Below are positions 1 through 45,156 of a stretch of 45,156 nt of DNA, one piece after another (within the stretch, counting starts at the first letter, position 1; every line of letters starts with the position of its first letter). Origin of the DNA: Candidatus Cloacimonadota bacterium (GTDB taxonomy: Bacteria; Cloacimonadota; Cloacimonadia; Cloacimonadales; Cloacimonadaceae). The notes under the pieces are model-generated. The model searched no databases. It saw only the letters and a list, made by a program, of their open reading frames with translations, and had not been told where the DNA came from. The stretch covers positions 1 through 45,156 of the forward strand of contig JAJBAW010000021.1 of the NCBI GenBank assembly GCA_020532545.1, written 5' to 3'. A program made the position numbers and the translations under genes.

Positions 1-226
1 CTTCGGAGCCGGCAGAACTGAGGCTGATGGAACCGAAGGAGACTGTGTCGCAAAAACGTCCGGTGCTATAGATATAGCCCTCGCTATCCACCGTGATGGC
101 TTGCCCCACATCCGTATGGGCCGCTCCGACTCCATGAGCCCAAAGCCATTCGGGCATTTCGGCGCATAAATATGTGCTGGCCACAAGCAGAATCAGTGTA
201 AATACAATAGCTTTAACGTAGTTCAT
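1..226 (-). CDS. Secreted SBBP-type beta-propeller protein, 5' part only
   Basis: The first 75 codons of a minus-strand gene that leaves the window at base 1. The start ATG (complement of 224-226) has a strong AAAAGGAGT ribosome binding site just upstream at 231-240. The protein begins with a signal peptide (MNYVKAIVFTLILLVASTYL, then CAE). It continues with WLWAHGVGAAHTDVGQAI, TVDSEGYIYSTGRF and a CDTVSFGSISLSSAGSE segment. The pattern of a variable loop, DxxGYIYxTG and F-G-S is that of SBBP beta-propeller repeats in secreted proteins of this group. Function beyond an exported propeller cannot be judged from the fragment. Confidence 0.72.
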   Translation of the reverse strand, partial: MNYVKAIVFTLILLVASTYLCAEMPEWLWAHGVGAAHTDVGQAITVDSEGYIYSTGRFCDTVSFGSISLSSAGSE

Positions 227-685
227 CTTTACTCCTTTTAAGGCATAAAATCCTTTGTGAAGAAAGTGAATTGAGGAGCGAATAAATGTCAAGAAAAATA
301 AGCTGGAAGCGTTACTTTTGTGTCGGGGACATCGGGGCGCAGAATGTTTACTGTGCTCTGGCTAAGGAGCTTGTGAGAGAATAATGAATCTGACTTGCTG
401 GATTCGATGCATCTCGCACCAACTACTGGATTCGATGCGTCTCGCGTCGAACAAGACCGCAGGCCTTGATAAACGAGGAGTACACTTTGAAGAGAGGATG
501 GTAAGTGTTCAAAAGGGAGCACGTTTCGTGCTCTGCAGGCGGGGACGCCTGCAATCCGGTGGCTGCCTGTATTCCTGTAATTTGCTTTATCCGTGTAAAT
601 CCGTGTGATCTGTGGGATCTGTGTGAGTACTGACATTACTGCACGCACCGGCTGAAGCCAGCGGAACGGCCGGCTAAAGCCAGCG
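227..685. repeat. Gene-free spacer with dispersed hairpin repeats
   Basis: No convincing gene. It holds two copies of TGGATTCGATGC(A/G)TCTCGC at 399-417 and 427-445, then a hairpin GAGCACG-TTT-CGTGCTC at 517-533 and a second one GCAGGCG-GGGA-CGCCTGC at 535-552. The block 427-567 recurs, diverged, at 9278-9417. Next to the rarA stop, 648-690 carries two tandem copies of a GCCGGCTRAAGCCAGCG-like unit. Short ORFs here on both strands are by-products of the repeats. Confidence 0.6.
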
Positions 686-1990
686 TTACGTATTCTTTAG
701 CTTCTCCCACCAGGCGATGCGTTTGGCGATATCCTTTTCGAAGCCGAATTCGCCGGGCTCATAATAGACCTGCTCCTGCATCTGATCCGGGAAGCACTTC
801 TCATAGATGTACTTATGCTCGGAATCATGATCGTATTGATAGCCTTTGCCATAATCCAGATCTTTCATGAGCTTGGTAGGGGCATTGCGGATATTGAGCG
901 GGACCCCGTAGTGGCTGGTTTTGTGGGCATCTTTGACAGCGGCGCCATAGGCTTTGTACAGGCTATTGCTCTTGGGTGCGGTGGCCAGATAGACTGCGGC
1001 CTGGGCCAGGGCATTGCTGGCTTCCGGCATCCCGATGAAGAGCAGGGCATCCTTGGCCGCCAAAGCCTGGATGAGGGCAGCGGGATCTGCCAGACCGATA
1101 TCTTCACTGGCAAAACGGATCATGCGACGCACCACATAGCGCGGATCTTCTCCCGCCTCCAGCATACGCGCCAGCCAGTATAAAGCGGCCTGGGGATCGC
1201 TGCCGCGCATGGATTTGTGCAGGGCTGAAATGAGATTGTAATGCTCCTCGCGGTTTTTGTCGTAAAACATGGTCTTTTTGGCCAAAGCTTGTGCCAAAAC
1301 CTGGATTTCAGGATGGGGGTTCTCTTTCAGATAGCTTTGGATGAGTTCCAGTTCGTTTAGTGCCCGTCTGGCATCACCCCCGCTATTTTGTGCGAGCCAG
1401 CCGATGACGTCCTCATCTGTCTCCAGCCCCAGTTCCTGGAAACCCCGGCGCAGGATTTCTCTGAGATCTACTTCCTTTAAAGCTTCCAGAACAAAGACAT
1501 GGCAGCGTGAGAGCAGGGCCGGAATCACTTCAAAAGAAGGATTTTCCGTGGTGGCTCCGATCAAAATGATGGCCCCGCTTTCCACAAAAGGTAAAAAGGC
1601 ATCCTGTTGAGATTTATTAAACCGGTGAATCTCATCGATAAAAAGGATGCTGCGCTCGCCTGTCTTGCGATGCAGATAGTCCGCTTCTTTCATCACGGCT
1701 TTTACATCTTTGATGCCGGACATCACCGCGCTAAAATGAATAAAGCGCTGTTTTGACGCTCCTTCGATGATGCGGGCAATGGTGGTTTTACCGCTACCCG
1801 GAGGGCCCCAGAGGATAAAGCTGTGATAGACATCGGTCACGATCATCTGCGCCAGCAGGGAATCCGGAGCAGCGAGCTTTTCCTGTCCCCTCAGCTCTTC
1901 CAAGCCCTGGGGACGTAGCTTTTCCGCCAAGGGTACCTGGCGGGTAGCAAGCTCCTGTTCTTCAAAGAGATCGCTTTGATTTTCCAGCAA
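686..1990 (-). CDS. rarA: AAA+ ATPase RarA/MgsA, replication-associated recombination protein
   Basis: RarA is a cytoplasmic clamp-loader-like AAA+ ATPase that acts at stalled replication forks. The 434-residue product has the expected order: Walker A GPPGSGKTT (about 62-70), Walker B ILFIDEIHRF (about 115-124), sensor 1 GATTENPSF (about 145-153) and the arginine-finger region ALLSRC (about 158-163). The C-terminal RarA domain includes GSDPQAALYWLARMLEAGED and the conserved RFASEDIGLADP. Length is normal for the family. No ATG fits the N-terminus; the likely start is the TTG at 1990, three bases after the ferritin-like stop, with GGAG nine bases upstream. It is the last gene of a lolC/E-like - ferritin-like - rarA operon. 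Identity is secure; the start codon is less so. Confidence 0.93.
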   Translation of the reverse strand: MLENQSDLFEEQELATRQVPLAEKLRPQGLEELRGQEKLAAPDSLLAQMIVTDVYHSFILWGPPGSGKTTIARIIEGASKQRFIHFSAVMSGIKDVKAVMKEADYLHRKTGERSILFIDEIHRFNKSQQDAFLPFVESGAIILIGATTENPSFEVIPALLSRCHVFVLEALKEVDLREILRRGFQELGLETDEDVIGWLAQNSGGDARRALNELELIQSYLKENPHPEIQVLAQALAKKTMFYDKNREEHYNLISALHKSMRGSDPQAALYWLARMLEAGEDPRYVVRRMIRFASEDIGLADPAALIQALAAKDALLFIGMPEASNALAQAAVYLATAPKSNSLYKAYGAAVKDAHKTSHYGVPLNIRNAPTKLMKDLDYGKGYQYDHDSEHKYIYEKCFPDQMQEQVYYEPGEFGFEKDIAKRIAWWEKLKNT

Positions 1991-1993
1991 GTT

Positions 1994-2461
1994 TTAATGC
2001 TCCATAAAGCCGTCGAGCTCGGAGCGGTCAAACCACTTCAGCAGACCTTGGATCTTCTCGACCTCTGCATACAGCAGCTCTTTGTGATGCTCTTCTTCCT
2101 GGGCAAGCTGTTCTAAAAGCGCCTTGGTATCTGCATCTTCACTCTGCTCGGCGAGCTTCAAATAGATGTTTTGAGCCAGCTCTTCACGAGAGATGGCAAA
2201 TTCCAATACGGCTTTGGGATCGCCCAATTCCAGGCCTTCCATTTGCATGTCCAGGGTCCCCACCAGTTTAAGCTTTTCATGGGGGAATTCCTTGGCATAC
2301 AGGCCGCGCACCTTCATTTCATGGTCTTTTTCATACAGTACCAGTTGCTTATAAAACTGCTCAGTTTGTTCATTCTTAAAGCTCTTGGCCAGGGCTTTGT
2401 AGAGATTCTGGGAACGGATTTCTGCCTCAATGGCAATGCGATAGGCGTCTTGACGATTCAT
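1994..2461 (-). CDS. Ferritin-like / rubrerythrin-family protein
   Basis: A 155-residue, all-helical protein of the ferritin-like superfamily. Metal-ligand type motifs are visible: E in IAIEAEIRSQNLY near the N-terminus, EKDHEMK around residue 44, and E-E-L-AQNIY and AQEEEHHKELL in the second half. This gives the paired ExxH pattern of a di-iron four-helix bundle. It lacks the rubredoxin tail of a full rubrerythrin. Members of this family handle peroxide or iron, but the substrate cannot be assigned here. ATG at 2461 follows AGAGG by six bases. It lies 17 bases after the lolC/E-like stop and three bases before rarA, so the three are probably cotranscribed. Confidence 0.82.
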   Translation of the reverse strand: MNRQDAYRIAIEAEIRSQNLYKALAKSFKNEQTEQFYKQLVLYEKDHEMKVRGLYAKEFPHEKLKLVGTLDMQMEGLELGDPKAVLEFAISREELAQNIYLKLAEQSEDADTKALLEQLAQEEEHHKELLYAEVEKIQGLLKWFDRSELDGFMEH

Positions 2462-2478
2462 AATATACCTCTTTTTAT

Positions 2479-3726
2479 TTATGCGTTACGGCGGATGAGC
2501 TCCACCGCGTTGATTTTCTTAAGATTGTTCAGCGGCACCAGCACGCTGAGCCAGGTGAGCAGATAAGAGACCACGATAACAAGAAGATAATCCGTGATCT
2601 GCATCTTCACAGGTAAAATGATGGTTTGGTCCAGCTTGACCAGCCCGGTCTGTGCCTGGATCACCAGCAGGATGGTGCTGATGACTATCCCCAAAGCGAT
2701 GCCCAAGGTGCAGAGCATCATGGCCTGATACATAAAGAGTTTGCGCAACTCTTCTCCCTGGTAGCCCAAGGCTTTGAGCAGACCCAATTCTGCTCTTTTC
2801 TGGCTGATCATTTTGAGCAGATTGCCGGTGAGATTGAAGCTGGCGATGATAAACATAAAGAGCAGAATCACAAACATCAGGTACTTTTCAAAGCGGATGG
2901 CGCCGTATAGCGAGGCGTCGAAACTGCTCCAATCCTCAAGCTTGTAGCCTGGAAAAAGCGGACCGAGCTGTGCCAGATGTTGACGGCTTTTTTGCGGATT
3001 CTGGCTGCGAATCTCCAGGTAATCCACCTGATTGTCATAAGAATTAAATGCCTGCACCACCGGCAGCGGCACATAGCAAAAGCTTTGATCATACTCCGGC
3101 ATGCCGGCCGCAAAAATCGCCTTTACCTTCAGCTTTCGCACCATGGGCATCAGACCAAAAGGCGTGGGCTGGTTGAAGAGCAAGGAGATAAGCTGCACCT
3201 CATCGCCTATATACAGGCCCAGATCTCCCGCCAAAGCAGAGCCCAGGGCAATCCCACCTTCGTTGAAGCTTTCGGGCTGCAGATCGCCGGCCAGGATCCC
3301 ATGCAGGGCATCTTTTTGGCTCTGTTGATTCAGCAGAGGACTCACCGCTTTGTGCCGGTAAGGATCGATGCCAAAGACCACCGCAGCGGCAGATCTTTGG
3401 CCATTTCTCAAGAGCAATTCGGTGCGGGCCACCGGAGCTGCAGTAAAGCCTTCGTCCTCCAGCTTTCCCAGGAGCGGCTGATAATCCTGAAGTAAGGCTC
3501 CATCGGGCTTTGAAAGCCTCAGTTCGGAAAGGGTGCCGATAATCCGGCCGCTAATATCTTCCCGGAAGCCATTCATCACCGAACTTACGGTGATCAAGGC
3601 CACAACGCCCAACGTAATGCCAATCAAAGTAAGGACATAATCCCTGCTGATACCCAGGGCACTCCTGCCGGCAAGGTATTTGCGCGCAAGGAAATAGATA
3701 CTGGCATTAGTTTTCTTTTTCTTCAT
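2479..3726 (-). CDS. ABC transporter permease of the LolC/LolE (MacB/FtsX-like) family
   Basis: Inner-membrane permease of about 415 residues. TM1 lies near the N-terminus (DYVLTLIGITLGVVALITV) and is followed by VSSVMNGFREDISGRIIG, the conserved LolC/E sequence after TM1. A periplasmic domain of about 220 residues comes next, then three C-terminal TM segments (LMFVILLFMFIIASFNL; MLCTLGIALGIVISTILL; LLVIVVSYLLTWLSVLVPL). The cytoplasmic SQKRAELGLLKALG motif lies between TM2 and TM3. LolC/E extracts lipoproteins for delivery to the outer membrane. No LolD ATPase gene is adjacent. An upstream extension to 3810 is open, but ATG 3726 has AAGGA seven bases upstream, so I choose that start. Confidence 0.87.
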   Translation of the reverse strand: MKKKKTNASIYFLARKYLAGRSALGISRDYVLTLIGITLGVVALITVSSVMNGFREDISGRIIGTLSELRLSKPDGALLQDYQPLLGKLEDEGFTAAPVARTELLLRNGQRSAAAVVFGIDPYRHKAVSPLLNQQSQKDALHGILAGDLQPESFNEGGIALGSALAGDLGLYIGDEVQLISLLFNQPTPFGLMPMVRKLKVKAIFAAGMPEYDQSFCYVPLPVVQAFNSYDNQVDYLEIRSQNPQKSRQHLAQLGPLFPGYKLEDWSSFDASLYGAIRFEKYLMFVILLFMFIIASFNLTGNLLKMISQKRAELGLLKALGYQGEELRKLFMYQAMMLCTLGIALGIVISTILLVIQAQTGLVKLDQTIILPVKMQITDYLLVIVVSYLLTWLSVLVPLNNLKKINAVELIRRNA

Positions 3727-3831
3727 ATCCACATCCTTTTTCCAGACTCTAAAACAGTCAAGAAAGATTTTGGGCTCGCTGCTCGTGGGCTCTGTAAGAA
3801 AGCGAGCCATCGGAACATCCCGATAGAAAGC

Positions 3832-3865
3832 AAAAGAGGCAAAGCCTTTCGACCCTGCCTCTTAT
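3832..3865 (-). terminator. Intrinsic terminator after the first LamG gene
   Basis: Read on the minus strand just past the stop at 3883, GAGGCA and TGCCTC (arms at 3856-3861 and 3836-3841) form a stem around a 14-base loop followed by TTTTG. The same arrangement follows the paralogous gene at 5453. Confidence 0.6.
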
Positions 3866-3882
3866 CATATAATTGTTTAAGT

Positions 3883-5232
3883 TTATTTCATCAATACGGC
3901 TTTCTTGACAAAGCTCTGATTTCCGGCATTCATTCTGATGTGGTAAACTCCGCTGGAGTAGGTGTCACCATTCTCATCCAGACCGTTCCAGATCAGCTTC
4001 CAGGATCCGGCTGCCTTCTGGCCTTCCGAAATCTGGCGGATGATCTGACCGCGGGAATTGTAGATCACAAAGTTTACATCGGCATCCTTGCTCAGCCCAT
4101 AAGCGACGGTGGCGCTGGGATTAAAAGGATTCGGATAGATGGAGCTGAGACCGCTGACAATCGGGATACCAGGTGTCCCTTGATTGGGATTGGTATCGTA
4201 ATATACTGTAGTAGGACCATGATAATCCACGCTGCCGTCGATATTCTGCACACTGAGCCAGTAGTAATAGGTTCCCGGTTCGTATAGATTAGAATCCACA
4301 TACTGATAGCTCTGCTGTTCGGAGGTATTGGTAGCGGAAATAAAGGGGTTGACTATCATAGCTGTGGCGATATCACGCTCTGTGCTGCGATAGATATAGA
4401 ATCCACTCACGCCGGTTTCAGACTGGGTAATCCACTGTAGGCGCACGAAAAGATCGGCTGTAAGAATTGCGGTGAAGGAAGATAGCTCTACGGGAAGGGT
4501 AGGGACGCCATCTTGCCAGTCTGGGCTTGTGTGTGTAGCTGTTCCGTCTTGAACTCTGCCATCATAGCCATTAATAGTGCTGTCATTTGCTATGGTGCCA
4601 TCGATTTCATCCAGCTTCCAGTAGCCTACCAAATTGGCACTGGAAGGACTAACGGGTTTATCATAGTTATTGTTGATATCCGTAGCAGTGCGCACAACAT
4701 TCCATAGGCGTACTTCATCGATGAGGCCATTGAAAGCAAAATGAGTCGTGCTTGATGGTCGTAAATCCCCAATAGTGAACAGACCGCCCCAGACTGGGCT
4801 GACATTTCCAGCCGTTCCAGAGCCTTTCAACTCTCCATCCACATAGAGTTTAACTTCCCCATTTTGCCCAACTACTGAAACAGCTATATGGTACCATTCA
4901 TCTATATCCAAATCCATACTTGTGGTTAAGATGACAGGGGTGTTATCTTTATATGAACAAACACTGATCTCATCACCACGATGCGTTACCCAGATATTTT
5001 TGTTAGTACCGCTTGTGCCTGCAAAAATTGTTCTCCCCAAGGTTGGAGTGGTTAATGTAGCAGGATTAAACCAAGCCTCAACGGTAAAAGAACTGGTAAT
5101 TTTGGAAGCCATATTACCGATAGCCACGCAGTCATCAACGCCATCAAAATACAAGGCATTATTGGCAGCAAACAGTCCGCCTCCTAAGAATAATAAAAAG
5201 CAAGCAAGAAGTGGTAGTACTTTGTGTCTCAT
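3883..5232 (-). CDS. Secreted LamG-domain protein with C-terminal PNPFNP (T9SS-type) sorting domain
   Basis: A 449-residue exported protein. The signal peptide is MRHKVLPLLACFLLFLGGGL-FA. A LamG/concanavalin-like jelly roll follows (about 25-190; NALYFDGVDDCVAIG, FTVEAWFNP, WYHIAVSV, KLYVDGEL, GLIDEVRLWNVVRT). Then come a fibronectin-III-like segment starting LPVELSSFTA (about 250-345) and a C-terminal FlgD-like/sorting domain with YPNPFNPSATVAYGL, IYNSRGQIIRQI and SGVYHIRMNAG. Such C-termini send proteins through the type IX or a related pathway to the surface. ATG 5232 has AAGGAG six bases upstream; an in-frame TTG further upstream is less likely. A paralogue lies directly upstream at 5453-6766. 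The ligand is unknown. Confidence 0.85.
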   Translation of the reverse strand: MRHKVLPLLACFLLFLGGGLFAANNALYFDGVDDCVAIGNMASKITSSFTVEAWFNPATLTTPTLGRTIFAGTSGTNKNIWVTHRGDEISVCSYKDNTPVILTTSMDLDIDEWYHIAVSVVGQNGEVKLYVDGELKGSGTAGNVSPVWGGLFTIGDLRPSSTTHFAFNGLIDEVRLWNVVRTATDINNNYDKPVSPSSANLVGYWKLDEIDGTIANDSTINGYDGRVQDGTATHTSPDWQDGVPTLPVELSSFTAILTADLFVRLQWITQSETGVSGFYIYRSTERDIATAMIVNPFISATNTSEQQSYQYVDSNLYEPGTYYYWLSVQNIDGSVDYHGPTTVYYDTNPNQGTPGIPIVSGLSSIYPNPFNPSATVAYGLSKDADVNFVIYNSRGQIIRQISEGQKAAGSWKLIWNGLDENGDTYSSGVYHIRMNAGNQSFVKKAVLMK

Positions 5233-5400
5233 AGTTTTCTCCTTCAAGAAGTATCATTTTAAAAATTTAGCATACGATTAAACGTATTTTAATTTCACGA
5301 TTCCCATGCTATAGACTCCCCATATCTGTCAAGAAATATAAACGGCATGAACGAATAAATCCCTTGGGCAGCAAGCCGTTAGAATATCCGGATAGAAACC

Positions 5401-5437
5401 AAAAGAGGCACAGTCGATAGACCATGCCTCTCTTTTT
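5401..5437 (-). terminator. Intrinsic terminator after the second LamG gene
   Basis: Arms GAGGCA (5405-5410) and TGCCTC (5425-5430) flank a 14-base loop. On the minus strand the hairpin runs into TTTTGG; on the plus strand it is followed by TCTTTTT, so it could stop transcription both ways. It is paralogous to the hairpin at 3832-3865. Confidence 0.6.
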
Positions 5438-5452
5438 ATAGTTACTAGGATT

Positions 5453-6766
5453 CTATTTCATCAACACAGCTTTCTTCACAAAGCTCTGATTTCCGGCATT
5501 CATTCTGATGTGGTAAATTCCACTCGCGCAAGCTTCGCCATTCTCATCCTGGCCGTTCCAGACGATCTTCCCATCTCCGGCTGCCTTTTGGCCTTCGGAA
5601 ATCCGGCGGACGGTCTGACCACGGGAATTGGTGATCACGAAGCTCAGATCCGCATCCTTGAGCAGAGTGTAGCTGATATTGGTGCTGGGGTTGAAAGGAT
5701 TCGGATAGACGGATTTCAGTCCACTGAAAAGCGGAATATCCGGTACTTCTTGATCGGTATTTTGCTTGTACTGAACCATAGAGGGACCGTGATAATCCAC
5801 GCTACCATCGTAGTTGTGCACACTGAGCCAGTAGTAGTAGGTTCCCGGCTCGATCAGATTGGTATCCATATACCGATAGTTATGCTGATCCGAGGTATTG
5901 GTAGCCTCAATAAGAGGACTGACCATCATGGCTGTGGCAAGATCATTTTCCACGCCCCGATAAACATAAAATCCACTCACGCCGGATTCGGACTGGGTGG
6001 TCCATTGCAATTCCACAAAGAGACCAGCGGTGAAAGCTGCGGTGAAAGAAGATAGCTCTACAGGCAAGGTAATATCAGTGGTGACAGGAAAGCCTGGATC
6101 GGGTATGCCATGTGGCGTCCCATGATGCCCGTAACCGGAGCTGTCCGTGAAATCTCCTTCCATTCTCCAGTAACCGATCAAACAAGGCTGTGGTGAAAGG
6201 ACGACATTCATATTATCGGCTATTTCAGTTGCCGTGCGTACACAATTCCATACTCTGACTTCATCAATTTGCCCATTGAAATGTTGGAAACCTCCGCCTC
6301 CTTCTCCAATTTGAAGCTCTCTGTAGTGATGATCTACAAACATTGTCGTAGTCGCCACCAGAAGGCCGTCCAGATAAATCTTTGTGCCATTTGTGACTCC
6401 GCTTTGAAAAGAAAAAGCCACATGATGCCAGACATTATCGTTTAAGAACTTTCCTGTCTGATGTTGGCCAAAGGCGGTTCCTGCTTTCCAACTATAAATC
6501 GTCAATTCATTATTCAATAGGAATATTCCCCAAGCGTACTGCTTTGCAACTATGGCTCGGAAAACTGTTCCGGGGCCGGACGTTTTGATCCAGGCTTCCA
6601 CGGTTCCGATGTTGATATTAAGAGCGGCAGGACTTGCGGGTAAACCAGGGCTACCAACGCTTATATACTGCGATGCGCCGTTAAGTTCCACGGCTTGGTT
6701 AGCAAAAATACTTGAGACTGCTACGACGAACAGTAAAATGGTAAATAACACGTGTTTTTGTTTCAT
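5453..6766 (-). CDS. Secreted LamG-domain protein with C-terminal PNPFNP sorting domain, paralogue
   Basis: A 437-residue paralogue of the gene at 3883-5232 with the same architecture: signal peptide (MKQKHVLFTILLFVVAVSSI-FA), LamG-type domain (AVELNGASQYISVG, GTVEAWIKT, WHHVAFSF, KIYLDGLL, GQIDEVRVWNCVRT), a Fn3-like block beginning LPVELSSFTAAF, and the sorting domain (YPNPFNPSTNISYTL, SRGQTVRRI, SGIYHIRMNAG). The last 25 residues are nearly identical to the neighbour's, while the LamG domains have diverged. ATG 6766 follows AAGGAGGAGACC. The upstream leader and the terminator are also shared, so the whole transcription unit appears to have been duplicated. Confidence 0.85.
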   Translation of the reverse strand: MKQKHVLFTILLFVVAVSSIFANQAVELNGASQYISVGSPGLPASPAALNINIGTVEAWIKTSGPGTVFRAIVAKQYAWGIFLLNNELTIYSWKAGTAFGQHQTGKFLNDNVWHHVAFSFQSGVTNGTKIYLDGLLVATTTMFVDHHYRELQIGEGGGGFQHFNGQIDEVRVWNCVRTATEIADNMNVVLSPQPCLIGYWRMEGDFTDSSGYGHHGTPHGIPDPGFPVTTDITLPVELSSFTAAFTAGLFVELQWTTQSESGVSGFYVYRGVENDLATAMMVSPLIEATNTSDQHNYRYMDTNLIEPGTYYYWLSVHNYDGSVDYHGPSMVQYKQNTDQEVPDIPLFSGLKSVYPNPFNPSTNISYTLLKDADLSFVITNSRGQTVRRISEGQKAAGDGKIVWNGQDENGEACASGIYHIRMNAGNQSFVKKAVLMK

Positions 6767-7037
6767 GGTCTCCTCCTTCAAGAAGTATCATATATTGATT
6801 TATCATGCTACATGGGCTTATTTTTTCGCATGAAGGATATACTAGCGAATTCCATATATTTGCCAAGAGCAAATTTTGACTTTAGCAAATAAGTTATCCT
6901 CCCCTTAGTTGAAGGCCGTTTTATCAAACAAGCAATAGGTGAAGTGCCATTCGAAAAAAAGCAGACCCCTCCAGCGAGAAATCCCCATTTATCTTGCAGG
7001 AAACTGCCTTTGACTTAGTATATTATATGGTATATGG

Positions 7038-7532
7038 ATGAAGAAAGAGCAATTTGAAGAGTTTCTGAGCGCCCACGAAAAGCGGATCTTCCGCTATCTG
7101 ATGGGAATCACTGCCAACGAACAAGATACTATGGATCTTGTACAGGCGGTGTTTATCGCTATTTTTGAGAATTTTGAGCGCATCGAAGAGGTCACCGCCC
7201 TTTCCTATACCTACCGTGTGGCGCACAACAAAGCCATGACCTTTTTGAAGAATAAATCCCGCTACATCAGTGTGGATCCCAAATCTTTCGCCCATATCCC
7301 CCAACCCAGCCAGCCCGAAGAAGTTGATTACTCGGCTTTGCAAAAAGCAGTGGCCGAACTTGAGCCCCGTATGGCCGCGGTGATCCAGCTCCAATATTAT
7401 GAAGGTCTTTCCTACAAAGAGATTGCGCAGCGTCTGGGCATCAGCTTCAAAGCGGTGGAATCGCTCTTGGTGCGCGCCAAACGCATCTTACGCAAAAAAA
7501 TAATGCAGGAAAACCAGGAGAACAAGGTATAA
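7038..7532 (+). CDS. ECF-type RNA polymerase sigma factor
   Basis: A 164-residue sigma-70 family factor with only regions 2 and 4. Region 2 (about 14-74) includes KRIFRYLMGITANEQDTMDLVQ and SYTYRVAHNKAMTFLKNK. Region 4 (about 106-153) has the helix-turn-helix YYEGLSYKEIAQRLGISFKA followed by VESLLVRAKRILRK. The next gene encodes a zinc-finger anti-sigma factor, as expected for group IV sigma factors. There is no clear Shine-Dalgarno before ATG 7038. A TTGACT at 7010-7015 and a TATATG-like hexamer right at the start suggest a very short leader or none. The regulon is unknown; it probably controls its own operon. Confidence 0.9.
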   Translation: MKKEQFEEFLSAHEKRIFRYLMGITANEQDTMDLVQAVFIAIFENFERIEEVTALSYTYRVAHNKAMTFLKNKSRYISVDPKSFAHIPQPSQPEEVDYSALQKAVAELEPRMAAVIQLQYYEGLSYKEIAQRLGISFKAVESLLVRAKRILRKKIMQENQENKV

Positions 7533-7575
7533 TGTGCAGAACCGCTTATCGGTTACTACTTTTAAGGAGAGATAC

Positions 7576-8001
7576 ATGAGATGCAAAACCGCAGAACGCT
7601 ACATCAGCCTCAAGCTCGACGGTGAGCTGTGCCCCCGCCGCCTGAATTCCTTGCACAGACATTTGCAGAAATGTTCCTCCTGCACCCATATTCAAAGCTG
7701 CAATCTGGCTCTGCAAACTAAACTCAAAGAGCAGCCCCAGGCGGAATTCCCCCAGTGGCTGCATCACCGCATTCTTGAGAGTCTGCCCAGGCAGGAAAAA
7801 CGCAACCGGGCGGGCAAGCGCGCTTTATCTTATGCCACAGCAAGCCTGGCCGTCATCTTCAGCCTCCTGGCAGGCACTTTGGTGGGAATCAAAGGCTATG
7901 AAGGTGGCAAGGAAACCAGCAATGTCAACACTCAAAGCGAGATAGAATACAGCTATCTCAGCTTTGGCGAGCAGAGCCTGATGGAGGCTTATGATGACTA
8001 A
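7576..8001 (+). CDS. Zinc-finger anti-sigma factor (zf-HC2 type), membrane-anchored
   Basis: A 141-residue protein. The N-terminal zinc-binding anti-sigma pattern has Cys (CKTAERYISLKLDGEL), then LHRHLQKCSSC, which gives the H-x3-C-x2-C signature of zf-HC2/RsrA-like domains. A single TM segment (YATASLAVIFSLLAGTLVGI, about 90-110) leads to a short periplasmic tail. The start is ATG 7576, preceded by AAGGAG six bases upstream; an in-frame GTG at 7534 has no ribosome binding site. It sits right behind the sigma gene and overlaps the next gene by 11 bases. It likely holds the sigma factor at the inner membrane until a periplasmic signal is received. Confidence 0.83.
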   Translation: MRCKTAERYISLKLDGELCPRRLNSLHRHLQKCSSCTHIQSCNLALQTKLKEQPQAEFPQWLHHRILESLPRQEKRNRAGKRALSYATASLAVIFSLLAGTLVGIKGYEGGKETSNVNTQSEIEYSYLSFGEQSLMEAYDD

Positions 8002-8473
8002 ACGCACTATCGCCATCCTGCTCTTTATCTCCCTGGCCTTCAATCTGGCAGTATTGGGCTCGATCTTATGGATTCGTTTGAATCATAAAGCCTGCCCTGC
8101 CGAAATCCCGCAGAGCGGACATCACAGAATCGTCCTGCCTCCACATCTGCAAAATGACCATGTGATGTGGAGTCCCGAAATTCGCGAGCTGCACAGCGAA
8201 TTTAACAAAAGCAAAATAGAGCTCATGCGCGAGCTGGCCAAAGACCCGATCACTGAAACAAGTATTACCGCGATAATAGATAATTCACTGGCTGCCCAAG
8301 GCTCTCTGGAACGAGCCTTGGCACATAGACTACTGGAAATTCGTAAGCAAATGAGCGCGGCTGAGGCCCAAGAATACTTTTCCTCCCGTGCCGAGCAAAT
8401 GAAAAAACGATCTCAAGCTTTCAAACACAAATATAACCGGAGAAGAAACAATGAAAAAGATAATCCTAATTAG
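7991..8473 (+). CDS. Membrane-anchored periplasmic CnrX/Spy-like sensor protein
   Basis: A 160-residue protein with an N-terminal membrane anchor (ILLFISLAFNLAVLGSILWI) and a helical, His-rich periplasmic part (HHRIVLPPHLQNDHVMW). Long amphipathic helices follow, including the SPEIRELHSEFNKSKIELMR block and the region around AQEYFSSRAEQMKKRSQAF. This is the layout of the heavy-metal-resistance/CnrX-CpxP-Spy superfamily. Its start lies inside the anti-sigma gene and its end overlaps the next gene by 23 bases. By analogy with the CnrYXH metal-sensing set it may be the periplasmic sensor that controls the anti-sigma factor. That role is inference from order and shape. Confidence 0.65.
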   Translation: MMTKRTIAILLFISLAFNLAVLGSILWIRLNHKACPAEIPQSGHHRIVLPPHLQNDHVMWSPEIRELHSEFNKSKIELMRELAKDPITETSITAIIDNSLAAQGSLERALAHRLLEIRKQMSAAEAQEYFSSRAEQMKKRSQAFKHKYNRRRNNEKDNPN

Positions 8474-8990
8474 CCTCGTAATGGCTATGGCCGCTGGCAT
8501 TTTACTGGCTCAGAGCCCTTGTGGAAACGCACAAGGCAAAAACAGTGGCAAGCAACAATGCATGGAAGAGCTGAAGCTCACCGATGTCCAAAGCCAGAAA
8601 ATTGATGCCGCCAGAGCTACTTTTGAGCGTCAGCGCAATACCACCCAAGCCGAAATTCAAAACCTCAGAATGGATGTGAAAGATGCCATGCAGGCCGAAA
8701 ACTTCAAACGCGTGAAAGAGTTGAACCAGCAAATCACCGCCAAACAGCTTGCACAAAAGAACGCGCACGTGGATATGATGATGGCCGTGATGAAAGAACT
8801 CACTAAAGAGCAGAAAGTCATCATGCAAAAGAATATGGCCATGAATATGGGACAAGGCAATATGCACGAAAAAGGAAACAAGCACAACATGCGCAGAGGA
8901 AACAGAAACCGGAAAATGGACAACTGTTCAGACGGTGGGGAACAATGCGACGATCATGATGGGACGAGGAAGCATAGACGCAGACCATAA
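8451..8990 (+). CDS. Secreted Spy/CpxP-like protein, Met- and His-rich
   Basis: A 179-residue exported protein. A signal peptide (MKKIILISLVMAMAAGILLA) is followed by two LTxxQ-type motifs, LTDVQSQKI and LTKEQKVIMQ. These flank a central helical hairpin and are the hallmark of the Spy/CpxP periplasmic chaperone family. The C-terminal 50 residues are low complexity, rich in Met, His, Asn, Arg and Asp (NMAMNMGQGNMHEKGNKHNM), which suggests metal binding. It ends the sigma operon and is followed by a strong terminator. A chaperone or metal-buffering role in envelope stress is likely from the family but not shown. Confidence 0.75.
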   Translation: MKKIILISLVMAMAAGILLAQSPCGNAQGKNSGKQQCMEELKLTDVQSQKIDAARATFERQRNTTQAEIQNLRMDVKDAMQAENFKRVKELNQQITAKQLAQKNAHVDMMMAVMKELTKEQKVIMQKNMAMNMGQGNMHEKGNKHNMRRGNRNRKMDNCSDGGEQCDDHDGTRKHRRRP

Positions 8991-9051
8991 GTCTCAAAAT
9001 GTGTAGCGGTGGGCACCGAGAAACCACTGCATACGTTCAGTTTTAATTAAA

Positions 9052-9082
9052 AGGGTAGCTGCGGTGAGCTACCCTTTTTTTT
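9052..9082 (+). terminator. Rho-independent terminator of the sigma factor operon
   Basis: AGGGTAGCT (9052-9060), loop GCGGTG, AGCTACCCT (9067-9075), then a run of eight T with one G. Perfect nine-base stem. Confidence 0.92.
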
Positions 9083-9558
9083 GTTTTACTTGGGAATTTG
9101 GGAAATTAGACTTTTGCAAAGAGCTATCATACGGGTTTTGTGCTTATACCCCTGTCATACAGAGATGAGCAAGGTATGAGCTGTATTTCGCAGCCATATT
9201 CTTGATCTGTGTAAATAAAATGATAGAGCTGCGGGTGCCTGGCCTTAAAAGACCAGGAGATCGTCTTTCAAGGCCGTTGGATTCGATGCGTCTCGCGTCG
9301 AGCAAGGCCTGAGGCCTTGAAAAAAGGTGGAGCAGGCCAAAAAATGGGGAGTAGCACCCAAAAGAGGGAGCACGTCCCGTGCTCTGCAGACGGGGACATC
9401 TGCAATCCAACAGCTCTCCCGCTTCTCCTCAGTGCTCTCGGTGCTCTCAGTGTTCTCGGTGGTAAACAAATCTGTCCATCCGCCCCATCCGTAAAATCCG
9501 TGTGACTATTAAAAACCCCAGAATTACAGCCTGCCAAAAACAGATCCAGCAGAATTGC
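9083..9558. repeat. Spacer with dispersed hairpin repeats
   Basis: No gene supported. The block 9278-9417 is a diverged copy of 427-567, with hairpins GAGCACG-TCC-CGTGCTC and GCAGA...TCTGC. The block from 9227 (AGCTGCGGGTGCCTGGCCTT) recurs at 14474. A low-complexity run near 9425-9462 repeats the word GTGCTCTC with small changes. Short ORFs in all frames here follow the repeats. Confidence 0.6.
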
Positions 9559-9586
9559 TTGACAAAAATCCCCAGCCACTTATCCT
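9559..9586 (+). promoter_or_regulatory. Candidate sigma-70 promoter of the phosphate operon
   Basis: TTGACA at 9559-9564, 16-base spacer, TATCCT at 9581-9586. It lies about 30 bases upstream of the start at 9619. Confidence 0.5.
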
Positions 9587-9618
9587 GTGAAAAAGAATTA
9601 AACAGGTAAGGTAAATAT

Positions 9619-10263
9619 ATGGCACTGCTACTAAAAACCACCAGATTTGTAGAATCTCAGATTGACAATTTCCTGGATATGGTCAGCGATTCCGCTACCA
9701 CTTTCCAACTGGCAATACAGGATTATCTGGCCGGACGCATCGACCAATTTGAAGAACGTCTCGCTCAGATCAGGGAGCTGGAGCACCGTGCCGACGACCT
9801 GCGGGTAAGCATTGAACGCTTTTTGTACGAACGAACTTTGATCCCTGAAAACAGGGGTGATGTGCTGGCCATCCTGGAAAATACGGATGAGGTGATCGAT
9901 AATATCAAAGATTCGCTCGTGCAATTTTCCATCGAAATGCCGGAGATTCCCCCGGAATTGAATGATCTGTGGATTCAGACCACCAAGGCATCGGTAGCGG
10001 CTGTGGAGCAGCTTGTCTTTGCCGTGCGCTCCTTTTTCCGTGATCTGGCTGCGGTAAACAATTACATTCACAAGGTTTATTTCTTCGAGCGTGAAGCAGA
10101 TCAGATCGGTGAAAAATTGCGCCGCAAGATCTTTGGCATGAAGATCGAGCTCTCCCGCAAGAGCCAATTGCGCTTCTTTGCCATCCATATCGAAAAGATC
10201 TCCGATGCCGCACAGGATGTCTGCGACCGGCTCGCCATTTACACCATCAAAAGGCAGCTTTAG
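9619..10263 (+). CDS. DUF47 / TIGR00153 PhoU-like protein, PiT partner
   Basis: A 214-residue helical protein of the DUF47 family, which shares the PhoU fold. Recognisable elements are the IRELEHRADDLRVSIERFLYE helix with its E-x-x-AD metal-site pattern, RGDVLAILENTDEVIDNIKD and FEREADQIGEKLRRKIF. The two acidic ExxAD/ExxTD motifs are typical of PhoU-like metal binding. The next gene, six bases downstream, is a PiT phosphate transporter, the standard DUF47 partner, so it probably modulates phosphate uptake at the cytoplasmic face. Confidence 0.9.
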   Translation: MALLLKTTRFVESQIDNFLDMVSDSATTFQLAIQDYLAGRIDQFEERLAQIRELEHRADDLRVSIERFLYERTLIPENRGDVLAILENTDEVIDNIKDSLVQFSIEMPEIPPELNDLWIQTTKASVAAVEQLVFAVRSFFRDLAAVNNYIHKVYFFEREADQIGEKLRRKIFGMKIELSRKSQLRFFAIHIEKISDAAQDVCDRLAIYTIKRQL

Positions 10264-10269
10264 ACCCAG

Positions 10270-11760
10270 ATGTTTTTCTTCTATCTGCTTAGTGGCCTGT
10301 TTTTAGGTTGGTCTCTCGGAGCCAATGATACCGGGAATATCTTTGGCCCCGCCATCGAGACCCGGATGCTAAAATTTAAAAGCGCCGCGCTGATCGCCTC
10401 CATTTTTATTACTCTGGGTGCGGTATTTGAAGGTAGTGGGCCTTCCGGTACCCTGGGCAAATTGGGTTCTGTAGATGCCTTGGGCGGGGCTTTCACCGTG
10501 GCTTTGGCTGCGGGACTTGCCATCTTTTTGATCGTGCGCACGCGCATTCCGGTGTCCACTTCCCAAACCATTGTGGGCTCCATCATTGCCTGGAACGTCT
10601 TTTCGGGAAGGCTCACAGACTACCGTTCTCTACTCACCATTGCCGCATCCTGGGTGGTGGCCTTTGTGCTCTCCGGTGTGATCGCCGCACTGCTTTTCTA
10701 TATAGTAAGACCTTTGGTAAACCGCTCCAAGCTGCATCTGCTCAGGCAAGATCTCGTTGTGCGCTTTGGGCTCATCGTGGTGGGCGCTTTTGGAGCTTAC
10801 TCCCTGGGAGCCAATAATATCGCCAACGTGGTGGGCGTCTTCGTGCCGGTTTCACCCTTCAAGGATATTCTCATCGGAAGCCACTTTGTGCTCACGGGAG
10901 TGCAGCAGCTCTATTTATTGGGCGCGCTTTCCGTCGTGGTGGGCATCTATACATATTCCCACAAAGTTATGCGCACTGTGGGCAAAGACCTCTTCCAACT
11001 CTCCCCTATCACCGCTTTGATCGCGCTTTTGGCAGAGGCGATCGTGCTCTTTCTCTTTGCCTCCCAAGGGCTTTACAATCTGCTTTTGAGCCTGGGACTG
11101 CCCACCATACCCCTGGTGCCGGTATCTTCCACACAGGTGATCGTGGGAGCAGTGGTCGGCATCGGTCTGGCCAAAGGTGGCAAGAACATCCGTTACAACA
11201 TCCTGGGCAAAATCAGTTTAGCCTGGGTGACGGCTCCGGTCCTGGCTTTTTTGATCAGCTTTGCCACGCTCTTTGTGATGCAAAACGTCTTTGAACTGAA
11301 GGTGCAGCAGGAAGCAAACTATATCTTTGACCGGAATAGCATTACCAAAATTGTCGAGGATGGCTTTGACAGCGCAGCTTTATCCACGGTGAATGGACGC
11401 AGCTTCAAAACCGAACATGATATCTATAATGAATTGAATGAAGAGCATTTGCTGACCAGAAACGAGATCATGAAGATCATCAAAATAGCAGAATTGTATC
11501 CCCTCAAAATTGAACTGGTGAAACTGAACAATACTGGTATGCACCGGCGCTTCACAGAGGCGCAATTGCAGGTGCTGAAACGCTATGAAGGCAAAACCTA
11601 CCAGCATAAATGGCAATTCAAAAGAGAATTAACCAAACATAATGAATTCAAACGCTACGCTGCCCCGGCCAATGAACGGGAAAAGAATCATAACCGCATG
11701 CTCGACGGTAAATTAGAGGTGCTATATCGTAGTTTTAGCGATCTGGATGGGAAGAATTAG
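10270..11760 (+). CDS. Inorganic phosphate transporter, PiT family
   Basis: A 496-residue inner-membrane carrier for phosphate, probably coupled to protons or sodium. The two inverted-repeat signature motifs of the PiT/PHO4 family are present: SLGANDTGNIFGPAIETR near the N-terminus and SLGANNIANVVGVFVPVSP near residue 180. Each half also carries the PVSTSQTIVG and VPVSSTQVIVGAVVG elements. After the last TM (about residue 345) there is a hydrophilic tail of about 150 residues (FDRNSITKIVEDGFDSAALS to the C-terminus), which is longer than usual. It follows the DUF47 gene and directly abuts the next gene (TAG then ATG). Confidence 0.93.
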   Translation: MFFFYLLSGLFLGWSLGANDTGNIFGPAIETRMLKFKSAALIASIFITLGAVFEGSGPSGTLGKLGSVDALGGAFTVALAAGLAIFLIVRTRIPVSTSQTIVGSIIAWNVFSGRLTDYRSLLTIAASWVVAFVLSGVIAALLFYIVRPLVNRSKLHLLRQDLVVRFGLIVVGAFGAYSLGANNIANVVGVFVPVSPFKDILIGSHFVLTGVQQLYLLGALSVVVGIYTYSHKVMRTVGKDLFQLSPITALIALLAEAIVLFLFASQGLYNLLLSLGLPTIPLVPVSSTQVIVGAVVGIGLAKGGKNIRYNILGKISLAWVTAPVLAFLISFATLFVMQNVFELKVQQEANYIFDRNSITKIVEDGFDSAALSTVNGRSFKTEHDIYNELNEEHLLTRNEIMKIIKIAELYPLKIELVKLNNTGMHRRFTEAQLQVLKRYEGKTYQHKWQFKRELTKHNEFKRYAAPANEREKNHNRMLDGKLEVLYRSFSDLDGKN

Positions 11761-12663
11761 ATGAACCCCTTTGTAGGCAAGATTATCCCGCTGATTTTGG
11801 CCTTCGTTGTGGGCATTCTGGCTAAACAACTGAAGCTGTTGAACAAAGCGGACGCTCATGTCCTGCTGAAATTTGTGCTGGCCGTGAGCCTGCCGGCTCT
11901 CACTATCATCGCCATAAACAACGTGGTGGTGAGTGCGGATATGCTGCTGATCCCTTTGCTGGCGATGGCGATAGTCATGAGCATGTTTCTGATTTCCCAT
12001 CTGACCAATAAAGCATTGAAGATGCCCAGAGCAATGTTTGGCAGCTTCCTGGTGGGCACCATGATCATGAATTCCGCCATGGCTCTGCCCTTTTTCCACG
12101 CCGCTTTTGGGGATGAAGGCCTGGCCCGTGCCTCGCTTTTTGATATCGGTAATACCTTTATGATCTTCACTTTTACCTACTTCAATGCCATCAAATACGG
12201 AGAGAACTCCCATAGCGATAAGATCGACTGGAGCAAGTTCCTGAGGATGCCACCCCTGTGGGCGATGTTCATCGCGTTTTCCATCAAAATAGCGGGCATC
12301 AGTCTATCGCCTTTGCCCCTGAACTTCCTTTCCCTGATCGGGCAGCCCACCACACCTTTGGTGATGATAGCTTTAGGTCTTTATTTTGAGCCCCGGATGA
12401 AGAACATAGGCAAGGCCTTTCTGGCGATCTTTATCCGCATGGGAATCGGGCTGGGTATCGGCTATCTGCTGACCCTGGCTCTGGGACTCACAGGAGTTAC
12501 GGCTACCACCATCACGGTCTGTGCAGCCCTGCCGATCGGCTTCAATACCTTGATCTTTGCCGATCTGGAAAACATGGACAGCGAATTTGCCGCCACCATG
12601 GTGAGCTTTTCCATCATCATTTCTCTGTTTTACCTGCCACTTTTGATCTATCTCTTTGCCTGA
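11761..12663 (+). CDS. AEC (auxin efflux carrier) family transporter
   Basis: A 300-residue polytopic membrane protein with about ten TM segments in two five-TM halves. Family features include IIPLILAFVVGILAKQLKLL at the N-terminus, the central SFLVGTMIMNSAMALPFFHAAFG loop and the later LIGQPTTPLVMIALGLYF and ALPIGFNTLIFADLENMD segments. AEC members move organic anions such as malate; the substrate here is unknown. The ATG directly follows the PiT stop, so the two genes are translationally linked, though a functional connection is not obvious. Confidence 0.87.
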   Translation: MNPFVGKIIPLILAFVVGILAKQLKLLNKADAHVLLKFVLAVSLPALTIIAINNVVVSADMLLIPLLAMAIVMSMFLISHLTNKALKMPRAMFGSFLVGTMIMNSAMALPFFHAAFGDEGLARASLFDIGNTFMIFTFTYFNAIKYGENSHSDKIDWSKFLRMPPLWAMFIAFSIKIAGISLSPLPLNFLSLIGQPTTPLVMIALGLYFEPRMKNIGKAFLAIFIRMGIGLGIGYLLTLALGLTGVTATTITVCAALPIGFNTLIFADLENMDSEFAATMVSFSIIISLFYLPLLIYLFA

Positions 12664-12734
12664 GAGAGCCTAAGATAGACACCGGGAATGTGAGCCAGCC
12701 CGAAAAAGAGATTGACAGCTTTGGCTGCCCTGGA

Positions 12735-12769
12735 GTTACTGTAACTATGATTACTGTAACGGAGGTTAC
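12735..12769 (+). promoter_or_regulatory. Repeated GTTAC-N-GTAAC palindromes before the DUF234 ATPase
   Basis: GTTACTGTAAC at 12735-12745, ATTACTGTAAC at 12750-12760 and a half-site GTTAC at 12765-12769 overlap the GGAGG ribosome binding site. The period is about 15 bases. This looks like an operator array. The binding protein is unknown. Confidence 0.45.
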
Positions 12770-12772
12770 AAT

Positions 12773-14098
12773 ATGCGCTTTTACGATCGTCAATCTGAGC
12801 TCAGCGCCCTTCAGAAGGTGCACGAGCAGGTACAGACCTCATCCCGTTTATCGGTTATTACCGGAAGACGCAGGATAGGCAAGACTCGCTTGATCCAGCA
12901 GTTTTGTGCTTCTAACGAAAGCCTGTATTTCTTCATCTCCCGCAAGAGTGAAGAGATACTGTGCGAAGAATTTATGGGCTATATCCAGGACACTCTCAAG
13001 ATCAAAAGTTACGGCAAGATCGATAGGCTGATTGATATCTTCCGCCTGCTCTTTGACTTGGGTAAAGAAAAAAGCCTGATCGTGGTGATAGACGAATTTC
13101 AAGAGCTTTTGCAAATCAACCCTGCCTTCCTTTCGGACTTTCAGAATCTCTGGGATAGCCGTAAGGAGGAAAGCCGACTGCACATAATCGTCTCCGGCTC
13201 AGTCTATAGCATGATGCATAAGATCTTTCTGGATTATAAGCAGCCGCTGTATGGCAGAGCAGACCTTGTCATGAATCTGAAGGCCTTCCCCATTGCGACC
13301 GTCCAAGAGATACTGGAAGAGGAAAATGCCTTTTCGCCAGAGAATCTTTTGGCCTGCTACATCCTTACCGGAGGGGTTCCCCGCTATCTGGAAATCTTGC
13401 GGGACAATCAGGCACTTACCGTGGGAAAAGCCATAGAGCAGGTATTCTCCACTTATTCTGTCTTTGCCGATGAAGGGAAAAACCTTCTGATCGAGGAGTT
13501 TGGCAAGGAGTATGGAGTATATTTCTCTATCTTGGAACTCATCGCCACTGGGAAAAGCTCCCGGACGGAGATCGAATCCATCCTGCAAACCAGCATTGGG
13601 GGCTATCTTGACCGGCTGGAAAATGATTACAGCCTCATCACCCAATTCCGCCCCTTCAATGCCAAAAAGGGGAGCAGATCCGTGAAATATAAGCTGAATG
13701 AACCCTTTCTGGCCTTTTGGTTTGCCTTTTTCCACAGATATCGCAGCGCAATCGAAAGTTCAAATACTGCTTATGTAAAGCAGCGCTTTCTGGAGAATTA
13801 TCCTCAGTTTGCGGGATACTGGCTGGAGCGGCTTTACGCAGATATCTACAAACAAAGCGGGCAATATAATCTGATCGGCTCCTACTGGGAAAGTGGCTTC
13901 AAAAATGAAATAGACCTCGTGGCCATCAATGACGAAAAGAAGCTCATGGTTTTAGCAGAAATCAAAATGCAAAAAAAGAACATTCGCAAGGAAGATCTGG
14001 TGCGTAAGGCAGAAAAACTCATCCGTCAATATCCGGATTACGAGATCGAATACCGGTATCTCAGCCTTGAGGAACTGACCGCTGAGCATGACGATTGA
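12773..14098 (+). CDS. ATP-binding protein, AAA/archaeal ATPase domain with DUF234 nuclease-like tail
   Basis: A 441-residue cytoplasmic protein. The STAND-like ATPase domain has Walker A VITGRRRIGKTRLIQQF (about 24-40), Walker B SLIVVIDEFQELLQI (about 102-116), sensor HIIVSGSVYSMM, and a winged-helix region (KSSRTEIESILQTSIGGYLD). The C-terminal DUF234 domain carries a PD-(D/E)xK-like pattern: FKNEIDLVAIN, then LAEIKMQKK. These proteins are common in archaea and FCB bacteria, often alone and patchy, and their role is unsettled. GGAGG lies seven bases before ATG 12773. It stands alone and is preceded by palindromic repeats that may be its operator. Confidence 0.87.
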   Translation: MRFYDRQSELSALQKVHEQVQTSSRLSVITGRRRIGKTRLIQQFCASNESLYFFISRKSEEILCEEFMGYIQDTLKIKSYGKIDRLIDIFRLLFDLGKEKSLIVVIDEFQELLQINPAFLSDFQNLWDSRKEESRLHIIVSGSVYSMMHKIFLDYKQPLYGRADLVMNLKAFPIATVQEILEEENAFSPENLLACYILTGGVPRYLEILRDNQALTVGKAIEQVFSTYSVFADEGKNLLIEEFGKEYGVYFSILELIATGKSSRTEIESILQTSIGGYLDRLENDYSLITQFRPFNAKKGSRSVKYKLNEPFLAFWFAFFHRYRSAIESSNTAYVKQRFLENYPQFAGYWLERLYADIYKQSGQYNLIGSYWESGFKNEIDLVAINDEKKLMVLAEIKMQKKNIRKEDLVRKAEKLIRQYPDYEIEYRYLSLEELTAEHDD

Positions 14099-15188
14099 TG
14101 ACCATAGATTCATGATACTCCTTCGGCACCCTCGCTTATGCAACTGCCAGAGAATAGCTCGTCTTGCTTGCCTGATTCCACAGATGAATTGCTCATCGTA
14201 AAACCCTTGGGTGGCAACGATGAAATCACCGGTATCCTTAGCGCATTTGAAAAAGCGAAGCTTGCGACCTTCCCTAACGAGTGCCATAAACATGGTATTT
14301 CATATAGAAGAGAACAAGTCCGGTAGGACGAAAGGCGAATGCCAATAGCCCAGCAGGTGACTGCTGGGGCGGCTGACAGATGGATTCCCGAGTCCGGAAC
14401 GCATGTGGAGGACGACACCTGATCCTTCAATAGAGAATCCGCCATTATAGCCTGGGGCATTTTGGTTCATATAGCTGCAGGTGCCTGGCCTTCAAAGGCC
14501 AGGAAATCGTCTTGATCCAAGTGGCAGCCTCGTAGCGTGGGGGTTAAAACCCACCACCTTTCGTCTTTTAAGGAGGATCACTCATAGAGACAAATCGGAG
14601 ATTCGGATCTGACATTTTGAACCCCACACCATGAAAGAAATCAAGATAACGAATGCTGTAGGCATGGCATTTCAGATAGAACCCAAGAACTAAAGTTCAA
14701 TCAGGCTTTCGTGAAAAATGGGGGAATACCTGATTTCAACTGCCATTGACAGCTCAATTCGGAATCAGGGAAATGTGACAGGGAGAACTTAAGCTACCCA
14801 GGTCAATTTGCCTGGGCTTTTTATCACCCCTCACTTACTTAATGTGGACACTCACTGGACAAATTATCGCTTTTAAGCCGGGACATCTGACTTAAGCTGC
14901 ATATCTTGAAAACTAACAGGTGGGAATCCATGCCAAGAACAAAAAACCACAGACACTATTTTGCTTGTTTTGGACTCTGATATCTCCGCCTCGTTAACCT
15001 TAATCCAGAGGACGCAGATCTATTTCTTCTTTGATCTGCAAACGGGACTAGGAATCCAACTTGTTGTGCTACCTATCATTATTTCAGATAGTTAAATCCT
15101 TTCAGAGCTCTTTCGCGAGTGGCTACCTCAGTGCAGATTTGTAAGTTTGAATTAACAGAATGTATCTATATTTCAGGATGCATTTAGT
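14099..15188. other. Long gene-free stretch with RNA-like hairpins and repeats
   Basis: No ORF here has convincing protein character. The plus-strand frame 14138-14326 continues in frame past its TAG to about 14420 and could be a decayed gene or part of a structured RNA. A perfect hairpin CCCAGCAG-GTGA-CTGCTGGG lies at 14349-14368 with a GNRA-type loop. From 14474 there is a copy of the repeat at 9227, including the perfect palindrome CCTGGCCTT-CA-AAGGCCAGG. A terminator-like hairpin lies at 14793-14823. A TGTGGACACTCACTGGACA segment near 14842 resembles insertion-sequence ends but has no partner. Confidence 0.45.
14793..14823 (+). terminator. Terminator-like hairpin in a gene-free stretch
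   Basis: CCCAGG (14797-14802), loop TCAATTTG, CCTGGG (14811-14816), then CTTTTTA. No coding gene ends near it, so it may close an unannotated transcript. Confidence 0.6.
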
Positions 15189-15464
15189 ATGATAAAAGAG
15201 GATGCCATGATGATAAGCAAACTTCCAGGATATAATATTACCAGCGATATCGAGTGCATTTTAACTCCGAATGAGGATGGCTCTATATTGATTGAGTGCC
15301 CTTCATTACAATTGTATTCATCGGGGGACACCCGCGCAGAAGCTATCGAAAACATTGAGGAAAACATCATTAGTCTTTTTGATGACTTATCTGAAAACGA
15401 TGATTTTTCAGAAGATTGGCTCAGAGTCAAAAGCAATCTGCTGAGCCACATGCACAAGGCATAA
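15189..15464 (+). CDS. HicB-like antitoxin
   Basis: A 91-residue protein with the RNase-H-like HicB fold pattern: ECILTPNEDGSILIECPSLQ, then LYSSGDTRAEAIENIEENI. This matches the family's xxPDLPGCxxxGDTxEEAxxNAxEAI consensus, with the glycine before the strand and the GDT turn kept. There is no C-terminal DNA-binding domain of any length. ATG 15189 is used; ATG 15207 (GAGG five bases upstream) is equally possible. The next gene, nine bases downstream, is HicA-like. In most hicAB loci the toxin comes first, so this order is reversed. Confidence 0.68.
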   Translation: MIKEDAMMISKLPGYNITSDIECILTPNEDGSILIECPSLQLYSSGDTRAEAIENIEENIISLFDDLSENDDFSEDWLRVKSNLLSHMHKA

Positions 15465-15472
15465 CTAAGCGA

Positions 15473-15748
15473 ATGCCTACCACATCAATGACTCGTCACG
15501 CATTTGAGAAGAAAAAAAACGTGACTTTTCGTAGTGGTAAAGAGCTTAACTGCTGGATCATAAATGAAGGCCAAAGAATAGGCAGAGTCACTATTCAAAA
15601 AGCTAATAGAGAAATTCCCCAAGGCACGCTGCGTGCGATGTCCAAAGTGTTGGACATTGATGTGGCAACCCTCTGTGAATTCATTAAATGCACAATAAAA
15701 GGACCTGAGTTAATCGACACCATCCTCACAAACAAAGCAAAAAGATAA
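15473..15748 (+). CDS. HicA-like protein, probably missing the catalytic histidine
   Basis: A 91-residue protein. The C-terminal half RVTIQKANREIPQGTLRAMS with KVLDIDVATLCEFI fits the HicA pattern (V-x-I-P-x-H-x-x-REI-x-x-GTLRxI..G(I/V)...F). The N-terminal part, RHAFEKKKNVTFRSGKELNCWI, aligns with the HicA F-x-x-x-R-x-x-GSHxxx strand, but GSH is replaced by GKE, so the RNase histidine appears to be gone. It may be an inactive relative or a diverged toxin. An earlier TTG at 15416 lies inside the hicB-like gene and was not used. Confidence 0.55.
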   Translation: MPTTSMTRHAFEKKKNVTFRSGKELNCWIINEGQRIGRVTIQKANREIPQGTLRAMSKVLDIDVATLCEFIKCTIKGPELIDTILTNKAKR

Positions 15749-16081
15749 TTCCACGCGCCGGTTATATAAATAGGAGTACGTGGTACTCAGCTCTATGTTG
15801 AGTAATGTTTCTGAATCTTTAACAAACCTTGAGACGCTACCCTACTGCCCAAAACATCATCTTAAGGATATCTCATCTTCACAGTTCTAACAATCAAAGC
15901 ATCAGGCATTTCAAGACATTTAAACAGACATACCTCAAATATTCTCCGAGCATTAATACAGATATTTGCTAAATCATGTCCTTTTAAGGCGTTAGATTCG
16001 TTTTATCTGATTTATTGACATCCAGAATAGCCTGCCGCAAAAGCCTTGTTCTATCACTCTCTATTATCAGCATTGCCAGGC
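15749..16081. other. AT-rich gene-free spacer
   Basis: I see no ORF with protein character, no RNA gene and no strong hairpin in this stretch between the HicA-like gene and the decayed HTH gene. Confidence 0.4.
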
Positions 16082-16429
16082 TTAAAATGATTTGAAGCCA
16101 CATACCCCCACTTGTAGTATTTTCATGTCACCGAAATTGACTTCGGTGACATGATTTTCTTTAATGAGCAACTTTAATTGCTTAAGACGCCTCCCCTTAA
16201 GTACTTCATAACCATTTTGAGAAAGCTCATCAGCGTATTGTGAGGTTAAGATTCTATAGTTCTATATGTTACCTCAAAGAAATCAGCTACCTGCTGCTTA
16301 AAAAAACACCATCTTGCCCTCAAAGATGATGCCTTATATATCTATTGCTTTGCTAATTTCATCCATAGCGTATTGATTGTTCAATATATTCTGTCTATCT
16401 ACATTCGAATTTGTCAGGTCTTTCGCCAT
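16082..16429 (-). pseudogene. Frameshifted HTH-type DNA-binding protein, partner of RhuM
   Basis: Directly after the RhuM stop (TAA then ATG) a reading frame begins MAKDLTNSNVDRQNILNNQY. It is broken by an in-frame stop after DEISKAIDI and resumes as GIIFEGKMVFF. It then shifts at a run of T into KQQVADFFEVTYRTIE, and shifts again into LTSQYADELSQNGYEVLKG, followed by RRLKQLKLLIKENHVTEVNF. Joined together this is one protein with a helix-turn-helix core (KQQVADFFEVTYRTIE...L) and a KGRRLK tail. Three lesions argue for decay rather than recoding. The inverted repeat at 16123-16154 lies inside it. Confidence 0.6.
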
Positions 16430-17452
16430 TTATCTGTCCTTCTTATCCTTTTTCTCTAGCCGCTTCACTTCCTGCACCACATCTACAAAGTGTTTTTCCA
16501 CCTCAGTGGGCTTACCAAGCTGCTCTTGATGCCATTCTTCATATTCAGTTCTCGCTTTCTGCAGCGCATCTTCGTGGGCAATCTTGCCAGCATGTTCCAG
16601 AATATCTCTGCCACTCAGCCTCAGGAAGTCATCCAATTTGATGATCCAGTCCTTCATATACATGGCTTTGCGCTCCAAGGCCTGCAATTCGGCAAAATCC
16701 AGATATAGCATCACTATCCGGTTGAGGATATTGAGCTCATTTTCCTCCAAATAGTTTTTGGCAACCCCAATATCTGCCTTACGTGGCAAGCTGCCAGACC
16801 AATTTGTCAGCCCCATATTGGCTTTTGAGGAATCTGCCCGCTGATACACTATTTCGGCTGCGGTGTGCCCATGGCTGGCCCAGTGCATCTTGTTCTGGAG
16901 CACTCTGAAGAAATCTCTGGATACTTCTGCCCGGGGATCGTAATCCATGCTTGTGGCATAGATCTCCAGCACCTTGCGCCAAAACACTTTCTCGGAAGAT
17001 CGAATGTCTCTGATGCGGGCCAGCAACTCTTCAAAGTATTTGCCACCACCAGTTTCTTTCAGACGTTCATCATCCATTGTAAAGCCCTTGACGATGTATT
17101 CCCTCAGGCGCTCTGTAGCCCACCTGCGAAAATGCGTGGCTACAGTAGATTTGATCCTATAGCCCACACTGATGATGAGGTCCAGATTGTAGTGTTTTGT
17201 ATTATAGCTTTTGCCATCTGTGGCAGTTATTAAGAAATCCTTAATAACTGGTTCCGGCTCCAATTCTCCCTCTGCAAAGATGTTCTTGATATGGATATTA
17301 ATGTTTGGCACGGTGGTCTGAAACAGCTCTGCCAGTTGCTTCTGCGTAAGCCACAGGCTTTCATTTTCCAGCCTGGTTTCCAATCTCAATTTGCCGTCTT
17401 TTCCTTGATAAAGCAGAATTTCACTTTTCATACTCAATTCTCTTGTTGTCAT
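16430..17452 (-). CDS. RhuM-family protein
   Basis: A 340-residue member of the virulence RhuM family, first noted in Salmonella SPI-3 and now often seen near restriction or defence genes. Conserved features are SLWLTQKQLAELFQTTVPNI (a helix-turn-helix-like start, about 32-51), NTKHYNLDLIISVGYRIKS, the HFRRWATERLREYIVKGFTM block and SEKVFWRKVLEIYATSMDYD. The length and these motifs are complete, so this gene looks intact even though both neighbours are broken. The molecular role of RhuM is unknown. ATG 17452 has AAGG seven bases upstream; ATG 17431 is an alternative. Confidence 0.88.
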   Translation of the reverse strand: MTTRELSMKSEILLYQGKDGKLRLETRLENESLWLTQKQLAELFQTTVPNINIHIKNIFAEGELEPEPVIKDFLITATDGKSYNTKHYNLDLIISVGYRIKSTVATHFRRWATERLREYIVKGFTMDDERLKETGGGKYFEELLARIRDIRSSEKVFWRKVLEIYATSMDYDPRAEVSRDFFRVLQNKMHWASHGHTAAEIVYQRADSSKANMGLTNWSGSLPRKADIGVAKNYLEENELNILNRIVMLYLDFAELQALERKAMYMKDWIIKLDDFLRLSGRDILEHAGKIAHEDALQKARTEYEEWHQEQLGKPTEVEKHFVDVVQEVKRLEKKDKKDR

Positions 17453-17472
17453 CTCATTGCCTTTATAGTATC

Positions 17473-17694
17473 CTATATTCCTTGTCTGAATTCTTCTTCG
17501 CCCCAGCCCACTTCATCAGCCCATAAGACAGCTTTTGAGCTGGGAGATTTCAAGCTGAATAGCGACGCTTCGATCTGGCGGGGATGCAGATCTACACAGG
17601 CATCAAACAGTGCTCTGCCCACACGATCCACCCCGGCTCCACCCAGAGGGCTAAGCTCGTAAGCATGGTACTTTGCCTGAAAATATATAATCAT
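17473..17694 (-). pseudogene. Truncated N-terminus of an SNF2-type helicase
   Basis: A 73-residue ORF beginning MIIYFQAKYHAYELS, then GGAGVDRVGRALFDACVDLH, RQIEASLFSLKSPSSKAVLW and ADEVGWGEEEF. This matches the start of large defence-associated SNF2 helicases (FxAxYxAxEL...DLxPxQIEAALFAL.SPLSKGxLLADEVGLGKT). The frame stops exactly where Walker A should be: GLGKT has become GWGEE, then FRQGI and a stop. The rest of the helicase is absent, as if a deletion joined this stub to the RhuM gene. Confidence 0.72.
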
Positions 17695-18263
17695 CTACCT
17701 ACCTATATCTACTGCACTATCTATCTGATATTCTATTAATCACAATGCCTTTGGGAACTTGAGTCTCAAATTTGGCGTAAGTCCCAACCCGTATTTTCAC
17801 GGATATTTGAGAACATGATAAGTTACCGCTTCTTGCATTGTATCTAAGGTCATAGGACTGTTTATAGTGTTTTTTATCTTCACTAATTCAGTCAAGCTCT
17901 TTATTTTCAATCTACCTTTTTTAAGCAGACTACAAACGTCTAATTGGATAACTTTGGGCTTAAGCTGGGGATTTATGAGCCTCCGCCATCAAAGTATCCA
18001 TCACCGATTTAGAGTAGATCGGGTACACCAAGCTTTGGGAGGTCACTTTCGGTAGGTGCCTATCAACCAAAGAATTCTCTACTATTTTTTAGAAAACAAA
18101 TAGTCCTTGACGGGAAAACGGGATTGAATTTACATTCCGGTTTCATCCGGTTGGTCATCTAAACCCAACCGGCTTTGTGCTTAGCTTAAACAGAATTCTA
18201 TGAGTAGGCAAGGAGATTATGACCTCCAAGTCTCGATTTAACAAACTATTAAGGAGTAGCGTT
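17695..18263. other. Gene-poor spacer with possible further remnant
   Basis: No intact gene. On the minus strand 17721-17800 reads VKIRVGTYAKFETQVPKGIV and then INRISDR and a stop, a protein-like fragment that may be the end of another lost gene of the helicase cluster (weak). A hairpin CCGGTTGG (18147-18154) / CCAACCGG (18165-18172) lies before the peptidase gene. Confidence 0.35.
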
Positions 18264-18947
18264 ATGTACAGGACGATAGGCAGAATAGCGGTTGCAGCAC
18301 TAGTATGTGTAGTTTTGGTAATTAGCGGCTGGCTAATCTTCAACCGATTTCAAATAAGTCCAAGACTTGAGAAACCGGCCTCAGCCCAAGCTAAAGAAAT
18401 AGATCTGGACGCCTCACTTCCCCGGGAAAGCATACCCACGATCAAGCTGGAGGTAAAATTCAAAGCGCAAGTCCCACCCGGAGAGTGGAAACATACCAGC
18501 AATTGCCTGCCAGCCTCTACGGCAATGCTCTATTCTTATTACAAAGGAATCACACCCACCGAAAAGATGATCCAAGAATTCGATGATTGGGCAGAGCTGA
18601 CCAACGGAAAACCGATAAATGGATACAGCGGCAACAAAAAAGGGTATTCTGGTGCTGAAGCGAGAGATTTTCTAAAACCTAAGGGAGTGGAACCACTATA
18701 TAATGAAAGAGGCAATCTCCCTATCCTGGTGAATTATTTACGACAAGGGAAGCCAGTGATGGTCACCGTCAAGCGCAAGATGAATCCGGAAATCAAAACC
18801 TTTCACGCTATGGTCGTGGTGGGCATTTCACCCGACTACATCTTTTTACACGATCCCGGCAGAGCACAGGGCAACAATAACCGCTATCCACTGGACCTGT
18901 TTCTCAGGATTTGGCGGATGGGTAATAACAGTATGTTCTGCATCTGA
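18264..18947 (+). CDS. Membrane-anchored C39-like cysteine peptidase
   Basis: A 227-residue protein with an N-terminal TM anchor (IAVAALVCVVLVISGWLIF) and a papain-like C39_2 domain. The likely catalytic Cys81 is in HTSNCLPASTAMLYSYYKG, His181 in IKTFHAMVVVGIS and Asp197 in IFLHDPGRAQG. This Cys-His-Asp order and spacing fit peptidase_C39-like enzymes that act outside the membrane. No ABC exporter or bacteriocin-like precursor is nearby, so the substrate is unknown. ATG 18264 has AAGGAG seven bases upstream. An in-frame ATG at 18219 has AAGGAG only three bases away and would add 15 basic residues. Confidence 0.8.
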   Translation: MYRTIGRIAVAALVCVVLVISGWLIFNRFQISPRLEKPASAQAKEIDLDASLPRESIPTIKLEVKFKAQVPPGEWKHTSNCLPASTAMLYSYYKGITPTEKMIQEFDDWAELTNGKPINGYSGNKKGYSGAEARDFLKPKGVEPLYNERGNLPILVNYLRQGKPVMVTVKRKMNPEIKTFHAMVVVGISPDYIFLHDPGRAQGNNNRYPLDLFLRIWRMGNNSMFCI

Positions 18948-19405
18948 GCATTGTGTAAGGGCATTCTTCGTCCCGCCTGGATTCGTTTTCGGGCTAAAAG
19001 AATTGCACATGTCTAATTAGATAAGATTAGCGTTTTTAGAAAAAAGGAGCCGAAGACAGAAAATGCCAGGAGCCGGTTCAAAAAAGAATCTTCACCTTAG
19101 CACATTTCTATAGCGGAACAAAGAGAAAATTCCCGCTGTTTATGAAAAAAAACTGTTTTCTGAAGAAAGCAAAACAAATAAGTGGACAATCTGAAAAAGG
19201 ATGGGAGGATCACCACTATTGAATTGCATAGATTATTCAGCAACGACATCCATACGGATAAAACCTAACTCGACTCGATACGCATCATCATCGAATAACT
19301 GCAGTAGTGGAGCTTGTTCTTCGTAAGTGCCACTTTGCTAACCCATGAAGGTAATCCATCGCAAGCCATCAATAATTATCAAAGGTGAACTCAATCTTGA
19401 CTAAA
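18948..19405. other. Gene-free spacer between convergent genes
   Basis: Convergent intergenic region of about 460 bases. I see no protein-like ORF and no clear U-run hairpin. An AAGTGGACAATCTGAAAAAGG word near 19180 resembles the one near 14842 only in the GTGGACA core. Confidence 0.35.
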
Positions 19406-20056
19406 CTATATTACCTCTGTAGATCTATTATGTCTCATCCAGAATATCAAACCATATATGGCCATTCCGAGCAAGAATACATATTGAATCGCAATGAATT
19501 TCACGTCTTTTACCCAATATAGCCCGATCCCGATTACATCTACAATGATCCAATAAATCCAACCTTCAATGCGTCGTCGGGTAGTCAGATACATCGCTAT
19601 AAAGCTCATAACGGTGGTTAGTGCATCGAGAACCGGGTATGATGCCGGTGCCAGAAAGATGGTGGGAAACCAAATGTGAAAGCGGGTAACACAAAAGGCA
19701 AGCAAAGAGGTGGCAGCTAATGTGAGAATTGCCAATGTTAAAGCCCCTGTCATATTACTCCAGGAAGTTGGGATATCCCCTTTATCATGTCTCTGCTTCT
19801 GCCAGAAGACCCAGCCGATAATGCTAATAACCAGATAGTAAATCTGTTCCATCATGTCCGAATAAAGCTGGATCTGATAGAACAGTAACCCGTATAATAT
19901 CACGGATATGATGCCTGTGGGCCAAGTTAGAATATTCTTTCTTGCTATCAAGTAAACAGAAGCAAAATACAGCACGGTTCCAACGAACTCAATATAGCTG
20001 AGGGGATAGCCCCATATCGACAACATGATCTTGTTTACACTAAGTAGATCTATCAT
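19406..20056 (-). CDS. pnuC: PnuC-family nicotinamide riboside/mononucleotide transporter
   Basis: A 216-residue, mostly hydrophobic protein with about seven TM segments. PnuC features include IEFVGTVLYFASVYLIARKN, the NILTWPTGIISVILYGLLFY signature with the WPxG motif, MEQIYYLVISIIGWVFW and the later RIEGWIYWIIVDVIGIGLYW. PnuC imports nicotinamide riboside through the inner membrane, and internal phosphorylation traps it. The start overlaps the nadR stop by four bases (ATGA), so the kinase and the importer are translationally coupled. Confidence 0.93.
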   Translation of the reverse strand: MIDLLSVNKIMLSIWGYPLSYIEFVGTVLYFASVYLIARKNILTWPTGIISVILYGLLFYQIQLYSDMMEQIYYLVISIIGWVFWQKQRHDKGDIPTSWSNMTGALTLAILTLAATSLLAFCVTRFHIWFPTIFLAPASYPVLDALTTVMSFIAMYLTTRRRIEGWIYWIIVDVIGIGLYWVKDVKFIAIQYVFLLGMAIYGLIFWMRHNRSTEVI

Positions 20057-21039
20057 AACTGATTTTCCTCCAATATGTTTTGTACTGCTGATACTCGTTC
20101 AGCAAGACTACCACCGATAACCTGATACTCAATTCTGTATTTATCAAGAAGATCAAAATTAAGCTGTTGCAGCTCTTCTCGGGATCCCGGTCCAGATCTA
20201 TCCCAGGTGTCCTCAAAAGGGATGTCATTCAAGCACAATAGATAGATGCTGTGTGTGTAGAGCGAGCGGGTGAATAATTCTAATAAATTGGACGAGGCTT
20301 TACCAAAGTAGTATAATGCATAGGCTAGGGTAGTAATGATAGTCGTATCCAAAAATAGTCTGTCGCCTGAGCCACAAGATGCCTTTACTTCTGATTCCAA
20401 TTGCCTTTCAGCTATCACTTCCAGATCTCTGATGCTCAAGCGGTGGTTCTTTTGATGCTCGAACCAATAAGTCCTTCCGTACTCAGGGCAGTAATCACCC
20501 TGTAACTTTTCCGAGCATAGTTTTGCTAAGGTCGTTTTCCCTGATGATGGACCACCAATGAATACTATCTTTGGCTTGATGTCCTGGTACACGATATCGG
20601 AAACCATGTGTTTGTATTTAATAACGTTGGCCCTGATATCGGTGGCAGATACAGGACAGTTGTTCCGGTTAGGATCAACAATTCTGTTTACACAGTTCAG
20701 TGCTTGGCTGATATGTTCTCCATAAGGTTCGCTGGAATAAAAGGAATGAATATGGTAATCTTTCAGAAAGTGCGTTAGATAATCTTCGTGAACTCGCTTA
20801 ACTTCATCCGAGTAGCCAACCATTTGCGGACCATCTTCAGCAATTAGTACTTCAACCATCGGGAATATCTTTCTGATCCAGTTCGCTCGTATCTCTGTTG
20901 GGATTGATGTGACCTCACTGGCATTATATATGATTACGATCACTCTATTCATTTCAGATAAGGCAACCTTAATTAGGAATTCATGACCTTTGTGGAAAGG
21001 GGAATACTTCCCTAAAGTAAATCCGATTGCTTCTCCCAT
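20053..21039 (-). CDS. nadR: NadR-like bifunctional NMN adenylyltransferase / nicotinamide riboside kinase
   Basis: A 328-residue bifunctional enzyme of NAD salvage. The N-terminal nucleotidyltransferase has GFTLGKYSPFHKGHEFLI (HxGH at 16-19) and the VSATDIRAN motif (about 130-138). The C-terminal kinase has Walker A FIGGPSSGKTTLAKLC (about 160-175), and CPEYGRTYWFE and FLDTTIITTLAY further on. It turns nicotinamide riboside into NMN and NMN into NAD. There is no N-terminal HTH, so the repressor function of enterobacterial NadR is missing. ATG 21039 is used because the TLGKYSPFHKGH core begins right after it; the open frame upstream to 21090 has no ribosome binding site. Confidence 0.92.
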   Translation of the reverse strand: MGEAIGFTLGKYSPFHKGHEFLIKVALSEMNRVIVIIYNASEVTSIPTEIRANWIRKIFPMVEVLIAEDGPQMVGYSDEVKRVHEDYLTHFLKDYHIHSFYSSEPYGEHISQALNCVNRIVDPNRNNCPVSATDIRANVIKYKHMVSDIVYQDIKPKIVFIGGPSSGKTTLAKLCSEKLQGDYCPEYGRTYWFEHQKNHRLSIRDLEVIAERQLESEVKASCGSGDRLFLDTTIITTLAYALYYFGKASSNLLELFTRSLYTHSIYLLCLNDIPFEDTWDRSGPGSREELQQLNFDLLDKYRIEYQVIGGSLAERVSAVQNILEENQL

Positions 21040-21111
21040 AGTCAATTCCCTCACTATTGGAAGCACGTTGTTGGACGCACAACGTGGCATATTTGCTTTT
21101 TCATTTCATCT

Positions 21112-22044
21112 TCATTGATTAAAGACAACCTGGAAGGGGATTACGTTGCCCAAGGGATTATGCTGTTTATGGGCATTATGATCATCAATAATGGTAAAAA
21201 CAATCAGTCTGAAGGCATGGCAGAAATTCTCTTCTGATAGTACTTCCCGGAAAAGCTCAGCCATGTGTTCAGGTGGATTCCTGAATGCTCCGCAGCCCCA
21301 GGCGCTAAGAATCATAGCATCATGACCATGGGCTTTCCCAATCCTCAAGATCGCCCGGATCTTTTCTTGGGTCGGGGAGATCATCCGCTCTACCATGCGC
21401 AGCTTGCCACCAAAAACTTCCAAAGGGGGGTGAGAAAAAGCTGCCACGCTAATCATGTGCATAGGATAAGGGGAGTCCAACAAATAATATCCGGTCCTTT
21501 CCGAAGAGCGAAACACAAGCAGATCAGGTGAATAAATCCCGCCTGCTTCCTCCGGGATCGGATAACTAAACTCCGTATTACGTTCAATTCCATACTCTTG
21601 GCAATAGCCCATGTATTGATACAGAGATAAAAGAGCTGTGGAGCGGCGGAATAGATTCTCTTCCTGAGCTCCGCTACCTTTTGTTACGCCTCCACCTGGA
21701 TTGTAAGCATTCGCCATATTCAAAACTGCCGGATTATAACCCATCAATTGCAATAATCTGCTTGTTTCAAGGCAGTCTGCTTCCAGTGTGTAGATTTTGG
21801 TATCATAGGCAGCGCTTGAAGTGGGAAAGCTAATCAAGCGGGTATCTGGATAGAATACAGAGTTTTGATGCTTGTCATTGTTCAGTATTATTTCATTTCC
21901 CGAAATGGATTTGTAGCACCTTTCCCGGATAATTTCCACAGTGTTGTGGAATACCTCTTTTCTAAGGTCGCGGTAATAATTTGGCCCAGTGCTTCGGGCA
22001 GCAAAGTGAACCAACCAAGTTTGATGGTCCCAGCTAATGTTCAT
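21112..22044 (-). CDS. Microbial PARG-like macrodomain protein (TIGR02452 / DUF2263)
   Basis: A 310-residue protein with the bacterial poly(ADP-ribose) glycohydrolase signature GGG-x7-QEE in VLNMANAYNPGGGVTKGSGA followed by QEENLFRRS (GGG about 117-119, QEE about 127-129). The macrodomain C-terminal element HDAMILSAWGCGAFRNPPE is also present. Such enzymes remove ADP-ribose from targets, with the second glutamate catalytic. It is the first gene of a minus-strand operon with nadR and pnuC, which ties ADP-ribose removal to NAD replenishment. ATG 22044 follows AGAGG by five bases; the GTG two codons earlier is less likely. Confidence 0.88.
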   Translation of the reverse strand: MNISWDHQTWLVHFAARSTGPNYYRDLRKEVFHNTVEIIRERCYKSISGNEIILNNDKHQNSVFYPDTRLISFPTSSAAYDTKIYTLEADCLETSRLLQLMGYNPAVLNMANAYNPGGGVTKGSGAQEENLFRRSTALLSLYQYMGYCQEYGIERNTEFSYPIPEEAGGIYSPDLLVFRSSERTGYYLLDSPYPMHMISVAAFSHPPLEVFGGKLRMVERMISPTQEKIRAILRIGKAHGHDAMILSAWGCGAFRNPPEHMAELFREVLSEENFCHAFRLIVFTIIDDHNAHKQHNPLGNVIPFQVVFNQ

Positions 22045-22130
22045 AGACACCTCTCTTATTCTTCATATCAGGACAATATCTTTGTTAGAAGCAAGGTATT
22101 CATTCACTAATTTTGTGGCAAGATATTTTT

Positions 22131-22169
22131 CATACATTAGGTGTATCTTTGGGGCGTTGCTAATGTATG
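22131..22169. promoter_or_regulatory. 10-bp perfect inverted repeat upstream of the PARG-nadR-pnuC operon
   Basis: CATACATTAG (22131-22140) and CTAATGTATG (22160-22169), 19 bases apart, lie about 90-125 bases before the PARG start and about 180 bases after the end of the large operon. This could be an operator for the NAD genes or a weak terminator; it has no T-run on either strand. The rest of 22045-22352 shows no gene. Confidence 0.4.
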
Positions 22170-22352
22170 GCTGAGAATTTAGCCTCACAGATGCGATGTC
22201 TAAAGACAAGATGTCATGACTTCATGCAGTTATCTCTGATCTTCCTGAAATCTCAGCGTCCCTCAAACATGATTTTCCGGGAAGGATTGTTCTGGTTCTT
22301 GAGTCTGGTCGACTGAGAAAACCTAATGACATTAGAATTGAAACGTACCCAA

Positions 22353-23066
22353 TCATTCCTTAATTCCTTTCACCATGTCCATCTCATCATATTTGAATAC
22401 GATCTCGATGCACCTGTCTCCTCTTATCTTATCTTCAGATGTAATCAGATGATTTTCGCCATACCCGCAGGCGAGTATTTTGTACTTATTTCTATCATTG
22501 GTGTGAATAAATACCCTCTCAAAAAAATGGGACCTTATCGCATCTGCTCTGCGTTGAGAGAGCGCATAATTTGAGTATTCATCACCATCCGTATTGGCAT
22601 GTCCTATAATGAGGATAGTGTAGGTTTCATAGCGTTTCTTTGATGAATCTTTACCGTCATTTTCATTGAGAAAGTCCTTGAGCACTCTTCCAAATTTTTG
22701 AACGGTTTCTACTGCAGAGGGTTCAAGTTGGGATATCATATAATGGTTATTTACTTTCCAGATCATGTTTTGGGAAAACACAATTACTGTATCTACCGCG
22801 GCATCGCTGCCCTTATCTTCCCTTTTTACCTCACGGATCATCTTGCTGAGATCAGGGTCTTGCTGCAGGATTTCGATCAATTTGTTTCTGTCCTTTTTCG
22901 CAGTTTCAGCGTATTTTGCCAGTTCTTGATATTTTTTTATCTCGGAATTCAAACGGACTGTATTCACAATGAAGACCATCAAAATGATGATGAGGAAGCA
23001 CAGAGATGCATCGGTGAAGACGGTCCAAACATTGAAGCTATTTTGTCTACGATCTCTTTGAAGCAT
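22353..23066 (-). CDS. MotB/ZorB-like protein with OmpA peptidoglycan-binding domain
   Basis: A 237-residue protein with a short cytoplasmic N-terminus. One TM (VFTDASLCFLIIILMVFIV) carries an Asp (about D19) near its cytoplasmic end, in the place of the proton-accepting Asp of MotB and ZorB. A coiled linker follows (about 45-85), then an OmpA-like domain with TILIIGHANTDGDEYSNYAL, SQRRADAIRSHF, GYGENHLI and DRCIEIVF. The product should anchor a channel to peptidoglycan. ATG 23066 overlaps the ZorA-like gene by 20 bases; an upstream TTG at 23102 is an alternative start. It is the last gene of the tubulin/Hsp70 operon. Confidence 0.87.
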   Translation of the reverse strand: MLQRDRRQNSFNVWTVFTDASLCFLIIILMVFIVNTVRLNSEIKKYQELAKYAETAKKDRNKLIEILQQDPDLSKMIREVKREDKGSDAAVDTVIVFSQNMIWKVNNHYMISQLEPSAVETVQKFGRVLKDFLNENDGKDSSKKRYETYTILIIGHANTDGDEYSNYALSQRRADAIRSHFFERVFIHTNDRNKYKILACGYGENHLITSEDKIRGDRCIEIVFKYDEMDMVKGIKE

Positions 23067-24510
23067 AGTGCACCGTGATTCCTTTGTTGATAATTTCTTC
23101 AAAGGCTCGCTTTAGATTCCCATCCAGCTGCCTTGTATTGGTGTTAAGTGTCGTAAGTAGGTTTTCCTGCTTGGGGAATGACTCTCCGATCTTATCGGTG
23201 GTTTCCCCCATCACTTTGGACAATTCCTTATAAGCATTCTTCATCTGCTCTCCGGATACACCCGCAAGGTCTGTAAAGGCTTTCAGCATACGGCTGTTTG
23301 CTAAATCCAGAATTCCCTGCAATTGTTTCTGGCCCTCTGCGGTGGAAGTTTCTATCATCTTCAACTGGCTATTGAAGCTTGCATTCACGCCTTCAAATAC
23401 GTCTTTCATGCCTTGCATCAGCCCATCTACATCCGTGATGATTTTTTCAACAAGGTTCTCGATCATAACCTGATTAGCACTATTCAGGTCGTATGCCTTT
23501 TTGTTCTGGTTGAGGTTCTCACTCATCACCATGCTTAGCTGATTAATCATCTCCGAAGGTTGAGTCTGCTGCGCGTGGAGATTACTGATCAGAGCAATTT
23601 GAGTGTGGAAGGCAGCGGAAAATTCGCCTATTTGATCAATCAGCTTTTCAGACAATGCAGCAAAATTATTCAAATTTTGCATCATGGATTTGATGTTTAC
23701 GCTGGATTGGTGTAGCTGGGAAATTGCAGAATTCCAGTTTTTCTTCACACTATCCAAAGATTTACGTTCCTCATTGAGCTTTTCAATCACGGCCTCAAGC
23801 TTAGCTTCATTGCTGGAGACCATCGTGAAGATCTGATCAGCACTATGTTTTATGATATCTTTAGACCACTCGGTGAACTTTTGGAAGGCAGCGTCCTGGG
23901 ATGCATTTACACTATTAATCCCATCTATGAAGGCAGTTTTGATACTTTGCGCAAGGTCTTTGAGATCCAGAGTTCTTTCACCACCATCTTTCATGAGAGT
24001 GGAAAACACCTGTTCCTTGGAATCCATAAAAATACTATCTATCCGTTTGTGGTTGAAACGCTGGCAGACATTTAAAAGGAGGGCTCCCAATAAGCCCAAA
24101 ACACTGGTCCCAAAAGCATAGGCAACTTGCCCGGTTAATTCACCAATTTCACCGCCGCCAGTCCCTGCGCCAATGGCATTCAAGAGATCCTTGAGTAAAC
24201 CTAATGATCCGGAAAGTCCCACAAAAGTTCCCAGCAGACCCAGGATACTCAAGCTGCCTATGATCAGGTTGATAAGACCTATATCAGGATCAAGACGGTT
24301 TTCCAGATCCATACGCAGATCATTTTCGATAAAGCTGGGAGAGACAGAACCCATTTTCAGGTAATATGAGGCCCGCTCTTGAACATAGCTGGACAAACTG
24401 AAGTTTTTGATACCTTCTCGTTGTTTGAACAGTATGGTGATCGCCCATACAATGGCTGCCAATAATAAGCCACTGATTAACAGCATTAATGCGATAACTA
24501 CAAATTGCAT
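23047..24510 (-). CDS. MotA/TolQ/ExbB (ZorA-like) channel protein with long coiled-coil tail
   Basis: A 487-residue inner-membrane protein. TM1 is at about 3-28, TM2 at about 77-100 and TM3 at about 128-149. TM2 and TM3 carry the family signatures LSILGLLGTFVGLSGSLGLL and GQVAYAFGTSVLGLLGALLL. About 330 residues of cytoplasmic coiled coil follow (for example around KLEAVIEKLNEERKSLDSVK). MotA, ExbB and TolQ lack such a tail; ZorA of Zorya defence systems has one. With the MotB-like gene it should form a proton-driven 5:2 stator-like motor. No zorC, zorD or zorE homologue is nearby; the partners are tubulin-like and Hsp70-like NTPases. Confidence 0.85.
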   Translation of the reverse strand: MQFVVIALMLLISGLLLAAIVWAITILFKQREGIKNFSLSSYVQERASYYLKMGSVSPSFIENDLRMDLENRLDPDIGLINLIIGSLSILGLLGTFVGLSGSLGLLKDLLNAIGAGTGGGEIGELTGQVAYAFGTSVLGLLGALLLNVCQRFNHKRIDSIFMDSKEQVFSTLMKDGGERTLDLKDLAQSIKTAFIDGINSVNASQDAAFQKFTEWSKDIIKHSADQIFTMVSSNEAKLEAVIEKLNEERKSLDSVKKNWNSAISQLHQSSVNIKSMMQNLNNFAALSEKLIDQIGEFSAAFHTQIALISNLHAQQTQPSEMINQLSMVMSENLNQNKKAYDLNSANQVMIENLVEKIITDVDGLMQGMKDVFEGVNASFNSQLKMIETSTAEGQKQLQGILDLANSRMLKAFTDLAGVSGEQMKNAYKELSKVMGETTDKIGESFPKQENLLTTLNTNTRQLDGNLKRAFEEIINKGITVHYASKRS

Positions 24511-24521
24511 AGTTTTGCTCC

Positions 24522-25868
24522 CTAACTACTTATTACGATGTCGGCTTTATAAATTATCAAACCAGAGCCTAGCCTTCTTAGCCCTGGGGAAAGCGTCTCA
24601 ACGCAAGCACCTCTGGCATAATCAGATTCACGCACGGATACAAAACGTGATTCTTTTGTGGAAACTATCGTATCAGGCTCAATGATGAACAACTCCAGAT
24701 CATACTTTGAGAGGGTTGCTTTCGCTTCGTTCTTCATTTGAGTCTGCCTTCGCTCTGATGAACTAAAAGCATAAAGGATTCTATCCATTATAACCAGGAG
24801 GATATCATCAAAGAGGTCTAAAGCGTAAGCCGAAACATCTTTGAGCTTTTTGGGAGGATTGGCATTCGGCCAATCTAAAAGTTTATTCAATTCGATTTCT
24901 GTTGCTTTGGAGAGAATAGCAGAGACAGTGTCTTCAATCTTCTTAATTGTAAGCCCAATTTCTTCTTTGCTAAAATCCAGTTTTTTGAGGTCTGACTCTA
25001 CAAAATGGAAGATTTTTGTCTGGAAAAGCTTCATGACGGATTCCTTTTTGCCGGCAGTACTCAATAGACTGATGCGCTCTTTATCTTGTTTATTCTCATT
25101 GAGGCCTAGTTTTTTGCGGAGATCATTGTAGCTTTCCTCTATCTTTTTAAGCCTGACAATATCCTGGAGCTCGAGCTCTTTTCGCTCTAATTCAGCGGAT
25201 AATCGGGCATTATCTCCTGTGAGTTTTCTAACTTCGGCTGTTAATGTTTTAACATCAAGCTCCGCTTGGTTTTTGTCTTCTTTCCGCTGTGATACTGCCT
25301 GAGACTGATAGAGCCTTGTGATGCAGAAGGCAGAGCCCTTGTCATCTCTCGCTATATCAATCTGGAAGGACCCAATATCAAGCTGAGCAAGTGCGGAGAA
25401 TAGATGTTCCTCGCTTACCTGACAAGTACTATGAAGCCACTTTGCTAACTTCCACAAACTGATCTTTTCAGGGATCAGATTATCCCTATCAACATCTTCA
25501 TATTTTGCGTGGTTGATTGTTACATTGTAAACAAATGGCTCAGTCCTATTTGCCTTACTTTGTTCATCTGCTTTGAACTGAAGTTTATAAGAATCTTTCG
25601 GTAAATGCAGCAGAACAGGGATGTCCGGCGGCGGACTCTCAGGTTTCAAGGAAATTAGCTCTTTCCATGATTCACCTTTAGTCTTGTATTTGATGCTGTC
25701 GGTATCAATCCTGACTTCAACTAAACCGGTATATTGGTTAAGTTTATTTTTTAACTCATCAAACAAAGCCGTATAATATGATCCTGCAGGAATCAGCTTT
25801 GAGAAGTCTTGAGAGCTTAGATCTTGAAAGGCTCCATTTTGGTATTTATAAATATCGTTACTTGACAT
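24522..25868 (-). CDS. Coiled-coil protein with GrpE-like C-terminal region
   Basis: A 448-residue soluble protein with no TM. The N-terminal part (1-190) is mixed alpha/beta and unrecognised. A coiled coil spans about 195-262 (VKTLTAEVRKLTGDNARLSA and on). Next come a helical section with KDVSAYALDLFDDILLVIMD and a C-terminal beta segment with GACVETLSPGLRRLG then SGLIIYKADIVIS. The order long helix, helical bundle and a V-x-x-x-L-x-PG...G...I-x-KAxVxVS wing resembles GrpE, the Hsp70 nucleotide exchange factor. An Hsp70-like ATPase is encoded three genes upstream. This match is by eye and needs a profile search. It overlaps the upstream gene by 11 bases. Confidence 0.62.
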   Translation of the reverse strand: MSSNDIYKYQNGAFQDLSSQDFSKLIPAGSYYTALFDELKNKLNQYTGLVEVRIDTDSIKYKTKGESWKELISLKPESPPPDIPVLLHLPKDSYKLQFKADEQSKANRTEPFVYNVTINHAKYEDVDRDNLIPEKISLWKLAKWLHSTCQVSEEHLFSALAQLDIGSFQIDIARDDKGSAFCITRLYQSQAVSQRKEDKNQAELDVKTLTAEVRKLTGDNARLSAELERKELELQDIVRLKKIEESYNDLRKKLGLNENKQDKERISLLSTAGKKESVMKLFQTKIFHFVESDLKKLDFSKEEIGLTIKKIEDTVSAILSKATEIELNKLLDWPNANPPKKLKDVSAYALDLFDDILLVIMDRILYAFSSSERRQTQMKNEAKATLSKYDLELFIIEPDTIVSTKESRFVSVRESDYARGACVETLSPGLRRLGSGLIIYKADIVISS

Positions 25869-26997
25869 CTACCAAAGCCTTTTCTATATGCTCACCAAGT
25901 TTGAAGCCGGGATAGATAACCTTCATTACGGTTTTGGTGTCCCCATATGCCTTGTCCTGCTCCATAAATTGTCGATCAAAACTGTCTCCAGGTTTTGGAG
26001 CAATGAGTTCCGTTTGATAACTTTTTAGAATGTCTGATAAGGCTATATAGGCAAGGCTCAATCGTTCAGGAGTATCAGATAAAGAGTGTAAGCCAAGGAT
26101 CTTCGAAGAATCGCGGATGAATTTTTGCATGGCTGCTTTCTGGTCGCCTGGATTAGAATCCAAAACATTTAGGGCTAAGCTTATAAGTTCATAATGCTCG
26201 CGGAAATGAATGCGGAGATTCAAGAAACGGGCATCAGTGGCAGAATCAATCTTATTCAGAACCTTTTGCGTGGTCTTACCAAGCTCCTCAAACTGAAGAT
26301 TCATCAGTGCTTGAAGCTCTTCAAGAGACTTTTGTGTATGCTCATTTTGAGTATCACTGCTTTTTGCAGAAGCCTTGATTTGTTCAACTTCTTTATTCAG
26401 ATTGTTCACTAAGTGCGCGAGCGCTCTGACACTATCGGTCAAATCTGATTTTTCTATAGCAGCTTTGATTGAAGTAAGGGCTTCTTGGACATCGCTTTCG
26501 TCGATGCGTTTATTTGTTCCTTTGCCTTGACTCGTTAAGAGCTCCTCCACAGTTTTTAATCCAGTCTTGATGCGCCCTATGTCAGAAGCATCTTTGGGGG
26601 CAAGAGCGAGATTGATGTTGTTCAGCAGTTGGTAGAGCAAGAATAACTGCGCCATCATCAAAAGTAAGACCCAGCCCATGAGAGCCAACAAATAATTTTT
26701 GCCTTGTTTTTTAAGCTTGGTGAGTATATTCTTTTGTTCCTGCAAGGCCTGGGCGTTATCGATTTCTGTACGCATTATAGATGCGATTAGTGTGCTATCC
26801 AACTTGCAGACGCTTTGGGGAGGTGTTTTGAGGTTCTCTTCAGGGATATCAGAAGTTTTCTTCGTTTCGGTTGAAACCTCTTCCTGCTTTGGTTCCTCAT
26901 TGGGAATCTCTTTGGTTTTCTTCTTGCAAGCCGAGAATGAAATGCCGAGAATCAGCAGAATAATGATTATTCTGGTATATGAATGGAATTGCTTCAT
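25858..26997 (-). CDS. Lipoprotein-like, two-segment membrane protein with cytoplasmic coiled coil
   Basis: A 379-residue protein with a lipoprotein-type signal (IIIILLILGISFSAC, Cys24 followed by KKK), a charged linker of about 75 residues and a TM segment (NYLLALMGWVLLLMMAQLFL, about 101-122). A helical region with predicted coiled coil follows (TSIKAAIEKSDLTDSVRALA; LAHLVNNLNKEVEQIKASAK). The C-terminal 120 residues are helical and unrecognised (RFLNLRIHFREHYELISLAL). ATG 26997 overlaps the upstream stop in ATGA, which fixes the start. The first 45 residues are almost identical to those of the upstream gene, coded by a 75-base perfect DNA repeat. Family unknown; probably a membrane scaffold of the operon's complex. 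Confidence 0.72.
   Translation of the reverse strand: MKQFHSYTRIIIILLILGISFSACKKKTKEIPNEEPKQEEVSTETKKTSDIPEENLKTPPQSVCKLDSTLIASIMRTEIDNAQALQEQKNILTKLKKQGKNYLLALMGWVLLLMMAQLFLLYQLLNNINLALAPKDASDIGRIKTGLKTVEELLTSQGKGTNKRIDESDVQEALTSIKAAIEKSDLTDSVRALAHLVNNLNKEVEQIKASAKSSDTQNEHTQKSLEELQALMNLQFEELGKTTQKVLNKIDSATDARFLNLRIHFREHYELISLALNVLDSNPGDQKAAMQKFIRDSSKILGLHSLSDTPERLSLAYIALSDILKSYQTELIAPKPGDSFDRQFMEQDKAYGDTKTVMKVIYPGFKLGEHIEKALVDVK
26868..26942. repeat. 75-bp perfect direct repeat, copy 1
   Basis: Identical to 27356-27430. It encodes the shared lipobox and charged linker of the two neighbouring lipoprotein-like genes. The flanks are similar but diverged, which points to a tandem gene duplication with later sequence exchange at this segment. 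Confidence 0.85.
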
Positions 26998-27554
26998 TTG
27001 TCCTCCCATTTCCAGGGTTTTTTAGGGGGAATACGCTCTTTGTCGTCTGGAGAAGATGGCTTGTTGGTTGGCCACACAAAGGCCTTGTTTTTAATAAAGA
27101 ATGTTTTCCAAGCCATGAGGGCCAAGATCACAGCAAGTATAATTACGGCAATCAACAATAGCAGATTGTGTGTTTTGATGCCTCGCTGAATAAGCGTAAT
27201 CTTCATAGATATGGAATCGGCTGGCATATATCTCTCCGGGGCCACCTGAATGTCTGATGGCACCATGGATGCTACATTCAAGCTATCCGGCTTTTCGGAA
27301 TTTTTGGAAAGTATTCGGGAACTATCTTCAGGAGCATCGAGTGTTTTCTTAGTTCCGGTTGAAACCTCTTCCTGCTTTGGTTCCTCATTGGGAATCTCTT
27401 TGGTTTTCTTCTTGCAAGCCGAGAATGAAAGGCTGAGTATTAGCAGAATAACGATTACAACGGTAGATGAAAGGATCCGGTTTATTTTCCCTCCCATTCC
27501 CATGGTTGTTTGAGTACTCTGCTCCCTTTGTTGCTTCATGAGATCATTAAACAT
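26994..27554 (-). CDS. Small lipoprotein-like membrane protein, paralogue of the downstream gene's N-terminus
   Basis: A protein of about 186 residues. A hydrophilic start (MFNDLMKQQREQSTQTT) is followed by a signal-type segment ending at a lipobox-like Cys (STVVIVILLILSLSFSAC, Cys about 47). Next come a charged linker, a second TM (LLLLIAVIILAVILALMAW, about 132-150) and a short basic, proline-rich tail (PPKKPWKWEDK). The segment SACKKKTKEIPNEEPKQEEV is identical to that of the next gene, whose long cytoplasmic coiled-coil domain this protein lacks. ATG 27554 has GGAG six bases upstream. Function unknown. Confidence 0.65.
   Translation of the reverse strand: MFNDLMKQQREQSTQTTMGMGGKINRILSSTVVIVILLILSLSFSACKKKTKEIPNEEPKQEEVSTGTKKTLDAPEDSSRILSKNSEKPDSLNVASMVPSDIQVAPERYMPADSISMKITLIQRGIKTHNLLLLIAVIILAVILALMAWKTFFIKNKAFVWPTNKPSSPDDKERIPPKKPWKWEDK
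27356..27430. repeat. 75-bp perfect direct repeat, copy 2
   Basis: Second copy of the repeat at 26868-26942, offset by 488 bases in the same orientation. Confidence 0.85.
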
Positions 27555-27610
27555 ATCTATCTCCATTGTTTGTGGTTGCGGGCATTGGCCATACTACTCT
27601 CACATTGTGC

Positions 27611-30229
27611 TTACTCGTGATCATAAACCTTCTCCCATTCAGTGCTTTGGGTATCACAGTCAACTTGAGAAAAATGCCATTTATAATAGATATTAAACCC
27701 ATGATATTTCATCTCAAGACGAGCTTGCTTAAACTTAATCCCCTTTGGCATAGGTATTTCGAAGGCCGGTAACTCTTCTGCGTCACTTTCGCTTACAAAC
27801 ACCTGCAATGGAGTTCTGAGCGGCACAGAGAACAGGTTTTTAGAGTCATCATTGATAGGGTAATGGTTTTCTTCTTCCATGTCCAGCCAGCGTTTAAAGA
27901 GGACTTCCCGCTTTCCTAAGGCCAGATATCGGTAAAATACAAACCGGCTTCGTCTTAAGCCCATGAACATAGTTCCGTCTCCTCTGGACCTGAATAAGTG
28001 TGCACCCAAGGCAACGGACGTCTTTACGGTGTCAATATCCAAGATTACTTGATCAGCTTTGCTAAATTCTTCTTCAGCATATTGTTTGAAAAGGGGGAGT
28101 CTACAGCTATTCCCGGCCAATATAAGAAAGTCCACAAGAGGAGTGTTTGTTTGCTTGTTTTCGAAGAGCTCTTGCATAACGGAATTTATCTGGCCAATTT
28201 GATCTTTAATGGTTCTGATTTCCGCGGCATCTTCGGATAAAGGTTCGGAAAAAACCTTAAAATAGGGGGACTTGGGGTCCAACTTTTGACCCTCGAATAC
28301 CTCAGTGATACTTTTCTTCCCTTGTTTGCTGGCTATTAGCCTGGAAAGATCAAGCTTCGCTTTCTCATAATAGGTGTACTTCTCCCGGAAGAAGTCTGCT
28401 TGGGGAGACTGGTCGAAAACCTGAGAATATGCATCAGGAAGCTTGTCGGCATCGGCCTTATCACACTTGGCCAGTGCGAAAGAGAGGTAAATGCCGCCAA
28501 ACTTCTCCGTGCCCCAAGATGCAACCACGTTGGTTATTGGGTCACCATTCTTGCTGGAATAATTGACAATGGCATAGTCTGTGGTTCCGCCCCCGCAGTC
28601 GAAGACCGCAATGGTCACATCTCCATGCTTGATAGCGTGATTTGTAACTTTTTCATGTTTATTTAGGTAATAGAAGGCAATGGCTTCCGGTTCCGTGATG
28701 CAAACATCCTCATTAACAAGATACCCCAAGGCCCTTATTTGATCAAAATACAAACGCTTGGTTTCTTTTCTGAATATAGCCGGATAGGTGGCTACTATTT
28801 CTTCTGGCTTTTTGCCAGTATGCGGCTCAAAATTACCAATTAGGTACCTAAGATAGATTCTGGTAAGTTCTACGGGGGTAAATGGTTTAAACTTGTCATA
28901 GCTGTCTTTGAACATATACTTTTGATTGGCGTGATTGAGCAACATGCTCTTAAAGTTTAGAGCCCGCTCTAGACCTTGCAAGACATCAGATTGAGGGAAA
29001 CTTAATAGATCGTTATCCCCTATTTCATCCATCTTGACAAAGTCTATCCTCGTCTTGTGTTCCAAGATATTCTCTGAATCTCCTGAAATGGGTATCGCTT
29101 CTCCTGATTCATCCACCACGCAGGAATTAGTAGTGCCAAAATCTATCACACCGAATCCCCCCTTAAAGGGCTGATTTATCACAGGGAAAGCAAAATGGAA
29201 GCGTTTTATGGGCTTGAAGGATAGGCTTCGGTTTGCTCTGATTTCCAGATCTATGGCAAAATCAAACTTACCCGCGTTACGCAAGTTCTCCTGCTCGACC
29301 GTAGTTAGCTTATTCGGAGTGTAGTGCAATTCTACGTTTAAATCCTCAGGGCTTTCAAACCTCATCTTGGGATTGACATTCAGACAAGGGCTTAGAGCTA
29401 CAATACGAAAAGAATGAAGATCTGAGCCCTCAATTCCATTCGGTGTCCTTTTGGGCCTCTCCAAACTAATTTTCACGCTGACATTCCCGAATGGAGAGTT
29501 AAGATTGGCAAGGTTGAAGTTTGTCTTGATGATTTCTTGCTCGTTGATGATCTTAAAATGGGGGATTTTATTGAATTCGAGCTGGATGGGAGTTTCCATA
29601 ATATTCTTATTCCCACTTATCATTCTCAGGGAAGCAGAAATGGGTTGCTCAGCACTATAGTATTTAGCAAGGTCCTCGAAGCTAAAGCTGTACTTGTTCG
29701 ATCTTTCTTTGGCCCTGATTACTATCTCCTGTACCTCCAATTCCAGCTTACAATCATGCAGCCCAGAATTCCCGCTGATGAGCTCGAGTTCAAAATCATC
29801 GTAAAGGCTGAAGCTGAGCAAGGAAGTCTTCTTGTTTCCAGAACAGAAGGGCTGGATGTCATAAAGCCCCTGAACCTTAAATATAATGCAAGCAGGGTCC
29901 AGAACATCAAAGCTGATCTCTTTTGAGGGGTACTCTGCGAAGTGTAGCCCCAAAACCTTACTGTTGAAGGCGGGGATTTCATTTATTGTCAAACAAATGA
30001 CATCCCCATTTTCAATAATCTGTTTTTCCGTGTTTATGGGGTGGTTTGAGTAGTCTGCTCCGGTAAAAGTAAGGGGAATCTGCCCTGATTTGCCGATTGT
30101 AATATCAAAAGGCACCCCCAGTATGACAAAAGCAGGTGGGTAGAGAGTGACGCCCATCTGATCTGTGCCGCACATAGGGCAGTACATAAAGTTATTACGG
30201 TTCTGATATGCACATTTGAGACACTGCAT
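27611..30229 (-). CDS. Zinc-ribbon Hsp70/actin-like ATPase
   Basis: An 872-residue cytoplasmic protein. The N-terminal zinc ribbon (C3, C6, C17, C20; CLKCAYQNRNNFMYCPMCG) is followed by about 320 residues of beta-rich sequence. The ASKHA ATPase core then has phosphate 1 motif VIDFGTTNSCVVDESG (about 361-376), connect-type EPEAIAFYYL (about 513-522), phosphate 2 VFDCGGGTTDYAI (about 542-554) and adenosine motif LILAGNSCRLPLF (about 730). There is no DnaK-type substrate domain or lid; the tail of about 110 residues is beta-rich. The extra domains therefore sit in front of the ATPase, the reverse of DnaK. It lies 12 bases after the tubulin-like gene, and a GrpE-like partner is encoded downstream. 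Confidence 0.88.
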   Translation of the reverse strand: MQCLKCAYQNRNNFMYCPMCGTDQMGVTLYPPAFVILGVPFDITIGKSGQIPLTFTGADYSNHPINTEKQIIENGDVICLTINEIPAFNSKVLGLHFAEYPSKEISFDVLDPACIIFKVQGLYDIQPFCSGNKKTSLLSFSLYDDFELELISGNSGLHDCKLELEVQEIVIRAKERSNKYSFSFEDLAKYYSAEQPISASLRMISGNKNIMETPIQLEFNKIPHFKIINEQEIIKTNFNLANLNSPFGNVSVKISLERPKRTPNGIEGSDLHSFRIVALSPCLNVNPKMRFESPEDLNVELHYTPNKLTTVEQENLRNAGKFDFAIDLEIRANRSLSFKPIKRFHFAFPVINQPFKGGFGVIDFGTTNSCVVDESGEAIPISGDSENILEHKTRIDFVKMDEIGDNDLLSFPQSDVLQGLERALNFKSMLLNHANQKYMFKDSYDKFKPFTPVELTRIYLRYLIGNFEPHTGKKPEEIVATYPAIFRKETKRLYFDQIRALGYLVNEDVCITEPEAIAFYYLNKHEKVTNHAIKHGDVTIAVFDCGGGTTDYAIVNYSSKNGDPITNVVASWGTEKFGGIYLSFALAKCDKADADKLPDAYSQVFDQSPQADFFREKYTYYEKAKLDLSRLIASKQGKKSITEVFEGQKLDPKSPYFKVFSEPLSEDAAEIRTIKDQIGQINSVMQELFENKQTNTPLVDFLILAGNSCRLPLFKQYAEEEFSKADQVILDIDTVKTSVALGAHLFRSRGDGTMFMGLRRSRFVFYRYLALGKREVLFKRWLDMEEENHYPINDDSKNLFSVPLRTPLQVFVSESDAEELPAFEIPMPKGIKFKQARLEMKYHGFNIYYKWHFSQVDCDTQSTEWEKVYDHE

Positions 30230-30241
30230 GCTATTACCTAT

Positions 30242-33200
30242 TTATGGATTACGGGTCTTAGTTACCAGTATGCCATTAACAAACTCACTGGTATAATAAT
30301 CGAGGCGCTGGTAATCTTGCGGATTAAATTCCTGATTGTATAAGTCGTCAATATACTTAGCCATGTCCTTTTCTTCAGGGTACTCAATTGCCATTTTCTG
30401 TTTAAGCTGGGCTTCAATCATATCCCGGATTCTTTCCATAGCCCATGTACCCATAGTTGTAGAATTGGGAGCAACCGCGCTCATGTTAAGCTGTCGGAGG
30501 TTCAGGGTTACAGCACCAATCAGGTTACGAAGTTGTTTCACCGATAGTTCATCGAGCTCTGCATCTTGTTTTATTCTCTCGAGAACATGGGCATAATTTG
30601 GCTGAAGAAGCTCGTCTGCAATAGTTTCAATCTGCTTTAGTAAATCCTGATATATATCTATGCCCCTTTCTTTGTAGCAATAGCGGAATCTCCATTCACT
30701 CTGATTGTTGCTTAGTTCTATTTTTTCATAGGAGATCACCCCTAAAAGCAGGGCTTTCATAGCGGTGAGGTAAGAGCTGCTAAACTCCTTAAACTGATTA
30801 TCATCCATACATTTCAAGGTTCTGAGATGCTCAAAGTCTTTGGTAGTATAGCGCTGATAGATTTTACCCGGGTTTTTGGAAATGTCCGTATAATAGGCAG
30901 ATCTCAGAGTTTCCACATGGGTAAGAGCCACAAGCGGGAAACCGCTTCCCTCTTTGAAGAATACGATGCTTTCATCCAGATTGCTACGGTTGAATCCGAC
31001 ACCCCCGCCTAAGATACCGTCAAGCATATTGATAAGTGGATCGCTAGCTTTAGCATTGATACCATTCACAGGTATTTCTTCAGACTGCATGTTGCTTTTC
31101 ACATCGGGATTGGAAATGAAGTTTAGCCTCATAGAAGATTGTTCATATACTTTTCTAATATATTGTTCCAGTTCAGCTCTATGTACAGTATTATTTAGCA
31201 GCTTCAGCAACTCAGTGTCCACGGTTCTATCGTTTATAAAACTGCCAAAAACGTCTGCTGCGCATTCTTCCAGCAGTGCCTTGAGATCCATACTGTCGCT
31301 TTGCAAAAGCGTCTGGTGATTGGCCAAGGCATAGACAAAGAGCATGGAAGGTGATTGTCCCAAAGAGTGATCATCCAGTTTGTTTGCCAATTTGTTCTTC
31401 AGTTGTTGTGCCAGAGTAGCCAAGAAGTTCTCATAGCCTCCACCTTGTTCCTTTTGAACAATCATGTCAAGATCTTGCTTGATTTCTGCTTCCAGGTAGT
31501 TGTCCAAAACAAGTTTTCTTTGGGCTGCAATAGCTCCCTTGAATTCAAAGGCTTTGGCATACTCTTCAAATTCTAACTTCCAATCTCTTAGGGCCATGGA
31601 AGCCATATTGTGCTCATTGTTGCTAAGTGTATCAACCGTATGCTCGATAAGCGCAAGAGATGTATCAAAGCCTTGGCAAATAATTCCATAGCAATTTGAA
31701 ATTAAGAGTTGTTTTAACTGGTTTTCATGATCGCCAGCATAGGCTTCAATGGCCTTTTTTAGTTGGCTGGTATATTTTGCCTGAGCCCCTTCCAAATTGT
31801 TCTGATAATGCCGTTCAGCCTTTTTCCGGTAACCCACAAAGAATAGCGGAATGTCACTTGCTTCTCTGGCATAGTTTTGAATATCCTGGATATTTGTCGC
31901 ATCAGGTAGCTCGAGGTCTTCTGGGGCCCGATAGATAAAATCTCCCGGTGCTTTATTTCGCAAATAGTTCTTCATCAGGGTAATTCTATTTTTCCTGATT
32001 TCTTCCAGAAGTCTTTTAGCCGATCCGACTCCATCCTGTGCTATTGCTCCTAATACTTTGTAATAGAGATTTATAAGCCCTAGAGGTAGGTCTTTCATTA
32101 CTTGGCTTAGGTTGTTTTGCAAGCTTGAAATGATCTCACCCTTATAGTTAGTATCGTCACAGGTTTCTCGCTGTACCAACTCGCGTGTCTCGGCAAAAAA
32201 GGCATCTAATTCTGCGGAGATTTTCAGTTTTATACTATCTATTTTATGGAAATTACCATTTCTTACATCCGGCATTTCCAAGAGCTGCTGCACTTTGTTG
32301 GCCCGTTTGCGGGTAATATCCTGCATCATATCATCTATAGGAGACACTCCAGAGGCGCCTGTTTCAAGCATATTCCAAAGCTTCTCAGGGTCCAGGAGAT
32401 CGTATTTGATATTTCCACTCTTATCAGTGTATAAAGATTCATCCACAGCACTTGAGCTGGACAAAGCTTCACAAAAAGAGGCTAAGAACTTATATTTAGC
32501 CCAGTTCTTGATTCTACGTTTATTGAACTCGATTAGACCCAAGCCCAGGCCTGTGTAAGTGGTGGAATAAGCATTGGATATCTTCCTGTTCCCGTTTTTA
32601 GCGTTCTGGCTTATCACGTTCACAAAGTGGAATTTATTGTTGTAGCCTTTGATCACATTTGTTCGCGCTGATCTCACATCTGCATCGAACCCAGTGTCGT
32701 TGTAACCCAAAATCAAATATTCGGCCACTATGTTAAAAGCTTCTTCCAAGGAAGGTTCTATTTGCCCATTTTCATAGGTGTTACTCACCAGATTTACTTT
32801 GTTGTATATCGGCAAGGTAACTGAGTGGCTGAGGTTTGGCTTCCAGGAAAAATCGAAAAGATTCTTGTTTTTTTGTTTAATCTGCTGGTTCTCAGGGGTC
32901 ATGTAAAAATCAAGCTCCTGCAGAGCGGCAAAGCAATTTGCATCCCGCTCTGTCTGAGATCCCTTAACCGGGGTTGCTTTATCATGGGCAAAAACATCTG
33001 AGAGGAGAAATATGCCGGTAGGGTTGAGATCAGCATCTATTTTTTGTAGCATGGCTCCGATATCTATCACCATTCCCGAACCGGTTCCTCCTGCCAAAGA
33101 GCCAATCACATAAACGTCAATATCTTTTGCAGAAGAAAGATTGTCAATTTTGAAATTTGGGTTTTTAAGCTTGGTTATGGCATTGGAGATACTGGCATAG

Positions 33201-33652
33201 ATACTATCTGCATGATACCAAAAAGCCAGCTTACCAAAGGGCCTCATGGCACTGGCACCTTGCTGAAGTACAGTCGCTCCCATATCCTTCAAAGCATTAA
33301 AATTGAACCAATGGTGATAGCTTGTAAAGTTATTGAAACTGTCGTAAAAACTTTGTAGGTCTTTGACACTCAGAGATACATCAACCTTCTCGCTTTTACT
33401 GAGCTGGGCATGAGAAAAAGTCTTATCGAAGTTGGCATTGCGGATATTAGTATTCCTGCTATCGGTGTCAATCCAAAGGTATTCAATGTAGGGATGATTT
33501 TCAAGACCGTCATAGATATTTGCCAGTTTTCTGCGGAACCGCATTACCACTTCTTTCCCACTACCTCCGATTCCGATCATCAGAGTTCTTTTCTTTTGAA
33601 CAGAAGCACTGTCCTTTACATTGTCCTTTCCTGAAAAATAAAAATCAGCCAT
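30242..33652 (-). CDS. Tubulin/FtsZ-like GTPase (Tubulin_2-type), 1136 residues
   Basis: The N-terminal 350 residues show a tubulin-fold GTPase: loop T1 RTLMIGIGGSGKEVVMRFR (about 22-40), YLWIDTDSR (about 58-66) at the T2 position, and the signature VIGSLAGGTGSGMVIDIGAM (GGTGSG about 188-193). I could not place the T7 catalytic loop NxDxxD. About 780 residues of mainly helical sequence follow, far longer than FtsZ or TubZ and unlike anything I recognise. No signal peptide or TM. AAGGAGG precedes ATG 33652, which overlaps the upstream gene by eight bases. It belongs to the FtsZ-like families predicted to act in membrane remodelling with vWA and OmpA-type partners, and is the core of this operon. 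Confidence 0.88.
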   Translation of the reverse strand: MADFYFSGKDNVKDSASVQKKRTLMIGIGGSGKEVVMRFRRKLANIYDGLENHPYIEYLWIDTDSRNTNIRNANFDKTFSHAQLSKSEKVDVSLSVKDLQSFYDSFNNFTSYHHWFNFNALKDMGATVLQQGASAMRPFGKLAFWYHADSIYASISNAITKLKNPNFKIDNLSSAKDIDVYVIGSLAGGTGSGMVIDIGAMLQKIDADLNPTGIFLLSDVFAHDKATPVKGSQTERDANCFAALQELDFYMTPENQQIKQKNKNLFDFSWKPNLSHSVTLPIYNKVNLVSNTYENGQIEPSLEEAFNIVAEYLILGYNDTGFDADVRSARTNVIKGYNNKFHFVNVISQNAKNGNRKISNAYSTTYTGLGLGLIEFNKRRIKNWAKYKFLASFCEALSSSSAVDESLYTDKSGNIKYDLLDPEKLWNMLETGASGVSPIDDMMQDITRKRANKVQQLLEMPDVRNGNFHKIDSIKLKISAELDAFFAETRELVQRETCDDTNYKGEIISSLQNNLSQVMKDLPLGLINLYYKVLGAIAQDGVGSAKRLLEEIRKNRITLMKNYLRNKAPGDFIYRAPEDLELPDATNIQDIQNYAREASDIPLFFVGYRKKAERHYQNNLEGAQAKYTSQLKKAIEAYAGDHENQLKQLLISNCYGIICQGFDTSLALIEHTVDTLSNNEHNMASMALRDWKLEFEEYAKAFEFKGAIAAQRKLVLDNYLEAEIKQDLDMIVQKEQGGGYENFLATLAQQLKNKLANKLDDHSLGQSPSMLFVYALANHQTLLQSDSMDLKALLEECAADVFGSFINDRTVDTELLKLLNNTVHRAELEQYIRKVYEQSSMRLNFISNPDVKSNMQSEEIPVNGINAKASDPLINMLDGILGGGVGFNRSNLDESIVFFKEGSGFPLVALTHVETLRSAYYTDISKNPGKIYQRYTTKDFEHLRTLKCMDDNQFKEFSSSYLTAMKALLLGVISYEKIELSNNQSEWRFRYCYKERGIDIYQDLLKQIETIADELLQPNYAHVLERIKQDAELDELSVKQLRNLIGAVTLNLRQLNMSAVAPNSTTMGTWAMERIRDMIEAQLKQKMAIEYPEEKDMAKYIDDLYNQEFNPQDYQRLDYYTSEFVNGILVTKTRNP

Positions 33653-34085
33653 TTTGTCCTCCTTGCTTGTTGTTGCTACTTCTTTTGTAGGGACTTATGA
33701 TCAGATATATTGCAATCCATGCTACTACAATAACGGCAATTCGTATTATGGAGCCAATGAGATGATCTCCGATATGATAAAAATCAATATTAATAACATC
33801 AATCCCAATCAGGATCAGGAATATCAGACCCACCCAGGTGAGCCAGAATATAAGGCAGCTGGCTGCTGCAGATTGCGGAGAGTAATTGCTTTCGAGATAG
33901 TTCATGAATTTCTTGTTCAAAATATGATAATGCAGCAGGATGGCAAGAATCAAGCCCACGATAGCCATATAAACCAAGGGGACTCTTTGGCCAGAGCTTT
34001 CTGACGCAACAGGTTCCTGTGCCCATAGGCATCCCAAGAGTGATAATGCAACAATAAAAGTGATGACAACTTTTTTTACAGACAT
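33645..34085 (-). CDS. Small membrane protein with signal/lipobox and three TM segments
   Basis: A protein of about 146 residues. The N-terminal signal (VVITFIVALSLLGCLWA-QE) could be cut as a lipoprotein at LLGC or by signal peptidase I after LWA. Three TM segments follow (VPLVYMAIVGLILAILLHY; CLIFWLTWVGLIFLILIGI; SIIRIAVIVVAWIAIYLII) and a basic tail. No family recognised. ATG 34085 has AAGGAG six bases upstream; the open frame upstream of it has no such site. Tight packing with both neighbours marks it as a likely membrane subunit of the complex. Confidence 0.7.
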   Translation of the reverse strand: MSVKKVVITFIVALSLLGCLWAQEPVASESSGQRVPLVYMAIVGLILAILLHYHILNKKFMNYLESNYSPQSAAASCLIFWLTWVGLIFLILIGIDVINIDFYHIGDHLIGSIIRIAVIVVAWIAIYLIISPYKRSSNNKQGGQNG

Positions 34086-34102
34086 GATGATCTCCTTATC
34101 AT

Positions 34103-35686
34103 TCAAGTATAGATGTATCTTATTGTAATCTGACAGGTGTAGTCTTGATTGTGCAATTCATAATTTATACCCGGTAGAATGGTATGGGTGGATTCAAATT
34201 TGGAATGCCCTGTGAGCTGCCATCCATTGTCCAGGATGCTCAGCCTGACTCTACTTTTATTTGTGATCTTGAAAACTTGCGACTGCGACTTATAGTTATC
34301 GCGCGGAACGATACTATGCTCCTCTTGATCTTCATAAATGACAATGCCCCGCACACTAACAAACTGAATAAAAGTGTAGCCAAGGATAAAGAGGAGTGCC
34401 ACAATGCCCAAAAAGCTCAGGATGATTAGAGTTTCATGGGTGGACCTGATGGCGATTGTAGATTCAGGTCTCTTTTTATCGTTTAAGTTCTGCACGGAGA
34501 GTGCGATCTTGTTTGAGTAAGGGTTGATGAAAGAGAGAAGATCGTTTTTACTGTATATCTTGTCCAGGATCAAAGGGTTCTCCGTGAAGTATTCGCTTTC
34601 AAAACCCGGAGTAAGACTCAAACCATTTTCTTGTGCTTCCAGCAGAATATCGAAGCTGACCTGTATGTTAGGACGCAGGAAAACCAGCTTGAATTCCTGC
34701 CAAAGAGTGGGTTCAGGTTTAACTGTTATCACTCCCTTGAAGGATTGAGTCACCCCATCTGGGTTCAGGTCGTTGAGGAGCCTTGTGGGGCTAATGCTGC
34801 TACTTGCTTTTATGGGGATATGCTCTCCGGAATCGTTCACTATCTTAAGATTCACGATTTTTACTTTTGTGTCCTTCTTAAGATAGAAATGGTCGTATTG
34901 AGAAGATAGGTCAAAACTGAAGGCAATATCATTGGGCTTGCCAGTGGAAATTGATCTGGCGAGCTGCATTTTCTGGTTTTTGGTGAGGATGTATTTTTGG
35001 TCTTCAGATTGCAAGGTATAACCCGAATCAGCTTCCTTTGGCCTACCAATTTTAAGATGATCTGCTGTGATGGGGAAAAAGTGTAAGAGTTCCAGACCAT
35101 CTTTTCGCAAACGATCCCCCAAATCTTTGTAACGATCGTAATTATCTTCGTAGATCACCATATAGGCCATCATGCCCCGATTGCCTTTATAGTAGCTCTG
35201 ACCACTTACATAGGGCTTACCAGAAAATGACCGAATTAGTGGTATTACACTAAGCTGCCGCATTGTTTCTGTATTCTGAATGCTGTGGTAAAACCGATCA
35301 GTACTGATCTCTCCGGTGCTGTTGTCTACATTATCTGTTATGAAAATCACAGCAGGATGTTTGGTACTGTATTCGATCAAAGGGACATCCAATACGGTAT
35401 ACTTTCCATAGAAAGTTGAGGAACTAAGCTGTCCTAAAGAAGGTAGGGCCTCATAGCTGATGTTTTTCTTATCGGCTACACAATAAAAGAGAGTAGTCGA
35501 ACTGCTGAGCCCTGATTCTGATATTGCCGACTGAAAGAGTTCCAGTACTTGTTGGATACTGCCGGTTTCTGCAAAGCCACGCATACTTCCACTGCCATCT
35601 ACCAATATCGCTATATCGTTGGCCAGCAGAGCAGAACAAGCAATAAACAAGACAATGGCAAGCAGAGTAATCTTAAGTTTATTCAT
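34103..35686 (-). CDS. Membrane-anchored vWA domain protein
   Basis: A 527-residue protein with a signal peptide (MNKLKITLLAIVLFIACSAL-LA) and a von Willebrand A domain with an intact MIDAS start, IAILVDGSGSMRGF (D30-x-S32-x-S34). The downstream acidic loop is HPAVIFITDNVDNST. A beta-rich region follows, then one TM (LIILSFLGIVALLFILGYTF, about 420-440) and a cytoplasmic tail of about 85 residues. The vWA domain is therefore predicted outside the inner membrane, with the tail facing the tubulin- and Hsp70-like proteins. ATG 35686 lies four bases after the upstream stop; the open frame to 35782 lies inside the upstream gene. vWA proteins usually mediate metal-dependent protein contacts. Confidence 0.85.
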   Translation of the reverse strand: MNKLKITLLAIVLFIACSALLANDIAILVDGSGSMRGFAETGSIQQVLELFQSAISESGLSSSTTLFYCVADKKNISYEALPSLGQLSSSTFYGKYTVLDVPLIEYSTKHPAVIFITDNVDNSTGEISTDRFYHSIQNTETMRQLSVIPLIRSFSGKPYVSGQSYYKGNRGMMAYMVIYEDNYDRYKDLGDRLRKDGLELLHFFPITADHLKIGRPKEADSGYTLQSEDQKYILTKNQKMQLARSISTGKPNDIAFSFDLSSQYDHFYLKKDTKVKIVNLKIVNDSGEHIPIKASSSISPTRLLNDLNPDGVTQSFKGVITVKPEPTLWQEFKLVFLRPNIQVSFDILLEAQENGLSLTPGFESEYFTENPLILDKIYSKNDLLSFINPYSNKIALSVQNLNDKKRPESTIAIRSTHETLIILSFLGIVALLFILGYTFIQFVSVRGIVIYEDQEEHSIVPRDNYKSQSQVFKITNKSRVRLSILDNGWQLTGHSKFESTHTILPGINYELHNQDYTCQITIRYIYT

Positions 35687-35690
35687 TGTG

Positions 35691-36854
35691 TTATCCCATA
35701 TATATTGTTGCAGTTTGGATGCCTTGAGTGAGAGCAAACAAGTGATTGTCCAAAACCGAATATGCAATAAGTGGATCGGCAAAACCTGCAGAAATCGATT
35801 GTTGATTGAGCCATAAATCCATTATTGCGATATAGTCTTTTTGAATGTGTGTTACTGGCACACACATGGCTATGCCATTTGCGCTTATGCTGGGGCAGTG
35901 ATTCCCAAGGTTAATACTGGTAAGTGTTGCGTCCGGATCTTCAGTATAATTTGGCATATCCCAGCGGGAAAGTGTGGCACCAGCCAGCACATAGAGCAGG
36001 TTTTTTACAAAAAACACCCGAACAATAGGCTCCGGCATATCCCATTTATAGTTGGGGGCCTGGTTTGAGCGAAGTCCCGGAAGCCTTCCTACGTAGATGG
36101 TTCTCTGATTGAGACCCAAAACATAGTATTTTTGCCCCAAAGATAGAAGCGTTTGGGCTTTAACGCCATCCCATTCGCAATCCAAGATAATCTCTTGGCC
36201 CATCTTCATGTGGTCGAACATTTCATTTGCCCGAAGAGCTATTTGCCCAGATTCAGTGGTGCTGGCAATGATCATATTATCCCCACACGTGGCCAATGCC
36301 AATAGAATCTCTGAGGCTGGGGCATTAAAGAGCTCTTGAGAATCAGTGCCTTGAATCTTCATCACACATTTTTCGGTGATAAGGTAGGTATACTTATCTC
36401 TAAGGATATCTACTACCTTATCCGGACAATTGATCAGTGTGGCTTCTGCTTTCAGGCTGATCAGATCGACCCAGTCCAATACATACAATTGATGGCCTGA
36501 ATGAATGTAGATGAATCTATTGTCGGTCAGCATTTTTTTAATGGGCTGCTTAGCAGATGAGAGCTTGAAAGAGTGAACTGCTGGCTTAGAATTCCCTGAG
36601 TCGAAAATATACTGTATAAGGTGGGCTTGCCGATCCTCAGTAAGCACAAAGAGATGAGAATCGAAAAGAGAGAAGAATGCAGACTTAAGATTCATAGAAT
36701 CGAATTCATGCAGGCTTCTAAAAGGTTCGTTTGGGTTGAATTTTATCTGATCCCATGAAAGCTCTGTGTACTTTCGGTCAATAACCTTGCCACAGCGATT
36801 ACAATAGTAATTGCACACTGGTTGTTCATGACCTGAACTACAAATGTTTAGCAT
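35691..36854 (-). CDS. Zinc-ribbon beta-propeller-like protein, first gene of the tubulin/Hsp70 operon
   Basis: A 387-residue protein. The N-terminus MLNICSSGHEQPVCNYYCNR then CGK is a zinc ribbon of the C-x3-GH...C-x2-C type. The remainder alternates short beta strands that look like propeller blades (HLFVLTEDRQAHLIQYIF; RFIYIHSGHQLYVLDWV; KYYVLGLNQRTIYVGRLPG; LLYVLAGATLSRWDMPN). No signal peptide or TM. ATG 36854, right before the ribbon, has GAGAG just upstream; the frame stays open to 36959 but that extension shows no domain. The Hsp70-like protein of the same operon has a similar N-terminal ribbon. It may be an adaptor or sensor subunit. Confidence 0.75.
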   Translation of the reverse strand: MLNICSSGHEQPVCNYYCNRCGKVIDRKYTELSWDQIKFNPNEPFRSLHEFDSMNLKSAFFSLFDSHLFVLTEDRQAHLIQYIFDSGNSKPAVHSFKLSSAKQPIKKMLTDNRFIYIHSGHQLYVLDWVDLISLKAEATLINCPDKVVDILRDKYTYLITEKCVMKIQGTDSQELFNAPASEILLALATCGDNMIIASTTESGQIALRANEMFDHMKMGQEIILDCEWDGVKAQTLLSLGQKYYVLGLNQRTIYVGRLPGLRSNQAPNYKWDMPEPIVRVFFVKNLLYVLAGATLSRWDMPNYTEDPDATLTSINLGNHCPSISANGIAMCVPVTHIQKDYIAIMDLWLNQQSISAGFADPLIAYSVLDNHLFALTQGIQTATIYMG

Positions 36855-37600
36855 ACTCTCTCTTGTTAATAAAAAATCTGGCACTACATTCTCGTCACAC
36901 ATATTTAAAACCATCCAAGCTCCAATATCTTGATGCACGCATACAAGAAGATAGTGCAAATTATGTCAAGGTAAAAAAGATTTTATGTCAGAATGTCTGC
37001 ATGCACAAAGGTTTACTGGTAGCGGTAGTGCATCATTATAAACTTTGAGTAGCTTACTGGAGAGCCCATGATACATCATTTTTGATAGTATAGTAATCAA
37101 AACCATGTTCAACCTGTCAGGGCGTTCTTTAATTATATCTCGATCAGCAAAGATGTGAATGACTTATGGCTAAATTATTTTGCAATTCCCATGCAGTCAT
37201 TGATTATATTCTTTAACTTTCAACCGATACCTGTTTTGACTTGTCTTTTTGATTTGCCAAGAAAGCTACAGCAATTCTCCTTCTTTGTTCCCTGGCAAAC
37301 TCGTTAGATATTATCCTCTCAGCCAAAATTGAGAGTTATCACAGGAACATCACTGCATTAAGATGCCAAACTTTCCGACCGCCACAGTCCTTGTTTTAAC
37401 CCTAAATCGCCCCAGGTAAATGTGAAACAAGCTGGCAGGAGAGAAGATATAGGATATGAGTAGCGGGTATAGCAGATGCGGGAAGGATCGATTTAAGGTC
37501 AAAACAAGCGGAGCTAGATCTAATGCAGCCTGGCAAGAAAAGTCATGATAAGGTCAAAACAAAAGGCTTGGATCTCAAGACATTCAGGACGGCTCCCCCT
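36855..37600. other. Gene-free upstream region of the large operon
   Basis: AT-rich, with no ORF of protein character. On the minus strand a TTGACA (complement of 36964-36969) with a weak TTGTAT hexamer 17 bases downstream is a possible promoter for the operon. At 37490-37590 there is an imperfect direct repeat of the word AAGGTCAAAACAA. Confidence 0.3.
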
Positions 37601-37634
37601 CCGCCCTTCCTCTATCTTCTAACATGATTTCAAC

Positions 37635-37688
37635 GTGCTTTCGCCTCGAGATGACTCGAAACCTCAAGTCATCTCGAGGCGAAAGCAC
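37635..37688. terminator. 22-bp perfect hairpin
   Basis: Arms 37635-37656 and 37667-37688 are perfectly complementary over 22 bases around a 10-base loop (CGAAACCTCA). The hairpin has no T-run on either strand, so classical intrinsic termination is uncertain. It lies downstream of the lipoprotein gene that ends at 37784. Confidence 0.55.
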
Positions 37689-37729
37689 CTTAATAGCACG
37701 ACAAACACATAGGCGCAGCCTTAGCCTCA

Positions 37730-37766
37730 TGAGAGAAGGTGCGAAATCCATCCACACCTTCTCTCA
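37730..37766. terminator. 12-bp hairpin after the DUF2135-type lipoprotein gene
   Basis: TGAGAGAAGGTG (37730-37741) and CACCTTCTCTCA (37755-37766) pair perfectly around a 13-base loop, 18 bases after the stop codon. It has no T-run, and together with the hairpin at 37635 it forms a tandem pair. Confidence 0.45.
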
Positions 37767-37783
37767 CAAGTATTCTTTGCTAT

Positions 37784-40246
37784 TTATTTAACAGGAAGAG
37801 TGGAGGGATCCACTTTGCCATAGGTATTAGCCGGTTTCACGCTCCAGCCCCTTTCTGCATCATAGCTGAGCGTGGTGACTGTCCAGATATCTCCCGAATC
37901 GCCCAGGGTGCCATAATAGTTGATTGGGGGAAGATTCGTGTTTTCATCCTTATAGATCACCACCTGGCAATCGCTGCTGATCGCGTTTTCCGAATCGTGA
38001 TCGCTATAATAGTGAACCTGCACCAAATAATCACCGGGGATCGTTACCTGGGTAGTGATATTTTCCGGCCCGTAGCCGTTGGTATCATCCACATCCAGGA
38101 CGAGGCCGCTTGCCGTATTGCGGTGGGCATAGTAACACTTTTCCCCATTGGGATCGGTCATCCAAAAGTCCACATCGGTGCCGGAGGTATTCCAGGTGAG
38201 AGTAGCCCGCAGCGCCATCAAAGGCACGTGGGACTCGAAACTCATCGTCCCCTCCGCGGCCAGGGCGCCGGAAACGGCGATGACGCGGACATTATGTGTA
38301 ACGACATTCGAGGATCCTTTCAGGATGATCTGCTGCGCGAAATTGCCATTGGAAAGGGTGAGATCATAGCCATGCTCGATATCTCCATTGAGCAGCAGTA
38401 CAGCGGTGGTGAGCGAAGGATTGGATACTGTTCCCGTGATCTGCAGCACCCGATTGGTCACCACGGTTTCGATGGGATCGATGCTCACATTGAGCTCGAT
38501 GGGAAATTCCACGCTATCGCTGATGAGGACAGGGATATTGTTGGCATTCTGTGTTTGCATGGTATAGCGCAGCCAGCCATTGCCATCAGGCAGAGCAGTG
38601 GCGATGACGATGGGAACCTGGACTGCCTTGGTCTCCCCCGCGGCTATTGTGACGGTGGAGGGGCTGAGATTGACAGAGATGCCCGGGCTGCCCACCGCAG
38701 ATTGGATACCGGTAAGCGGCAATTCGCCGGTGTTGGATACCATGAGTTTTACAGTGGCTGTTTCGCCGGGATTGAGTTTGTTATCCGGGAAATTTTCTGT
38801 GGCGATCGTCCACTCGTCAATGGCCAGTTTCCCGCCCAGGGTGGTAACTGCCAGACTGCGGATCTTGGTGTTTCCGTCTTTATCGCTCACAGTCACTGAG
38901 ATCGTATATTCCTGTTGTTCAGAGGGCGTGAAGCTCATCCGGGTGCCTTGGTGGCTCATCTCGGTATAGGCTCCACCGGTGACTGTCCAGGCAAAGCTGA
39001 GGTCCTGGCCGATGGTGCTGATGCAGGAAACCCGCGCGGTCACAGCTTCGTTGATCGCAATGCAATCGTTATCCACTGTGAGATCTTCGATGAGGATGGG
39101 GTTATCCGCCAGTTTCAGCATCTTGGTAACCACCGAATTCACTTGACCCTGAACGATTTGCAGATTCTCATATACCTGTCGAATATAGCCTTCCGCAGTC
39201 ACGATCACGTTATAAGTGCCTGTGGGCAGAGGCTGTTCAAAAGTGTTGGGAGCATCGGTAAAGACCGTGATGCGCACGTCATTTTCAGGTTTATTGGCTT
39301 TGGAGATGGTGATGGTTTTGGGCGCAGTAATAGCAGGATCGCTCCCGCCTTGCTGATTGACCTGGATTTTCAGTGTGCCTTTGTCGGTCAAGGGCTGCCC
39401 GCTTTCTATATGCTGATTTATCACCTCATTTACCACACCACTGCCAAAGGCATCGGCAACAGTATTGACGCCCACTTCGGCTACATCCCGGAACAGTTTC
39501 GACCAATTGGTTCTCGATTCCGGATCGCAATATGGCAAGGAGCCACGGACTGCTTTTTTGATGGGATCGTCATCTGCCATATTGTTAAAATTGTTCAGCT
39601 TTTCCTGGGGAGTGATTCCGGGAATACTGCTATATGGGAAGGTCCCAAGATCCTCCGGATGATAACCCATGATGATTTCTCTCACCCTAACGTCTCCGGC
39701 AGCAACGTATTGCTGCATCTTTTCCACAGCGCGGGAACAGAAAGGAATGCCGGAATCCGGATCGTTGCACACTTCCCGGAGTGTTTTGTTGCCTGTAACC
39801 ACACGGAAGGTGCTGCGAGCCAGATGAGCTCCGCCTACCACGGTGTTACGGCCAAAATAATAGATGCCTTTGGCACAATCCGATCCGAAGGACAACAGCC
39901 CTTTGCTATCTCCATAGATTTTGATAGCGTTTTCGGCTTTGAGCAGTTTGTCATAGCCGGCGGCTGCGGATTCGGATTGCGAAATATAAGTATCAACCTG
40001 GGCTTTAATCTCGGCATAACCATCTTTTTCGCCCTTGGAACCGAGGTTTTGGATCTTGCTAACCATTGCGTCCCCGGTGGCTTCCCTGGCATCAAGGCTG
40101 CCATTGAGATCGGCCTGATACTGCCAGTAATTGTTCAGAGCGGCCACGGTGGTCAAATCTTTGTTTTTAGGGGTTTTCTCTTTGCAACCGCCTACTAGAA
40201 ACATGAGTGTGATCATCAAGATAATAAAGATTAGTCTGGTTTTCAT
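37784..40246 (-). CDS. Large multi-domain lipoprotein (PEGA-like, PKD-like, CARDB-like, DUF2135-like)
   Basis: An 820-residue lipoprotein with lipobox LVGGC (Cys21). The first 280 residues are helical and unrecognised. They are followed by a PEGA/carboxypeptidase-like repeat (PTGTYNVIVTAEGYIRQVYE), a PKD-like domain (LSFAWTVTGGAYTEM, TPSEQQEYTISVTVSDKDGN) and a CARDB/APHP-like domain (LNPGETATVKLMVSNTGELP). A further Ig-like unit and a DUF2135-like domain (TWNTSGTDVDFWMTDPNGEK, CYYAHRNTASG, DTNGYGPENIT, PGDYLVQVHYYSDHD) close the protein. It is probably an outer-membrane or periplasmic surface lipoprotein; partner unknown. It is more GC-rich than the operon at 22-37 kb and probably not part of it. 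Two large plus-strand ORFs over it are antisense shadows. Confidence 0.8.
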   Translation of the reverse strand: MKTRLIFIILMITLMFLVGGCKEKTPKNKDLTTVAALNNYWQYQADLNGSLDAREATGDAMVSKIQNLGSKGEKDGYAEIKAQVDTYISQSESAAAGYDKLLKAENAIKIYGDSKGLLSFGSDCAKGIYYFGRNTVVGGAHLARSTFRVVTGNKTLREVCNDPDSGIPFCSRAVEKMQQYVAAGDVRVREIIMGYHPEDLGTFPYSSIPGITPQEKLNNFNNMADDDPIKKAVRGSLPYCDPESRTNWSKLFRDVAEVGVNTVADAFGSGVVNEVINQHIESGQPLTDKGTLKIQVNQQGGSDPAITAPKTITISKANKPENDVRITVFTDAPNTFEQPLPTGTYNVIVTAEGYIRQVYENLQIVQGQVNSVVTKMLKLADNPILIEDLTVDNDCIAINEAVTARVSCISTIGQDLSFAWTVTGGAYTEMSHQGTRMSFTPSEQQEYTISVTVSDKDGNTKIRSLAVTTLGGKLAIDEWTIATENFPDNKLNPGETATVKLMVSNTGELPLTGIQSAVGSPGISVNLSPSTVTIAAGETKAVQVPIVIATALPDGNGWLRYTMQTQNANNIPVLISDSVEFPIELNVSIDPIETVVTNRVLQITGTVSNPSLTTAVLLLNGDIEHGYDLTLSNGNFAQQIILKGSSNVVTHNVRVIAVSGALAAEGTMSFESHVPLMALRATLTWNTSGTDVDFWMTDPNGEKCYYAHRNTASGLVLDVDDTNGYGPENITTQVTIPGDYLVQVHYYSDHDSENAISSDCQVVIYKDENTNLPPINYYGTLGDSGDIWTVTTLSYDAERGWSVKPANTYGKVDPSTLPVK

Positions 40247-40596
40247 TTTTCGACTCCTTTAATGCTTGCTTTCCAAAAATGACTTGGTGAATATGCCTGG
40301 AGCCCAGAGTTTGGGCCAGATTCCAAGTCAATATCCATCAGGTTTCCAGAAGACCTGTCAATAGGCCTTCACCTTACACAATCTATGTTTATGGCTGATT
40401 GCAAACATCACAAGCAACCTCTGGCATATTAATTCAAGTCCTGATTTTTCGTCAAGAATTATCTTATGCATATATAAAGTTGCCTTATTGGGGATGTATA
40501 AATCTGCTGATCATATTGACTGCTTTTTGCAGCAAAGTACAGCCCCCCATCCTGAAATAACAGTGGCGAAGGTTTCAGACCAATTGCTCAGGAGTC
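40247..40596. other. Spacer without visible gene
   Basis: About 350 bases between two lipoprotein genes on the minus strand. It is AT-rich and presumably holds the promoter of the 820-residue lipoprotein gene. I see no ORF or strong hairpin. Confidence 0.35.
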
Positions 40597-41067
40597 TTAC
40601 TGCATTTCCGGGGTATTGCGGACCTTTTCTTCCCAGTCGTTGGCACGGTTAATGATTTCAGCCAGATCTGCCTCTCCGAAGAGCTCTTTAATGTTTTCGA
40701 TGCGATCCATGGACTTCAGGTGATATTGCCGGGCAGCGATGGTCCACCAAACGTAGGCTTCCAGATCGCTCTGCCCTGCGCCTTTGCCTTCATGTCTGGC
40801 CAGACCGAGGTAATATTGGGCTTCGGGATCGTTGCTATAGGCCTGGGCATTAAAGACTTTCACAGACTCCTGGGCATCCCGGGGACTGGAGGGGTTTTCG
40901 TAAAGATAGATGGCTTCCTCCAGGCTGGAGGGTATGGTGAAGGCTTCTTGGGGGGACTCAGCATCTTCCGGAGGGGGCATTTTGGGTGCTTCGCGCCTGC
41001 AGCCAAAAGCCAGTAGTAAAAGCAGGGAAAGCGTGACCAGCAGAGGGATCAGGGCGGTTTTTGACAT
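40597..41067 (-). CDS. Small lipoprotein with Sel1/TPR-like repeats
   Basis: A protein of about 156 residues with a lipoprotein signal peptide (MSKTALIPLLVTLSLLLLLAFGC) and a proline-rich linker. The helical domain has a Sel1-like repeat (DPEAQYYLGLARHEGKGAGQ followed by SDLEAYVWWTIAARQYH, consensus AxxxLGxxYxxGxGVxxDxxxAxxWxxxAA). It is likely a periplasmic scaffold or adaptor. ATG 41067 has AGGAG five bases upstream; the longer frame to 41109 lacks one. It is a single gene, divergent from the XRE-ImmA module. Confidence 0.75.
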   Translation of the reverse strand: MSKTALIPLLVTLSLLLLLAFGCRREAPKMPPPEDAESPQEAFTIPSSLEEAIYLYENPSSPRDAQESVKVFNAQAYSNDPEAQYYLGLARHEGKGAGQSDLEAYVWWTIAARQYHLKSMDRIENIKELFGEADLAEIINRANDWEEKVRNTPEMQ

Positions 41068-41407
41068 ATATACTCCTATTTTTGATAAAGGGTATTTAGC
41101 TCTGTTCATAGCACATCCGGTCTGGGGCGATAAGCCTCTGGCGAGGTTTCTGGTTTGTTCATTTTTACATCCATTCTTTAATTAATATAGCCTAATTCTG
41201 CCCATTGCTATGGACAACATCTAGATAATATAATCCAGCGAATGCTGCGACCAAGCACAAATGCGCGGGGCACACACTCTGAATTCCGTCCGGTTGTGTG
41301 CATTCTAAATGGCTCAAATCGAACTTGGCTAAATCAGCTTATGCACAGATACACAGGCTCCCAATGTGGCTAAAGATAGCACGCAGTGATTTGTTAATAT
41401 TTTGAAC
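41068..41407. other. Divergent intergenic region
   Basis: Spacer of about 340 bases between the small lipoprotein gene (minus) and the XRE-ImmA gene (plus). No ORF with protein character; promoters for both sides are expected here. Confidence 0.35.
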
Positions 41408-41450
41408 TTGACAAGAAGACTAAGCTGCTTATATTAACATATAGTTAATA
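41408..41450 (+). promoter_or_regulatory. Promoter with overlapping palindrome for the XRE-ImmA gene
   Basis: TTGACA at 41408-41413, 16-base spacer, TATATT at 41430-41435. The palindrome TATTAAC-ATATA-GTTAATA at 41432-41450 overlaps the -10 hexamer, as expected for an autorepressor operator of the XRE protein encoded just downstream. Confidence 0.6.
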
Positions 41451-41477
41451 CAAATGAGAATCATGAAGGAGTGAGAG

Positions 41478-42542
41478 ATGTACGTTGGAGGAAAAATAAG
41501 AGAGTACCGAGAGAGAATTAATCTTTCAGGTAAAGGACTTGCACAGAGACTGGGAGTAAGCCCTGCTATGGTCTCGTATTATGAAAAAGGCTCAAGGCAG
41601 GTGCCACTAAAAACTCTTGTGAAGATTTCGGAAATAACAAAAGTGCCAATTGAGTATTTCATCACTGATAAGGATTATGTTGTGTATTCGGCTTATCGTG
41701 GTAAGGGCAATATCTCAAAAGAAGAAAGAGAAGAAGTGGCATCTTTTCAAGAAATTGTGGATCATTTGATAAATGTTGCTAATCTTGCTGGCTTTGATCT
41801 AACTTACAAAGGGCCACACGATTTTCATGGTAAAGCGATATCAGACCAGGGCATCGGCAACATCAAAACAAACCTTGAACTGCCCGCTGTGGTCGATTAC
41901 AAAAGTCTTGTTGAAGCCTTGTGGCTGCAATGGAAAATAGTCGTATTTGAGCTACCCTTTGTTAACAGAAATCTCTCTGCGATGACGGTTAGGCGGGATG
42001 GTGTGTTCTGTATATTTGTCAATAAGGGTCAGTCCACCGAGAGGAATCTATTCTCCCTGGCTCACGAGCTTGGACATGTATTGATGCACCTTGATACGGA
42101 TGAATTTATAGTATCCAGGCTTGGATCACGCGACCCCAAAGAAAAGGAGGCGAACGATTTTGCGTCAAGATTTACTGTGCCCGTCGCTTTACTTAGGGAT
42201 AAACTTGGGGATGGCATGTCGGCAGAAACATTATCAGCAGAAAACATTAGAGGCTTAGCCGAGTATTTTAATGTGTCTTATGAATGCATCACTTACAATC
42301 TTGTTAAAGCAAAGATACTTCAATATAATAGCCATGGCGTGGCCAGGATCAAACAAACCGTGAGAGAATACAATGATGAGATTACCATAGACGCATTCCC
42401 TACCATTTATCGTTTACTCGTATATGTGGCGTGGAACAATGGAGATTTGTCAATATCAAAGGCAAGCAAATACCTGCGGTCAGATATCCAAACAGTGAAC
42501 GATGAATTTAGACAAATCTGCCTCTTGTTAGGAAAGGAGTAG
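41478..42542 (+). CDS. XRE-family HTH regulator fused to ImmA/IrrE metallopeptidase
   Basis: A 354-residue cytoplasmic protein. The N-terminal helix-turn-helix (about 6-62; LAQRLGVSPAMVSYYEKGSR) is followed by a linker and a zinc-peptidase domain with HELGHVLMH (about 196-204) and the downstream acidic ligand region KEKEANDFASRFTVP. This HTH-plus-peptidase fusion is typical of regulators that are cleaved or that cleave partners in response to DNA damage or toxin stress. AAGGAG lies nine bases before ATG 41478. It is followed six bases later by a PIN-domain gene, so it probably acts as regulator/antitoxin of that module. Confidence 0.9.
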   Translation: MYVGGKIREYRERINLSGKGLAQRLGVSPAMVSYYEKGSRQVPLKTLVKISEITKVPIEYFITDKDYVVYSAYRGKGNISKEEREEVASFQEIVDHLINVANLAGFDLTYKGPHDFHGKAISDQGIGNIKTNLELPAVVDYKSLVEALWLQWKIVVFELPFVNRNLSAMTVRRDGVFCIFVNKGQSTERNLFSLAHELGHVLMHLDTDEFIVSRLGSRDPKEKEANDFASRFTVPVALLRDKLGDGMSAETLSAENIRGLAEYFNVSYECITYNLVKAKILQYNSHGVARIKQTVREYNDEITIDAFPTIYRLLVYVAWNNGDLSISKASKYLRSDIQTVNDEFRQICLLLGKE

Positions 42543-42548
42543 GCATAG

Positions 42549-43097
42549 ATGATTCTCTTGCTTGATAGTACTGTGATGATGAACTGTATAGACAGGTGCA
42601 AAACAGTGGATCTAATAAAAAAATTGGCTGAGTATCCATATGACATTGAGATCGTTAATACGGTTTACGAAGAATACGTGAACGGGGCTAAGAAGTACCC
42701 TCAGAGATGTAACCTGGAGCGTTTTAACGAACACATTGGTGCTGCGATTAAAGTTATTGATGATAGTCTGTTACCCATAACTCATATTGCACAACTCATG
42801 GCTTTGGATGCTGGAGAACTATTCTCAGCGACCTACTTGCTGGAATACCCTGCGGACAGGGTGTTATGCACAGACGATAAAGCTACGCACAAAGCTTTGC
42901 AGAAATTAGGGGTGAAATGTCTGTGGACCGCAAACCTGTTGCAATTGCTCCACCAAAGGAATCCTTGTTTATTGGAAGCTGCACAGCTTATCAGTTGCTT
43001 TGAAGAAATGAAGCAAAATGGTTTTTTTGGCATTCCAACAACAGACATCAATCTTGAATTACATATTGATATCCAAAACTACATTATAGGAGACTAA
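42549..43097 (+). CDS. PIN-like domain protein, putative toxin nuclease
   Basis: A 182-residue protein with a PIN-type acidic pattern: MILLLDSTVMMNCIDRCK (first Asp), NTVYEEYV (Glu), LDAGELFSATYLLEY (Asp/Glu) and CTDDKATHKALQKLGVKCLW (Asp pair). These residues match the four metal ligands of PIN RNases. A C-terminal helical extension of about 50 residues follows. It sits between the XRE-ImmA gene and a DUF2188 gene with only a few bases between, which suggests a three-gene toxin-antitoxin-like module. The target RNA is unknown. Confidence 0.72.
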   Translation: MILLLDSTVMMNCIDRCKTVDLIKKLAEYPYDIEIVNTVYEEYVNGAKKYPQRCNLERFNEHIGAAIKVIDDSLLPITHIAQLMALDAGELFSATYLLEYPADRVLCTDDKATHKALQKLGVKCLWTANLLQLLHQRNPCLLEAAQLISCFEEMKQNGFFGIPTTDINLELHIDIQNYIIGD

Positions 43098-43098
43098 C

Positions 43099-43329
43099 AT
43101 GGCTTACAAGGAATATCACGTCACTAAAAATACATCCGTATGGAAAGTTAAAGAAGCAAATGCAGAGAGAGCGGTAAAAATCTTTGAAACGAAGCAGGGT
43201 GCTCTGCATTATGGCAGAGCTTTAGCTCAGAACCAAAAGGCTGAATTGGTAATCCACAAAGCAGACGGGAAAATACAGGATAAAAGATCATTTGGTAATG
43301 ATCCTTGTCCACCGAAAGATAAGAAATAG
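43099..43329 (+). CDS. DUF2188 family small protein
   Basis: A 76-residue protein starting MAYKEYHVTKNTSVWKVKEA. The DUF2188 pattern is visible: W-x-V-x-x-x-xAxR, F-x-TKxxAxxxGRxLAxxxxxELVIHxxDGxIxxxxSFGxDPxPPxD. It is often found in mobile regions, with unknown function. It begins one base after the PIN stop and ends the module. Confidence 0.85.
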   Translation: MAYKEYHVTKNTSVWKVKEANAERAVKIFETKQGALHYGRALAQNQKAELVIHKADGKIQDKRSFGNDPCPPKDKK

Positions 43330-43519
43330 AATTTGCGCCATTCTATAAGATGACCTGGTCATAACCGAGATAAAAGCCTATATTTCTCGGTTATACCCCC
43401 ATAATATGGCATTTATGGGCCTTCTGAATAACTGTTTAAGCTCTCAATTTTGGCTAAGAGAATCAGATGTGCGAAGCATAGCTCAGCGATTTTTCGCAGA
43501 AACGGCGTTCTGCGCTACG

Positions 43520-43545
43520 AAAAAAGGGCGTAACAATGTACGCCC
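43520..43545 (-). terminator. rpoD transcription terminator
   Basis: On the minus strand GGGCGTA (complement of 43539-43545), loop CATTGT, TACGCCC (complement of 43526-43532), then TTTTTT. It lies just past the rpoD stop at 43568. Confidence 0.88.
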
Positions 43546-43567
43546 TATACCTGTAATTAATCGTCAG

Positions 43568-45156
43568 CTATTTCACATGAAAATTATCCAAGAACTGCTG
43601 CAAGATCACAGCCCGGCTGGGGTGACGCAGTTTTTTGAGCGCTTTATCCTCGATCTGTCTTATTCGTTCACGGGTGACCTGGAAGATATTGCCCACTTCC
43701 TCCAAAGTACGGTGATAGCCGTCATCGATGCCAAAGCGGAGGCGGATCACTCTTTCCTCACGGGTGGTGAGGGTCTTGAGCACTTCATCCACCTGCTTTT
43801 TGAGCAGGCTGCGTTCGGCCAGGCGTTCCGGAGAGATGATGGTGCGGTCTTCGATGAAGTCGCCCAAAAGGCTATCTTCGTTATCATGGCCGATGGGTTT
43901 GTCCAGCGAAACCGGTTCTTTGGAGATGGAAAGGATGTTTTTCACCTTTTCCACGGGCATATCCAGGACTTCGGAGATCTCTTCCGGATAGGCATCGCGT
44001 CCCAGCTTTTGCATGAGGCGTCTGGAGGTGCGGTTGATCTTGTTGATGGATTCGATCATGTGCACGGGGATGCGGATGGTGCGGGCCTGGTCCGCAATGG
44101 CGCGTGTGATGGCCTGACGGATCCACCAGGTGGCGTAGGTACTGAATTTATAGCCCTTGCGATAGTCGTATTTTTCCACAGCGCGCATGAGTCCGGTATT
44201 CCCTTCCTGAATGAGGTCGAGGAATTCCAGACCGCGGTTGTTATAGCGTTTAGCGATCGAGATTACCAGGCGCACGTTGGCTTCGATCATCTCGTTCTGG
44301 GCTTTTTCCTTGTTGCGTTCGGCGCGGTCGATCTCACGCAGCAGGAAGACCAGTTCATTGCCGGTCATCTTGGTTTCCAGCTCTACGCGGCGGATCTTGC
44401 GGCGGGCGTTTTTGATCTTGCGCAGGGTTTCCACGAAGACATTGGGGTCCATACCGGTTTCGGCTTTTACTTCTTCAAAGTCTTTGTCGCTTTTCTTGGC
44501 GCGGCGGCCGTAGGTGCAGATTTCATCGATGGTATAGCGCTTGATGCGGGTGAGCTCATTGATGGATTTATAGCTTTCCTCGATCCTTTCCACCAGGCTG
44601 CGGATGCGATAAACCATGCGTTTGATGAGTTTATCGTTGTAGGCCAGGCTCATAAAAGAGCCCACCAGGTGCTCGCGCAGGGCATCGATTTCTTCCTGGC
44701 GGCTGGCGGTGCCGGTATCATCAAAATCGCAATTGTCTAAGATACCACCGATTTTATCCAGGGTTTCATCGCTTTCTTTGAGGATTTCTTTGAAACGATC
44801 GATGAGCTTAACATCCTGATTTTTATCGATCCAGGTGCCGATATCGACCTTGAAGATCTGATCCAGGCGTACCCGGCGTTCCCGATAGCGATGCAGGAAG
44901 TTATACATTTCGCGCAGGGTGGAGCCGGCCTGGAAGACGTTTTGATTGATCATCTTCTGATAGGTTTCGATCTTTTTGGCTACGCGCACCTCGCCCTCGC
45001 GATCCAAAAGAGGGACTCTGCCCATCTCACGCAAATACATGCGCACAGGATCGTCGTAAAAGCGCTTGGTTTTGAATTTCTTGGGAGCGGTGGGCTTGCG
45101 AACGGCCGCTCCGCCTTTGGTAATCCGCTTTTCTGTTTCGTCTATGATCTCGATCC
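43568..45156 (-). CDS. rpoD: Housekeeping RNA polymerase sigma factor RpoD, 5' end outside the window
   Basis: The frame is open from the window end; the visible 528 residues include a lysine-rich N-terminal segment. Region 1.2 is [17 protein letters not shown]; a non-conserved region follows. Regions 2.1-2.4 include the [40 protein letters not shown] and [18 protein letters not shown] blocks. Region 3 runs from [20 protein letters not shown], and region 4 contains [20 protein letters not shown] then [12 protein letters not shown]. This is a primary (group 1) sigma factor. A GTG at 45046 inside region 1.2 is not the real start. A large plus-strand ORF at 43406-44740 is its antisense shadow. 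Confidence 0.96.

Follow-up and report, generated by a model that had tools for sequence, protein, structure and literature searches.

Tubulin_2 proteins (FtsZl1) have been known since 2010 from genome context, when operons in which they have vWA, OmpA, GTPase and kinase genes as neighbours were described (Makarova and Koonin, 2010; PMC2875224). In the main text of that paper the FtsZl1/vWA/OmpA operons are proposed to act in membrane remodelling, and T6-H7 was not confidently identified in Tubulin_2, so that these proteins may not polymerise. The original prediction for the locus studied here named this paper, whose text does report the vWA and OmpA neighbours; a further source, in which tubulin and Hsp70/GrpE are presented as components that vary among predicted GTPase-centric conflict systems, was missing from that prediction (Kaur et al., 2020; PMC7159879). 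For Zorya, the available text reports that ion flow matters for defence, as do the tail of ZorA and the peptidoglycan domain of ZorB (PMC11890865). No report of a tested function of a Tubulin_2 protein was found among the top-ranked results in open-licence PMC papers.

Many Tubulin_2 genes are now seen with a ZorAB-type ion motor, and one tubulin lineage, spread across two phyla, adds an Hsp70/GrpE pair, which offers a concrete and testable mechanism. The operon described below belongs to this lineage and probably encodes a single envelope-spanning machine made of several proteins.

Operon structure and distribution

The window (the whole stretch of DNA analyzed, 45,156 nucleotides) comes from a Cloacimonadota genome, and ten long ORFs (g1 to g10), all on the minus strand, tile its positions 22353–36959. 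Depending on the start of g1, the operon spans 22353–36854, as originally predicted, or 22353–36959. Spacings between the mechanically called ORFs range from -92 to +44 bases, the largest overlaps being those of g1/g2 (92 bases) and g9/g10 (56 bases); in-frame ATG codons at 36854 (g1), 35686 (g2) and 23066 (g10) agree with the starts of relatives and reduce both. The G+C content of the operon is 42%, compared with 46–47% in the remaining window. A possible promoter (37132..37159, minus strand, TTCACA-16-TATAAT, 11/12) was located upstream of g1 by consensus scan only, and is a weak candidate because the number of promoter-like sites (41 found, 34.9 expected) is near chance level. Other candidate defence genes are present elsewhere in the window.

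All ten genes were found in the same order in genome G042, with protein identities of 26–55%. The far diverged copy in G038 is without g6 and keeps the other nine genes in order (24–40% for six genes by blastp; 19–24% for g1, g8 and g10 in multiple alignments). Genes flanking these two copies gave no match among the window genes at E 1e-5. Within a second phylum, the Sericytochromatia MAG G124 was found to keep the core set in order without g3 and g6, namely the propeller-like, vWA, tubulin, Hsp70, three GrpE-like, MotA and OmpA genes. Mostly separate occurrence of the homologues had been named as the finding that would count against the original prediction; for the Hsp70 version, the Hsp70-like gene lies directly after the tubulin gene in 5/5 loci, and all four of these that do not run into a contig end also have the motor pair within the operon. 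The single minus-strand unit of ten packed genes that had been predicted is thus borne out by ORF tiling and recurring gene order, which confirm a real operon whose gene set goes beyond chance.

Within one genus, the operon was detected in 4 of the 12 genomes, in two strongly diverged versions; elsewhere in the phylum, 0 of 112 other genomes searched had it. A clean insertion site, sought in the genus via two flanking genes, was not found: homologues of the flanking 820-aa gene occur in 4/11 other genomes of the genus and those of the flanking PARG gene in 1/11, with G040 having both on different contigs.

Within the phylum of G124, the tubulin search (at most two candidates scored per genome) gave at least 69 places, and the Hsp70-like search of 386 genomes (1e-60 limit, two candidates scored per genome) gave G124 only. 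Tubulin_2-MotA-OmpA arrangements lacking an adjacent Hsp70 gene make up 19 of 40 fetched, hand-picked stretches of that phylum, and the tubulins of its motor operons cluster on the tree together with that of a motor-less stretch, L061. The original prediction that the motor was added by this version therefore does not hold; the motor is not special to the Hsp70 version, and what this lineage adds is the Hsp70/GrpE module and the zinc-ribbon genes.

The tubulin was also found in 10 plasmid records, nine of which were examined (a second Azospirillum record was left out). Four Deinococcus plasmids have the motor layout (tubulin-MotA-OmpA) without an adjacent Hsp70 gene, three Thermales plasmids from three genera have a tubulin relative followed by brxL, and one Azospirillum and one Cylindrospermopsis plasmid have the tubulin with neither. 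On one of the Deinococcus plasmids an IS adjoins the tubulin gene. The Hsp70-like protein was matched in just three plasmid records, of which two carry a dnaK annotation and one is unannotated, and g2 had no match in plasmid records. None of 27 pattern matches to tubulin relatives in viral contigs was confirmed, phage records yielded one 9.8 kb unannotated fragment, and a genome-contig scan with two narrow patterns returned three loci only.

Predicted functions of the encoded proteins

The tubulin-like GTPase foreseen in the original prediction is g4 (30242..33652, minus strand, 1136 aa), which matches Pfam Tubulin_2 (PF13809) at E 9.4e-46 (157 bits, cut-off 27). The GTP-binding loops G(I/L)GGSGK and AGGTGSG are retained in all five Hsp70-type copies, which group in a single clade of tubulins (SH-aLRT support of 98 for full length, 100/97 for the N-terminal 430 aa). 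Sequence profiles against the PDB returned nothing useful for g4, g1, g2 or g8.

Gene g5 (27611..30229, minus strand) encodes a predicted zinc ribbon, a beta region and an Hsp70/actin-fold ATPase domain. The Hsp70-like assignment already made for it was upheld by Pfam HSP70 (PF00012, E 2.3e-11, profile positions 88–369 of 599), by a PDB profile match to DnaK (1dkg, E 4.6e-18) and by the loops IDFGT, FDxGGGTTD and GNS, which are present in 5/5 copies. These we take to be the phosphate and adenosine loops, by which an Hsp70 ATPase domain is recognized. No C-terminal substrate-binding domain was matched in g5 by Pfam, the match stopping at 369 of 599.

A single GrpE-like partner had been expected; the GrpE-like domain itself is supported by hhalign and Foldseek, and two proteins carry it. 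The product of g7 (25858..27009, minus strand) is a predicted membrane-tethered coiled coil with a GrpE-like C-terminal domain, which scored 91.2% (E 1e-6) against genuine GrpE in hhalign, with six other profiles at 0.1–1.7%. In Foldseek against the PDB, GrpE (3a6m) took ranks 1 and 2 of 275 (E 7e-3, prob 0.94), a match of low TM-score from a model with mean pLDDT 57, and none of the best 50 of the 275 matches was at E 0.001 or better. The Pfam GrpE match (PF01025, E 0.0055, 16.8 bits) is under the 25.8 cut-off, and the g7 sequence profile found coiled-coil chains and no GrpE in the PDB. The soluble protein encoded by g8 (24522..25868, minus strand) has a C-terminus homologous to that of g7 (hhalign 95.2%, E 2.9e-8), and scored 0.1% against GrpE directly.

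Both motor subunits were recognized by Pfam, PADLOC and PDB profiles, in agreement with the MotA/MotB (ZorAB)-type stator originally predicted. The MotA/ZorA-type channel subunit g9 (23047..24510, minus strand) has a long predicted cytoplasmic tail and matches Pfam MotA_ExbB (PF01618, E 2.8e-6) and, modestly, PADLOC ZorA (E 1.4e-6); against NCBIfam ZorA it reached 17.9 bits, far under the 190-bit cut-off. The MotB/ZorB-type g10 (22353..23102, likely start 23066, minus strand) combines a TM segment bearing the ion-site Asp with an OmpA peptidoglycan-binding domain, and matches PADLOC ZorB (E 4.7e-13) and Pfam OmpA (PF00691, E 4.1e-10, 40.3 bits, above cut-off). The top PDB matches of the two profiles were ZorA 8vvn_C (E 1.2e-14) and ZorB 8vvn_B (E 6e-21), 8VVN being the type I Shewanella ZorAB. 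The g10 Asp is invariant and the channel Thr and Ser columns of g9 are kept in 8/8 aligned rows. Taken together, these similarities support g9/g10 as a ZorA/ZorB-type 5:2 ion motor.

When a profile was built solely from 19 MotA-like proteins of the G124 phylum, 8vvn again came first (E 2e-12), with designed coiled coils ranking high as well. Hold-out profiles detected MotA in 17/19 and OmpA in 19/19 motor stretches of that phylum and both in 4/4 Deinococcus operons, the MotA profile also matching an unrelated long ORF in L072. Pfam MotA_ExbB reached E 0.01 in just 6 of 23 motor subunits, and did not do so in the one Deinococcus subunit scanned. Some motor-subunit scores are inflated because of the coiled-coil tails.

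For g1 (35691..36959, likely start 36854, minus strand), a candidate zinc ribbon and beta-rich protein, Pfam gave no family even at E 1; the zinc-ribbon assignment comes from motifs and relatives, the G124 relative scoring 0.0016–0.14 (under cut-off) against zinc-ribbon models, and a beta-propeller fold is a guess. Its counterparts occupy the corresponding position in G042, G038 and G124. The product of g2 (34103..35782, likely start 35686, minus strand) has a signal peptide and one C-terminal TM segment, together with the motifs DGSGS and ITDN, which are presumably of MIDAS type; the D62, S64 and S66 columns are invariant in 4/4. Pfam gave no family for g2 even at E 1, and hhalign gave a weak match (23.5%) to the Thermales vWA. 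The AlphaFold2 model predicts an alternating strand-helix N-terminal domain (pLDDT blocks 62–93), then beta domains and a TM helix at 452–475; the putative vWA-like assignment draws on motifs, relatives and this predicted model.

The small membrane protein g3 (33645..34106, minus strand) has four TM-like stretches by hydropathy and homologues in G042, G038 and G039; a 108–109 aa gene at its place in Deinococcus is likened to it by position only. The small two-TM lipoprotein-like protein g6 (26994..27566, minus strand) has an N-terminus near-identical to that of g7 and is 33% identical over 140 aa to a G042 gene, with no counterpart seen at the G038 or G124 loci.

Proposed mechanism and rival explanations

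In our preferred reading, the operon encodes a peptidoglycan-anchored, ion-driven envelope switch over a tubulin-like assembly, and the entire chain from sensing to conflict output is given a probability of about 0.4. The vWA-like protein g2, presumably periplasmic, and the OmpA domain of g10 would sense a disturbance of the envelope or peptidoglycan, upon which ion flow would be unlocked and the long cytoplasmic tail of g9 would turn. This tail may drive or release assembly of the GTPase g4 at the membrane, with g5 acting as a nucleotide-dependent loading or disassembly switch for that assembly, and g7/g8 would act as nucleotide exchange factors that reset g5 and keep it at the motor. A conflict response (to phage or another invader), not cell division or housekeeping, would be the most likely output. 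The motor and Hsp70/GrpE chemistry is likely to be as proposed, and we hold control of tubulin assembly by motor and Hsp70 to be evenly poised. A stronger version, in which a tubulin-fold polymer is under the mechanical control of a rotary ion motor anchored to peptidoglycan, and Hsp70 and the membrane-bound GrpE-like factors serve as the clutch, is unlikely.

That the ten genes form one functional unit is very likely, given the gene order conserved across two phyla and the unmatched flanks of the G042 and G038 copies. Chance co-travelling of two operons, one with tubulin and motor and the other with Hsp70/GrpE, would accord with the existence of tubulin-motor units without Hsp70, and with the text of Kaur et al. 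(2020; PMC7159879), where the two themes are called non-overlapping; however, the Hsp70 and GrpE-like genes lie between tubulin and motor in all four two-sided loci, in two phyla, which makes this explanation highly improbable. The odds on a conflict role are even. It is favoured by the patchy presence in the genus and phylum (4/12 and 0/112), the two diverged versions within the genus, the Thermales plasmid tubulins followed by brxL, and the classing in the text of Kaur et al. (2020; PMC7159879). Pfam, PADLOC and NCBIfam recognized neither a nuclease nor any other killing domain in the ten genes, and this was counted against the best explanation, as were the failure to find ZorC, ZorD and ZorE there and the frequency of motor-type operons in the G124 phylum (19/40 stretches).

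Housekeeping or stress-related envelope remodelling, with a motor that exerts pull or torque on the envelope, a tubulin that shapes the inner membrane and no conflict involved, is possible, if on the doubtful side. The remodelling role proposed in the text on FtsZl1/vWA/OmpA operons (PMC2875224), the OmpA domain and TM-bearing genes, and the frequent motor-type operons whose tubulins cluster with motor-less L061 would all suit it, but 4/12 presence, deep divergence within a genus and unmatched flanks are unusual for housekeeping, and the Thermales plasmid and brxL settings also speak against it. A Zorya-like anti-phage system, with tubulin, Hsp70 and GrpE-like proteins in place of nuclease and helicase effectors, is distinctly unlikely: ZorA/ZorB are the best match for both motor subunits and other candidate defence genes lie in the window, yet the ten genes contain no recognizable DNA-targeting part besides lacking detectable ZorC, ZorD and ZorE, and the motor likeness may reflect shared ancestry alone.

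The preferred switch model has motor residues, ATPase residues and an exchange factor that are each separately breakable, and the simpler vWA-tubulin-MotA-OmpA layout is found in a phylum that has growable, manipulable members. Should these components prove to be coupled, a single envelope device would bring together ion flow, an actin-fold switch and tubulin-fold assembly, and motor-linked tubulins as a set would be candidates for envelope defence or remodelling.

Comparison with known systems

A device in which the tubulin fold, the actin fold and ion motive force are coupled across the envelope was not found described in the top-ranked results in open-licence PMC papers, nor was Tubulin_2 joined there with MotA/ZorA or with a combination of Hsp70 and a motor. 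The operon shares with the FtsZl1 operons, as described in the main text, a PF13809 tubulin, a putative vWA-like neighbour, an OmpA-domain gene and uncharacterized membrane genes in one operon (PMC2875224). In the present operon, the gene with the OmpA domain encodes a MotB/ZorB subunit that is paired with a MotA/ZorA partner, and that main text contains none of the words Hsp70, DnaK, GrpE, MotA and ExbB. P-loop GTPase and protein kinase genes, which are frequent but not universal FtsZl1 neighbours, were not detected by Pfam among the ten.

With the GAP1-N2 systems, as their text presents them, the themes of tubulin with vWA (putative in g2), Hsp70 with GrpE, zinc ribbons and a membrane setting are shared, including an Hsp70 lacking the peptide-binding domain, as in g5 (Kaur et al., 2020; PMC7159879). 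Those systems are built on DO-GTPase/GAP1, whereas Pfam found no GTPase other than the tubulin in the ten genes; the tubulin and Hsp70/GrpE themes called non-overlapping there are here in one operon, and the words MotA, ExbB and TolQ do not appear in the main text.

Zorya, according to the available text (PMC11890865), has in common with the operon the ion-site residues, the long ZorA tail and the peptidoglycan-binding ZorB domain, in addition to being the top solved-structure match of both motor subunits. ZorC, ZorD and ZorE were not found by PADLOC in the ten operon proteins, nor at E 1e-5 among the matches listed for seven flanking window proteins, and the motor partners here are instead tubulin, Hsp70 and GrpE-like proteins. 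As in the DnaK/GrpE pair, ATPase-domain loops and a GrpE-like domain are encoded in one operon. In contrast to DnaK, g5 has no matched substrate-binding domain and carries an N-terminal zinc ribbon and a long extra region, and in contrast to GrpE, the GrpE-like domain is predicted to be membrane-tethered in g7 and is duplicated in g8.

Operon layout and component proteins

The minus strand of the window from 22353 to 36959 was found to be tiled by ten genes (g1 to g10, with g1 first in transcription order), with intergenic spacings of -92 to +44 bases. In-frame ATGs which fit the relatives are available for g1 (start 36854), g2 (35686) and g10 (23066), and with these alternative starts most of the large overlaps vanish. 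The host genome comprises 3.04 Mb in 154 contigs, of which the window is contig 20. The lipoprotein-like g6 (26994-27566) and g7 (25858-27009) have a near-identical lipoprotein-like stretch of ~30 aa in common, as if recently duplicated.

From their sequences, g9 and g10 are predicted to make up a 5:2 ion motor, each providing one of its two subunit types. PADLOC assigned g10 to ZorB (4.7e-13) and g9 to ZorA (1.4e-6), and the top PDB chain match of both was the ZorAB entry 8vvn (type I ZorAB of Shewanella) at 1.2e-14 for g9 and 6e-21 for g10, each profile having been built from eight sequences, among them that of the window. All eight aligned rows retain the ion-motor residues, namely the membrane-helix Asp of g10 and, in g9, a Thr and a Ser of the channel.

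The g4 product is a Tubulin_2 protein (PF13809, 9.4e-46 in Pfam) with both glycine loops present. An Hsp70 ATPase domain was identified in g5 by Pfam (PF00012, 2.3e-11) and by a profile search against PDB (DnaK 1dkg, 4.6e-18), with the loops IDFGT, FDxGGGTTD and GNS retained in 5/5 copies. The Pfam match does not extend past position 369 of 599, so that no substrate-binding half is recognised. The N-terminus of g5 carries a four-cysteine ribbon, in which C3, C6, C17 and C20 are invariant in the same five copies.

An exchange factor had been guessed in the original prediction, and the GrpE-like identity behind this guess is now backed by profile-profile and structural comparison, though Pfam GrpE matches stayed below threshold (0.0055 for g7 and 0.063 for the copy in the same-genus genome G039) and were absent from the other five relatives scanned; nucleotide exchange itself is a prediction. 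When seven g7-type proteins were compared with 11 genuine Cloacimonadota GrpE proteins by hhalign, the g7-type C-terminal part matched over the GrpE C-terminal domain (91.2%, E 1e-6), with 0.1–1.7% for six other profiles in the same comparison. GrpE was not among the matches of the g7 profile to PDB sequences. The AlphaFold2 model of g7 has a mean pLDDT of 57, with residues 261-383 at 67–89 (blocks of ten), and Foldseek ranked Thermus thermophilus GrpE first and second (E 7e-3, prob 0.94; third rank E 0.1). Nothing reached 0.001 or better and TM-scores were low, which is ascribed to the poorly folded remainder of the model. Homology links the C-terminal ends of g8 and g7 (95.2%, E 2.9e-8), but g8 shows no direct resemblance to GrpE (0.1%), suggesting that its GrpE kinship runs through g7. 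A second, divergent GrpE was observed in another Cloacimonadota family (G058:C223:329-718, 3.1e-14).

The g2 product is likely a vWA protein. It contains a MIDAS-type motif, DGSGS, as well as an ITDN motif, and its D, S and S columns do not vary among the four sequences aligned. Its AlphaFold2 model (mean pLDDT 74) has an N-terminal domain of alternating strands and helices (block means 62–93), followed by beta domains, a transmembrane helix at 452-475 and a C-terminus at low confidence. Pfam gave no match for g2, and hhalign gave 23.5% against three Thermales vWA proteins and 0.1–0.2% against the genes at the equivalent place in cyanobacteria and Deinococcus; given motifs and model but weak profile matches, the assignment is likely rather than shown. 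Zinc-ribbon-like cysteines are present in g1, for which a beta-propeller is a guess.

Conservation within Cloacimonadota and in a second phylum

The tubulin was detected in 4/124 Cloacimonadota genomes (E 1e-10), all in one genus (four of its 12 genomes). The complete ten-gene set in the same order is present in G042, while G038 has every gene except g6 (g2, g3, g4, g5, g7 and g9 by blastp; g1 and g10 by profiles that contained those same G038 rows), the counterpart of g8 being an aligned 695-aa gene. A contig end cuts the locus in G039, where g3, g4, g5 and g7 are visible. Tubulin identity to the window is 55% for G042 and only 26–27% for G038 and G039, indicating two very different versions within one genus.

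Genes flanking the G042 and G038 copies had no match within the window. Beside the G042 operon (stretch L010, 5226-6134, minus strand) lies a gene reading FIYVAGGNFIMGD, for which a formylglycine-generating-enzyme domain was suggested by eye. Some 1.3 kb past the G038 operon (stretch L008, 16033-19386, minus strand) there is a TnsB-like transposase, accompanied by a smaller gene that looks ATPase-like.

The fifth copy, in the Sericytochromatia MAG G124, has the order propeller-like, vWA, tubulin, Hsp70, three GrpE (consecutive g7-type proteins), a 639-aa MotA-like gene and a 222-aa OmpA gene. Its tubulin was located by tblastn and the remaining genes first by ORF reading, and G124 rows were inside several of the profiles used.

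Tubulin operons beyond Cloacimonadota

The phylum of G124 was taken as Cyanobacteriota, in which Sericytochromatia are placed. Tubulin_2 was found in 58/339 of its genomes (E 1e-10), at 69 places. Of the 68 places outside G124, 41 were sampled in 40 stretches picked by hand, mostly best-scoring first and then a spread. MotA-like and OmpA genes lie on the tubulin's strand in 19/40 stretches (motor type), including L084, in which the OmpA gene is ~4 kb further along and cut. Three of the 19 had contributed to the profiles. Hold-out profiles, with G124 as sole row from its phylum and zero Deinococcus rows, recovered OmpA in 19/19 and MotA in 17/19 (missing L048 and L066), the MotA profile also matching L072, outside the 19, far from its tubulin. 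A profile of the 19 MotA-like proteins alone matched 8vvn first in PDB (2e-12) and ZorA 8qyd at 6e-7, with coiled-coil chains scoring too. Pfam MotA_ExbB at 0.01 detected just 6/23 motor-subunit members. An Hsp70 gene adjoining the tubulin was seen in none of the 40 stretches, and an Hsp70-like ORF 3.7 kb from the tubulin in one.

Paired MotA-like and OmpA genes follow 3' of the tubulin gene on all four Deinococcus plasmids, both found by the hold-out profiles; one of the four MotA-like genes is annotated MotA, and Pfam was negative for the one scanned. The operon continues with an LRV/DUF2336 gene and then a kinase-SH3-beta-helix gene (profiled in L115). An IS630 adjoins the tubulin gene in L117, and an AAA / DUF2357-PD-(D/E)XK nuclease pair neighbours the operon in L087.

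The five Hsp70-type rows, in which an Hsp70-like gene adjoins the tubulin, group as a single clade in the tubulin tree (SH-aLRT 98 on full length; 100/97 on the N-terminal 430 aa with seven rows omitted). A second clade unites the motor-type rows from the G124 phylum and includes the motorless L061, and the Deinococcus row is unplaceable, its branch being too long.

Thermales plasmids (L086, L116 and L119, from Allomeiothermus, Thermus and Meiothermus) have the constant order vWA, Tubulin_2, a ~680-aa gene and brxL, with an IS before brxL in Allomeiothermus. Nearby genes include RecQ-family helicases (L086, L116) and DUF1156 and HEPN genes (L119).

Possible role and relation to known systems

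With the parts of the operon, their order and their conserved chemistry shown, a mechanism may be proposed in which peptidoglycan and the vWA protein would gate turning of the motor, the motor tail would be coupled to the tubulin, the Hsp70-like protein would serve as a switch and the GrpE-like proteins as resetters. Zorya, in which ion flow, the tail of ZorA and binding to peptidoglycan are described as important for defence (PMC11890865), is the best analogy for the putative g9/g10 motor. A conflict role is favoured for the operon by its patchy presence, its divergence and the brxL-followed relatives on Thermales plasmids; that no killing domain was recognised, and that the motor-type family is so wide, make it less likely.

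An NAD/ADP-ribose trio of PARG-type glycohydrolase, NadR-like and PnuC genes lies ~300 bases downstream of the operon (window 19406-22050, minus strand). The PARG gene is present in 2/12 genomes of the genus, with a second copy in the window's genome. Three further genes, several kilobases away from the operon, are candidates for a role in defence or regulation: RhuM (16430-17452; PADLOC PDC-S05, 4.7e-146), an AAA protein (12773-14098; PDC-S27, 1.1e-43) and an HTH-IrrE protein (41478-42542; RmrA, 1.6e-26).

This tubulin family was described with vWA, OmpA, GTPases and kinases by Makarova and Koonin (2010; PMC2875224), in the main text of which Hsp70, GrpE and MotA are absent; it is treated as divergent in PMC9871819. 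Kaur et al. (2020; PMC7159879) present tubulin and Hsp70/GrpE as non-overlapping themes in GTPase-centric conflict systems, with MotA, ExbB and TolQ absent from the main text. As those systems are set out there, the operon is not a member, since no P-loop GTPase was found in it by Pfam, nor does it belong to Zorya, whose effector has no match in the operon. The vWA proteins with TolQ-type motors described in PMC12204202 are a further lead for vWA and 5:2 motors going together. The operon does fit the FtsZl1 operon type, plus two additions: the motor, which turns out to be widespread, and the Hsp70/GrpE module, which within the sample examined is restricted to one tubulin clade.
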